A DNA stretch of 41,627 bases from contig JAFWII010000016.1 of the NCBI GenBank assembly GCA_017533785.1, forward strand, positions 1 to 41,627, read 5' to 3'. Source of the stretch: Erysipelotrichaceae bacterium. Its GTDB lineage: Bacteria; Bacillota_I; Bacilli_A; Erysipelotrichales; Erysipelotrichaceae. The notes beneath the pieces were generated by a model, which had not been told where the DNA came from, did no database searches, and was given only the letters and a program-made list of their open reading frames with translations. The stretch's first letter is position 1; every line of letters starts with the position of its first letter. Below, piece by piece: positions 1 through 41,627 of this stretch. A program made the translations under genes and the position numbers.

Positions 1-2
1 AG

Positions 3-260
3 CTCAAAGAGAAAGGTATTCTTCAATCCTTCTCCAGAAAAGGCAACTGTATGGACAACTCCTTAATGGAGAACTTCTTCGGGATCATGAAGAACGAGAT
101 GTATTACGATCATAAATTCAGTTCCCTTGAAGAGTTGAGGACAGCTATGGAGGAGTATATCCTCTACTACAACACAGAAAGGATCAATATCAAAAGAAAA
201 GGACTGTCGCCTTTACAGTTCAGGCAGCAATCCTTATCTCAAATACAGTTAAATAGTTAA
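3..260 (+). CDS. IS3-family transposase OrfB, C-terminal fragment (5' end outside window)
   Basis: This is the C-terminal end of a DDE/rve-fold transposase that cuts and joins DNA for IS movement. The frame is open from base 3, so the ATG at 51 is internal rather than a start. Visible hallmarks of the IS3/IS150 OrfB tail are the SRKGNCMDNS segment, the NSLMENFFGIMKNE helix carrying the last catalytic Glu of the DDE triad, and the YYNTERI...KGLSPLQFR ending. The stop (258-260) lies directly before the terminal repeat, as usual for these elements. Family assignment is firm; the exact IS name cannot be given without the upstream part. Confidence 0.85.
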   Translation, partial: LKEKGILQSFSRKGNCMDNSLMENFFGIMKNEMYYDHKFSSLEELRTAMEEYILYYNTERINIKRKGLSPLQFRQQSLSQIQLNS

Positions 261-284
261 GTCCAACTTTAGGGGTGCACTACA
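261..284 (+). repeat. Terminal inverted repeat (right) of the IS3-family element
   Basis: Starting one base after the transposase stop, this reads GTCCAACTTT-AGGGGTGCAC-TACA. Its reverse complement begins TGTAGTGCACCCC and ends GTTGGAC, the typical form of IS150-group ends. The partner repeat is outside the window, so the exact boundary is inferred from the TG/CA rule. Confidence 0.65.
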
Positions 285-301
285 CAAACCGGGCTTTTTC
301 T
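284..301 (-). terminator. Half terminator left after IS insertion (remnant)
   Basis: Just downstream of the DUF2130 gene, the minus strand reads GAAAAAGCCCGGTTT and then runs into the IS end. This looks like the A-tract and ascending arm of a bidirectional terminator whose loop and other arm (ACCGGGC + T-tract) are missing. I infer that the IS landed in the hairpin. Only half is visible, so this is tentative. Confidence 0.35.
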
Positions 302-1522
302 TTACTCTTTATTCTCTTTCAGTTCGCGGAAGCGGGCTTCCATCGTCGGGGAATTTTTCGTCAGTTTCTTGATCGAAAGATCCTGGACCTTATCGTTGGC
401 CAGGCGCAGATTGCGGTCAGACGACAGCAATGCGTCCTTGATCTTATTCAGATGATCGATTGACTTGTCGATCTCTGCGATGGCGTCGCCGAATTTCCTG
501 GAGGCACGTTCATAGTTCTGCCCGAAGGCGCTCTTGAAATGTTCCATGTTCTCCTCGAAATTCGAGATATCGATGTTCTGGTTGCGGATCATGACCAGTT
601 CCTTTTTGTATTCCACTGTATTCAGCGCGGCGTTCCGCAGCATCGTGATGATCGGGATAAAGAACTGCGGCCGGACGACGTACATCTTGGGATAGCGGTG
701 GGAAACATCCACGATCCCGCCGTTATAGAGCTCGCTTTCAGACTCAAGCAGCGTGACCAGAACAGCATATTCGCAGTTCTTCTCGCGGCGGTCCTTATCG
801 AGTTCCTTGAAAAAGTCTTCATTCTTGTGTTTCGTTGCGGTCGTATCGTTCTCATTCTTCATCTCGAACATGATCGACAGGAATTCGTTTCCCTCGTCGT
901 CATAGTCGCGGTAGATGAAATCCCCTTTCGATCCGCTCTCCTTTGAGATAACGTTGTCTTTTTCGAATACGGCGCGCGGGAACAGCGGACGAAGTTTGTT
1001 GAACTCCGCCGAGCAGTGCGCCTCCAGCGATTCGCCGACGAGTTTCGTCGACTGTTTCGCCTTGAAGTCCTTATAGAACGCAACCTCGTCATCCTTGGCT
1101 TTAAGCTGGATATCGAACTGGCTGCGGGAAGTGATCAGCTGGTTATTGAGCTCGGCGATCTGTTTTTCCTTTTCATTGACGGCCTTGCTGACAGCAAGCT
1201 CATTCTCCGCCTCTTTCGCCTTCAATTGCTGACGGAGTTTTTCAAGCTCCAGTTCTTTTTCCGCCGCTGCCTTTTCCTGTTCGGCTTTCAGATGCGCGAT
1301 CAGCAGATCCTTCTGGCTCAGCTGTTCCATATAAGAAGAAGCCGTCTGCGCGGCTGCCAGTTTCAGCTTGTCATTCAGCTGATCGGTAAACTCTTTTTCT
1401 TTCTGACGGATGTCCTTGCGATACTCTTCGTTCTTGATCTGGGCAACGATCGAATCGTACTGGGATTCATCGATCTGAAAGACTGTCCCGCAGTTCGGGC
1501 AGCGGATCTCTTTAGTGCTCAT
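302..1522 (-). CDS. DUF2130 domain protein with coiled coil and nuclease-like motif
   Basis: This 406-residue protein begins with a CPNCG zinc-knuckle-like pair (C8, C11). A long charged coiled coil follows (about residues 30-150), then the DUF2130 region (about 160-300) with the family-typical stretches around [18 protein letters not shown] and [14 protein letters not shown]. In that region E168, D201 (KGDFIY) and E220-M-K222 are spaced like the E...D...ExK core of PD-(D/E)xK nucleases; a nuclease role is my inference, as the family is uncharacterised. The start has a good Shine-Dalgarno (GGAGGTAAAGAT before ATG). It is transcribed alone, and its terminator appears damaged by the IS at 1-284. 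Confidence 0.8.
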
Positions 1523-1555
1523 ATCTTTACCTCCAATATCCAGGAATAAGATCGT

Positions 1556-2491
1556 TTATCGATACAAAAGGAATGCGGCGACTGTCTGCGCCAGCATCAG
1601 CAAAACTGCAAGCAAAACGCTGGGCGTCGTAAAGAAAAGACGCAGTGTATAGCCGAGATTCCGCTGACGGCTGACATAGACGCGTTTGAACTTGCGCACA
1701 AGCAGGATATAGACGCTGCACAGATACAGCATTCCTACCACGGCAAAGATCACCCAGTTGTATTTTTCCGGCAGGAACGTGCTTCCCAAAAACAGCGCGT
1801 TGACCGTGATATGGATACTGAGACCCGGCAGGATACTGTGATAACGCAGGGTCAGCAGCGAAAAACAGACAGAAAGCAGAAAAGCCGGGATCAGTTCCGG
1901 AAGCGAAGTGTGCATAAAAGCATAAAGCAGCGCAACAGTCAGGATCCCGAAACGGTTGCCGTAACGGCCAAGGTCACGCAGCAGAACACCGCGGAAGACA
2001 AATTCCTCGATCAGCGGTGTCACACCGACGAACAGGAAAACGAACAGCGGTTCGTGCAGGTAGTGCGTCGGCTGCACCATTCCGATCGGGGCAACGAACG
2101 CATCTGTAAAACCAAGCGGGTTCAAAACCATCGAGGAAACGAAGATCCCGATGAATACGACCGATGTGATCAGGATCGTATCGACCAGATATTCAGCAAA
2201 GGAAAAGCGGCTGGGACGGACGAAGTCCCGGTAGCGCACTCCGTTCACCTTTGCGTAGATAAAAAAGATCAGCATGGCGGAAAGCACATAGATCAGATAA
2301 AAGATGCCCAGCACGACCGGTCTTCCGTCGCTTCCGGACAAGGGAGAACCCGTGACCTGGAGATAACGCGTCAACAGTGCTGGGAAATAGGTCACGATCA
2401 GAATATAGATCACCAGCAAAAGGCCGGATGTAAAAAAACGGCGCCTGGCAGTTCCTGTGCTGATCCTTTTTCCTTTTTTACGATTGCTCAC
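1556..2491 (-). CDS. CPBP (CAAX/Abi) family intramembrane metalloprotease
   Basis: This multi-spanning membrane protein (~311 aa) has the three CPBP motifs: EEFVFRG (E162, E163, R167), the FMH segment (H194) and HxxxN (H227, N231). Together these form the glutamate-dependent intramembrane protease site. Family members process prenylated or peptide substrates or confer bacteriocin immunity; the substrate here is unknown. I chose GTG at 2491 because the longer reading frame would begin with an unsupported TTG at 2578 and add a non-membrane stretch. A TATAAT (2498-2503 on this strand) ends exactly 6 bases before that GTG, which would make the mRNA leaderless. No Shine-Dalgarno is visible. Confidence 0.78.
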   Translation of the reverse strand: MSNRKKGKRISTGTARRRFFTSGLLLVIYILIVTYFPALLTRYLQVTGSPLSGSDGRPVVLGIFYLIYVLSAMLIFFIYAKVNGVRYRDFVRPSRFSFAEYLVDTILITSVVFIGIFVSSMVLNPLGFTDAFVAPIGMVQPTHYLHEPLFVFLFVGVTPLIEEFVFRGVLLRDLGRYGNRFGILTVALLYAFMHTSLPELIPAFLLSVCFSLLTLRYHSILPGLSIHITVNALFLGSTFLPEKYNWVIFAVVGMLYLCSVYILLVRKFKRVYVSRQRNLGYTLRLFFTTPSVLLAVLLMLAQTVAAFLLYR

Positions 2492-2497
2492 TCTATA

Positions 2498-2503
2498 ATT
2501 ATA
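2498..2503 (-). promoter_or_regulatory. -10 box (TATAAT) 6 bases before GTG of the CPBP protease
   Basis: A perfect TATAAT on the minus strand is followed by six bases (tataga) and then GTG. Standard -10 geometry puts +1 on the start codon itself. No convincing -35 is seen. Confidence 0.5.
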
Positions 2504-2556
2504 TAGCCTTTTACACCTTTTTTGATTAGAATTCACTTTCAGTTCACATTGACTTC

Positions 2557-2562
2557 TATAAT
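2557..2562 (+). promoter_or_regulatory. Probable -10 of htrA promoter (TATAAT)
   Basis: A perfect TATAAT lies ~107 bases before the htrA ATG, with a weak TTCACT (2532-2537) upstream at 19-base spacing. It implies a ~100-nt 5' leader, which holds two hairpins (2593-2625 and 2638-2655). Confidence 0.4.
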
Positions 2563-2668
2563 AGTAATCGAAGCGCAAGAATATACCGCTATGCCCGCAC
2601 AGTATATCCTCGATGAATTGCGGGCTGGAAAGGAATTCAGACAGAACAGTGTCTGATCGGTTAAGAAT

Positions 2669-3751
2669 ATGAAGAAGTTTTTAAAAGTAGTCTTGGTTTT
2701 CCTGATCGCCTTTGTCGGCGGTCTGGCAGGTTCCTACAGTTATGACCGTTTTCTGTCCGGCAGCAGCAAACCGGCAGATGCGACCCAGAGCCTTGCGGCT
2801 ACCCAGGAGGTAAACTACGTCGTTAAGGAGAGCTCCGATCTGAAGACCGCCATCAAAAAAGCTTACGGTACGGTCGTCATGATCCAAACGACAATCGCCT
2901 CGAACAATCCGTTTTATCAGGATGCAGGCACAGCGCTAGGTTCCGGTGTCGTTATATCGGACGACGGTTATATCATCACCAATCACCACGTGATCAAAAA
3001 CGCCGAAAGCGTCACCGTAACGGCTGCGGACGGAACAGAATATCCGGCAAAAGTGATCGGCTCGGATGTAAAAACAGACCTGGCGGTCATCAAGGTCGAA
3101 GCCAGCGGGCTGCAGTACGCGGTCCTCGCCGATTCCGATCAGGTCGAGATCGGAGATGACGCGATCGCCATCGGCAACCCTCTGGGCGAAGGCATCAGCG
3201 TATCCAACGGAATCATCTCCGCAAAAGACAAGATGGTAACGATCTCCAAGCAGACGATGTACCTCTTCCAGACGAACGCAGCCATCAACGAAGGCAACAG
3301 CGGCGGAGGTCTCTTCGATATCAACGGGGATCTGATCGGTGTCGTCAATGCCAAGAGCAATTCCAATTTCGTTGTCGGCAGTGTCGAGGGACTCGGATTT
3401 GCCATTCCGAGCAACACCGTTGCCAAAGTCGCCAAAGAACTGATCGAGAACGGCTATGTCCGTGACCGGGCAACGATGGGCGTTATACTTTCGGACGTCG
3501 AGCAGGATACCGCACAGTACAAGAAAGGCGTTTATATCACCGGGATCGTCGAGGGCAGCGCCGCTGAAAAAGCAGAACTGCAGATGTATGACCGGATCGT
3601 TGAATTCGACGGCACGGAAGTCAGCTCCTACGCGGAGATCAACCGTCTGATCCTGCAGCACAGTATCGGTGACAAAGTTACAGTCAAAGTCGAGCGCGAC
3701 AACCGGGAGATCACTGTTACGATGACTCTTCAGGAAGCAACTCAGAACTGA
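2669..3751 (+). CDS. htrA: HtrA/DegP-like S1C serine protease with one PDZ domain, membrane-anchored
   Basis: This is a surface quality-control protease that degrades or refolds misfolded exported proteins. The 360 residues contain an N-terminal membrane anchor (about 4-25), a Ser/Thr-rich linker, a trypsin-like domain with catalytic H107 (NHHV), D137 (TDLAV) and S211 (GNSGGG), and a single C-terminal PDZ domain (about 262-350) with the carboxylate-binding region around KKGVYITGI. One PDZ is normal for Gram-positive HtrA. The ATG is clear, but the Shine-Dalgarno is weak (TTAAGAAT). The mRNA appears to start near 2569 and carry a ~100-nt structured leader. A strong terminator follows. Confidence 0.93.
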   Translation: MKKFLKVVLVFLIAFVGGLAGSYSYDRFLSGSSKPADATQSLAATQEVNYVVKESSDLKTAIKKAYGTVVMIQTTIASNNPFYQDAGTALGSGVVISDDGYIITNHHVIKNAESVTVTAADGTEYPAKVIGSDVKTDLAVIKVEASGLQYAVLADSDQVEIGDDAIAIGNPLGEGISVSNGIISAKDKMVTISKQTMYLFQTNAAINEGNSGGGLFDINGDLIGVVNAKSNSNFVVGSVEGLGFAIPSNTVAKVAKELIENGYVRDRATMGVILSDVEQDTAQYKKGVYITGIVEGSAAEKAELQMYDRIVEFDGTEVSSYAEINRLILQHSIGDKVTVKVERDNREITVTMTLQEATQN

Positions 3752-3758
3752 TCAAAAT

Positions 3759-3796
3759 AAAGCGCCAGCTCCGCGTTCCGGAGCCGCGCTTTTTCT
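3759..3796 (+). terminator. Rho-independent terminator after htrA
   Basis: Stem GCTCCG/CGGAGC is extended by GCGC pairing on both sides and followed by a run of Ts (3790-3794 and on). It sits 8 bases after the htrA stop. Confidence 0.85.
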
Positions 3797-3805
3797 TTTG
3801 CGCAC

Positions 3806-3835
3806 AAAAAAAGAACCGGCGGACCGGTTCTTTTT
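3806..3835 (-). terminator. Terminator of the ankyrin/EF-G operon (symmetrical)
   Basis: Stem AAGAACCGG / CCGGTTCTT with loop CGGA is flanked by A-tract and T-tract, so it works in both directions. It lies directly after the stop of the EF-G-like gene on the minus strand and backs up the htrA terminator on the plus strand. Confidence 0.85.
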
Positions 3836-3839
3836 CGTA

Positions 3840-5915
3840 TTATTCTTTTTCTTCGAGCTGTGCTTTTCTCGAAGCGATGACTGCATCCGCGATGTTCTGC
3901 GGAGCCGGTTCATAACGACCGAATTCTACATGATAGGTGCCGCGGCCCTGCGTCATGGAGCGGAGTTCTGTCGCATAGCGCATCATTTCCGCCATCGGTA
4001 CTTCGACGTCGACGACGATCTCATGTTCCGGAGTTACCTCGCTGCCCATGATGATGCCGCGGCGCTTGGAGAAGTCGCCGATGATCGCGCCGGTGTATTC
4101 TTCCGGAGCGACAACAGTTGCCTTGACGATCGGTTCAAGCAGGATCGGTTTCGCCTTCGGCATACCAGCCTTGTAAGCAATGCGGGCAGCGGACTTGAAG
4201 GCGATTTCCTTGGAGTCTACCGGATGGTAGGATCCATCGTACAGAGTAGCCTTGACGCCGACAACTTTATAACCGGCGAGAACACCCGATTTCATGCATT
4301 CACGGAGTCCGTCTTCGACTGCCGGGAAGTACTGTCTCGGAACGGCGCCGCCGAAGACTTCTTCCTCAAAGACCATTTCATCGCTGTCACAGGGTTCGAA
4401 ACGGATCCATACGTCACCGTACTGGCCGGCGCCGCCGGACTGTTTCTTATGCTTGCCCTGAACTTCCGCTTTGCCGCGGATGGTCTCACGGTACTGAACG
4501 GTCGGTTCTGCGGTTAGAACTTCGACCTTGTATTTGTTCTTCAATTTGGAGAGAACGACGTCGATCTGCTGATCGCCGACTGCGTACAGGATCTGTTCGT
4601 TGGTCTCGGCGTTCTTCTCAAGACGGAGACTCTTGTCTTCTTCCAGGATCTTCTGGAGAGCGAAGGACATCTTGTCTTCATCCGCCTTTGTCTTCGGCAT
4701 GATAGCAACACCCAGCATCGGTTCCGGGAAGTTGATGTCCGGGAAGATGACCGGATTGTCTTCATCGCACAGTGTATCGTTCGTCTCAGTGACAGCAAGC
4801 TTCGTTACACAGCCAAGGTCGCCGGTAAAGAGTTTGCCGACAGCTTCCTGTTTGCTGCCTTTTACAACGTAGATCTGGGAGATCTTTTCTGTATCTTCCT
4901 TCTTGGTGTTGTATACGACGGAATCGCTGGTCAGGACACCGCTCATGATCTTGATATAGGAGATCTTGCCGACGAACGGGTCGACAACGGTCTTGTAGAC
5001 GAGCGAGGAGAACTTCTCTTCGCCGTTGGTCTCCAGAATGACATCCTTGCCGGACGGATCCTTTGCGGTGATCGTGCCCTTCTCGGCATAGTTCGGGAAG
5101 TATTCGGTGACGAGGTCGAGCAGACGGGAGATACCGATGTTCTTGGCAGCGGAACCGCAGTAGACCGGACAGATCTCGCCGCTGCGGATCGCGATACGCA
5201 GACCCTTTGCGATCTCGTCTTCACTGAAGGGTTCTTCCATGAAGAATTTTTCCATCAGCTCATCATCGGTCGTAGCGATGGCTTCCGCGATCTCGTTGTA
5301 ATGGAGCGCGACTTCATCCTTGTAGGATTCCGGAACTTCCTGAGGTTCTTTCAGGTTGTTGTAATACCATGCTTTATTACGGAGGATATTGATCGAACCG
5401 ACGATCTGTCTGTTCTCAATGATCGGCATTTCGAAAAGGAAAACGTTCTTGCCGAACTTGTCGCGCAGATCCTGGTAGACCTTTGCGTAATCGGAATGGT
5501 CTTCATCGAGCTTGTTCACGAAGAAGATGGTCGGAAGACCTTTCTGACGAGCGTATTTGACGGCTTTTTCCGTACCGGATTCGATACCGTCTTTTGCGGA
5601 AACGACGATCAGGGCATTGTCGCCGACGGCGAGACCGGCCTGCATTTCACCTTCATAGTCCAGATAACCGGGGGTATCGATGAAGTTGATCTTGCTGTTC
5701 TTCCATTCGATCGGCATCAGGGCTGTGAATACAGACTGCTTACGCTTTACTTCTTCCTGATCATAGTCAAGCGCGAAGTTGACGTCTCTGCCATTGCCCA
5801 TTCTTTCGACCTGTTTTGTCTTGTACAGGCAGGCTTCGACAAGTGCGGTCTTACCGGCGGCTGCGTGGCCTAATAAAACAACGTTGCGGATATCTCTTGC
5901 TAAATAGTCTCTCAT
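3840..5915 (-). CDS. EF-G-like translational GTPase (EF-G2 type)
   Basis: This 691-aa homologue of elongation factor G is of the EF-G2-like branch rather than the canonical translocase. G motifs are present: P-loop GHAAAGKT (16-23), DTPG (80-83), NKLD (134-137). Switch I lacks the canonical RGITI sequence and instead has RKQSVFTALMPIEW, as in EF-G2-like proteins. Domains II-V follow, including a domain IV with GGAGQYGDVWIRFEP. The role of EF-G2 proteins is unsettled; some act on the ribosome under stress. The start has a strong AGGAGG that overlaps the stop region of the ankyrin gene 14 bases upstream, so the two are co-translated. No canonical fusA or rpsL/rpsG neighbours are present. Confidence 0.9.
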   Translation of the reverse strand: MRDYLARDIRNVVLLGHAAAGKTALVEACLYKTKQVERMGNGRDVNFALDYDQEEVKRKQSVFTALMPIEWKNSKINFIDTPGYLDYEGEMQAGLAVGDNALIVVSAKDGIESGTEKAVKYARQKGLPTIFFVNKLDEDHSDYAKVYQDLRDKFGKNVFLFEMPIIENRQIVGSINILRNKAWYYNNLKEPQEVPESYKDEVALHYNEIAEAIATTDDELMEKFFMEEPFSEDEIAKGLRIAIRSGEICPVYCGSAAKNIGISRLLDLVTEYFPNYAEKGTITAKDPSGKDVILETNGEEKFSSLVYKTVVDPFVGKISYIKIMSGVLTSDSVVYNTKKEDTEKISQIYVVKGSKQEAVGKLFTGDLGCVTKLAVTETNDTLCDEDNPVIFPDINFPEPMLGVAIMPKTKADEDKMSFALQKILEEDKSLRLEKNAETNEQILYAVGDQQIDVVLSKLKNKYKVEVLTAEPTVQYRETIRGKAEVQGKHKKQSGGAGQYGDVWIRFEPCDSDEMVFEEEVFGGAVPRQYFPAVEDGLRECMKSGVLAGYKVVGVKATLYDGSYHPVDSKEIAFKSAARIAYKAGMPKAKPILLEPIVKATVVAPEEYTGAIIGDFSKRRGIIMGSEVTPEHEIVVDVEVPMAEMMRYATELRSMTQGRGTYHVEFGRYEPAPQNIADAVIASRKAQLEEKE

Positions 5916-5929
5916 ATGTTCGTATCCTC

Positions 5930-6598
5930 CTATTTCAGAATGCCTTTCAGGCTGTCGAGATTTTCGGTACGAACGTAATGAACAGCTTTCTGACCGTTGT
6001 TGTCTACGATCTCCTTGTCAGCGCCGTTGTTCAGCAGATATTCGACCAGTTCGGTGTATCCGCCGTAAGCAGCACGCATAAGGGCTGTGCAGCCGTTGTT
6101 GTCCTGTTTATTGATATCAGCTCCGACACTTAACAGATACTGGATAACATCTACCTTGAACGCGAGGACAGCTTCCATCAGCGCAGTACGGCCTTTGTTG
6201 TCCTGGGCATTGACATCCGCACCCTTTTCAACGAGGAACTTGACAGTATCAGCCTCGCCGAGGAAGGCAGCGCGCATTAAAGCGGTGCGTCCGTTGTTGT
6301 CGTGGGAATTCACATCCGCGCCTGCTTCAACGAGCAGACTGCAGATCTCAACAAAGCCCTTCTTAGCGGCGCCCATGATGGCGGTCTTATTGTTTTTGTC
6401 ACGTGCTCTTACATCTGCGCCGTTGTCCAGAAGGAAACGTACGATTTCCGTATATCCTCTCTTTGCACTGCGCATTAAGCCGGTTCTGCCGTCACCATTA
6501 GCAGTGTTAACGTTTGCACCCTTAGCGATAGCGGCACATACTTTGGCGTAGTCACCACTGGCACATGCGTCAAAAAATTCTTTGTTTACCGTATCCAT
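5930..6598 (-). CDS. Ankyrin-repeat protein
   Basis: This 222-aa protein consists almost entirely of ankyrin repeats: about six ~33-residue units with the GxTALMxAA...G..E.V..LL..GADVN pattern, ending in GQKAVHYV. There is no signal peptide or membrane segment, so it is a cytoplasmic protein-binding module. It lies first in a two-gene operon with the EF-G-like GTPase, 14 bases upstream, and a functional link to that GTPase is my inference. A strong Shine-Dalgarno (AAGGAGGG, 6606-6613) precedes the ATG. A terminator-like hairpin lies only ~10 bases before that site, so expression may depend on read-through. Confidence 0.85.
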   Translation of the reverse strand: MDTVNKEFFDACASGDYAKVCAAIAKGANVNTANGDGRTGLMRSAKRGYTEIVRFLLDNGADVRARDKNNKTAIMGAAKKGFVEICSLLVEAGADVNSHDNNGRTALMRAAFLGEADTVKFLVEKGADVNAQDNKGRTALMEAVLAFKVDVIQYLLSVGADINKQDNNGCTALMRAAYGGYTELVEYLLNNGADKEIVDNNGQKAVHYVRTENLDSLKGILK

Positions 6599-6622
6599 AG
6601 TTATTTACCCTCCTTATAGCAA

Positions 6623-6646
6623 ACAAAAAAGCGAACTCAAGTTCAC
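6623..6646 (-). terminator. Terminator-like hairpin (putative attenuator) before the ankyrin/EF-G operon
   Basis: On the minus strand, stem GTGAAC / GTTCGC with loop TTGA is followed by TTTTTT. The TGA stop codon of the 31-codon leader ORF is part of the ascending arm. The layout fits an attenuator controlled by leader translation, or simply a terminator for the short ORF. Confidence 0.6.
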
Positions 6647-6738
6647 TCGCAGCAATCTTTTTCGGGCATGAAGAAACCATCCGCGCCGAAACCAGCACTG
6701 TCCTGTGCGAAAAGTACGGCTGCATTTAACCTCTCCAT
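6643..6738 (-). CDS. 31-aa leader ORF ending Cys-Cys-Glu (putative attenuation peptide)
   Basis: This short ORF begins MERLNAAVLF and ends FMPEKDCCE. It has a Shine-Dalgarno (AAGGTGG) six bases before the ATG and a good promoter upstream (-35 TTGAAT, 17-base spacer, -10 TACAAT). Its last codons are TGC TGC GAG TGA, and the stop lies in the 5' arm of an intrinsic terminator. A ribosome paused at the two Cys codons would cover that arm and allow transcription into the ankyrin/EF-G genes. That function is inferred; it might instead encode a stable small protein. I recognise no homologue. Confidence 0.6.
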   Translation of the reverse strand: MERLNAAVLFAQDSAGFGADGFFMPEKDCCE

Positions 6739-6766
6739 GATAACCACCTTGCTTTCTTATATATAA

Positions 6767-6795
6767 ATTGTAACTTCTAAACAGGTAAGATTCAA
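6767..6795 (-). promoter_or_regulatory. Promoter of the leader ORF / ankyrin / EF-G operon
   Basis: -35 TTGAAT (6790-6795), 17-base spacer, -10 TACAAT (6767-6772) on the minus strand. It gives a leader of ~25 nt before the 31-codon ORF. Confidence 0.7.
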
Positions 6796-6811
6796 GTGAA
6801 ACAATAAACCC

Positions 6812-7507
6812 TTAATGCATCAGCATCGCAATGCGTTTATAGTCCGGCAGCTTTTTCTTCACAGCTGCATGGAATTCCCTTGAATGGTCGGGATGCAGGA
6901 AATGAACCATCTCGTGAAGGTAGACATAATAGATGCAGTTTGGCGGAAAATGGATCAGACAAAGGTTCAGAACGATCAGGTTCTTCGAGGGATAACAGAC
7001 GCCCCAGCGCCGTTTGTAGACCTTATATTCAACTGTCGGGATCCGGTAATACCCGCCGCTGCGGATATAGTCCAGAAGCTCCTGCCTGTATTCGTCACAG
7101 ACAGCCTGCAGGTATGGCTGGCAGGCTGCATAAAAAGCGCTCAGGACCGTCTCTTCCGTGCGCTTCCGTGTATAGAAACAGATCGTATCATCGCTTATGA
7201 CGATATTGTCGTCCCCATTCATGACCAGGAACTGGTATTTCCGGCCGAGGAACCAGATCTCCTCTCCGCCGTGATAAAGAAAAGTCGTTTCCTTTTTGAA
7301 ACGGATCTCGTTGTTTTTTCTGGTGATCCAGTCTTTTCTGGACTCGATAAAACGCAACGCCGAAGCTTCCGTCTGCAGAAGCGGCAGGCTCAGCCGCAGT
7401 TTATAGGGATCGGTGATCGCCAAGGAAAAAGACTTCTGCTGGCGGAAGATGATCGTCAGGTCAAAAGTCTCTCCGTTAACGCTAATTTGCCGTGTTTGTG
7501 TTCGCAT
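6812..7507 (-). CDS. YgjP/DUF45-type metallopeptidase (M48-like)
   Basis: This is a cytoplasmic zinc metallopeptidase-like protein of 231 aa. Zinc motif HEMVH (H198, E199, H202) is followed by HPDHSREFH, with H208 as the likely third ligand; this HExxH...HPNHS-type signature is typical of YgjP. The KRRWGVCYPSKNLIVLN segment before it is also family-typical. It is the last gene of the four-gene minus-strand operon. Its ATG lies inside the end of the VanY-like gene (26-base overlap), with AGGAG just upstream. Its physiological substrate is not known. Confidence 0.87.
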   Translation of the reverse strand: MRTQTRQISVNGETFDLTIIFRQQKSFSLAITDPYKLRLSLPLLQTEASALRFIESRKDWITRKNNEIRFKKETTFLYHGGEEIWFLGRKYQFLVMNGDDNIVISDDTICFYTRKRTEETVLSAFYAACQPYLQAVCDEYRQELLDYIRSGGYYRIPTVEYKVYKRRWGVCYPSKNLIVLNLCLIHFPPNCIYYVYLHEMVHFLHPDHSREFHAAVKKKLPDYKRIAMLMH

Positions 7508-8576
7508 TGGTCTCCTGACCGTTGATGTAATAAGCGTAGTATTCGTCGAATGTCAGACCGGATTCCTTGATCTTGGTGGCAAGATCCGTGCCGACAAAAC
7601 GCCAGTAGGCATAGTTGCCTTCTTCGCCGGTGATGCTCTTCTTGTTCTGCGGATATCTTTCGATAAAACCGTATTCATGGGCATGCTCCTGCATCCATTT
7701 GTAGGAAGCGGTCTCGCCGAAAAGCGATACTCTCGCGTTTGCCGAACTGACGACTTCGACCGCCAGGCCGGTCTGGGAATCGGAATAGCCTGGACGGGTC
7801 GCATACATATCCGCGTCAAGACCGTAAGTCTCGTAGTAAGCAGACTGATCTTCGTAGGATTTATAGGCACCTACGGCGTAGATGCCCTCTCCTTCAACGC
7901 TGTCTGCGAGATCATCACAGAGGTCAGTAAAGGCGGCCAGACCCTCGGACTGGAGGAAGAGATTCGGAACGCCATAGCGCTGCGGAACTTCTACCAGTTT
8001 GTTCGGCTCATAGGTACCGAGATAGTATTTCTTGGACACGAACGCATCGATCGCGGAGGGATCTTTTACGTCTGTGGTATTCTCATAGGGTTCAAGATAA
8101 TCATTTGTCAGGATGACGGAGGATGCGCTGTTCTCCGGATGGTTCCGGCAATCGGCGGCATAGGCCTCGGCGTCGACTTTATCAAAAACGAACAGCGGCA
8201 TCAGCTCGTAATCATGCGCGCCGCCGAACAGCGTCAAAAGCTCCGCTGCATCGTACTTGCCGGTCTTCAGCAGCCGTTCATACAGCGTAAAGGTGTCCTC
8301 ATTCACGAAATCTCGTACGACATAGAGTCCGAGATATTTCTTGTTGAAGGTGTCTTTCTGTACTTCCTGCGCAAGATATTCGGAATAATAGGAATTCGCG
8401 AGGATCTCCTTGTCGACCTTCTGCTTAAAGATCGCTTTGATCTCCTCCTCTTTGTAACCGAGAGCTTCCAGCGCTTTTTCTTTCTGATAGTGCGGGATCT
8501 TGTAGAGCGAAAGCGCTGCAAGCAGCACTGCGGCAAGGATCACCACGAACCAGCGGTTAATAACTCTTTTAGACAT
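7482..8576 (-). CDS. VanY-like (peptidase M15) protein lacking the zinc site: probable pseudoenzyme
   Basis: A membrane anchor (about 8-26) is followed by a ~170-residue unique region and a C-terminal M15B/VanY fold (about 205-345). Active DD-carboxypeptidases carry SxHxxGxAxD, and later ExWH, for zinc binding and catalysis. Here the first motif reads SDSQTGLAVE (His to S267, Asp to E274). The second reads NYAYWRFVG (catalytic Glu to N321, His to Y324). The substrate Arg of SGYRS is also changed (GAYKS). The fold residues are well kept, so it is probably a binding or regulatory protein at the cell wall rather than an enzyme. A strong AGGAGG start site is present; it starts 9 bases after the RluA-type gene ends. 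Confidence 0.8.
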   Translation of the reverse strand: MSKRVINRWFVVILAAVLLAALSLYKIPHYQKEKALEALGYKEEEIKAIFKQKVDKEILANSYYSEYLAQEVQKDTFNKKYLGLYVVRDFVNEDTFTLYERLLKTGKYDAAELLTLFGGAHDYELMPLFVFDKVDAEAYAADCRNHPENSASSVILTNDYLEPYENTTDVKDPSAIDAFVSKKYYLGTYEPNKLVEVPQRYGVPNLFLQSEGLAAFTDLCDDLADSVEGEGIYAVGAYKSYEDQSAYYETYGLDADMYATRPGYSDSQTGLAVEVVSSANARVSLFGETASYKWMQEHAHEYGFIERYPQNKKSITGEEGNYAYWRFVGTDLATKIKESGLTFDEYYAYYINGQETNANTNTAN

Positions 8577-8585
8577 ACACTCCTC

Positions 8586-9230
8586 CTAGAATCCGAACGG
8601 GAAATGCGGACAGCGTGAGCAGAAAGTCATTTCCTCCTGCTTCACGGGATGTTTGAAGGTCAGTTCACTCGACCATAAGGCGATCTGCTGACCCGGTTTT
8701 GCATCTTTATTATACCGCTGATCACCATACAGCGGATGATTTCGCGACGCGAACTGGACGCGAATCTGATGCGAGCGGCCGGTCTTCAGCCGGATCCGCA
8801 CTTTCGCGAAACCTTCGCGCCTTTCCAGCACCTCATACTCCAGTTCCGAGTATTTGCCGTCCGGCGCGACTTTCACCATGTTGGTGCGGTGATCTTTCTT
8901 AAGGTTATCGATAAAAACGTCTCTGTCCCTGAGACCGTTGTCCGCAACGACTGCTTCATAGACCTTGTGGAAACGGTTCGTGCGGATCTCTTCACTGAGC
9001 CGGGAAGCGGCTTTGGAGGTGCGGGCAAAGACACATACACCCCCTACCGGACGGTCAAGCCGGTGGACCAGTCCGAGATAGACATCCCCGGGCTTTCCGT
9101 ATTTCTCCTTGATGTAGGCTTTCGCCTCATTCAGAAGATCCGGATCACCGGAAGAGTCTTCCTGCATCGGCTGGTTCGCCGGTTTTTCGACGACCAGCAG
9201 ATGGTTGTCTTCATAGAGAACGCGGATCAT
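8586..9230 (-). CDS. RluA-family pseudouridine synthase
   Basis: This 214-aa RNA-modifying enzyme converts uridine to pseudouridine in rRNA or tRNA. The catalytic motif HRLDRPVGGV (with the essential Asp) is present, followed by the KxY-type region (HKVYEAVV) and a LKTGRSHQIRVQ motif. There is no N-terminal S4 domain, so it is a short RluA-type protein starting directly with the catalytic fold (IRVLYEDNHLLVVEKPA). Its ATG overlaps the end of the methyltransferase gene by 20 bases, implying translational coupling. The target base cannot be told from sequence. Confidence 0.9.
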   Translation of the reverse strand: MIRVLYEDNHLLVVEKPANQPMQEDSSGDPDLLNEAKAYIKEKYGKPGDVYLGLVHRLDRPVGGVCVFARTSKAASRLSEEIRTNRFHKVYEAVVADNGLRDRDVFIDNLKKDHRTNMVKVAPDGKYSELEYEVLERREGFAKVRIRLKTGRSHQIRVQFASRNHPLYGDQRYNKDAKPGQQIALWSSELTFKHPVKQEEMTFCSRCPHFPFGF

Positions 9231-10095
9231 AACGGGTCACGATGCCGCAGGGCAAGGCAAACTGGCTGTTTTCGACCGGGATGCCGAGTTCCTGCGAATC
9301 CGCCTTTCCTTTGAAACCAGCGGAAGCCAGATGGCTGTTCAGGACATTCTTCATGACTTCGCAGGAATAGCCGGTCGTATAGGAACTGATGATGTAGAAA
9401 AGCGGATCATCAGATAAGAGTTTCAGCGTCTCTTCGATCAGCACGTTGATCTGGTCTTCGAAACGGAACAGCTCGTTGTTCGGACCGCGGCCGTAGCTCG
9501 GCGGATCCATCAGGATACCGTCGTACTTTCTTCCGCGTTTCTGTTCGCGGCGGACGAATTTCAGACAGTCGTCTACAATGAAACGGATCTTGTGGTCCTG
9601 CAGACCGGAGAGCTGCATGTTCTCCTTGGCCCACTGGACCATTCCCTTGGCGGCGTCGACGTGCACGACTTCCGCAGCTCCGGCAGCAGATGCAGCCATC
9701 GTAGCCGCGCCGGTGTAGGCAAAAAGATTCAGGATCTTTACTTCCCTGCCCTCTTCAGTGCCCTCTTTGACCTTGCGGGCGATGAAATCCCAGTTGGACG
9801 CCTGCTCGGGAAACAGGCCGGTATGCTTGAAATCGGTCGGCGAGACTTTGAAGACGAGCTCTTTATAGGCAACGTTCCACTGTTTCGGCAGCGTCCGGTT
9901 GTATTCCCAGTGACCGCCGCCCTGTGAGGAACGGTAATAGACAGCATCGCATTTATCCCACAGTTTCGGGAACTGTTTCGGCCAGATCGCCATCGGATCG
10001 GGACGGCGCAGAATGATCCCCGCCCAGCTCTCGAGCTTCTCCCTGTCTCCGCTGTCAAGGAGACGGTAGTCCTTAAAATCAGTGCTTGTAATCAT
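9211..10095 (-). CDS. Class I SAM-dependent methyltransferase (RlmI/COG1092-like, no PUA domain)
   Basis: This 294-aa protein carries a Rossmann methyltransferase domain: SAM motif I (ILNLFAYTGAATMAAS), acidic motif II (VVHVDAAKGM) and motif IV DPPSYGRG. The catalytic region resembles the RlmI-type rRNA cytosine methyltransferases but lacks their N-terminal PUA domain. The start is ATG at 10095; the longer open frame upstream runs antisense through pcrA and is not coding. A perfect TATAAT lies exactly 6 bases upstream, with no Shine-Dalgarno, so the transcript is probably leaderless. First gene of the minus-strand operon (9211 to 6812). Confidence 0.87.
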   Translation of the reverse strand: MITSTDFKDYRLLDSGDREKLESWAGIILRRPDPMAIWPKQFPKLWDKCDAVYYRSSQGGGHWEYNRTLPKQWNVAYKELVFKVSPTDFKHTGLFPEQASNWDFIARKVKEGTEEGREVKILNLFAYTGAATMAASAAGAAEVVHVDAAKGMVQWAKENMQLSGLQDHKIRFIVDDCLKFVRREQKRGRKYDGILMDPPSYGRGPNNELFRFEDQINVLIEETLKLLSDDPLFYIISSYTTGYSCEVMKNVLNSHLASAGFKGKADSQELGIPVENSQFALPCGIVTRYDPRSL

Positions 10096-10101
10096 GGAAA
10101 T

Positions 10102-10107
10102 ATTATA
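10102..10107 (-). promoter_or_regulatory. -10 box (TATAAT) 6 bases before methyltransferase ATG
   Basis: A perfect TATAAT on the minus strand, then atttcc, then ATG at 10095. The expected +1 is the A of the start codon. Confidence 0.6.
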
Positions 10108-10140
10108 CCATGTTTTGGAGAAACTCCGTCCCTCCTCGTG

Positions 10141-10146
10141 TATAAT
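10141..10146 (+). promoter_or_regulatory. -10 box (TATAAT) 9 bases before pcrA ATG
   Basis: A perfect TATAAT on the plus strand; the ATG is at 10156. The predicted transcript start is only 2-4 bases before the ATG. It is divergent from the methyltransferase promoter; the two start codons are ~60 bases apart. Confidence 0.55.
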
Positions 10147-10155
10147 GAAAAGGCT

Positions 10156-12306
10156 ATGGTAGTTTTTAAAGATCTGAATGAAAACCAGAAGAAGGCTGTC
10201 GTCGACGACAGCGACCATCTCCGCATCATCGCCGGCGCTGGCAGCGGCAAGACCCGTGTTCTTACCATGCGCATCGCCTACCTGATCGAGGAGAAAGATG
10301 TCCTGCCCTATCACATCCTGGCGATCACCTTCACCAATAAAGCCGCGAACGAAATGAAAAAGCGCATCCAGGAAATGCTGGAGGAACGCGGCACCGGCGC
10401 CTGGATCTCCACGATCCATTCTCTTTGCGTGCGTATCCTTTCGGAAGATATCGAAGCGCTCGGCTACCCGCGCAATTTCACGATCTGCGACGCGGATGAC
10501 CAGAAAACGATCCTGAAGGAAGCATACAAGGAATACGGCCTGGAAAAAGGCGTCTATCCCTACGGACAGATGCTCGACTACATCGCCGCCAACAAGAGCG
10601 CCAGGATCACGACCGAACAGGCGCGTGAACAGGCGCACGGCGACGAGCAGTTGCTGAACAAGGCAAAGGTCTATGACTATTACACAAAGAGACTACTTTC
10701 CGTTTACGGGCTCGATTTCGACGATCTGATCCTCTGGTCGATCCGGCTGTTTGAGGAATTCCCGTCGATCCTCAGCAAATGGTCCAAACGTTTCCACTAT
10801 GTGTTGGTCGATGAGTTCCAGGATATCGACCGCGATCAGTACCGTCTGATACGCTATCTCTGCAAGGAGCATGACCGGCTTTATGTCGTCGGCGATCCGG
10901 ACCAGACGATCTATACCTGGCGCGGCGCGGACGTCAACATCATCACCAATTTCGACCGCGATTTCCCGGATACCAAAACGATCATCCTGGACCGCAACTA
11001 CCGTTCCACTAACAATATCCTGAGCGGAGCCAACTCGCTGATCGCCAACAACCGCATGCGTGTCAAAAAAGACCTGTACTCGGAAAACGGCGACGGCGAG
11101 AAGATCCTGCACAAGAGCCTGGAGACCGAGGAAGGAGAAGCCTACTACATCGCCTCAGAGATCATCCAGATGCATAATCAGGGAAAACCCTATAACGATA
11201 TCGCGGTATTATACCGTTCGAACTACCTTTCCCGAACCGTGGAAAAAGTCTTCATCGAGAACCGTATCCCCTACGTGATCTACGGCGGCATCCGCTTCTA
11301 CGAGCGCGCCGAAGTCAAGGACATGCTGTCATATCTGCGCATGATCCTGTCCGGCGACGACCTGTCCTTCACGAGGATCATCAACGTTCCCAAACGCGGT
11401 ATCGGTACGACCACTCTGGACAATATCCGCCAGATCGCCTTTGAAAGCGAAATGACGATGTATGAAGTCGTCAAGAGCGGTCTGTATTCCAAGAACAGAC
11501 AGAAGTTCGAAAGTTTCGTGAATATGGTCGAAGAGTGGCGCCGCCAGCTCGGCAGTATCCCGCTCGACCAGCTCTTCCAGAATGTTCTGGACGAATCCGG
11601 ATACCGGCATATGCTGGAAAAAGACAATGAGACCGAGCGCCTTGAAAACATCAAGTCGCTGCTCGACGATATCGAGACCTACACGGAGACTTTCCCGGAC
11701 AGCGATCTGAACGACTATATGCAGATGATCGCCCTGTATACGGACAAGGCAGCTGAGAAGAACAGCGATTCCGTCAACCTGCTGACGATCCATTCCGCCA
11801 AAGGACTGGAATTCGACACCGTCTTCGTCATTGGCCTGTCGGAAGGCATCTTTCCGAGCGAGCGGACGATGAACGAGGGCATGAAGGGTCTTGAAGAGGA
11901 GCGCCGGCTTGCCTACGTTGCCTATACCCGGGCGAAGAAAAAGCTCTATCTGACCGAGAACCGCGCGTTCTCCTACGTCGTCCAGAGCGGCAAGCTGCCC
12001 AGCCGTTTCATCAAGGAGATCGATCCTGCCTTCGTCAAGGACCTCAACGAGCCGAAGCGGAAGAGTTTCTTCTTCGAAGGTTCCGAAGAGTTCGCCCCGA
12101 AGAAACCGGTCACGACCGAAAAGGCAAAAGCCGACAGCAAGTCTGCCCTGAAGAAAGGGGACCTCGTTGAACACGCCGTCTTCAAGAGCGGTGTCGTCAT
12201 CAGCATCGACAACAATATCGCCACGATCGCCTTCGCCTATCCCTACGGGGTCAAGAAGATCATGGCGACCCATCCCTCGATCCATAAAAAAGTAACCAAA
12301 GCATAA
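10156..12306 (+). CDS. pcrA: ATP-dependent DNA helicase PcrA/UvrD
   Basis: This superfamily 1A 3'-5' helicase acts in DNA repair, in removal of RecA filaments and in transcription-coupled repair. It is ~716 aa with Walker A AGAGSGKT (26-33), Walker B DEFQDID, motif III GDPDQTIYTWRGAD, motif V TIHSAKGLEFDTVFVIGL and motif VI RRLAYVAYTRAKKKLYL. A PcrA-type Tudor-like C-terminus that binds RNA polymerase follows (LKKGDLVEHAVFKSGVV). I use ATG 10156, since the family starts just before LNENQKKAV. A GTG at 10138 also opens the frame but would overlap the -10 box. Only AAAAGG, too close to the ATG, resembles a ribosome site. Confidence 0.95.
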   Translation: MVVFKDLNENQKKAVVDDSDHLRIIAGAGSGKTRVLTMRIAYLIEEKDVLPYHILAITFTNKAANEMKKRIQEMLEERGTGAWISTIHSLCVRILSEDIEALGYPRNFTICDADDQKTILKEAYKEYGLEKGVYPYGQMLDYIAANKSARITTEQAREQAHGDEQLLNKAKVYDYYTKRLLSVYGLDFDDLILWSIRLFEEFPSILSKWSKRFHYVLVDEFQDIDRDQYRLIRYLCKEHDRLYVVGDPDQTIYTWRGADVNIITNFDRDFPDTKTIILDRNYRSTNNILSGANSLIANNRMRVKKDLYSENGDGEKILHKSLETEEGEAYYIASEIIQMHNQGKPYNDIAVLYRSNYLSRTVEKVFIENRIPYVIYGGIRFYERAEVKDMLSYLRMILSGDDLSFTRIINVPKRGIGTTTLDNIRQIAFESEMTMYEVVKSGLYSKNRQKFESFVNMVEEWRRQLGSIPLDQLFQNVLDESGYRHMLEKDNETERLENIKSLLDDIETYTETFPDSDLNDYMQMIALYTDKAAEKNSDSVNLLTIHSAKGLEFDTVFVIGLSEGIFPSERTMNEGMKGLEEERRLAYVAYTRAKKKLYLTENRAFSYVVQSGKLPSRFIKEIDPAFVKDLNEPKRKSFFFEGSEEFAPKKPVTTEKAKADSKSALKKGDLVEHAVFKSGVVISIDNNIATIAFAYPYGVKKIMATHPSIHKKVTKA

Positions 12307-12310
12307 AAAA

Positions 12311-12335
12311 AGGCATGTTCTAATCGAACATGCCT
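12311..12335. terminator. Shared bidirectional terminator between pcrA and the HgdB-like gene
   Basis: A 10-bp stem (AGGCATGTTC / GAACATGCCT) with a 5-base loop, an A-tract before and T-rich sequence after, serves both converging genes. The TAG stop of the minus-strand gene (12320-12322) lies at the loop. Confidence 0.85.
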
Positions 12336-13567
12336 TCATTTAATTTTGCGTTTGCCATCATCAGCCGGATCCGGTTCTCCTGGTTGACCTTCGATGCGCT
12401 GGGGTCGAAATCGATAGCCACGATATTCGACATCGGATAACGGTCCTTGATCTTCCGGATCATGCCCTTGGCGACGATATGGTTCGGCAGGCAGCCGAAG
12501 GGCTGCGCCATGACGACATTGTTGACGCCGGAACGGACGAGCGTGACGACTTCACTGGTGAGCAGCCACCCTTCTCCCATCTTGACGCCGGGGTTGATGA
12601 ACTCCCTGCCGTTCTCGAACACTTCGTTGAAATCGTCAGGCAGATAGAATTCGCCGTCCTCCTTCAGGACCTTCGTGAAGATCTTCTGCATCGAGATGAT
12701 GATGTTTCGGGCGACCTTCGTGAAGTAGTAGCTCTTGCGGTGCATCCGGTAGTACTTGTAATCGATCAGGTTGTTCTGCAGACAGTAGAGCAGAAAGTCC
12801 ATGACGCCGGAGAGCACCGGCTCGAAACCGCCCTCGATCAGGAAATCCTCGAGGTGCTGGTTGCCGAGCGGCGAATACTTCATATAGATCTCGCCGACGA
12901 CGCCGACCCGGATCTTTTTCTTCGAGCGGTCCTGCGGAACGGATTTCATGCGCTTCAGCATATGCCGGTAGATCCGTTTCGACTGCATGAAGCCGATCCC
13001 TTCGAATTCCTTCTTCAGGTCTTCACAGATCAGATCGATCTCCTTATCACAGGCGCCTTCGACTGTTTCGTAGGGCTTGACCTGGTTCTTCAGCCACATC
13101 AGCGCATCTCCGTAAAGAGTGCCGTAGGCCAGACGGATCAGCGCGGGAGTCGTGATATGCAGGCTCGATTCCTTCTCCAGGCCGGAGAAGTTGATCGAAA
13201 GACACGGGATGTGTTCCCAGCCTTCCTGCGCCAGCGCCTTGCGCAGCAGCGAAAGATAGTTGCTGGCACGGCAGCCGCCGGCAGTCTGGGTCATTGCCAG
13301 AGCGATGTGATCCATATCGTAATTGCCGCGTTTCAGCGCGTCGATCATCTGCCCGACGACCAGAAGCGCGGGATAACAGGTATCGTTGTGCACGTGGCTC
13401 AGGCCGGCTTCCCGGACTTCGTCGCCCTCATTCTGCAGAACCTGGACATGATACCCGTTTTTGGCAAGCAGCGGCGAAAGCAGTTTGAAATGCACCGGCA
13501 GCATCGACGGGATGAGGACCGTATGCGTCGCCATCATCTCTTTGGTAAAGACCACATGCTCACTCAT
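12320..13567 (-). CDS. HgdB-like/DUF2229-linked C-terminal half of dehydratase activase system
   Basis: This 415-aa protein corresponds to the C-terminal third of the ~1400-aa activase-related proteins common in anaerobic Bacillota. It resembles 2-hydroxyacyl-CoA dehydratase/benzoyl-CoA reductase subunits, with conserved cysteines in HNDTCYPALL and TAGGCRASNY and the NVVMAQPFGCLPNHI segment, likely [4Fe-4S] ligands. The start overlaps the end of the activase gene by 8 bases (ATGAGTGAGCATG), so translation is coupled. No dehydratase substrate-subunit genes are near, so a direct role in amino-acid fermentation cannot be claimed. The stop lies in the loop of a terminator. Confidence 0.8.
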   Translation of the reverse strand: MSEHVVFTKEMMATHTVLIPSMLPVHFKLLSPLLAKNGYHVQVLQNEGDEVREAGLSHVHNDTCYPALLVVGQMIDALKRGNYDMDHIALAMTQTAGGCRASNYLSLLRKALAQEGWEHIPCLSINFSGLEKESSLHITTPALIRLAYGTLYGDALMWLKNQVKPYETVEGACDKEIDLICEDLKKEFEGIGFMQSKRIYRHMLKRMKSVPQDRSKKKIRVGVVGEIYMKYSPLGNQHLEDFLIEGGFEPVLSGVMDFLLYCLQNNLIDYKYYRMHRKSYYFTKVARNIIISMQKIFTKVLKEDGEFYLPDDFNEVFENGREFINPGVKMGEGWLLTSEVVTLVRSGVNNVVMAQPFGCLPNHIVAKGMIRKIKDRYPMSNIVAIDFDPSASKVNQENRIRLMMANAKLNEGMFD

Positions 13568-16493
13568 GTTCGGACTCCTTCTGCTTCTGCAGCATCGCTT
13601 CCTTCATTGAGCGGAGACGGATCCTGGCCGCACCGAGGTTATCGATCTCGTCGATCTTGATCTGGGTATAGAATTTGTTCTTCTTTTTCAGGATATCCTT
13701 GACTTCATCCGAAGTGATCGCGTCGATGCCGCAGCCGAAGCTGACGAGCTGGATCAGTTCGATATCCTCGTTCTCGCCCGCATAGTAGGCGGCCTGGTAA
13801 AGACGCGCGTGATAGGTCCACTGGTTCAGAACGTTGACCTTATGCTGCACCTGACGCGGAACGCTCTCTTCGGAAACGACCACAAAACCGAGCTGGGTCA
13901 GCAGCTGGTTGATCTGATGGTTGATCAGCGGGTCGAGATGATACGGGCGTCCGCAGACCAGCGCGATCGGCAGCTGATGGATGCGGGCATAGGTCACGAC
14001 CTGATGGTGTTCCTCCACCAGACGGTTCATGAAATCGGTATACGCGTTCTTGCCGGCTTCGAAAGCCCGGCGGACAGTGTATTTATCGAAATATACGTCT
14101 TTCTTGGCAAACTGGCTGACGATCGCCCGGACGAAGGATCTTTCATCGTCGAAACTGAGGAACGGATACACGAAGCGCATGTCTCCGAATTCGGTATTGC
14201 CGGAGATGACTTCCGGGTAATAGGCGACCAGCGGACAGTTGTAATGGTTGTCCGACTGCTTCTCGTCAACATTGTAGGTCATGCAGGGATAGAAGATCAG
14301 ATCGATCTCCTTGTTTTTCAGCAGTTCTTCGATATGGCCGTGAACGACCTTGGCCGGGAAGCAGGCGGTATCGCTCGGGATATTCTGCTGGCCGGCATGA
14401 TACATCTCCTTGGTCGTTGGCCTGGACCAGACGACTTCGTATCCAAGGACATCAAAGAACGCGCTCCAGAACGGCAGCAGGTCATAATTGTTGAGGACCA
14501 GCGGCATGCCGAGTTTCATATCGTGACGGTATTTCTTCTGCTCGTCCTCCAGCATCTTCATCTTGATCTTGAAAAGATCCGGCAGCTCCGCCTTCTTCTG
14601 CGCCAGCGGCAGCATCTTGTCGCATTTATTGCCGGCGATCAGACGGGTGCCGTCCGCAAAGGTATTGATCGTCAGCGAGCAGTGGTTGGTGCAGCCGCTG
14701 CAGGCGACGGAACGAGATGTATGGGTGAAATTCTTCAGCTCTTCCGCATTCAGGATCGTGCTCTTCTCTCCTGCCAGAGTCTTGGCAAAGAGCGCCGCTC
14801 CGTAAGCGCCCATCAGATGGGCAATGCTTGGACGGATGACATTGTAGCCGAGTTCCTGCTCGAAAGAGCGCAGGACCGCGTCATTGCGGAAAGTGCCGCC
14901 CTGGACGACGACGTTTTTCCCGATATCGTCTTTCGATTTCGCACGGATCACCTTATACAAGGCGTTTTTCACGACCGAACGGCATAGACCGGCGGAGATA
15001 TCCTCGATCGAAGCGCCGTTCTTCTGCGCCTGCTTAACGCCGGAATTCATGAAGACCGTGCAGCGCGTGCCGAGATCGACAGGGTGTTTCGCCTTCAGTC
15101 CGAGAGTTGCGAACTCCTCGCTCGAATAGCCCATCGAGCGGGCAAAGGTCTCGATAAAGGAACCGCAGCCGCTGGAGCAGGCTTCGTTCAGGACGATATC
15201 ATCGATGCGTCCGTCTTTGATGCGGAAGCACTTGATGTCCTGCCCGCCGATATCCAGGATGAAATCAACATTCGGGTTGAACCGTTTGGCAGCCGTATAA
15301 TGTGCCATCGTTTCGACGACGCCGCCGTCAAGATGGAAGGCATGGCGCATCAGCTCTTCGCCATAGCCGGTCGCATAGGCGCCGGCGATGCGCATATCCG
15401 GGTTCGCCGTCCCGTAGATCTTGCGAAGGTCTTCGAGAACGACATCCAGCGGATTCCCCTTGTTGGAGGAATAGGATTCGTACAGGATCTTATGATCAGC
15501 GCTGAGAAGCACCATCTTGGTGGTCGTCGAGCCGGAATCGATGCCGAGATAGGCATCGCCGTGATATTCTTCCAGCGGAAAATACTTGACGTCATGCATG
15601 AGATGGCGCTCCCGGAATTCCCGGTACTCCTCTTCGTTTTCAAACAGCGGCGGCGCATCGCTGAGCTTTGCCGGCGCGTTGACGAGATCCTCCAGTTTCT
15701 TTTCCAGGGTCTCTCTGTCGAAAAGCTTCCGTGCCGTCAGAGCAGCGCCGTAGGCAACGAAATTAATCGCGGTCTCCGGACAGTATACGTCTTCCTCACG
15801 CGTTCCCAGTGTTTCCTTAAAGCGCTGCTGCAGACCTTTCAGAAAGTAGAGCGGACCGCCGAGAAAAAGGATCTTCCCTTCGATCCGGCGTCCCTGCGCA
15901 AGCGAGGCGATGGTCTGGTCGACGACAGCCTGGAAGATACTGGCACAGAGGTCTGCCTTATCCACGCCCTGATTGATCAGCGGCTGGATATCGGATTTCG
16001 CGAACACGCCGCAGCGTGAAGCGATCGGATATAAACGGTGATAGCGGAGAGAGGCTTCATCCATCTCTTCGAGAGTCATATTCAGCAGTGTCGCCATCTG
16101 GTCGATGAAAGCGCCGGTCCCGCCGGCACAGGTCGAATTCATACGCTGTTCGATCGCGCCTTTGAAGAACAGGATCTTCGCGTCTTCGCCGCCCAGTTCG
16201 ATCGCGACTTCGGTATCGGGATATTCTTTGCGCACCGCCGCGGCGGATGCGAAAACTTCCTGCGCGAACGGCAGGTCACCTTCTTCAGCCAGTCCTAAAG
16301 CACCCGAACCGCTGAAGGAAAAATAAAAAGGTTCTTCAGTGTATTCACGCAGTTCAAGGATCTTTTCCAGCGCTTTCTGACGGACCTGAGCTTTATGACG
16401 CTCATAGCTTTTATAGAGGATCTTCCCCTGTTCATCCAGAACGACCGCTTTGATCGTAGTGGAACCGACATCAAAACCGATCTTGTAAGTCAT
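13560..16493 (-). CDS. Acyl-CoA dehydratase activase (tandem BadF/HgdC ATPase domains + DUF2229)
   Basis: This 977-aa protein has two ASKHA-fold ATPase domains. Domain 1 (residues 1-260) starts KIGFDVGSTTIKAV and keeps the Cys pair that holds the bridging [4Fe-4S] cluster (C122 in STCAGGTG, C161 in SRCGVF). Domain 2 (about 315-580) starts YLGIDSGSTTTKM and also keeps both cysteines (EACSSGCG, GTRCTVF). A small Cys cluster (ACSGCTNHC) and a DUF2229 domain follow. Proteins of this kind use ATP to drive low-potential electrons into radical dehydratases. Its own promoter has TATAAT (16513-16518), and TTGAGG lies before the ATG. It is usually fused to the following gene; here it is split. Confidence 0.87.
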   Translation of the reverse strand: MTYKIGFDVGSTTIKAVVLDEQGKILYKSYERHKAQVRQKALEKILELREYTEEPFYFSFSGSGALGLAEEGDLPFAQEVFASAAAVRKEYPDTEVAIELGGEDAKILFFKGAIEQRMNSTCAGGTGAFIDQMATLLNMTLEEMDEASLRYHRLYPIASRCGVFAKSDIQPLINQGVDKADLCASIFQAVVDQTIASLAQGRRIEGKILFLGGPLYFLKGLQQRFKETLGTREEDVYCPETAINFVAYGAALTARKLFDRETLEKKLEDLVNAPAKLSDAPPLFENEEEYREFRERHLMHDVKYFPLEEYHGDAYLGIDSGSTTTKMVLLSADHKILYESYSSNKGNPLDVVLEDLRKIYGTANPDMRIAGAYATGYGEELMRHAFHLDGGVVETMAHYTAAKRFNPNVDFILDIGGQDIKCFRIKDGRIDDIVLNEACSSGCGSFIETFARSMGYSSEEFATLGLKAKHPVDLGTRCTVFMNSGVKQAQKNGASIEDISAGLCRSVVKNALYKVIRAKSKDDIGKNVVVQGGTFRNDAVLRSFEQELGYNVIRPSIAHLMGAYGAALFAKTLAGEKSTILNAEELKNFTHTSRSVACSGCTNHCSLTINTFADGTRLIAGNKCDKMLPLAQKKAELPDLFKIKMKMLEDEQKKYRHDMKLGMPLVLNNYDLLPFWSAFFDVLGYEVVWSRPTTKEMYHAGQQNIPSDTACFPAKVVHGHIEELLKNKEIDLIFYPCMTYNVDEKQSDNHYNCPLVAYYPEVISGNTEFGDMRFVYPFLSFDDERSFVRAIVSQFAKKDVYFDKYTVRRAFEAGKNAYTDFMNRLVEEHHQVVTYARIHQLPIALVCGRPYHLDPLINHQINQLLTQLGFVVVSEESVPRQVQHKVNVLNQWTYHARLYQAAYYAGENEDIELIQLVSFGCGIDAITSDEVKDILKKKNKFYTQIKIDEIDNLGAARIRLRSMKEAMLQKQKESEHE

Positions 16494-16512
16494 AAATTAC
16501 CTCAACACATGA

Positions 16513-16518
16513 ATTATA
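16513..16518 (-). promoter_or_regulatory. -10 box (TATAAT) of the activase operon
   Basis: TATAAT on the minus strand with GTGACT 17 bases further upstream as a weak -35. The leader is ~13 nt and includes TTGAGG, so this is a conventional leadered gene. Confidence 0.5.
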
Positions 16519-16599
16519 CTCTAACAAATGTAAAAAGTCACAATAATGCCCGCTTCCCGGGCAGCCGGAACGGCGCGGAAAACTGCCGTAAAAGTCGGA

Positions 16600-16628
16600 T
16601 TGCTTTTTGAAAACCCCTATGCTAGAAT
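16600..16628 (+). promoter_or_regulatory. Promoter of tRNA-His
   Basis: -35 TTGCTT (16600-16605), 17-base spacer, -10 TAGAAT (16623-16628), ending 12 bases before the mature tRNA 5' end. Confidence 0.65.
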
Positions 16629-16640
16629 AATTAAGCACAT

Positions 16641-16719
16641 GGCGGACGTGGTGAAGTTGGTTAACACACCAGATTGTGGCTCTGGCATTCCGTGGGTTCG
16701 AGTCCCATCGTTCGCCCCA
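16641..16719 (+). tRNA. tRNA-His (anticodon GTG)
   Basis: Cloverleaf with the histidine-specific extra G(-1) at 16641 facing C73. Acceptor GCGGACG/CGTTCGC; anticodon stem CCAGA/TCTGG with loop TTGTGGC (anticodon GUG); T-arm loop TTCGAGT; CCA encoded. It is a single-gene unit with its own promoter and terminator. Confidence 0.95.
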
Positions 16720-16728
16720 TGTAAAAAA

Positions 16729-16760
16729 AACAAAGTACAGCAGCGCTGTACTTTTGTTTT
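16729..16760. terminator. Terminator after tRNA-His, shared with ACT-domain gene
   Basis: Stem AAAGTACAGC / GCTGTACTTT with loop AGC, flanked by an A-tract and a T-tract, so it can stop transcription from both sides. Confidence 0.85.
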
Positions 16761-16778
16761 TCCAGAAAATGACCGGAT

Positions 16779-17144
16779 TCAGCGGACCATATATCCACCT
16801 TCTTCCAGAGCGCGCATTGCTCTTTCGAAGTCTTTCTCTTTGACGAGGATATAGTCGGTATTGAACGTTGAGACTGCGAAGATCCCGATCTTCTGCGCCG
16901 CAAGGAGCGAAGAGATCCCGGCGAGGATCCCGACCAGTGAGAAATCCAGGGTACCGGCGATATAATAGGCCTTCCATCCGTCTTCCCGGGCCAGAACCGT
17001 TTCCGGAACGTCCCCGCTTTTGCAGACGAGCGAGATCTCATCAGCTGTGCGGCCGATAAAATAGAAGTCTTTTTCTGTATCAAGCGGACCGGTGTCCGCG
17101 AGCTTGCAGACGCTCAGATCATACGGCAGTTTTCTGATCTCCAT
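16779..17144 (-). CDS. ACT-domain protein (ACT_7 type)
   Basis: This 121-aa protein is made of two ACT-like halves: an N-terminal half ending in ETVLAREDGWKAYYIAG, and a C-terminal ACT with LDFSLVGILAGISSLLAAQKIGIFAVSTFNTDYILV. This pattern matches the stand-alone ACT_7/COG3602 proteins related to aspartokinase regulatory domains, which probably bind an amino acid or similar small ligand. No enzyme is attached and no amino-acid biosynthesis gene is near. GGGAGAC precedes the ATG. Confidence 0.82.
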   Translation of the reverse strand: MEIRKLPYDLSVCKLADTGPLDTEKDFYFIGRTADEISLVCKSGDVPETVLAREDGWKAYYIAGTLDFSLVGILAGISSLLAAQKIGIFAVSTFNTDYILVKEKDFERAMRALEEGGYMVR

Positions 17145-17193
17145 TTCTGTGTCTCCCTTTCTACGAAAAAGCTCCGGTCGTTGACCGCAGCTC

Positions 17194-18054
17194 TTATCTT
17201 TCCATCAGCGCAAAGATCTCTTCCTTGCGCGCTTCGGCGTCGTCATAGCCGATCTTAAACAGTTTCTTCAGATCCTCCTTGTCGCCGCGCAGACGGGATA
17301 CCTTGACGGTCTGGCTGGGCAGCAGCCATACCGCCTTCTTGTCTTCGACTTCCTTTTTGATCAGACTGATCTGCTCGTTGTAATGGATATGACGGACTTT
17401 GTAGTCTTCGTAGATCTGTTTATGGCCCGGATAGGCCAGGCGCATGACTGTCGTCAGGAACCAGTTGGCGGGCTTGCGGACGTAATCCGCGGGCTTGGTC
17501 GTGATGATCAGGAGCTTGTCGTTCTGGTCGCGGACTGCCTCCTCGATCGGGATCATGTCAGTGATGCCGCCGTCGAGGTATTCCTTGCCGTCGACCGTGA
17601 CTTTATGGCCGATGACCGGAAGCGTGACCGAGCCTTTCAGCATCTGGAAATGGTCATCCATCTCGGTGATCGGGACATAGATCGTCTTGTCGATCGAAAG
17701 ATCGTAAAGACCGACTTTCGCCGGTTCCTTCCGGCAGTTCTCCTTCAGCTGCGCCATATCCATTTTCAGAACGTCTGGAATGACGTAGTCGAACAGATAG
17801 TTGTAGCCGACGATCTGCCCTTCGCGCAGCAGCGGAAGCAGACCGATCGTCTTCTTGTCGGCGATGTGGTTCGTCGACATTTCATAAAGATATTCCTTGT
17901 TTTTCAGAAGGAACGAACAGAGATAGATCGCACCCGTGGAAATGCCGTAATGATTATCAAAAGTGATCCCGTGCTCAAGCAGCCAGGTCAGAACTCCGGT
18001 GGTATAGGCGCCGCGCATGCCGCCGCCTTCCATAACTAGTGCAATCTTTTTCAT
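17194..18054 (-). CDS. Patatin-like phospholipase (YjjU/RssA type)
   Basis: This is a lipid acyl hydrolase of the patatin fold, 286 aa. The oxyanion hole GGGMRGAY lies near residue 10, the nucleophile S39 is in GISTG, and the catalytic Asp is in YLDGGITD; together they make the Ser-Asp dyad. There is no signal peptide, so it is cytoplasmic, possibly for membrane-lipid turnover. The start is ATG 18054; an in-frame TTG at 18057 lies next to it. TAGAAT (18063-18068 on this strand) ends 8 bases before the ATG, with TTGCAC 17 bases further upstream, and no Shine-Dalgarno is seen. It is divergent from the rhomboid gene. Confidence 0.9.
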   Translation of the reverse strand: MKKIALVMEGGGMRGAYTTGVLTWLLEHGITFDNHYGISTGAIYLCSFLLKNKEYLYEMSTNHIADKKTIGLLPLLREGQIVGYNYLFDYVIPDVLKMDMAQLKENCRKEPAKVGLYDLSIDKTIYVPITEMDDHFQMLKGSVTLPVIGHKVTVDGKEYLDGGITDMIPIEEAVRDQNDKLLIITTKPADYVRKPANWFLTTVMRLAYPGHKQIYEDYKVRHIHYNEQISLIKKEVEDKKAVWLLPSQTVKVSRLRGDKEDLKKLFKIGYDDAEARKEEIFALMER

Positions 18055-18062
18055 CAACTAAA

Positions 18063-18068
18063 ATTCTA
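18063..18068 (-). promoter_or_regulatory. -10 box (TAGAAT) of patatin gene, 8 bases before ATG
   Basis: TAGAAT on the minus strand has a TTGCAC -35 at 17-base spacing. The predicted start is within 1-2 bases of the ATG, or on the alternative TTG at 18057. Confidence 0.5.
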
Positions 18069-18089
18069 AACTTTATCTGACCTTTGTGC

Positions 18090-18095
18090 AATAAT
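18090..18095 (+). promoter_or_regulatory. Extended -10 (TGCAATAAT) 6 bases before rhomboid ATG
   Basis: TG-N-AATAAT is an extended -10. Six bases (acagtc) separate it from ATG 18102, so the transcript would be leaderless. Confidence 0.5.
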
Positions 18096-18101
18096 ACAGT
18101 C

Positions 18102-18653
18102 ATGAAGAAAAAGATCTACATCAACGCGCCGATCACTCTCGGCTTTGCCCTGATCGGCCTGATCGTGCTGGTTCTCGGTCTGGTCACCAAGGGCGCGATC
18201 ACCACCAGATATTTCATGACCTACCGCTCTTCCTGGAGCGACCCGCTGACCTATCTGCGGCTCGTCACCCATGTCTTCGGACACGCCAGCGTATCCCATT
18301 ATGCCGGCAACATGGTCTATATCCTGCTGCTGGGACCGATCCTGGAAGAGAAGTATCACAAGAACCTGCTCTACATCATCCTGCTCACGGCTGTCATCAC
18401 CGGACTGATCAACAACCTCTTCTTTACCGGCGGACTGCTGGGCAGCAGCGGCATCTGCTTCGCCTTCATCCTGCTGGCTTCGGTCACCGGCAAACAGAAA
18501 GGCATCCCGCTCACCCTGCTCCTCGTCGCGGTCTTCTGGATCGGAAACGAGATCTATACCGGCCTGACTGCCAATGACCAGATCTCCCAGCTGACCCACA
18601 TCATCGGCGGACTCTGCGGCGGCATGACGGGGGTATTCCTGAAAGACAACTGA
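18102..18653 (+). CDS. Rhomboid-family intramembrane serine protease
   Basis: This 183-aa membrane protein has about six hydrophobic segments. It has the rhomboid signature HASVSHYAGN (61-70), the nucleophile S116 in GSSG, and the catalytic H166 in LTHIIGG, so the Ser-His dyad is intact. It cleaves transmembrane segments of unknown substrates within the membrane. I chose ATG 18102; the frame is open to a TTG at 18084, but that lies inside the promoter. Extended -10 TGcAATAAT ends 6 bases before the ATG and no Shine-Dalgarno is visible. A strong terminator follows. Confidence 0.88.
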   Translation: MKKKIYINAPITLGFALIGLIVLVLGLVTKGAITTRYFMTYRSSWSDPLTYLRLVTHVFGHASVSHYAGNMVYILLLGPILEEKYHKNLLYIILLTAVITGLINNLFFTGGLLGSSGICFAFILLASVTGKQKGIPLTLLLVAVFWIGNEIYTGLTANDQISQLTHIIGGLCGGMTGVFLKDN

Positions 18654-18660
18654 GTCAAAC

Positions 18661-18692
18661 GAAAAGATCCTCGCGGATCTTTTCTTTTTTTA
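18661..18692 (+). terminator. Terminator after rhomboid gene
   Basis: Stem GAAAAGATCC / GGATCTTTTC with loop TCGC, followed by T7. Confidence 0.88.
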
Positions 18693-18710
18693 TTATTTTG
18701 AGTATCGGTC

Positions 18711-19568
18711 TTATTTGACCATTGCCTGCAGAAGCGCATTGATCAGATCGGTGCCGTCGATCGAGTTCGCGACCTGCTGGACCTGGATCTGCGGCTGCTG
18801 TGTCTGCTGCGGTTTCGGGCTGCCTAACAGAGTACCAAGAAGGCTCGGCGTCTGCTGCTGCTGTGTCTGCTGCGGCTGAGCGCCTAACAGTGTGCCAAGC
18901 AGAGAGTTCATCGGATTTGCCTGTGTCTGCTGCTGCTGCTGCGGCTGTGCGCCTAACAGTGTGCCGAGAAGGCTCGGCGTCTGCTGCTGGGTCTGCTGCG
19001 GCTTAGCGCCGGCAAGAAGTCCGAGGACATCGTCCAGACCAAAGCCGTTGTTCTGCTGCTGCTGAGAACCTGCGAAGGTGCTGAGCAGGCTGGTCAGATC
19101 GATCGCATTGGTTGCCGGAGCGGCTGCTGCCTGCTGCTGCTGCTGCGGTTTCGGCTTTTTAGCGGAAGTAAGGGTTGCTGCCAGAACTGCGAGAAGTGCC
19201 GGAGCGATCAGACCGAGGGAACGGTCGACCTGCTTATTCTCGATGCCTGTTTCAGCAGCGAGTTCCTTAACGACTTTTTCCTTGTCGTCGCCGAGGATGT
19301 GGCCGATGATCTTGCCGCCGTCTTCTTCGTCTACTTCATCGATCTGTTCAGACATGGAACGGGTGTTGTTGTGCTTTGTCAGAGCGCTGAGCAGAGACAG
19401 GGCGCCGGACTGAGAAGAGACATTGGATGTCAGATACTTGATCAGTACCGGGATCGCCAGGGTGATCAGCTTCTTAACGAGCTTTGAGGACAGGCCGGTC
19501 TTCTGGGAAACAGAATTGACGGAGTTGCCGGACAGCATTGTCTGTAGAAGTAATTGTAATAGATTCAT
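18711..19568 (-). CDS. DUF937 (YidB-like) protein with Gln-rich repeat tail
   Basis: This 285-aa protein has two parts. Residues 1-135 resemble DUF937: helical, with hydrophobic LKKLITLAIPVLIKYL, a GKIIGHILGDDKEKVV hinge and a GLIAPALLAVLAATL segment. Residues ~140-285 are low complexity: poly-Gln linkers alternate with short repeats of the form SLLGTLLGxxxPQQ (three clear copies plus a related LDDVLGLLAG), ending in DLINALLQAMVK. This looks like a disordered sticky tail with amphipathic helices. The function of DUF937 is unknown. AAAGGAGATCTC precedes the ATG, and an extended -10 (TGcTAAAAT, box at 19611-19616) lies upstream. Confidence 0.78.
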   Translation of the reverse strand: MNLLQLLLQTMLSGNSVNSVSQKTGLSSKLVKKLITLAIPVLIKYLTSNVSSQSGALSLLSALTKHNNTRSMSEQIDEVDEEDGGKIIGHILGDDKEKVVKELAAETGIENKQVDRSLGLIAPALLAVLAATLTSAKKPKPQQQQQAAAAPATNAIDLTSLLSTFAGSQQQQNNGFGLDDVLGLLAGAKPQQTQQQTPSLLGTLLGAQPQQQQQTQANPMNSLLGTLLGAQPQQTQQQQTPSLLGTLLGSPKPQQTQQPQIQVQQVANSIDGTDLINALLQAMVK

Positions 19569-19626
19569 TGAGATCTCCTTTCTCTCTAGGAATACCTATT
19601 TGCTGATTTCATTTTAGCATAAATCT

Positions 19627-19887
19627 CTATTTGTGGTAGAAACGATAGTAGTCTTCATCTTTTGTCAGATCGATGCCGGCGCCCTCTTCCTCCAGCAGAT
19701 AAAATTCCTCGTTTTCGTAGAGTTTTCGGAAGTCTTCGAGCTCCAGCGTGAAGCGGGAGCCGCTGCGGTAGCCGATGACCTTTCCCTTGGCGTAGACGAA
19801 AAACTCCTGGCTGCGGATATAGACGCGCAGCGAGTGTTTCATGCAATTGATCGCTTCGTCACAGTTTCTCAGTTTGTTTGCGGGCAT
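19627..19887 (-). CDS. Small hypothetical protein (86 aa)
   Basis: Starts at ATG 19887 (MPANKLRNCDEA); the longer frame upstream overlaps the GNAT gene. It has no membrane segment or motif that I recognise. It is rich in Tyr, Phe and Glu (QEFFVYAKGKVIGYRSG, ENEEFYLLEEEG) and ends YYRFYHK. It follows the GNAT stop by four bases, so it is probably translated by coupling; there is no clear Shine-Dalgarno. Third gene of the aminopeptidase operon. Function unknown. Confidence 0.65.
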   Translation of the reverse strand: MPANKLRNCDEAINCMKHSLRVYIRSQEFFVYAKGKVIGYRSGSRFTLELEDFRKLYENEEFYLLEEEGAGIDLTKDEDYYRFYHK

Positions 19888-19891
19888 AGGT

Positions 19892-20362
19892 TCAGAGTTT
19901 GTATTTGAAGATACATTTGATCCTTTCGTTGTTGCGGTAGAGCTCATGGTCGACCGGGACCGGGACCGTCTCGATCAGTTTGCCGCCGAGTTTGACCAGC
20001 GTCTTGTAGCTGGCGATATTGTCGGGACTGCAGGTGATGATCAGCTCACTGAGACCGAACTCCTCCCTGGCGATCCGGAACAGCTGCAGACAGGCTTTGT
20101 AGGCATAGGAATGCCCGCGGTAGACCTTGTAGACGTGATAGCCGATATGGCCGAGATAATACATATAGTCGTCCATCTTGAGGCGGAGATCGATCTTCCC
20201 GACCGGGAGGACCCCGTTCTTCAGGAAGATATCATAATAGACCGTCGGGATGCCGTCGCTCGTTTCTTCCGCGGACAGGCGGTAGCGTTCTTTTAAAACG
20301 ACTTCATTTTCGGAGTCTTCCGGATCGTTCTTCTGGATCTCTCTCTTAAAGAAGGAAAACAT
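19892..20362 (-). CDS. GNAT-family N-acetyltransferase
   Basis: This 156-aa acetyltransferase fold contains a motif A-like segment YLGHIGYHVYKVYRGHSYAYKACLQL, which holds the acetyl-CoA pyrophosphate loop (R-G-H-x-Y-A). A motif B region with CSPDNIASYKTLVKLGGKLI follows, typical of RimI/RimJ-like enzymes. The acceptor substrate cannot be deduced. It starts one base after the aminopeptidase stop, so it is co-transcribed. Confidence 0.85.
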   Translation of the reverse strand: MFSFFKREIQKNDPEDSENEVVLKERYRLSAEETSDGIPTVYYDIFLKNGVLPVGKIDLRLKMDDYMYYLGHIGYHVYKVYRGHSYAYKACLQLFRIAREEFGLSELIITCSPDNIASYKTLVKLGGKLIETVPVPVDHELYRNNERIKCIFKYKL

Positions 20363-20363
20363 G

Positions 20364-21653
20364 TCAGGAAAGCTGATAACTCCCGTCCTTTGTCAGGGAA
20401 ACATGAGTGTTGTAATAGGCGGTAACGCCATCGATCATATACTGAACGTCTTTCATGCCGGCACTTTCGTAGCAGGAATGCATCGCCAGCTGGGCGCAGC
20501 CGATATCCAGTGAAAGCAGCGAGACTTGCGCGTTGGACAGGTTGCCGAGCGTGGATCCGCCGCGGATATCGCTGCGGTTGGTATAGAACTGATATGGAAC
20601 GTTCGCTTTGTCACAGATCAGCCGGAAGATCGCGGAGGAAAGCGCGTCGCTCGTGTAGCTCTGATTGGCATTGTATTTGATGACGATGCCTTTGTTCATC
20701 AGGGCATGATTTGTCGGATCGTCCTTTTCCGGATGGTTCGGGTGGGCGCTGTGCGCATTGTCGCACGACAGCATCATCGAACCGGCCAGGATCTCCGGAT
20801 ACTTCAGCCCGAGACCGTCGGCGACCTTCTGCAGATTGCGGACCAGGAAATCGCTGTCCGCGCCCTGTCTCGTCAAAGAGCCGACTTCCTCGTTGTCGAA
20901 ACAGGCGTACACGTTGATGTTCGTCTCTTTTTCGCCCTTCAGGAATCCCTGCAGAGTCGTATAGGCGCATTCCAGGTTGTCGATATGGTGGCTGGCGAAG
21001 AATTCCTCTTCCGCGCCCCAGACGACCGGTTCCTGACGCGGATAGAGATAAAGATCGTAGCCGATCAGTTCCTCCTCTTTGACGTCGGCTTCCTTCGCCA
21101 GGAATCTGCGCAGATCGAAGTCTTTATCCATGGTCACGAGCGGAAGCAGATCCTTCTGGGGATTGATCGGAATGCCCTTGTTGGCTTCCCGGTTCATATG
21201 GATAGCGAGCGACGGGATCATGCAGAAGTTCTTCTTCAGGTCGAACAGTCTGGATTCGACGCCGTTTTCCGCGGACAGGATCAGACGGCCGGCCAGCGAC
21301 AGCGGACGGTCGAACCACGGAGCGAACAGCGCGCCGCCGTAGACCTCGGTGTTCAGCTGGATGAACTGGCCCTGATGGACCGCTGTAAGGGAATTGGGTT
21401 TCAGCTTGAAGCCGGGGCAGTCGGAATGGCTGGCGGCGATATGGAAATTCGCGTCCTTCAGATCCTTACCGACTTTAAAAGCCAGGATACTGCTCTGGTT
21501 GCGGGTCGTGAAATACTTCCCGCCCTTTTTGAATTTAATGGTTTCGTTTTCGCCGTATTCCTCAAAGCCCGCTTCTTTCAGCGCGGCGGCGATATTGGCG
21601 ACCGCCTGGAAGGCTGTCGGGCTGTTATATAAGAATGAAAGCAGATCGTTCAT
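20364..21653 (-). CDS. apeB: M18-family aminopeptidase
   Basis: This is a cytosolic dinuclear-zinc aminopeptidase of the aspartyl aminopeptidase family, 429 aa, the usual length. Metal and catalytic regions are present: ASHSDCPGFKLKP (His and Asp ligands), FDNEEVGS (general base and metal Glu), and the SCDNAHSAHPNHPEK segment. It probably trims peptides with acidic or other N-terminal residues during protein turnover. AAGAGGTGATTATCT before the ATG is a strong ribosome site, and TATACT (21674-21679 on this strand) supplies a -10, so this gene has an ordinary leader. First gene of a three-gene operon. Confidence 0.93.
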   Translation of the reverse strand: MNDLLSFLYNSPTAFQAVANIAAALKEAGFEEYGENETIKFKKGGKYFTTRNQSSILAFKVGKDLKDANFHIAASHSDCPGFKLKPNSLTAVHQGQFIQLNTEVYGGALFAPWFDRPLSLAGRLILSAENGVESRLFDLKKNFCMIPSLAIHMNREANKGIPINPQKDLLPLVTMDKDFDLRRFLAKEADVKEEELIGYDLYLYPRQEPVVWGAEEEFFASHHIDNLECAYTTLQGFLKGEKETNINVYACFDNEEVGSLTRQGADSDFLVRNLQKVADGLGLKYPEILAGSMMLSCDNAHSAHPNHPEKDDPTNHALMNKGIVIKYNANQSYTSDALSSAIFRLICDKANVPYQFYTNRSDIRGGSTLGNLSNAQVSLLSLDIGCAQLAMHSCYESAGMKDVQYMIDGVTAYYNTHVSLTKDGSYQLS

Positions 21654-21725
21654 AGATAATCACCTCTTTTTTCAGTATAGCACTCTATTTCTCCGACCGG
21701 AGTTACAGGACTCCTGTTTTTCCGC

Positions 21726-21731
21726 TATAAT
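21726..21731 (+). promoter_or_regulatory. -10 box (TATAAT) 7 bases before membrane glycosyltransferase-like gene
   Basis: A perfect TATAAT is followed by gaggaag and ATG 21739. Transcription would start at or next to the ATG. The GAGG is too close to the ATG to act as a normal Shine-Dalgarno. Confidence 0.55.
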
Positions 21732-21738
21732 GAGGAAG

Positions 21739-23535
21739 ATGTTTTATCTGTTCACGCTGCTGTGGCTGTTCTCTTTCGGAGGACTGCTCACACTGCAGTT
21801 CCGCCGCCGCTTTGAGACTGTAATGCTGCCGGGGCTCTGCTCCGCTGTTTTCGTGCTGTATCTCTTTTCGTTCGCGGATCAGCTGCGAGCCGGTTTCTGG
21901 CTGCTCGTCTTTCTGGCAGTCCTCTTCTGGATCCTGCTGCTGATCAGCTTCCTGAAAAAGGATCCGTCCGTGCAGGAGTTCAGAAAGAATTATTTCACGC
22001 CCGGAGCGCTGGTCTTCCTTTTGGCGGTGCTCTGGTTCTTCCTGCTGTACCGCAATCAGGGTTTCGCGAACTGCGACGAATTCATGCACTGGGGACCGAT
22101 GGTCCTGCAGACCCTCAGAAACAACGGTTTCTACCTGACCGGTGACATTCTGCGGGTGCATAACGATTATCCGCCGTTCATAACCCTTCTGCGGGTGCTT
22201 TTCTGCGGTTTCAACGGTTTCGTTTATCGTGAGCCGATCCTCTATATCGCACAGTCGATCTTCTATATCAGCTGTTTTCTGCCGCTGATGAAGAAGCTGG
22301 AATTCTCCGGAAAAGAAGATCTGCTGAAGAGCCTGTTCATCCTGCTCAGCGTGCTGCTGGGCGGACTGTGGATCTCCAAGACGGTGACTGCGCAGGAATG
22401 GGCGCTCCTGTACAGTTCCATCTATGCCGACTGGCCGCTGGCCGCGCTTGCCGGAGCCGCTCTCTGTTACGTCCATACCGAAAAGAACGACGCTTTCTTT
22501 ATCGCTTCACTTACGCTCATCCTGTCCGCGGTCCTGCTTACCAAGCAGATCGGGATCTGTTTCTATATGCTGATCGTCTTCTATGCAGTCGTCAGGACGG
22601 CTCTCGAAAAAGACCGGAAGGCGTTCATCCGGCTGATCCCTGCTGTTTTCCTTCCGCTGCTGGCGTTCCTCTCCTGGTCGCTGCTGCTGAAGATCCGGGA
22701 GATCGGCGGACAGTTCGTCGTCGGCAATATGTCCTTTTCCGAAGCGATCCGTGAATCGCTCGTCGGCGGCAGTTACGCCAACGGGATCGCGCGTCACTAC
22801 CTGCGTGAACTGCTGCTCCGCCCCATGACCACGCATCCGCTGCCGCTCCCCTATTTTCCGGTCGCGCTGCTGCTGGCTGCCGTCATGCTGGTGTGCTATC
22901 GAAAAAAAGGCATCCTGCTTGCCTTCACTTATCTGATGGGGTCTGCCGCTTATGCCTTTACCATCCTGCTGCTGTACATGACATCTTTCGGTTCGGATGA
23001 AGCGGTCGTGCTCGCTTCCTTTGACCGTTATATGATCACCTACCTTTTCTTCGGCGTGATCCTCGTCCTCTGCTGCATCATCTCCTTCTTCCTGGAGACG
23101 GAAAGCAGACTGCTGTATCTGCTCCCTCTGGTCCTGCTGCTGTTTATTGAGACTGCTTCGCTCAACACGCTGCTTCCGAAAACGAAACTGCAGCAGAATA
23201 CCCTGCGTGTGCTCCTGATCGATCCCTACGATGATTTCCGGAGCGACCGCGAGGAGCTCAGCGGTCTGAAGTTCGAATACATCGAGTCCGGCCTGAGCAG
23301 GAAATCAGATCCGGATGTCTTCGTGTCCGAACTGGGTGAAAACGATCTCGTCTACATCCAAAAATATGATGACGATTTCTATTTCAACTGCTGGCCGCGG
23401 CAGACCTATGAAACCGAGCCATACTACCAGACGCTGTATTCGATCGGAAAAGAAGAAAACGGCTTCCGATTGGAGCCGATGAGTTTCTCTTTCTACGATT
23501 ATGTGAATCTGTATTACCAGATCCCGAAGAAATGA
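21739..23535 (+). CDS. Polytopic membrane protein, GT-C glycosyltransferase-like
   Basis: This 598-aa protein has roughly a dozen hydrophobic segments and a soluble C-terminal domain (from about residue 490). After the third or fourth segment comes NCDEFMHWGPM (D113, E114), and a little later NDYPPF (142-146). Paired acidic residues in the first large loop plus a YPP element are features of GT-C enzymes that use lipid-linked sugars. I therefore infer a glycosyltransferase-type role at the cell surface, with moderate confidence; no close named family is recognised. The open frame runs further upstream antisense to the aminopeptidase, but the true start is ATG 21739. The stop lies within its own terminator. 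Confidence 0.75.
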   Translation: MFYLFTLLWLFSFGGLLTLQFRRRFETVMLPGLCSAVFVLYLFSFADQLRAGFWLLVFLAVLFWILLLISFLKKDPSVQEFRKNYFTPGALVFLLAVLWFFLLYRNQGFANCDEFMHWGPMVLQTLRNNGFYLTGDILRVHNDYPPFITLLRVLFCGFNGFVYREPILYIAQSIFYISCFLPLMKKLEFSGKEDLLKSLFILLSVLLGGLWISKTVTAQEWALLYSSIYADWPLAALAGAALCYVHTEKNDAFFIASLTLILSAVLLTKQIGICFYMLIVFYAVVRTALEKDRKAFIRLIPAVFLPLLAFLSWSLLLKIREIGGQFVVGNMSFSEAIRESLVGGSYANGIARHYLRELLLRPMTTHPLPLPYFPVALLLAAVMLVCYRKKGILLAFTYLMGSAAYAFTILLLYMTSFGSDEAVVLASFDRYMITYLFFGVILVLCCIISFFLETESRLLYLLPLVLLLFIETASLNTLLPKTKLQQNTLRVLLIDPYDDFRSDREELSGLKFEYIESGLSRKSDPDVFVSELGENDLVYIQKYDDDFYFNCWPRQTYETEPYYQTLYSIGKEENGFRLEPMSFSFYDYVNLYYQIPKK

Positions 23536-23552
23536 ACTTCGGGATCTTTTTT
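23520..23552 (+). terminator. Terminator overlapping the end of the membrane protein gene
   Basis: Stem GATCCCGAAG / CTTCGGGATC with a 7-base loop, then T6. The last codons form the 5' arm and the TGA (23533-23535) is in the loop. Confidence 0.88.
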
Positions 23553-23555
23553 CTA

Positions 23556-24413
23556 TCATTCAGCCTGAAGGAAACGGTCATACCCCTGTCTGACTCTGGC
23601 GATGTCATATCTGATGATATTGTCGAAATCGTCAGACCGCATCAGACAGCGGACAAAACGTGTTCCCAGATAATAGCCGGTATCTCCGTACCCTTCAAAG
23701 CTGACCCAGTCGCCGAAATAACGCTGATCAGCCACTGTCATGGTCTTCAGATCGCGGTCAAAAGAATCCCGGATCATTTTCGCATGACCGTCACACCAGT
23801 TTTTCCATCCGCAAACGTCCTGATGGAAGTATTCCGGATCGCCGATCACCTCCTGTTCAAAGACCATGGCCGTTCCTTCCGTGAACAGCTGCCAGAGAAA
23901 ACGGTCCGGATCGCTGCCGGCCTCAAGCGTCAGCGTTCCGTACTGTGACTGGTAAGCGTGTCCCAGCTCATGAACGATCAGGCCGTTCATGGAATTTATG
24001 TCACACCAGTTCAGCTCGGCGATCTTTTCGATACCGAGAAGGACGGCTGTCCTTCCTTCCAGAGCCGTGACCCAGCCGGCGCCGTTGCACAGACCGAGAT
24101 AAAGAATGACGTCTGCATCAACGCTTCTTTTAAACCTGTTCAGGATCCTTTCTTCGAGGTGCTCCGTGACCTGATGAAACGCTCTGACAGCTTTCTCGGC
24201 TTTTGACGGATCCTCCGCAAGCGCGTTCAGTACCGGCAGATAGTCTTTTTCCCAGGACAGACCGGCATCTTCCATACAATCCTTCACATCTTTCAGACAC
24301 AGCTCCTTTGCTCCGGGAATATACCGGTCCGCATATCTTTTCCATTTTTCGAGATCGAAAACACCGTTCTCATAGACTTCAAAGATCTGTGCCGACCTGT
24401 CGATCACTCTCAT
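23556..24413 (-). CDS. Putative zinc metallopeptidase (gluzincin-like, DUF2268-like)
   Basis: This 285-aa soluble protein has HELGH (H148, E149, H152) inside MNGLIVHELGHAYQ and a downstream Glu in LFTEGTAMVFEQE (E179) as the likely third zinc ligand; that is a gluzincin arrangement. The N-terminal ~100 residues are helical and unassigned. It resembles predicted Zn-dependent proteases of the DUF2268 type in overall layout, but I cannot fix the family. There is no signal peptide. Its ATG overlaps the GNAT stop (ATGA), with GGGAGA upstream. Last gene of a run from 26649 or 25481. Confidence 0.72.
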   Translation of the reverse strand: MRVIDRSAQIFEVYENGVFDLEKWKRYADRYIPGAKELCLKDVKDCMEDAGLSWEKDYLPVLNALAEDPSKAEKAVRAFHQVTEHLEERILNRFKRSVDADVILYLGLCNGAGWVTALEGRTAVLLGIEKIAELNWCDINSMNGLIVHELGHAYQSQYGTLTLEAGSDPDRFLWQLFTEGTAMVFEQEVIGDPEYFHQDVCGWKNWCDGHAKMIRDSFDRDLKTMTVADQRYFGDWVSFEGYGDTGYYLGTRFVRCLMRSDDFDNIIRYDIARVRQGYDRFLQAE

Positions 24414-24928
24414 TTCGCCTGTCTCCCGGTCTGCGGCGGCAGCAGTTCATAGGACGGATGATACAACCCGGTAGGTCCATAGTATTCATCACCGGTGTAA
24501 CGGAAACCCAGTTTTTCCAGAACATGCCGGGACGCAGTGTTTTCCGGATTATGGCCGGCAAACAGCTTTTCCGCACGCAGGATGGAAAACGCATAACGGA
24601 TCACGGCATTCGCCGTTTCAGCAGCGTAGCCCTGTCTCCAGTATTCCGGCCGCAAATGAAATCCGATCTCGTAAACGCCTTCTTCACGGGGTCTAAGTCC
24701 GCAGCAGCCGATCAGCTCATCTGAGCTCAGTTCAAAGACCGGCCAGTACTGGACGTGATACTTTTCATTATTGCGGATCTCCGACTGCAGACGGGCTTCG
24801 ATATCCTCATGCGTGAATACGCCGCTGCTGCAGATATATCTGGTAACGGCTTTATCGCCCCATAAACATTCAGCAAGCGCTGTATCGGCCGGTTCCCATG
24901 TTGAAAACCCGGTCCTGTCGGTCTTCAT
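24410..24928 (-). CDS. GNAT-family N-acetyltransferase (RimJ/RimL-like)
   Basis: This 172-aa protein has the RimJ/RimL-type pattern: LIGCCGLRPREEGVYEIGFHLRPEYWRQGYAAETANAVI, where RQGYA is the acetyl-CoA loop, then NPENTASRHVLEKLGFRYTG. The acceptor may be a protein N-terminus or a small amine; it cannot be told. The start is ATG 24928 (MKTDRTGF); a TTG 18 bases upstream also opens the frame, but its RBS is poor. The stop overlaps the metallopeptidase ATG by 4 bases. Confidence 0.87.
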   Translation of the reverse strand: MKTDRTGFSTWEPADTALAECLWGDKAVTRYICSSGVFTHEDIEARLQSEIRNNEKYHVQYWPVFELSSDELIGCCGLRPREEGVYEIGFHLRPEYWRQGYAAETANAVIRYAFSILRAEKLFAGHNPENTASRHVLEKLGFRYTGDEYYGPTGLYHPSYELLPPQTGRQAK

Positions 24929-24992
24929 GAAATACTCTCTTCTCAACGGAATCTCCCTTATGGAATTGCGGATCAGATTCTGCGGCTCGGGA

Positions 24993-25481
24993 TCACTCAG
25001 GAATCTCTACCGCTTCGCCGGTATAAAGATATCGGAGATGATAACCGGCGGAAAGATCCTTAATATCCGAATATGCGATGCTTACACCGTAGGCTTCCGA
25101 TACGTCGAGGGCTTTGTCGCCGATGCCGTAGACATAGTGATAATGCGGATGCGCATCTTCGACCAGTCTCGGTTTTCTGTCTTTTACCCAGGATTCCTCC
25201 TGCATGAAATATGCCCTTTCCTCAACGCGTTTGATGGTGCTTTCGGCAGGCATCTCCGTAACCGTCTTTTTCTTTCCCTTTCCCTTGATCAGGCGGTCGG
25301 TCCATGCACCATCCTTGAGGGTCCCGATATAGGTCTCCTTGACCGACTGCTCTTTCATGATCGTGAACCAGCAGGTATCGCCTTTGGCGCCGATGATCCA
25401 GTCGACTTCCTCACGAAAGGCCTGATAGAATTCGAAACCTTTTTCCTTTTCCGCGAGTTCTAAAAAACGATAGTTTTCCAT
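24993..25481 (-). CDS. Hypothetical protein (162 aa)
   Basis: A soluble, charged protein beginning MENYRFLELAEKEKGFEFYQ. Distinct segments are IIGAKGDTCWFTIMKE, a Lys-rich GKGKKKTV stretch and DAHPHYHYVYGIG, whose histidines could bind metal. I recognise no family. A strong GGGAGGAACTGACGAA precedes the ATG, so it is very likely translated. It lies between the RNA methyltransferase and the GNAT gene on the same strand. Confidence 0.7.
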   Translation of the reverse strand: MENYRFLELAEKEKGFEFYQAFREEVDWIIGAKGDTCWFTIMKEQSVKETYIGTLKDGAWTDRLIKGKGKKKTVTEMPAESTIKRVEERAYFMQEESWVKDRKPRLVEDAHPHYHYVYGIGDKALDVSEAYGVSIAYSDIKDLSAGYHLRYLYTGEAVEIPE

Positions 25482-25539
25482 TTCGTCAGTTCCTCCCTGT
25501 ACAGCAAATAACGGTCTTTCATGTCAGACCGGACATTAT

Positions 25540-26649
25540 TCAAATATGTGTGAGTATGCATACCGCTTCAAGATGATCGGTAAAACCGAACTGATCGAAA
25601 AGTTCGATCTCACTGAAACGGTAATTCTTTTCCAGTTCGCGCAGGTCGCGTTTCAGCGTTTCCGGATTGCACGAGATATAGGCGATCTTTTTCGGACCCT
25701 GGCGATTCAGCTGATGCAGCAGTTTCTGATCCAGTCCGGAACGCGGAGGATCGACGACAACGACGTCAAAATCGCTGTCCAGACGCACATTTCCGGCATC
25801 GCCGCAGCGGAAGCGGATGTTCTTCATCCCGTTCAGCTCAGCGTTGCGGACAGCATCTTTCACCGCCCGCGGATTGATCTCGATCCCGGTGACTTCCTTC
25901 ACGTGCGGTGCCAGGAAATGGGAGATCGTACCGATCCCGCAATACAGATCAAGCGCCTTCTCATTTCCCTGCAGTTTCAGTCCATCAATCGCTTCCCGGT
26001 AGATCATTTCCGCGATCTTCGGATTCACCTGATAGAATGCAGATGCTGATATCGCAAAACGATATTCTCCCAGACGGTCGATCAGATAGCCTTTTCCGTA
26101 AAGCTGGCGCGTCTCCCCTTCGATCACGATGCTGGTGGAGCGTTTCTGCACATACTGATCCACCCCGATGATCTCCGGATGCAGCTGCCGCAGCTCTTTT
26201 ATGATGTCCCTGGAACCATACAGTTCTCTGGTCGCGGTCACAAGGCACATAAGCACTTTGTCCTCTGTCGAAACTCTGTACAGGACGTGGCGCAGACAGC
26301 CCTGACCGGTCTTTTCGTTATAGGCGGTCAGATGATGCTCATTCAGGATCTGCAGAAGGTCCCGGTTGATGCGGACGGCGGTTTCCGACTGGATCAGACA
26401 GTCTTCGATCTCCAGCACGCGTGTGCTGCCGGACGGATGGAAACCCGCGATCAGCCGGCCGTTGCGCATGGCAAAATGATAGATGACCTTATGGCGGTAG
26501 CGGAACGGTTCGGGATTCTCGAAACACTTTCCGACTCTGTACGGCTTCAGCATCGCTTTCGTCTTGGCAAATTTCTCTGCAGCGGCTTTCCTCTCGTCTT
26601 CCGGCGGATAGGAACAGGAGCCGCATTGTTTGTAGTACGGACAGATCAT
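25540..26649 (-). CDS. TrmA/RlmCD-type RNA uridine-C5 methyltransferase
   Basis: This methyltransferase places a methyl group on C5 of a uridine in 23S rRNA or tRNA, using SAM. The 369 residues start with the four-Cys [4Fe-4S] set (C3, C9, C12, C84). SAM motif I (ALDLYCGIGTISHFLAP), VVVDPPRSGLD and the catalytic-Cys motif YISCNPETLKRDL follow. The N-terminal TRAM domain found in many RlmD/RlmCD proteins is absent. TACAAT ends exactly 6 bases before the ATG with GAGGG between, so transcription may start on the ATG itself. Target site not deducible from sequence. Confidence 0.9.
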   Translation of the reverse strand: MICPYYKQCGSCSYPPEDERKAAAEKFAKTKAMLKPYRVGKCFENPEPFRYRHKVIYHFAMRNGRLIAGFHPSGSTRVLEIEDCLIQSETAVRINRDLLQILNEHHLTAYNEKTGQGCLRHVLYRVSTEDKVLMCLVTATRELYGSRDIIKELRQLHPEIIGVDQYVQKRSTSIVIEGETRQLYGKGYLIDRLGEYRFAISASAFYQVNPKIAEMIYREAIDGLKLQGNEKALDLYCGIGTISHFLAPHVKEVTGIEINPRAVKDAVRNAELNGMKNIRFRCGDAGNVRLDSDFDVVVVDPPRSGLDQKLLHQLNRQGPKKIAYISCNPETLKRDLRELEKNYRFSEIELFDQFGFTDHLEAVCILTHI

Positions 26650-26655
26650 ACCCTC

Positions 26656-26661
26656 ATTGTA
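26656..26661 (-). promoter_or_regulatory. -10 box (TACAAT) 6 bases before RNA methyltransferase ATG
   Basis: TACAAT on the minus strand, then gagggt, then ATG 26649. This is the leaderless spacing. Confidence 0.5.
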
Positions 26662-26670
26662 AGGGAAAAC

Positions 26671-26700
26671 GAAGACAAAAGAAAAGCAGCCGGAGGCTGC
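26671..26700 (-). terminator. Terminator after purine permease
   Basis: Stem GCAGCC / GGCTGC with loop TCC, followed by TTTTCTTTTG on the minus strand. Confidence 0.8.
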
Positions 26701-26727
26701 TCATTCTTTCTGTTCTGTTTGTGCTTA

Positions 26728-28095
26728 TCAGAGAACGATGTATTTCAGGACGAAGACGATCGCCAGAATATACATCAGGACGGACATGCCCTTGGTTCTG
26801 CCTGTCAGAAGGTGCAGGACGACGTAGGAGATGATACCAAAGGAGATACCTTCGGAGATCGAGTATGCAAAGCCCATCGTGGCGATGCAGATAAAGCACG
26901 GAAGCGCTTCGACCATATCAGTCCAGTCGATCTTGGCGACCTGCTGCATCATCAGGAAACCGACAACGATCAGAGCCGGCGCCGTAGCGAAGCTCGGGAT
27001 CGTCAGGAACAGCGGTGACAGAAACAGTGCAAGCAGGAACAGGATACCGGTGGTAATGGAGGTCAGACCTGTACGGCCGCCTTCGGAGATACCGGAAGAA
27101 GATTCAACGAATGTGGTGATCGTGCTGGTACCGAGGCAGGCACCGACAGTCGTACCGACAGCATCGGCGAGCAGAGCGCCGCGGATGCCTTCGAGGTGAC
27201 CGTCTTTATCCAGCAGATCTGCTTTGGCGGCGCAGCCGATGACTGTTCCCAGAGTATCGAAGATATCGACGAACAGGAACGCGAAGACAACGACGACGAA
27301 GTCAAGGAAGTGTGCGGTGATGAAACCGAAGTCGAACTGCAGGAATGTGGATGCCATGGAAGCCGGCATGGATACGACTGCGCTCGGAAGCAGAGAATAG
27401 AAACCTGCATCCGGGTTCGGAACGTAGAGACCGGTGAGCTGACAGATGATGCCCAGGATCCAGGTGACCAGGATACCGAACAGCATGTAGCCCTTGACGC
27501 CCTTGATCAGCATATACGCGGTAACGAGCGTGCCGATCAGTGCCAGGACGACAGTGATACCTTCATAGGAGAATGTTCCGGAAGCGATGGAACCGCTGAA
27601 AGAGAACAGACCGACCAGGGTGGCGCTGCCGACGATGATATGCGCGTTCTGCATGCCGATGAAGGCGATGAAGAAGCCGATACCGACGGAAACAGCGACT
27701 TTCAGAGTGGTCGGGATGGCGTTGAAGATCGCCTCACGGACATTGGTCAGAGAAAGGACGATGAAGATCAGACCTTCCATCAGGACCGCTGTCAGAGCGA
27801 CCTGCCAGGAATAACCCATACCGCCGCAGACGGTGTATGCGAAGTATGCATTCAGACCCATGCCGGCGGACAGAGCGAACGGCAGATTGGAGAACAGAGC
27901 CATGCACAGACATGCGATCGCGGATGCAACGGCAGTCGCTGTGAAGATGGCGCCCTTGTCCATACCGGAAGCGCTCAGGATGTTCGGGTTGACGGCCAGA
28001 ATGTAGACCATCGTCATGAACGTTGTCAGACCGGCGACGATCTCAGTTCTGGGATTGGTGTTGTGCTTTTTCAGCTTGAACAGTTTTTCTAACAT
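26728..28095 (-). CDS. NCS2-family purine permease (guanine/hypoxanthine type)
   Basis: A cation-coupled importer for purine bases, 455 aa, with about 12-14 membrane spans. It resembles the AzgA/PbuG branch: the N-terminus GLTTFMTMVYILAVNP, then GMGLNAYFAYTVC, the DTLGTVIG motif with its conserved Asp, and the TSTITTFVESSSGISEGGRTGLTS signature that contributes to the substrate site. AAGGGGTAAGT precedes the ATG. The mRNA probably begins ~120 nt upstream and includes a hairpin-rich leader with an intrinsic terminator, so expression is likely controlled in the leader. Confidence 0.92.
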   Translation of the reverse strand: MLEKLFKLKKHNTNPRTEIVAGLTTFMTMVYILAVNPNILSASGMDKGAIFTATAVASAIACLCMALFSNLPFALSAGMGLNAYFAYTVCGGMGYSWQVALTAVLMEGLIFIVLSLTNVREAIFNAIPTTLKVAVSVGIGFFIAFIGMQNAHIIVGSATLVGLFSFSGSIASGTFSYEGITVVLALIGTLVTAYMLIKGVKGYMLFGILVTWILGIICQLTGLYVPNPDAGFYSLLPSAVVSMPASMASTFLQFDFGFITAHFLDFVVVVFAFLFVDIFDTLGTVIGCAAKADLLDKDGHLEGIRGALLADAVGTTVGACLGTSTITTFVESSSGISEGGRTGLTSITTGILFLLALFLSPLFLTIPSFATAPALIVVGFLMMQQVAKIDWTDMVEALPCFICIATMGFAYSISEGISFGIISYVVLHLLTGRTKGMSVLMYILAIVFVLKYIVL

Positions 28096-28120
28096 ACTTA
28101 CCCCTTATGTCCTCTCGTAA

Positions 28121-28151
28121 AAACAAAAAACTTCTGCCGTATAAACAGAAG
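28121..28151 (-). terminator. Intrinsic terminator in the permease leader
   Basis: Stem CTTCTG / CAGAAG with a 9-base loop and TTTTTTGTTT tail on the minus strand, upstream of the permease start codon. Confidence 0.65.
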
Positions 28152-28214
28152 CAGCAAGTCCGTTGTCGTAAATCCCCTGATAACGCGCTTACTGTGTGAC
28201 CATACGATCAGGAC
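28121..28214 (-). ncRNA. Candidate cis-regulatory RNA leader of the purine permease
   Basis: Transcription predicted from a -10 TATTAT (28221-28226) would begin at 28214. The RNA opens with TCCTGAT, which can pair with ATCAGG at 28181-28176. CAGTAAG (28194-28188) can pair with CTTGCTG (28158-28152), or, extended to CAGTAAGC (28194-28187) with a bulged T, with GCTTCTG (28152-28146). The latter is the 5' arm of a terminator (CTTCTG/CAGAAG, 28131-28151) followed by T6. The two pairings exclude each other, as in a riboswitch or attenuator. I do not recognise a known class, and the purine aptamer consensus is absent. Confidence 0.45.
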
Positions 28215-28258
28215 ATAGAAATAATAACAGTATTGGCGCGAAAAATAAAGGGAGAATC

Positions 28259-28275
28259 GATAAACCGTGTTTATC
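28259..28275. terminator. Palindrome after trkH (weak terminator or operator)
   Basis: GATAAAC-CGT-GTTTATC, a perfect 7-bp inverted repeat at the trkH stop. T-rich sequence follows only after ~10 bases on the minus strand, so it is either a weak terminator or a protein-binding site upstream of the permease promoter. Confidence 0.3.
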
Positions 28276-29731
28276 AGATCTTGCGGTATTTCCGGGTATA
28301 GGTCTGCGGAGCCAGCAGCAGCAGGATCGGGAACAGTTCCAGACGTCCCGCCAGCATATCGAACATCAGCACCGCCTTGCTGAAAACGGACAATCCGCCG
28401 TAGTTGCAGGACGGACCGACCATGCTGAGACCCGGACCGATATTGTTCAGCGTTGCCGCGACCGAAGTAAAAGCGGTAACAAGATCGACATTGTCAAGCG
28501 AAACGAAGAACACGGAGATGATGAAGACGAAAACGAACGTCAGCATGAAGGCGCCGACGGAACGCAGCGTCTCATCGTCGACCGGCTTCCCGTCAAGCTG
28601 CAGGTTGCGCACCTGGTTGGGATGGATGAAGCGCAGGATCTCCAGTTTGATCATCCTGGCGGTCAGGATCACCCGCGAGACCTTGACGCCGCCGCCGGTC
28701 GAACCGGCACAGGCGCCGATAAACATCAGCATCACCAGGATGCCTTTGGAAAAAGTCGGCCAGAGGTCGAAGTTCGTCGTCGCGTACCCGGTCGTCGTAA
28801 TGATCGAGGCGACCTGGAACGCCGACTGCTGCAGCGAGCTCAGGAAACTGCCGAAATAGGAGCGCACGTTGAACGCGATCATCAGGACCGCAGCCGCGAC
28901 GATCAGGAAATAGACTTTTACTTCCTCCATTTTGAAGGCTTCCTTGCGGCTCTTTGCGCGCAGCAGATAGTAATAGAAGTTGAAGTTCACGCCGAACCCG
29001 AGGATAAAGACCGTGATAATGACCTGCAGAAGCACGGAATAGGACGCCATCGAGTCGTTCTTGATGCCGTAGCCGCCGGTGCCGGCAGAACCGAACGCCG
29101 TACAGACCGAATCATAGAGCGGCATGCCCGCGATAAAAAGACAGACGATCTCAGCGATCGTCATCGCCAGATAGATGCGGTAAAGCGTCTGCGCCGTCTC
29201 GCGGATCTTCGGCACCAGTTTGCCTACCTGCGGACCCGGGCTCTCCGCTTTCATCAGATGCATGTTGTAGCCGCTGTTGCTGGGGAAGATCGCCAGCATG
29301 AAGACGATGATGCCCATGCCGCCGATCCAGTGGGTCAGACAGCGCCAGAGATTGGCCGCGTAGGTCATCGCTTCCGGAGCCGGCAGGATGCTGGCGCCGG
29401 TCGTGGTGAAACCGGATACCGTCTCGAACAGCGCGTCGACAAAGCTCGGGATCTCTCTTGTAATGACAAAAGGAAGCGCCCCGAGGATACTCATCAGGAT
29501 CCAGGCAAGGCCGACGGAAACGAATCCCTCCCTGGCGTAGTAGATCGAGGAACGGTCCTTGCGCATCGAAAGAAGCAGACCCAGAAGAAAGGTCAGAACC
29601 GCGGTCAGCAGATACACGAATGCTGTATGCGTTTCATGATAGAGGAAGCCGGTCAGGCACGGCAAAAGAAGAAGCAGCGCTTCTATCCGTAATACATTTC
29701 CTAAAAAAGTTCCGATGATCCGGTAATTCAT
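28274..29731 (-). CDS. trkH: TrkH/KtrB-family potassium uptake protein
   Basis: The membrane channel part of a Trk/Ktr-type potassium importer, 485 aa, with four M1-P-M2 repeats. The selectivity-filter segments are visible: VSGFTTTGAS, FGSAGTGGYG, STTGYATT-like (IITTTGYATTNFD) and NNIGPG. It works with the cytoplasmic TrkA gating subunit encoded just upstream; its ATG overlaps the trkA stop by 4 bases, so both are made together. Potassium uptake supports turgor and pH control. Confidence 0.93.
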   Translation of the reverse strand: MNYRIIGTFLGNVLRIEALLLLLPCLTGFLYHETHTAFVYLLTAVLTFLLGLLLSMRKDRSSIYYAREGFVSVGLAWILMSILGALPFVITREIPSFVDALFETVSGFTTTGASILPAPEAMTYAANLWRCLTHWIGGMGIIVFMLAIFPSNSGYNMHLMKAESPGPQVGKLVPKIRETAQTLYRIYLAMTIAEIVCLFIAGMPLYDSVCTAFGSAGTGGYGIKNDSMASYSVLLQVIITVFILGFGVNFNFYYYLLRAKSRKEAFKMEEVKVYFLIVAAAVLMIAFNVRSYFGSFLSSLQQSAFQVASIITTTGYATTNFDLWPTFSKGILVMLMFIGACAGSTGGGVKVSRVILTARMIKLEILRFIHPNQVRNLQLDGKPVDDETLRSVGAFMLTFVFVFIISVFFVSLDNVDLVTAFTSVAATLNNIGPGLSMVGPSCNYGGLSVFSKAVLMFDMLAGRLELFPILLLLAPQTYTRKYRKI

Positions 29732-31104
29732 GCCCGGACTTCCTCTTTTTCGAGGATATCGTTGATATCGTTGACGCCGCGCTTGGAAGTAACGACGACG
29801 ATGGTGTCGCCGCTGCGGATCTCGCTGTGGCCGTTCGGGATGATGACCTCGTTGTTTTCGCGGCGGATGCAGACGATCAGCGCCTCATGGATGATCTTCA
29901 GCTTCTGCAGCGGGATATCGATGATCGATGATTTAGGCCCGATATTGAAACTGATGGCTTCTACCCTGCCTTCGATCAGTTCGTGCAGCGTCTCGATCTC
30001 CGAACTGCCGCTGGCATTGCTCATAGCGCGGACATAGCGGATGATATGGTCCGCAGTGATCTTTTTCGGATAGATCATGCTGCCGAGATGCAGCTGGTTG
30101 ATAACGTCGTTAAAGGAGATGCGGTCGATCTTGGTGACGACTTTCGCGTGCGAGCACTTTCTGGCGAACATCGAAAGGAAGATGTTCTCCTCGTCGATGC
30201 CGGTCAGGGAGACGAAAGCGTCCGCTTTCTCGATCCCCTCCTCGCGCAGCACGGATTCATCCGTACCGTCCCCATGGATCACGACGACGCCGGGCAACTG
30301 TTCGCAGAGTTCACGGCAGCGTTCATAGTTCTGCTCGATGATCTTCAGACCGACACCGTTCTCCGAAAGCTCCTGGCAGAGGTAGACGCCGATCTTGCCG
30401 CCGCCGACGATCAGAACGTTCTTTACCGGACGGCTCTCGATGCCGATCCGGCGGAAAAAGTCACGGGCTCCGGCAGAAGAGGACGCGATCGACACCTTAT
30501 CCCCTGCTTCCAGAATAAAAGACCCGTCCGGGATGATGACATCCTGTCCTCTTTCGACGCAGCAGATCAGGACATCCTCCTGGATCCTTCCGACTTCGCT
30601 CAGCACCCGGCCGGCCAGCTGGGAATTCGCGGAAATGACGAATTTGAGAAGTTCGACTTCGTCACGGGCAAAAGTATCGATCTGGACCGCCGCCGGGAAA
30701 CGGAGAAGCCGGGCGATCTCCACGGCCGCCGCCTTTTCCGGATTTACAGTCATCGAAAGACCGAGTTCCTCGGCGATGAAATCGATATCCTCGTTCAGTT
30801 CCGGGTCGCGGACACGGGCAATGGTGGAGCAGTTGCCTGCTTTCTTGGCGATCAGACAGGTCAGCAGATTCTGTTCATCCGAGTCGGTGACCGCGATCAA
30901 AAGCTCGGTATCCTCGATACCGGCGTCTTTCAGTACCTTGTAGCTCGTGCCGTTGCCGACGAAACCCATGACGTCATAGGCTGTGGTGATGGCTTCGATC
31001 TTTTTTGAATTGATGTCAACGACGACGATATCGTGTCCCTCGTCGCTGAGCTGTTCAACGATCGTGGCTCCGACTTTGCCGCAGCCGACAATGATGATGC
31101 GCAT
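29728..31104 (-). CDS. trkA: TrkA, NAD-binding regulatory subunit of potassium uptake
   Basis: This 458-aa cytosolic gating protein has two RCK (Rossmann + TrkA_C) units. The first begins MRIIIVGCGKVGATIVEQL, with the GxGxxG nucleotide site and VVDIN ending strand 2. The second begins near NVLIVGGGKIGVYLC. Each is followed by a TrkA_C domain (around 130-220 and 370-450). It binds NAD(H)/ATP and opens or closes TrkH. GGGGG lies 6 bases before the ATG. Only 24 bases separate it from the aldolase gene upstream, so it may share that operon's transcript. Confidence 0.94.
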   Translation of the reverse strand: MRIIIVGCGKVGATIVEQLSDEGHDIVVVDINSKKIEAITTAYDVMGFVGNGTSYKVLKDAGIEDTELLIAVTDSDEQNLLTCLIAKKAGNCSTIARVRDPELNEDIDFIAEELGLSMTVNPEKAAAVEIARLLRFPAAVQIDTFARDEVELLKFVISANSQLAGRVLSEVGRIQEDVLICCVERGQDVIIPDGSFILEAGDKVSIASSSAGARDFFRRIGIESRPVKNVLIVGGGKIGVYLCQELSENGVGLKIIEQNYERCRELCEQLPGVVVIHGDGTDESVLREEGIEKADAFVSLTGIDEENIFLSMFARKCSHAKVVTKIDRISFNDVINQLHLGSMIYPKKITADHIIRYVRAMSNASGSSEIETLHELIEGRVEAISFNIGPKSSIIDIPLQKLKIIHEALIVCIRRENNEVIIPNGHSEIRSGDTIVVVTSKRGVNDINDILEKEEVRA

Positions 31105-31128
31105 AATACCCCCAAAAAAATGTTTTGA

Positions 31129-32169
31129 TCAGGAACGGTGTTCCGGAAGATAGGCAAGCAGCCGGTCTACGTTTTCCTCCTTTGTTGCCCAGCTCGTTAC
31201 GAAACGGTAGACCGTTCGTTCTTCATCCAGTTTCTCCCAGAAGCTGAAGCGGAATTCCTTCGCGAGGTATTCCGTCTCCTCCTTCGAGAAGATGAAGAAC
31301 TGCTGATTCGTAGGCGAATCGATGTAGAATTCATATCCCTTCGCGGCGAATCCGGCTTTCAGTTTGTCTGCCAGACGGATCGCGTGGGAAGCAATATCAA
31401 AGTAGAGATTATCAGTGAACAGGGTCTCGAACTGCTGACTGAGCAGTCTGCCTTTGGCGATCATAGCGCCGTGCTGTTTCACCCTGGTGGCGAAATGCGC
31501 CGGCATGAAGCCTTTTTTGAAAACGACCGCCTCGCCGCAGAGAGCGCCGACTTTGGTGCCGCCGATGTAGAAGACATCGACCAGTTCAGCGAGTTCGCGG
31601 AACGTGAGGTCGCATTCGCTGCTCATCAGACCGTAGCCGAGGCGGGCGCCGTCGACATAGACCGGCAGTTTGAACTCGTCCGCGACCGCGCGGATCTCCT
31701 GCAGTTCTTTCTTGGTATAGATCGTGCCCAGTTCCGTCGGGAAGGTCAGAAAGATCAGGCCCGGGAAGACCATGTGTTCGTGGTTCTGGTCATCATAGAA
31801 GCCCTTCACGAGCGCTCTGAGCTCTTTTGCGTCCATCTTGCCGTCATGGGACGGGACAGTCAGGATCTTGTGGCCGGTATACTCTACGGCACCGGCTTCA
31901 TGAACAGCGATATGACCGGTCTCGGGAGCGACGACGCCTTCATACGGCTGGAGCATCGTGTCGATCACGACCTGGTTGGTCTGCGTTCCGCCGACCAGAA
32001 AATACACGTCGGCATCACTGCAGCCGGCGGCGTCCCTGATCAGCTCAGTCGCGTGCGCGGTAAAAACGTCAAAGCCGTAACCGGGCACCTGGTCGTAATT
32101 GTGTTTCACGAAACTCTCGAGGATCAACGGATGCGCGCCCTCGATGTAGTCGCTTTCAAAACTGATCAT
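31129..32169 (-). CDS. PLP-dependent threonine aldolase / beta-eliminating lyase family
   Basis: A fold-type I PLP enzyme, 346 aa, resembling low-specificity L-threonine aldolase (threonine to glycine + acetaldehyde) and related lyases. The cofactor site is complete: VGGTQTNQ phosphate region, YVDGARLG (D173, R176) and the Schiff-base Lys K206 in YIGGTKVGAL. AAGGAG precedes the ATG. It starts 3 bases after the MarR-type gene's stop, so it may be part of the regulator's target operon. Substrate preference among threonine, allo-threonine and other beta-hydroxy amino acids is not visible. Confidence 0.87.
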   Translation of the reverse strand: MISFESDYIEGAHPLILESFVKHNYDQVPGYGFDVFTAHATELIRDAAGCSDADVYFLVGGTQTNQVVIDTMLQPYEGVVAPETGHIAVHEAGAVEYTGHKILTVPSHDGKMDAKELRALVKGFYDDQNHEHMVFPGLIFLTFPTELGTIYTKKELQEIRAVADEFKLPVYVDGARLGYGLMSSECDLTFRELAELVDVFYIGGTKVGALCGEAVVFKKGFMPAHFATRVKQHGAMIAKGRLLSQQFETLFTDNLYFDIASHAIRLADKLKAGFAAKGYEFYIDSPTNQQFFIFSKEETEYLAKEFRFSFWEKLDEERTVYRFVTSWATKEENVDRLLAYLPEHRS

Positions 32170-32172
32170 ATG

Positions 32173-32619
32173 CTAAATCTCCTTGTTTTGTTTGAATGAA
32201 TGCAGAATCCCGTAGAGGATACGGTAAAGATCGGTGGCGTCCTTTTCCTCAAGACCGACACAGTCAGCTACCGCGAGCGGCACACCGGCTGCCCCGTCCT
32301 GCAGACGGCGCCCTTTTTCCGTGATCGTCAGGGTTACCCGGCGAAGATCGTCTTCGGATTGCGTTTTTTCCAGGTAGCCCTTGGCCTGCATCTTCTTGAT
32401 CAGCGGCGTCAGGGTCCCGGAATCCAGAAACAGTTTGTCTCCGAGCTCTTTGGCTCCGATCGTCCCCTCTTCCCAGAGGACCATCATGACCAGGTACTGG
32501 GTATAGGTCAGATCGAGTTTTTTGAGCAGCGGATTGTAGCGGCGTATCACTTCCTTGGAAGCGGCGTAGAGAGGAAAACAGAGCTGGTTTTCCAGCTTGA
32601 AGATTTCTTTATCGCTCAT
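32173..32619 (-). CDS. MarR-family regulator, OhrR-like (peroxide-sensing Cys)
   Basis: This 148-aa winged-helix repressor contains the OhrR/MgrA N-terminal signature, with the reactive cysteine (C14) in LENQLCFPLYAASKEV, followed by LDLTYTQYLVMMVLWEEG. The wing and recognition helix (ELGDKLFLDSGTLTPLIKKMQAKGYL) are intact. OhrR senses organic peroxides through that Cys, but no ohr gene is in the window; it sits between an FMN-type protein and an aldolase, which it may control. It starts 5 bases after the FMN-type gene ends. Confidence 0.88.
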   Translation of the reverse strand: MSDKEIFKLENQLCFPLYAASKEVIRRYNPLLKKLDLTYTQYLVMMVLWEEGTIGAKELGDKLFLDSGTLTPLIKKMQAKGYLEKTQSEDDLRRVTLTITEKGRRLQDGAAGVPLAVADCVGLEEKDATDLYRILYGILHSFKQNKEI

Positions 32620-32624
32620 TTTTA

Positions 32625-33017
32625 CTAGAATTCGATCAGTACCGGTCTTTCTGTAAAGGAGCAGATGGCTGCTCTGCCGGATTTAAAACGGAAGATCGCG
32701 GTGTTGCCGTCGCCGGGCTGGCACATTCTGCCAAGCTCCGGATAGGCTTCCAGCATATGTTTCTGCGCCTCCAGGCGTTCGTCAAGTTCGACTTCCCCGG
32801 TGACCCGGATCCACTTGCCGTCCTTGAAAGCGCATAATTCGATTTTCGGGTTTTTCAGCATTTGCTTGGCAACGTCCTTGACCAGTCCGGTCTGAATTGC
32901 CAGATGTCCGTCAAAGAGATCGATCGTTCCAAAAGGACGTACATGCGGTTGGTCATCCTCGACTGTGGCAAGATAATAGGTTCCCGCAGTTTTCAGAAAT
33001 TCATAAACGTCATTCAT
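32625..33017 (-). CDS. Pyridoxamine 5'-phosphate oxidase-like FMN-binding protein
   Basis: This 130-aa split-barrel protein of the PNPOx-like family has the usual N-terminal pattern (EFLKTAGTYYLATVEDDQPHVRPFGTIDLFDGHLAIQT) and the KNPKIELCAFKDGKWIRVTGEVEL strand set. These proteins bind FMN or F420 and often reduce or oxidise small molecules; the substrate is unknown. First gene of the regulator/aldolase run, with its own promoter (TTGACC, 17, TACAAT) and AGAGGTATC before the ATG. Confidence 0.87.
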   Translation of the reverse strand: MNDVYEFLKTAGTYYLATVEDDQPHVRPFGTIDLFDGHLAIQTGLVKDVAKQMLKNPKIELCAFKDGKWIRVTGEVELDERLEAQKHMLEAYPELGRMCQPGDGNTAIFRFKSGRAAICSFTERPVLIEF

Positions 33018-33041
33018 TTTGATACCTCTTTTCTTATATTT

Positions 33042-33070
33042 ATTGTAAGCAAAGCCTGATGAAGGGTCAA
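33042..33070 (-). promoter_or_regulatory. Promoter of the FMN-protein/OhrR-like/aldolase operon
   Basis: -35 TTGACC (33065-33070), 17-base spacer, -10 TACAAT (33042-33047) on the minus strand. It gives a leader of ~19 nt with AGAGG. Confidence 0.75.
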
Positions 33071-33093
33071 TGAAGAAGGCTGCTCTGACGTGG

Positions 33094-33099
33094 TAAGAT
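33094..33099 (+). promoter_or_regulatory. Extended -10 (TGgTAAGAT) 6 bases before ATG 33106
   Basis: TG-N-TAAGAT, then gaaagt, then ATG. No Shine-Dalgarno is visible; leaderless geometry. Confidence 0.5.
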
Positions 33100-33105
33100 G
33101 AAAGT

Positions 33106-33732
33106 ATGGACCGGGTTGAAAAAAGGACTGCGCTCTGGGGATGGATCCTGATCGCAGCGGAGATCTACAAACAGATCCGCCTCGTGACGGTATACGGAAG
33201 CTATGTCTGGTGGCATTTCCCCTGGCAGCTGTGCTCGCTGCCGATGTATCTTGCGGCAGCACTGCCGTTTATAAAAAACACAGACCGGAAAGACACGGTA
33301 TTCGCCTTTCTGGCGGGTTTCGGGCTGCTCGGCGGGATCGCGGTCTTTTTCGATCAGAGCGGCCTGCATTACGCCCGGCCGGAGCTCACCGCCATCTCCT
33401 ATCTCTGGCATATCTCGATGGTCTTTTTCGGTCTTTACGCTTACCGGGGCATACGCGGAAACAAAAATACAGGCTTCCGCAAAGCCTGTATCCTCTATTT
33501 CTGCTGCTGTATTCTGGCAGTCATCCTGAATCTCGTTTTCGCCCGTTTCGGCGAGATCGATCTGTTTTATATCAATCCGCTCACCGCGATGTCGCAGATC
33601 GTATTCCGCGAACTGGTCCCGCTGATCGGGAATCCGCTGACGATCCTCCTCTATATCCTGTCGACCGTTCTGGGCGCCGCGGCGCTGTTTTTCCTGAACG
33701 GAAAACTACAGAATAAAATTCACGATGACTAG
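33106..33732 (+). CDS. YwaF-like (TIGR02206-type) integral membrane protein
   Basis: This 208-aa membrane protein has about six spans. It has the HFPWQLCSLPMYLAA segment near residue 40, conserved in YwaF-type proteins, and a later pair ISYLWHISMVFFGLY. The function of the family is unknown. The ATG sits 6 bases after an extended -10 (TGgTAAGAT), so the mRNA is probably leaderless. Its 3' end overlaps the end of azlD, on the other strand, by 27 bases, with no terminator hairpin seen in the overlap. Confidence 0.8.
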   Translation: MDRVEKRTALWGWILIAAEIYKQIRLVTVYGSYVWWHFPWQLCSLPMYLAAALPFIKNTDRKDTVFAFLAGFGLLGGIAVFFDQSGLHYARPELTAISYLWHISMVFFGLYAYRGIRGNKNTGFRKACILYFCCCILAVILNLVFARFGEIDLFYINPLTAMSQIVFRELVPLIGNPLTILLYILSTVLGAAALFFLNGKLQNKIHDD

Positions 33733-34026
33733 ATAGATCAGGGTCGCGCCGAAGATGCTGACCAGGTTGTTTTTGCTGAAGCGGTAACTGACGACCGCAA
33801 AGGCGCAACCGATCAGTTCCGGCATCCCGAAGGGAGACGCCGACCAGGCAACGTCTTTCAGACAATAGATCACCAGCATTCCCATCGCTGCCGCCGGCAG
33901 CGTTTTTCCAAGGCGCACCAGCGAAGCCGGGATCGGACGGTCTCCGGAGAAGACAACGAACGGAAGGAAACGCAGAAGCGCGGAGGCAAGCGTCATGACG
34001 AGGATCATTTTGATCGCGTAGCTCAT
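33706..34026 (-). CDS. azlD: AzlD-type small subunit of branched-chain amino-acid exporter
   Basis: This 106-aa protein has three or four membrane spans and pairs with AzlC to export branched-chain amino acids or their analogues. The N-terminus (VMTLASALLRFLPFVVFSG) and the following LVRLGKTLPAAAMGMLVIYCLKD are typical. Its ATG overlaps the azlC stop by 4 bases. The last 27 bases overlap the converging YwaF-like gene. Confidence 0.88.
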   Translation of the reverse strand: MSYAIKMILVMTLASALLRFLPFVVFSGDRPIPASLVRLGKTLPAAAMGMLVIYCLKDVAWSASPFGMPELIGCAFAVVSYRFSKNNLVSIFGATLIYLVIVNFIL

Positions 34027-34715
34027 TTTTCTTCCCTCCCCTTATAGAACGCGCAGAAGAGCGAAAGCACCAGCATCGCCGGCACCAGAAAGCGGTCTCT
34101 GCCGAGAAGGAACAGGAACGCCGCCGGGACAGCCAGTCCGATGAGCGCCGGCAGATGGTCTTTGTTTTTCATCCACTGGTCGGTAAAGATCGTGACGAAC
34201 AGCGCCGTCATGACGAAATCGATGCCCTTGATCTGAAAACTGAAAAGCGTGCCGATCACCACTCCGAGCAGAGTCGAGAAGATCCAGTACAGATGTCCGT
34301 AAAGCGAGACAGCCAGCCAGTAATCCTCGTTCAGGACGCCGACCGGGCTGTCGTTCTCGAAGATCAGCGCGTAGGCTTCGTCGACGATCGCGTGGATCAG
34401 ATACGGTTTCTTCTTTTTATCGACGGTGCGGTAGCGGTCGACGAGCGAGAGCGCGTAGAAAAGATAGCGTGCATTGACCATCAGAGTCGTCAGGAAAGCT
34501 GATGCCAGACTGACGTGCGCGCTGAGCAGTCCGATCGCCGCGTACTGCATCGAGCCGCTGAAGATCAGCACCGACATCAGCAGGCATTCGAAAAGACCGT
34601 AGCCGATCTGTTTCAGCAGGATGCCGAACCCGATGCCCAGGAAGAAATACCCGGTCAGGACCGGGGATGTCTTCCGGAAAGTGTGTCCGCGCAGGCGTTC
34701 GGAGAACGGGTTCAT
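34023..34715 (-). CDS. azlC: AzlC-type large subunit of branched-chain amino-acid exporter
   Basis: This 230-aa permease has about six spans. The family signature FFLGIGFGILLKQIGYG...SVLIFSGSMQYAAIGLL is clear, with LTTLMVNARYLFYALSL downstream. It needs AzlD, encoded next with a 4-base overlap. The gene also overlaps by 4 bases the stop of the gamma-glutamyl hydrolase-like gene upstream, so the three are one translational unit. A link between glutamyl-amide hydrolysis and amino-acid export is a guess from context. Confidence 0.92.
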   Translation of the reverse strand: MNPFSERLRGHTFRKTSPVLTGYFFLGIGFGILLKQIGYGLFECLLMSVLIFSGSMQYAAIGLLSAHVSLASAFLTTLMVNARYLFYALSLVDRYRTVDKKKKPYLIHAIVDEAYALIFENDSPVGVLNEDYWLAVSLYGHLYWIFSTLLGVVIGTLFSFQIKGIDFVMTALFVTIFTDQWMKNKDHLPALIGLAVPAAFLFLLGRDRFLVPAMLVLSLFCAFYKGREEK

Positions 34716-35410
34716 TTCTCACACCGGCGGAGGAAGTCCTCCATCAGGGCTTTGCTGAAAGGCTCGTTCTCGTCCATCCGTTCCGGATGCCACTGGACCG
34801 CCTTGATCTGCGGCAAGGAAACGCATTCGATTCCTTCGATGATCCCGTCCGGGCTAAGAATGCTGACCCGGAAACCGGGCGCCACGGTCTTCGCGCACTG
34901 ATGATGAAAACTGTTCACCATGAACGCGTCTTCGCCGAGGATCTGTGCACAGACCGTCCCTGGAACAGCCTGGGCGGCATGGGCATATTTCGCCGTTCTG
35001 TTCTTCTGGGAATGAACGGTCTCTGTTTTAACGGTCTTGGGGATATCCTGGATCAGCGTGCCGCCGAAAGCAACGTTGAGCAGCTGCAGGCCGCGGCAGA
35101 TGCCGAATACCGGCTTGCCGGTCCTCATGCATTCACGCGCCAGCAGGATCTCGAATGTATCACGCAGTTCGGAGGCTTCCTCGCATTCCGGTTCTCTCTC
35201 GGCGCCATAGCAGGACGGATCAACGTCCTGACCGCCGGTAAAAAGGAAACCGTCACAGGCTTCGACCATTTCCCTGATCTTTTCAGGTTCTGTCACCGGA
35301 TCCAGACATACCGGTTCGCCGCCGTACATGCGGACATAATCGAGATATGCCGGCCGGATCTTTTCTTCTTCGGACAGGCCGAGTTCTGAAGGTGTGCAAC
35401 CGATCTTCAT
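34712..35410 (-). CDS. Class I glutamine amidotransferase-like hydrolase (PuuD/peptidase C26)
   Basis: This 232-aa protein has the nucleophile C105 in FGICRGLQLLN and the catalytic His-Glu in VQWHPERM. The FTGGQDVDPSCYG segment is typical of the PuuD branch that hydrolyses gamma-glutamyl-GABA and similar amides. No putrescine-pathway genes are near, so the true substrate is open. AGAGG lies before ATG 35410, and TAGAAT upstream could be the -10. First gene of the azlCD operon. Confidence 0.88.
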   Translation of the reverse strand: MKIGCTPSELGLSEEEKIRPAYLDYVRMYGGEPVCLDPVTEPEKIREMVEACDGFLFTGGQDVDPSCYGAEREPECEEASELRDTFEILLARECMRTGKPVFGICRGLQLLNVAFGGTLIQDIPKTVKTETVHSQKNRTAKYAHAAQAVPGTVCAQILGEDAFMVNSFHHQCAKTVAPGFRVSILSPDGIIEGIECVSLPQIKAVQWHPERMDENEPFSKALMEDFLRRCEK

Positions 35411-35449
35411 AGTTTTTTACCTCTATGAGAAATATTCTAACTTTTACCA

Positions 35450-35478
35450 TTGCCAAAATCAACGAATTGAATTACAAT
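35450..35478 (+). promoter_or_regulatory. Promoter of tRNA-Leu
   Basis: -35 TTGCCA (35450-35455), 17-base spacer, -10 TACAAT (35473-35478), ending 10 bases before the mature 5' end. Confidence 0.75.
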
Positions 35479-35488
35479 AATTAAGCAC

Positions 35489-35573
35489 GCGGATGTGGCG
35501 GAACTGGTAGACGCGCATGATTCAGGTTCATGTGGGGCGACCTGTGCAGGTTCAAGTCCTGTCATCCGCACCA
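35489..35573 (+). tRNA. tRNA-Leu (anticodon CAG)
   Basis: A class II tRNA of 85 bases. Acceptor GCGGATG/CATCCGC, anticodon stem CATGA/TCATG with loop TTCAGGT (anticodon CAG), a long variable arm, T-loop TTCAAGT, discriminator A and encoded CCA. Confidence 0.95.
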
Positions 35574-35583
35574 GATTGAAAGA

Positions 35584-35612
35584 AAAAGAAGCATTGCGCT
35601 TCTTTTTTTCTT
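35584..35612. terminator. Terminator after tRNA-Leu, shared with dehydrogenase gene
   Basis: Stem AAGAAGC / GCTTCTT with loop ATTGC, then T7C on the plus strand; the preceding A-rich run also suits the minus strand. Confidence 0.85.
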
Positions 35613-35627
35613 TTCTGTTTTTTCTCT

Positions 35628-36593
35628 TTAGTACTGACGCTCGCGGTCCACGATGTGTTCCAGCGGCTCCCCTTTCGCGTAATGGCAGAGGTTGTCATAG
35701 AACATCTGGATGTTGCGGACACGGGTATAGGCAAGCGTCGTCTGTCCGGAGCAGTGCGGGGTAATGATCAGGTTCTTCGTTCCGTACAGCGGGGAATCCT
35801 GCGGCAGCGGTTCTGTAGCGAAGACATCAAGAGCAGCGCCTGCCAGTCTGCCGTTTTCGAGCGCATCCTTGATCGCAGCTTCATCGATCGCGCTTCCGCG
35901 GCCAACGTTGATCACATAGGAGGTCTCCGGCAGCAGCGCCAGACGTTCCGCGTTGAGCAGATGGATCGTTTCCTTGGTTTCCGGGACAGCCATGAAAAGC
36001 AGATCCGTTTCCGGAAGCAGACTGTCAAGTTCGCTGATCTTCACGCACTTGTCAAAGACATCGACAGCGCGTCCGCTGCGGTTGACGCCGATCAGGCTTG
36101 CCGGTTCAAAGATACGGACTCTTTTGGCGAAGTTCGAACCGATATCTCCGGTCCCCAGGACCGTGATGCGGGAACCGTAAAGGCTGCGCTGCGGCAGTGA
36201 ATTGTTCCAGGTCCTTTCGCTGACGAGCTCGTAGTATTCCGGCATGCGGCGCAGCAGCATCAGTGCGACCATGATCATATGTTCGGAGATCGAAAGACCG
36301 TAGGCGCCGGCGGAATTCGTAAGGACCATATCGTCGCGCAGGACGCCCGGCTTGAAGTAGTGGTTGACACCGGCGGAAGCGGAGGAGAACCACTTCAGTT
36401 TCGGTGAACCGGTCACCAGATCGGCACCGGAGCCGTGGATGATCGTCGCTTCCCCGAGATAGGGCTGCATATCGGCTTTCTTCGTAAAGAAGCGGATGGA
36501 GTAGTCGTTTTCCTCGCAGAGCTGCTGAAATTTCGCTTTCGTTTCCTCGCTCAGCTCGTTGAACAGTACCAGAATGTTTTCCTTCATATTCAT
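35628..36593 (-). CDS. D-2-hydroxyacid dehydrogenase (NAD-dependent)
   Basis: This 321-aa two-domain dehydrogenase oxidises or reduces D-2-hydroxy acids. The NAD site is VLGTGDIGSNFA, with the family motifs LFMAVPETKETIHLLN, INVGRGSAIDEAAI (catalytic Arg region) and ATEPLPQDSPLY...ITPHCSGQT (Glu and His). The N-terminus is short and lacks the usual hallmark of phosphoglycerate dehydrogenase, so it is a general family member with unknown substrate. GGAAGG precedes the ATG. It is monocistronic, ending at the shared terminator. Confidence 0.9.
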   Translation of the reverse strand: MNMKENILVLFNELSEETKAKFQQLCEENDYSIRFFTKKADMQPYLGEATIIHGSGADLVTGSPKLKWFSSASAGVNHYFKPGVLRDDMVLTNSAGAYGLSISEHMIMVALMLLRRMPEYYELVSERTWNNSLPQRSLYGSRITVLGTGDIGSNFAKRVRIFEPASLIGVNRSGRAVDVFDKCVKISELDSLLPETDLLFMAVPETKETIHLLNAERLALLPETSYVINVGRGSAIDEAAIKDALENGRLAGAALDVFATEPLPQDSPLYGTKNLIITPHCSGQTTLAYTRVRNIQMFYDNLCHYAKGEPLEHIVDRERQY

Positions 36594-36628
36594 CTACCTT
36601 CCTGTAGTTTCATTATATAACAACACTC

Positions 36629-36658
36629 TTGCAAAAGCCTTTCGCTTACTCTTATACT
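36629..36658 (+). promoter_or_regulatory. Promoter of the cyclophilin gene
   Basis: -35 TTGCAA (36629-36634), 18-base spacer, -10 TATACT (36653-36658). A leader of ~24 nt with GTGAGGACA follows, so this is a conventional leadered gene. Confidence 0.7.
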
Positions 36659-36688
36659 TTTTCTAGTAGAAAGTGAGGACACGCAATT

Positions 36689-37180
36689 ATGGCAAATCCG
36701 AAGATCCGTATCAAAATGAAAAACGGCGGCGAGATGGTCGCGGAACTCTATCCGGAGATCGCTCCCGTCACCGTCGAAAACTTCTTAAAACTCGTCAACC
36801 AGGGCTTCTACAACGGCCTGACCTTCCACCGCGTCATCCCGGGATTCATGATCCAGGGCGGCTGCCCCCGCGGCACCGGCACCGGCGGACCGGGCTGGAC
36901 CATCAAGGGTGAATTCCGCGCCAACGGTTTCCGCAACGACCTGAAGCACACTGCCGGCGTCCTTTCCATGGCCAGAGCCTATGACCCGAACTCCGCAGGC
37001 AGCCAGTTCTTCATCATGCACCACGACGCGCCGCATCTTGACGGACAGTACGCCGCCTTCGGCAAACTGCTCAGCGGTATGGAGACCGTCAACGAGATCG
37101 CCCTCGTCAAAAGAGACCGGAGCGACAAGCCGCTCGAACCGCAGGTCATCGAAAGCATGACCGTCATCGAGGAAGAATAA
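36689..37180 (+). CDS. Cyclophilin-type peptidyl-prolyl cis-trans isomerase
   Basis: This cytoplasmic protein-folding isomerase (163 aa) is of the short bacterial cyclophilin type. The active-site string [14 protein letters not shown] (45-58, with R48, F53, M54 and Q56) is intact, as are [16 protein letters not shown] and the [10 protein letters not shown] loop. No signal peptide. GTGAGGACACGCAATT leads to the ATG. A hairpin terminator sits just after the stop. Confidence 0.95.
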
Positions 37181-37192
37181 CCGCGATACAAA

Positions 37193-37217
37193 AGAGAAAG
37201 CACGTCTTTCTCTTTTT
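37193..37217 (+). terminator. Terminator between cyclophilin and nucleoside hydrolase
   Basis: Stem AGAGAAAG / CTTTCTCT with loop CACGT, followed by TTTT. The next gene starts 14 bases later, so some read-through may feed it. Confidence 0.75.
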
Positions 37218-37230
37218 GAAAGGAATGAAT

Positions 37231-38121
37231 ATGAAAAAGATCCCGATCATCATCGACACCGATCCCGGCATCGACGATTTCTTCTGCCTGGCTCTCGGCT
37301 TAAGCTACGAAGACGTCTTTGATCTGAAAGCCGTCACCACCATGGGCGGCAACAACTATACGGAGGTCACGACCGCCAATGCCATCGATATCGTGCATCT
37401 CTTCAAAAAGGAAGTCCCGGTCGCCATGGGCGCGGAGAGCTACCTGAAGGAAGTCTTCGAGGAGCCCGTCTGGCAGCATCACGGCCACAACGGCCTGGCG
37501 GACGCGCAGATCCCCCACTGTGCCGGAACGCCCGATCCGCTGCGCGCCTGGGACAAGATCGCGCAGGTCGCGGAAGAATGCGCCGGCGAACTCGTTCTGG
37601 TCACGGTCGCGCCGCTGACCAATATCGCGCTGGCGCTGCAGAAATACCCGCAGCTGCCCTCGCAGATCAGAAAGATCGTGATGATGGGCGGCTCCACTGA
37701 AGCCGGCAACATCACCCCTTACGCCGAAGCCAACATCGGACACGATGCCTGGGCGGCGGACATCGTTTTCCGCAGCGGCATCCCGGTCGATATGGTCGGC
37801 CTGAACGTGACCCTGAAGTGTCCCCTGCCCCGTGAGATCTTCGACCCCATCAGCATAAAGCTCGATCCGGTCATCCGCGGCACCATGCAGACGATGATCG
37901 ATTTCCGCAAAGGCGAGCCGATGCATGACGCTGTCGCGATCGCTTCCCTGATCGACGAAAAGATCCTCGAATTCCTGCCGGCGGACGTCACCGTCGAGAC
38001 GGAAAACGAGGAACGCAGAGGACAGACGGTCGTAAAAGAAAACTCCGGTGTGAACACCAGAGTTGCGGTAAAAGCGGACCTGCCGCGTTATTATGACGTG
38101 ATCGCGGGAATGTGTCACTGA
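37231..38121 (+). CDS. Inosine/uridine-preferring nucleoside hydrolase
   Basis: This 296-aa protein cleaves the N-glycosidic bond of ribonucleosides, giving free base and ribose. The calcium-binding DTDPGIDD (D11, D15, D16) opens the protein, and MMGGSTEAGNITPYAEANIGHDAWAA carries the family's second site; the late HDAVAIASLI supplies the last Asp. I chose ATG 37231, as AAAGGA lies 7 bases before it; two earlier in-frame starts are less well placed. The stop overlaps the end of glgA by 7 bases. No promoter is seen in the short gap before it. Confidence 0.92.
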   Translation: MKKIPIIIDTDPGIDDFFCLALGLSYEDVFDLKAVTTMGGNNYTEVTTANAIDIVHLFKKEVPVAMGAESYLKEVFEEPVWQHHGHNGLADAQIPHCAGTPDPLRAWDKIAQVAEECAGELVLVTVAPLTNIALALQKYPQLPSQIRKIVMMGGSTEAGNITPYAEANIGHDAWAADIVFRSGIPVDMVGLNVTLKCPLPREIFDPISIKLDPVIRGTMQTMIDFRKGEPMHDAVAIASLIDEKILEFLPADVTVETENEERRGQTVVKENSGVNTRVAVKADLPRYYDVIAGMCH

Positions 38122-39563
38122 CCATTGGTCAGCCAGTCATACATTTCCTGATATTTCAGCGCGGAAGCCTTCCAGGAGAAGTCAGCCGCCATCGCCCGGT
38201 CTACGATCTTGTTCCAGTCACGCTTGTTGTCGTAATAGATCTTTTCCGCGTAACGGATCGTCGCCATCATCTCGTGCGCGTTGTAGTTCGCGAAGGAGAA
38301 GCCGGTTCCTTCCTTCGTGTATTCGTTGTACGGCTGCACGCTGTCGCGCAGACCGCCGGTCTCGCGCACGATCGGCAGCGTGCCGTAGCGCAGCGACATC
38401 ATCTGGCTGAGTCCGCAGGGCTCGAAGAGCGACGGCATCAGGAATGCGTCGGACGCGGCGTAGATCTTGTGGGAAAGCTCTTCCGAATAGGTGATATGGG
38501 CGGAGAACTTGTCATGGTACTGGTAGTCGAAATAGCGGAACATATCCTCGTATCTCGTCTCGCCGGTGCCCAGGATGACGAACTGAACGTTGTCGTTCGC
38601 CAGGATCTCTTCCATGACGCGGGCGATCAGATCAAAGCCCTTCTGGTCAGTTAATCTCGAAACGATTCCGATCATCATCGCTTTCTTGTCGACAGGAAGA
38701 CCGAGTTCTTCCTGCAGAGCGGTCTTGTTGCGGATCTTTTCTTTACGGAAATTTTCAGCATTGAAGGCGTACGGGATGTACGGGTCGTTGGCCGGATCGA
38801 AGACGTCGGTATCGATGCCGTTCAGGATGCCGCGCAGATCATTGCGGCGCAGGCGCAGAAGTCCGTCCAGGCCTTCGCCGTAGAACGGGTTCTGGATCTC
38901 TTCGGCATAACTCGGGGAAACGGTCGTGATCGCGTCGGAGTAGACGAGACCGCCCTTGAGCAGGTTGGCGTCATTGTAATATTCGAGCGCGCCGGAATAG
39001 AAGCAGCGCTTCGGCAGTCCGGTGATCGACTGCGTCTCTTCAAGATTCCAGCGTCCCTGGAACTTCAGGTTGTGGATCGTCATGACGGTCTTGATGCCCT
39101 GATAGAACGGGTTATCCTGGAACATCTCGTTGAGATAGACCGGGACCAGACCGCTCTGCCAGTCGTGGCAGTGGATGACATCCGGGCGGAAATTCAGGGT
39201 CTGCAGCGCGGAAAGCGCAGCCTTGGAGAAGAATGCGAAACGGCGGATCTCAAAACGGGTGTCGTCGGTGTACAGGCTCTGGGTATTGAACAGTTCCTCG
39301 TCATCGATGAAGTAATAGGTCACACCGTCGTAGACCGCGCGGAACAGACCGACATACATCTCCCGCCAGTCGAAGGACATCTGGAAGTTGCCGATGTACT
39401 CCAGCGCTTCGGACTGCTTCAGGCAGCCGTATTTCGGCATGATGACGCGGACGTCGAAGTATTCCTTGTCGATCGCTTTCGGCAGCGAGCCGGCCACATC
39501 AGCCAGACCGCCGGTCTTTGCGAAAGGCGTCGCCTCGGACGCAACAAAAAGTATGTTTTTCAT
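38115..39563 (-). CDS. glgA: Glycogen synthase GlgA (ADP-glucose type)
   Basis: This GT5 transferase extends alpha-1,4-glucan using ADP-glucose, and is 482 aa, the usual length. The N-terminal KTGG motif (K16-G19) in TPFAKTGGLADV and the VHCHDWQSGLVPVYL helix are present, as is the C-terminal LMPSLFEPCGLSQM with the catalytic E-x-C. ATG 39563 is chosen for the GGTGAGAATT site; the longer upstream frame runs through the promoter (TATACT at 39584-39589). No other glg gene is within this window. Confidence 0.95.
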   Translation of the reverse strand: MKNILFVASEATPFAKTGGLADVAGSLPKAIDKEYFDVRVIMPKYGCLKQSEALEYIGNFQMSFDWREMYVGLFRAVYDGVTYYFIDDEELFNTQSLYTDDTRFEIRRFAFFSKAALSALQTLNFRPDVIHCHDWQSGLVPVYLNEMFQDNPFYQGIKTVMTIHNLKFQGRWNLEETQSITGLPKRCFYSGALEYYNDANLLKGGLVYSDAITTVSPSYAEEIQNPFYGEGLDGLLRLRRNDLRGILNGIDTDVFDPANDPYIPYAFNAENFRKEKIRNKTALQEELGLPVDKKAMMIGIVSRLTDQKGFDLIARVMEEILANDNVQFVILGTGETRYEDMFRYFDYQYHDKFSAHITYSEELSHKIYAASDAFLMPSLFEPCGLSQMMSLRYGTLPIVRETGGLRDSVQPYNEYTKEGTGFSFANYNAHEMMATIRYAEKIYYDNKRDWNKIVDRAMAADFSWKASALKYQEMYDWLTNGQ

Positions 39564-39583
39564 AATTCTCACCTTCCATCTCA

Positions 39584-39589
39584 AGTATA
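39584..39589 (-). promoter_or_regulatory. Probable -10 (TATACT) of glgA
   Basis: TATACT on the minus strand, 20 bases before the ATG. The -35 is poor (T-rich). Confidence 0.4.
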
Positions 39590-39663
39590 CCAAGTCAGCA
39601 CCCTGAAAAAACATCATTTTTCCGCTTTATTTTTTCAGAACCTTAATGTAATATATAGAAGAC

Positions 39664-39737
39664 GCCGCCATAGTATAGTGGCAATACGCATCCATGGTAA
39701 GGATGAATCCCGTGTCCGATTCACGGTGGCGGCACCA
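39664..39737 (+). tRNA. tRNA-Thr (anticodon GGT), unusual T-loop
   Basis: 74 bases with encoded CCA. Acceptor GCCGCCA/TGGCGGC, D stem GTAT/ATAC, anticodon stem CATCC/GGATG with loop ATGGTAA (anticodon GGU). T-stem CCGTG/CACGG encloses TCCGATT, so position 55 is C (39716) where nearly all elongator tRNAs have U (pseudouridine). All other elements look functional. Confidence 0.92.
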
Positions 39738-39747
39738 TCGCATTCTC

Positions 39748-39773
39748 CCCTCTGCACAGAGGGTTTTTATTTT
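39748..39773 (+). terminator. Terminator after tRNA-Thr
   Basis: Stem CCCTCT / AGAGGG with loop GCAC and a T-rich tail (TTTTTATTTTT). Confidence 0.88.
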
Positions 39774-39806
39774 TCCGGGGAGCGCTCCCTTCACGGAATG
39801 TTGTAG

Positions 39807-39812
39807 TACAAT
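39807..39812 (+). promoter_or_regulatory. -10 box (TACAAT) 6 bases before RlmI-like ATG
   Basis: TACAAT, then ggtctt, then ATG 39819. No Shine-Dalgarno; leaderless spacing. Confidence 0.5.
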
Positions 39813-39818
39813 GGTCTT

Positions 39819-41006
39819 ATGAACAAAGTGATTCTGAAACGATACGAAGGAAGGACGGTCCGCGACGGCGGCCTGTGGATCTACGACAACGAGATCGAAC
39901 GGACCGAAGGCAGCTGGCAGAACGGCGATATCGTGGAAGTCTTTTCTTACAAGGACGATTTTATCGGCCGCGGCTATATCAACGATCACTCGAAGATCCG
40001 CATCCGTCTGCTGACACGGGATCCGCAGGAAGAGATCGGCAGAGACCTCTTCAAAAAGCGCATCCGCGAAGCCTGGGACTACCGTAAGAGCGTCGTGGAA
40101 ACGGACTGCTGCCGGGTGGTCTTCTCCGATTCCGACAGGCTGCCGGGCCTGATCATCGACAAATTCGAGGATGTTCTCGTCTTCGAGATCGATACTCTGG
40201 GCATGGACGTCCGCAAGGACCTGCTGGTCGAAGTGACGAAAGAGATCTTCGCCGAAGACGGGATCCGCATCCGCGGCATCTACGAGCGCAGCGACGCTAA
40301 AGTCCGCACCCTGGAAGGTCTTGAACGTGTCAAAGGCTTCCTGAGCGAACCCTTCCCTACCGTCATCCCGGTAAAGGAGAACGGCGTCCGTCTGGAAATC
40401 AACGTCGCCGAGGGACAGAAGACCGGCTACTTCCTTGACCAGAAATACAATCACCTGGCCGTGCGACGTCTGTGTGCCGGCAAGACCGTGCTCGACTGCT
40501 GCACCCATACCGGCGGCTTTGCCCTGAGCGCCGCCGTGACCGCGAAACAGGTCACCGGCATCGACGCCTCCGAACTGGCAATCGAACAGGCAAGAGCCAA
40601 CAGCGCGCTCAACGGCTTTACCAATACCGTATTCGAAGTCGCCGACGTATTCGACTATCTGACCGGAAAGCAGCAGGAAGGCGCGCGTTATGATGTCATC
40701 ATTCTGGATCCGCCGGCTTTCACCAAATCGAAGAATTCCGTGAAGAATGCCGCCAAAGGCTACAAGGAGATCAATTACCGGGCAATGAAGCTGCTGAATC
40801 CGGGCGGCTTCCTGATCAGCTGCTCCTGCAGCGAATACATGGAGCGGGAGCATTTCCTGAACATCCTGCTCAGCGCCGCGAACGACGCCCACAAACGGCT
40901 GCGTCTGGTGGAGAACCGGGCCCAGGCGCCCGATCATCCGGTCATGCTGGGAAACAATGTGTCGGATTATCTGAAATGTGTGATTCTGCAGGTCAATGAC
41001 CGCTAG
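39819..41006 (+). CDS. RlmI-like class I rRNA methyltransferase with PUA domain
   Basis: This 395-aa protein has an N-terminal PUA RNA-binding domain (1-70, GGLWIYDNEIERTEG...GDIVEV), a linker domain and a Rossmann methyltransferase: SAM motif I VLDCCTHTGGFALSAA, motif II VTGIDASELAIEQA and motif IV ILDPPAFTKSK. A late SCSCSEYM supplies the RlmI-type Cys. E. coli RlmI makes m5C1962 in 23S rRNA; the same target here is an inference from architecture. The shorter paralogue at 9211-10095 lacks the PUA part. TACAAT is placed 6 bases before the ATG. Confidence 0.9.
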   Translation: MNKVILKRYEGRTVRDGGLWIYDNEIERTEGSWQNGDIVEVFSYKDDFIGRGYINDHSKIRIRLLTRDPQEEIGRDLFKKRIREAWDYRKSVVETDCCRVVFSDSDRLPGLIIDKFEDVLVFEIDTLGMDVRKDLLVEVTKEIFAEDGIRIRGIYERSDAKVRTLEGLERVKGFLSEPFPTVIPVKENGVRLEINVAEGQKTGYFLDQKYNHLAVRRLCAGKTVLDCCTHTGGFALSAAVTAKQVTGIDASELAIEQARANSALNGFTNTVFEVADVFDYLTGKQQEGARYDVIILDPPAFTKSKNSVKNAAKGYKEINYRAMKLLNPGGFLISCSCSEYMEREHFLNILLSAANDAHKRLRLVENRAQAPDHPVMLGNNVSDYLKCVILQVNDR

Positions 41007-41041
41007 AATACAGAAAACAAAAACATCAAGGGAGAAACACA

Positions 41042-41464
41042 ATGGAAATCGAGAATCTGAGTCAAATGAACGATCATCAGCTGCTTATGGAACTTCTTGA
41101 AAAACAGAAGGCCAAGGAAAGAAGAGACATGATCCGGACGGTCATCACCGTGCTCGTCATCCTTGGCGCGGTCATCTTCATCTGGTATCAGGTGCACCAG
41201 CTTCTGGCGATGATCGACACTGTCCGCGTTCCGCTGGAAACGATGTCCGCCACCGTTGAGGAATATGCCGCCGCCTTCGGCGACTTCGACTTCAAGTCGA
41301 TCGAAACGATCGCCGGCGCCTTCAAGACATTCGATCCAAAAGTCCTGGAGGATCTGAGCTCCGCCCTGGGCAAGTTCGATCCCAAGACACTGGAGACCAT
41401 GACCAAGGACATCAGTGACATCATGAAGCTGCTTGAACAGTTCAAGGCTCTGTTCGGAATGTAA
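41042..41464 (+). CDS. Small single-span membrane protein with FDPK repeats
   Basis: A 140-aa protein: charged N-terminus (MNDHQLLMELLEKQKAKE), one membrane span (about 33-52, VITVLVILGAVIFIWY), then an amphipathic region in which a short unit recurs (FDFKSIETI, FDPKVLEDL, FDPKTLETM), likely coiled helices. No family recognised; it resembles small division- or envelope-associated proteins only in layout. GGGAGAAACAC precedes the ATG, and the gene lies 35 bases after the methyltransferase, so the two are probably co-transcribed. Confidence 0.7.
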   Translation: MEIENLSQMNDHQLLMELLEKQKAKERRDMIRTVITVLVILGAVIFIWYQVHQLLAMIDTVRVPLETMSATVEEYAAAFGDFDFKSIETIAGAFKTFDPKVLEDLSSALGKFDPKTLETMTKDISDIMKLLEQFKALFGM

Positions 41465-41526
41465 AAAGAAAAGAACCGTGCCATGCATAATGCCACTAAC
41501 TTAAGAAATCATATCTGAAGATCTTT

Positions 41527-41573
41527 AACCGCAGTTTCATCATTTTTTGATGAGAACTGCGGTTTTCTTTTCC
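41527..41573 (+). terminator. Terminator after the small membrane protein
   Basis: A long stem, AACCGCAGTT / AACTGCGGTT with an inner CATCA/TGATG helix, and a T-rich tail. The 54 bases beyond it to the window end show nothing I can support. Confidence 0.85.
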
Positions 41574-41627
41574 CTTCTGATCGTCGAATAGAAGATGAAT
41601 ATCATCCTTGTGATAAATATGAATGAT

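What the first reader, a model, noticed from the sequence alone, without database searches (positions are those of the whole stretch)
2489..39821. Recurrent leaderless-mRNA signature: -10 box 6-9 bases before the start codon at nine genes
Seen directly: a TATAAT-like hexamer ends 6 bases before the start codon at 2491(-), 10095(-), 18102(+), 26649(-), 33106(+) and 39819(+), 7 bases at 21739(+), 8 at 18054(-) and 9 at 10156(+). None has a normally spaced Shine-Dalgarno. With standard promoter geometry the first transcribed base is the A/G of the start codon or within 1-3 bases of it. Other genes in the same window (302-1522, 20364, 32625, 36689, 41042) have ordinary leaders with good Shine-Dalgarno sites, so two classes of start coexist. 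Leaderless mRNAs are common in Actinobacteria and Deinococcus but are thought to be rare in Bacillota, so a frequent use here would be notable.
Basis: partly seen in the sequence, partly recalled or inferred. Interest (0 to 1): 0.72.

Follow-up and report, generated by a model that had tools for sequence, protein, structure and literature searches.

The report
Leaderless genes in Erysipelotrichaceae gut bacteria
In this genus of Erysipelotrichaceae bacteria, an estimated one gene in ten has a promoter-like box ending six to nine bases before its start codon and no ribosome-binding sequence, so its messenger RNA likely begins at or next to the start codon, a state that the same genes appear to have gained or lost several times among related species.

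Summary
All nine start codons have a -10-like hexamer ending 6-9 bases upstream and no normally spaced Shine-Dalgarno (SD). Each is kept, within 1 nt, in at least one close relative, and coding-type substitution begins right after the start codon. In 772 kb (43%) of the genome, -10 hexamers peak at gap 6 (32 of 631 starts; 1 to 3 at gaps 3, 4, 5, 8). The whole assembly has 62 TATAAT-N6-ATG against 12 TATAAT-N12-ATG. Gap-6 starts carry initiator marks (pyrimidine at -1 in 63 of 67), and TGn precedes the box in 34 of 90 gap-6/7 genes. The net estimate is 8-12% of genes in the genus. In 247 genomes of the class the excess is significant in 8 of 23 of this family, 6 of 26 of one other, and 0 of 198 elsewhere. 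Orthologues of two of the genes occur either with a short gap and no SD or with a long gap and an SD, with at least six switches each on a tree. Transcription starts were not mapped. Leaderless mRNA is a known kind, about 9% in streptococci, so 'rare in Bacillota' is too strong. I found no report for this family in the papers searched.

The parts
2498..2503 (-). -10 hexamer TATAAT, 6 nt before GTG start of CPBP/Rce1-like protease gene (1556-2491)
   Evidence: same box, gap 6 and GTG in L005
1556..2491 (-). predicted leaderless gene, CPBP intramembrane protease family
   Evidence: Pfam PF02517
10102..10107 (-). -10 hexamer TATAAT with TGn extension, 6 nt before ATG
   Evidence: among 70 orthologue rows the nearest box is at gap 6 in 21, gap 7 in 2, gap 9 in 1
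9211..10095 (-). predicted leaderless gene, class I SAM-dependent methyltransferase (rRNA-methyltransferase-like)
   Evidence: PF10672; NCBIfam hits all below cut-off; codons 2-20 differ from L005 only at third positions (0,0,6)
10141..10146 (+). -10 hexamer TATAAT, 9 nt before ATG of pcrA (predicted 3-nt leader)
   Evidence: gap 9 kept in L002 and L005
10156..12306 (+). predicted near-leaderless gene, PcrA/UvrD helicase
   Evidence: PF00580/PF13361; TIGR01073 below its cut-off
18063..18068 (-). -10 hexamer TAGAAT, 8 nt before ATG
   Evidence: gap 7 in L005/L179
17194..18054 (-). predicted near-leaderless gene, patatin-like phospholipase family
   Evidence: PF01734
18090..18095 (+). -10 hexamer AATAAT preceded by TGn, 6 nt before ATG
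   Evidence: TTTGTGCAATAAT and gap 6 kept in L005, L006, L007
18102..18653 (+). predicted leaderless gene, rhomboid family
   Evidence: PF01694
21726..21731 (+). -10 hexamer TATAAT, 7 nt before ATG
   Evidence: gap 7 in L005, L179 and L181
21739..23535 (+). predicted leaderless gene, 598 aa, no Pfam family
   Evidence: one weak NCBIfam hit far below cut-off
26656..26661 (-). -10 hexamer TACAAT, 6 nt before ATG
   Evidence: TACAAT, TACAAT and TAAGAT at gap 6 in three genus mates
25540..26649 (-). predicted leaderless gene, RlmD/TrmA-type RNA (uracil-5) methyltransferase
   Evidence: PF05958; TIGR00479 above cut-off
33094..33099 (+). weak -10 hexamer TAAGAT preceded by TGn, 6 nt before ATG
   Evidence: weak TAATAT at gap 6 in L181; no aligned start in L180
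33106..33732 (+). predicted leaderless gene, TMEM164-like membrane protein
   Evidence: PF14808
39807..39812 (+). -10 hexamer TACAAT, 6 nt before ATG
   Evidence: TAGAAT at gap 6 in two genus mates, none in the third
39819..41006 (+). predicted leaderless gene, PUA + RlmI-type methyltransferase
   Evidence: PF17785/PF10672; NCBIfam hits below cut-off

Best explanation
These nine genes have a sigma-70-type -10-like box ending 6 to 9 bases before the start codon and no normally spaced Shine-Dalgarno sequence, so RNA polymerase likely starts transcription at or within about three bases of the start codon and ribosomes are predicted to initiate on these (near-)leaderless mRNAs directly. The box, often extended by TGn and with little sign of a -35, is predicted to place the transcription start at the seventh base after the hexamer: the A of the ATG when the gap is 6, or one to three bases before it when the gap is 7-9. 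Start selection would then rest on the 5'-terminal start codon (probably by 70S ribosomes or 30S subunits with initiator tRNA, as described in other bacteria; inferred) instead of SD pairing, which most other genes of the same genome use. An estimated 8-12% of genes in this genus are of this class by sequence. In relatives the same gene and promoter can instead carry a leader with an SD, so leaders appear to be gained or lost as a unit during evolution (inferred from a tree).
For: (1) Sharp gap-6 peak: 32 of 631 starts, with 1-3 at gaps 3-5 and 8; starts were chosen by coding potential only. Replicated in stretches of three genus mates (gap 6: 13 of 196) and in 13 sister-clade loci (19 of 128). 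(2) Whole-genome counts for gap 6 vs 12: 62/12 here; 51/11, 65/12 and 47/11 in genus mates. (3) SD >=4 nt at spacing 4-10: 2 of 49 gap-6/7 genes vs 415 of 592 others. (4) Initiator bases: pyrimidine at -1 in 63 of 67 gap-6 genes vs 498 of 873 others; purine at the 7th base after the box in 12 of 13 gap-8 and 15 of 16 gap-9 genes, but only 13 of 23 gap-7 genes. (5) TGn in 34 of 90, about 5 expected. (6) Methyltransferase orthologues, 70 rows: short gap 24, SD (spacing <=10) in 0; gap >=14 in 43, SD in 40 (43 at spacing <=12, where 3 of 23 short-gap rows also match); pcrA 0 of 14 vs 49 of 51. (7) Each of the nine sites keeps a -10-like box at the same gap (within 1 nt) in at least one close relative; codons 2-20 show 29, 22 and 78 changes at positions 1, 2, 3. 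(8) In-frame downstream starts with an SD are no commoner than in SD genes: 3 of 87 vs 18 of 439. (9) Three genomes of a neighbouring family as negative control: gap-6/7 in 1 of 74, 0 of 73, 1 of 34 starts.
Against: No transcription start was mapped and no translation measured. The 16S 3' end string was not found in this assembly or its three genus mates, so an intact anti-SD is inferred from SD use and from four family members that have it. The gap-7 class lacks a clear initiator signature. 33106 has a weak box. The orthologue of 39819 in genus mate G002 (53% identity) has no box at gap 6. Patatin orthologues are short-gap in only 4 of 30 rows. pcrA at gaps 9-10 would have a 3-4 nt leader, not leaderless in the strict sense. 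Under a looser window (spacing 3-12), 18 of 58 gap-6-9 genes hold some >=4-nt SD-like string. The assembly is 88% complete. The excess is not significant in 233 of 247 genomes of the class.
Confidence: 0.9

Rival explanations
1. The -10-like boxes are real promoters, but the true start codons lie further downstream behind an SD, so the mRNAs have ordinary leaders and the starts are mis-assigned.
For: A -10 box right before an ORF is what a short leader with a downstream start would also show; SD-preceded in-frame internal starts exist in 3 of 87 gap-6/7 genes.
Against: That rate is like the one in SD genes, 18 of 439. Third-position excess begins at codon 2 in the nine genes taken together (29, 22, 78), though not at 33106 alone (12, 6, 10). 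Methyltransferase orthologues align at or within a few residues of residue 1.
Confidence: 0.04
2. The TATAAT-like string is not a promoter but an AU-rich translation element; transcription starts further upstream and the leader lacks an SD.
For: AU-rich starts are known in SD-poor bacteria such as Bacteroidetes (recalled; PMC6847099 on SD-poor Bacteroidetes seen as start of abstract in the listing). Full-length S1 is not found.
Against: An AU-rich element needs neither a single-base spacing (32 at gap 6, 1 at gap 5), nor TGn, nor a -1 pyrimidine. In methyltransferase orthologues the box lies 14 or more nt upstream when an SD is present.
Confidence: 0.03
3. Chance in AT-rich upstream sequence.
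For: The absolute number per genome is modest, and TATAAT-N-ATG strings are common in AT-rich relatives.
Against: GC is 52% in the sample. Whole-genome 62 vs 12, binomial p 1.4e-9; positions conserved in relatives.
Confidence: 0.01

Closest known systems
TA-led (leaderless) genes of the 2011 survey of 953 bacterial genomes (PMC3160421, passages)
   Same: TANNNT/TATAAT core about 12 bp before the start codon and no SD; TG before the box, as in Lactococcus
   Different: There Bacillota cases concentrate in Lactobacillales and Mycoplasma (56 of 209 genomes, mean 4.2%, range 2.4-16.6%). The word part 'erysipel' does not occur in its main text.
Leaderless mRNAs of streptococci (PMC6431027, passages)
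   Same: Bacillota; 8.6-9% of mRNAs; 81% of the S. pyogenes set shared with S. agalactiae
   Different: There the starts were mapped by RNA-seq. Here they are predicted, and a gene-by-gene switch between short-gap and SD-led states is visible.
-10 region adjacent to ORF in Deinococcus-Thermus (PMC12340547, passages)
   Same: -10 motif directly before the ORF that can serve as promoter on its own (a -35 raises output), leaderless mRNA
   Different: About 30% of ORFs and all analysed species of the phylum there; here about 8-12% in one genus, with SD initiation dominant and a TATAAT box, often with TGn, instead of TANNNT.
Leaderless transcripts of mouse gut species by Cappable-seq (PMC4782308, passages)
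   Same: gut bacteria, YR initiator, 10-15% of mapped starts at start codons in two species
   Different: Akkermansia and Bifidobacterium there; none of the four species analysed is of this family.

Membership tests
Leaderless gene (TA-led class of PMC3160421) | -10 hexamer with its first base about 12 bp before the start codon | tested here: met
   gap-6 peak = first base at -12; 32 of 631 starts, gaps 4, 5 and 8 have 1, 1 and 3
Leaderless gene (TA-led class of PMC3160421) | no SD sequence | tested here: met
   SD in 2 of 49 vs 415 of 592
Leaderless gene (TA-led class of PMC3160421) | transcript 5' end at the start codon | not testable with these tools
   no RNA data; indirect evidence only: -1 pyrimidine in 63 of 67
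Leaderless gene (TA-led class of PMC3160421) | protein made from the 5'-terminal start codon | not testable with these tools
   indirect evidence only: coding-type substitution from codon 2
Sigma-70 extended -10 promoter | TGn before TATAAT | tested here: met
   34 of 90 gap-6/7 genes, about 5 expected; met for the class, not by every member
Sigma-70 promoter with -35 | TTGACA-like hexamer 16-18 bp upstream | tested here: inconclusive
   4-5 of 6 letters in 20 of 90 vs about 12 in shuffles
Deinococcus-type -10-adjacent programme | about 30% of ORFs, in all members of the clade | tested here: not met
   net 8-12% in this genus, about 3% in the 65 other loci outside the clade; 8 of 23 family genomes significant

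The most novel reading that the evidence does not exclude
Erysipelotrichaceae hold a lineage-specific, evolvable leaderless programme in which the same promoter is kept while the leader is switched on or off as a unit. Genes sit either at leader length 0-4 without SD or at about 8 and more with SD, with almost nothing between, and some -10 boxes are built from the stop codon of the gene before. The family would be a natural series of gains and losses of leaders.
Probability: 0.6. Interest if true: 0.6.

Novelty: new member of a known kind. Interest (0 to 1): 0.5.

Why it matters
It adds a common gut and rumen family to the lineages with frequent predicted leaderless genes. It supplies orthologue sets in which one gene is either short-gap without SD or SD-led. 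That makes a standing question testable: how and why genes move between two modes of translation initiation. It is also a warning for annotation: my own finder, which used coding potential alone, missed three of the nine starts, and finders that reward SD sites may misplace such starts too.

Tried and rejected
S1 as cause: no match over the rpsA cut-off in any of 25 genomes (the cut-off is strict, only 2 of 14 controls pass it; G029 has a long partial match with a stop inside). Family f2 lacks S1 by that test too but shows no leaderless signal, so missing S1 does not explain it. Changed anti-SD: the 16S 3' string is absent from all four genus assemblies (probably unassembled) and present in 9 of 25 genomes, four of them in the same family, so nothing to report. 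Functional bias: Pfam on 51 leaderless proteins (46 from the finder plus five window genes added by hand) and on 45 of 46 sampled SD genes (one truncated gene left out); RNA-modification enzymes stand out by eye in the first set, but only 25 of 85 and 25 of 97 families are shown, so I claim no enrichment. A coupling test between pcrA and methyltransferase states gave four independent pairs on supported branches, no result. The reversed-pattern control of the genome search was set aside for the gap-12 control, because a reversed motif is not a matched background. A first spacing profile without gene calls, on 374 kb, showed only a modest hump at gaps 6-9 (TATAAT-ATG 8, 8, 4, 7 against 0-6 at the other gaps up to 30); the sharper result came with gene starts.
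Full report
What was claimed.

Host. The window is contig C3 of a 1.80-Mb, 46-contig assembly, 88% complete. The closest named relatives of its pcrA are unclassified Erysipelotrichaceae metagenome assemblies (90% and 89% identity, L002 and L005); many of the 80 record titles name sheep, goat, cattle or deer gut samples. GC is 53% in the window.

The nine sites. All nine read as described: TATAAT at 2491, 10095, 21739 and 10156; TACAAT at 26649 and 39819; AATAAT at 18102; TAGAAT at 18054; TAAGAT at 33106. Pfam gives families for eight of the nine proteins; the 598-aa protein at 21739 has none. Three are methyltransferases of families that act on rRNA or tRNA, by similarity; only the RlmD-type one passes an NCBIfam cut-off.

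Conservation. Each of the nine sites keeps a -10-like hexamer at the same gap, within 1 nt, in at least one close relative: 2491, 10095, 10156, 18054, 18102 and 21739 in L005; 26649 in three genus mates; 39819 in two (TAGAAT) but not in G002, whose 53%-identical orthologue has no such box; 33106 in L181 only, both boxes weak, with no aligned start in L180. L005 and G001 are likely one genome (equal contig length). In codons 2-20 of the nine genes, changes fall 29, 22 and 78 on codon positions 1, 2, 3 (33106 alone shows 12, 6, 10), so translation from these start codons is under coding constraint overall.

Genome-wide test. I wrote a gene finder that picks starts by coding potential alone (it finds six of the nine starts and misses 2491, 10095 and 18054). 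On 772,154 bases (43%) it gives 631 starts. A hexamer with >=5/6 letters of TATAAT (A2 and T6 fixed) ends k bases before the start, for k = 0 to 12, in 5,6,3,2,1,1,32,14,3,10,0,3,1; from k = 17 to 40 the counts are 1-12. Operon-first-like genes have 25, 10, 3 and 9 of 337 at gaps 6-9 (14% uncorrected; the six positions at gaps 10-15 give 14 hits, i.e. about 9 by chance at four positions); internal genes 7, 4, 0 and 1 of 294. A second run with composition-matched training gives 641 starts and 49 at gap 6-7, 5.3 expected from gaps 10-15. The same peak appears in 266 kb of three genus mates (14 of 196 vs 1.3), in 13 loci of the sister clade (24 of 128 vs 1.3), and weakly in the other 65 loci (30 of 757 vs 13.7). 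With a weight matrix, candidate-start tolerance and decoy gaps, at threshold 4 the counts are 72 of 675 (decoys 13-21) here, 28 of 208 (2-6) in genus mates, 38 of 138 (2-6) in the sister-clade loci and 51 of 807 (25-32) in the rest; thresholds 5-7 give fewer of both. The net at threshold 4 is about 8%, 12%, 25% and 3%. The sister-clade loci all surround pcrA and so share genes, and the matrix was trained on the same pool.

SD exclusion and promoter anatomy. SD of >=4 nt at spacing 4-10: 2 of 49 gap-6/7 genes vs 415 of 592 others; with spacing 3-12 it is 18 of 58 gap-6-9 genes vs 212 of 291 other operon-first genes. In the pooled 990 starts, gap-6 genes (67) have a pyrimidine at -1 in 63, others in 498 of 873. 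Gap-8 and gap-9 genes have a purine at the seventh base after the box in 12 of 13 and 15 of 16; gap-7 genes only in 13 of 23. TGn precedes the box in 34 of 90 gap-6/7 genes (about 5 expected); -35 resemblance is slight (4-5 letters in 20 of 90, about 12 in shuffles). This fits a start site at the seventh base after the box: leader 0 at gap 6 and up to 3 nt at gap 9.

Switching in orthologues. For the methyltransferase at 10095 I could place starts in 69 of 80 loci plus the window. The nearest box lies at gap 6 (21), 7 (2) or 9 (1, where another ATG sits at gap 6), or at 14 or more (43), with none at 8 or 10-13. Two rows have no box by the rule (L004 has TAAGAT at gap 6, L076 has an SD), and one (L029) has a box at gap 0 besides one at 21. 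SD at spacing <=10: 0 of 24 short-gap, 40 of 43 long-gap, Fisher p 3e-15; with spacing up to 12 it is 3 of 23 and 43 of 43. For pcrA (79 loci plus the window): 0 of 14 vs 49 of 51; 15 have no box within 40 nt. pcrA is less clean: nine rows have their box at gaps 8-10 without SD, and L064 and L035 have boxes at 11 and 13 with an SD. Rhomboid orthologues: 5 of 6 rows at gap 6; patatin: 4 of 30 rows short-gap, 9 long-gap all with SD, 17 without a box. RlmI orthologues outside the genus have no box at gap 6 by eye. TGn is frequent in both states (methyltransferase 15 of 24 and 39 of 42; pcrA 6 of 14 and 26 of 37), so the promoter seems retained while the leader changes. On an 81-row PcrA tree (quick method) the states need at least six changes for each of the two genes (L004 set by eye; gain and loss cannot be told apart). 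All 15 rows with data in the 16-row clade that holds the window are short-gap at the methyltransferase.

Distribution. Whole-genome counts of TATAATN6ATG against TATAATN12ATG: 62/12 here and 51/11, 65/12, 47/11 in genus mates; near parity in most of family f2. In 247 genomes drawn from the class (completeness 80% or more), a one-sided binomial test at 1% false discovery gives 14 genomes: 8 of 23 in this family, 6 of 26 in family f8, 0 of 198 in the other 20 families; this genome has the lowest p-value. The test is weaker in AT-rich genomes, so absence there is not shown. Gene-based histograms on stretches agree: G131 and G241 of this family 10 of 82 and 11 of 74 at gap 6-7, G231 of f8 5 of 63, f2 negative controls 1 of 74, 0 of 73 and 1 of 34; G262 of f8 with only 14 starts had none.

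Machinery. No match over the rpsA (S1) cut-off in 25 genomes; the anti-SD string is found in 9 of 25 and in none of the four genus assemblies. SD use is the majority mode here, so two modes coexist.

Against what is known. The 2011 survey found leaderless genes in 56 of 209 Firmicutes genomes, mean 4.2%, in Lactobacillales and Mycoplasma above all (PMC3160421, passages). Streptococci have 8.6-9% by RNA-seq (PMC6431027, passages). In Mycoplasma gallisepticum nine transcripts appear leaderless (PMC4245973, passages). Deinococcus-Thermus has about 30% -10-adjacent ORFs (PMC12340547, passages). A gene-finder survey cited in PMC9581028 (passages) predicts leaderless transcription in 21.6% of bacterial species; that survey itself was not held, so this family may already be counted there. 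Searches for leaderless with Erysipelotrich (5 papers: passages of two, listing of three), with Erysipelothrix (1, listing), and for Erysipelotrichaceae with transcription start sites and promoter (2, listing) gave no report of leaderless genes in this family.

Verdict. The observation and the leaderless reading stand, on sequence evidence of several kinds. What is not shown is the RNA 5' end and its translation. It is a new lineage for a known kind of gene, with an unusually clear record of two start states in orthologues.

Noticed in passing
G000 and relatives, e.g. L101:9766(+), L102:6369(+), L120:2724(+): In 13 of 90 gap-6/7 genes the box lies at the very end of the preceding same-strand gene; by position it overlaps that gene's stop codon in 11 of the 13 (counted by hand), e.g. 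TATAATAA: an internal promoter made partly of a stop codon.
   Followed up: partly
G231, G205, G262, G172, G217, G250 (family f8 of the same class): A second, unnamed family shows the gap-6 excess (6 of 26 genomes significant); in stretches of G231, GC 61%, 5 of 63 starts, in G262 0 of 14.
   Followed up: partly
G019 and G259: Two genomes of the same family have zero TATAATN6ATG and zero TATAATN12ATG; cause unknown, perhaps high GC or a changed -10 box.
   Followed up: no
window 18054-18102: Two divergent genes (patatin-like, rhomboid) 47 bp apart are both predicted (near-)leaderless, with overlapping promoters; TTTGTGCAATAAT before the rhomboid gene is kept in L005-L007.
   Followed up: partly
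window 10096-10155: A 60-bp divergent spacer between the methyltransferase gene and pcrA holds two promoters that both are predicted to leave no leader or nearly none.
   Followed up: yes
window 3-260(+): C-terminal piece of an integrase-core transposase (PF13333) at the contig end.
   Followed up: no
window 10156-12306: PcrA-like helicase scores below the NCBIfam pcrA cut-off (714.5 vs 911.2 bits), a divergent member.
   Followed up: no
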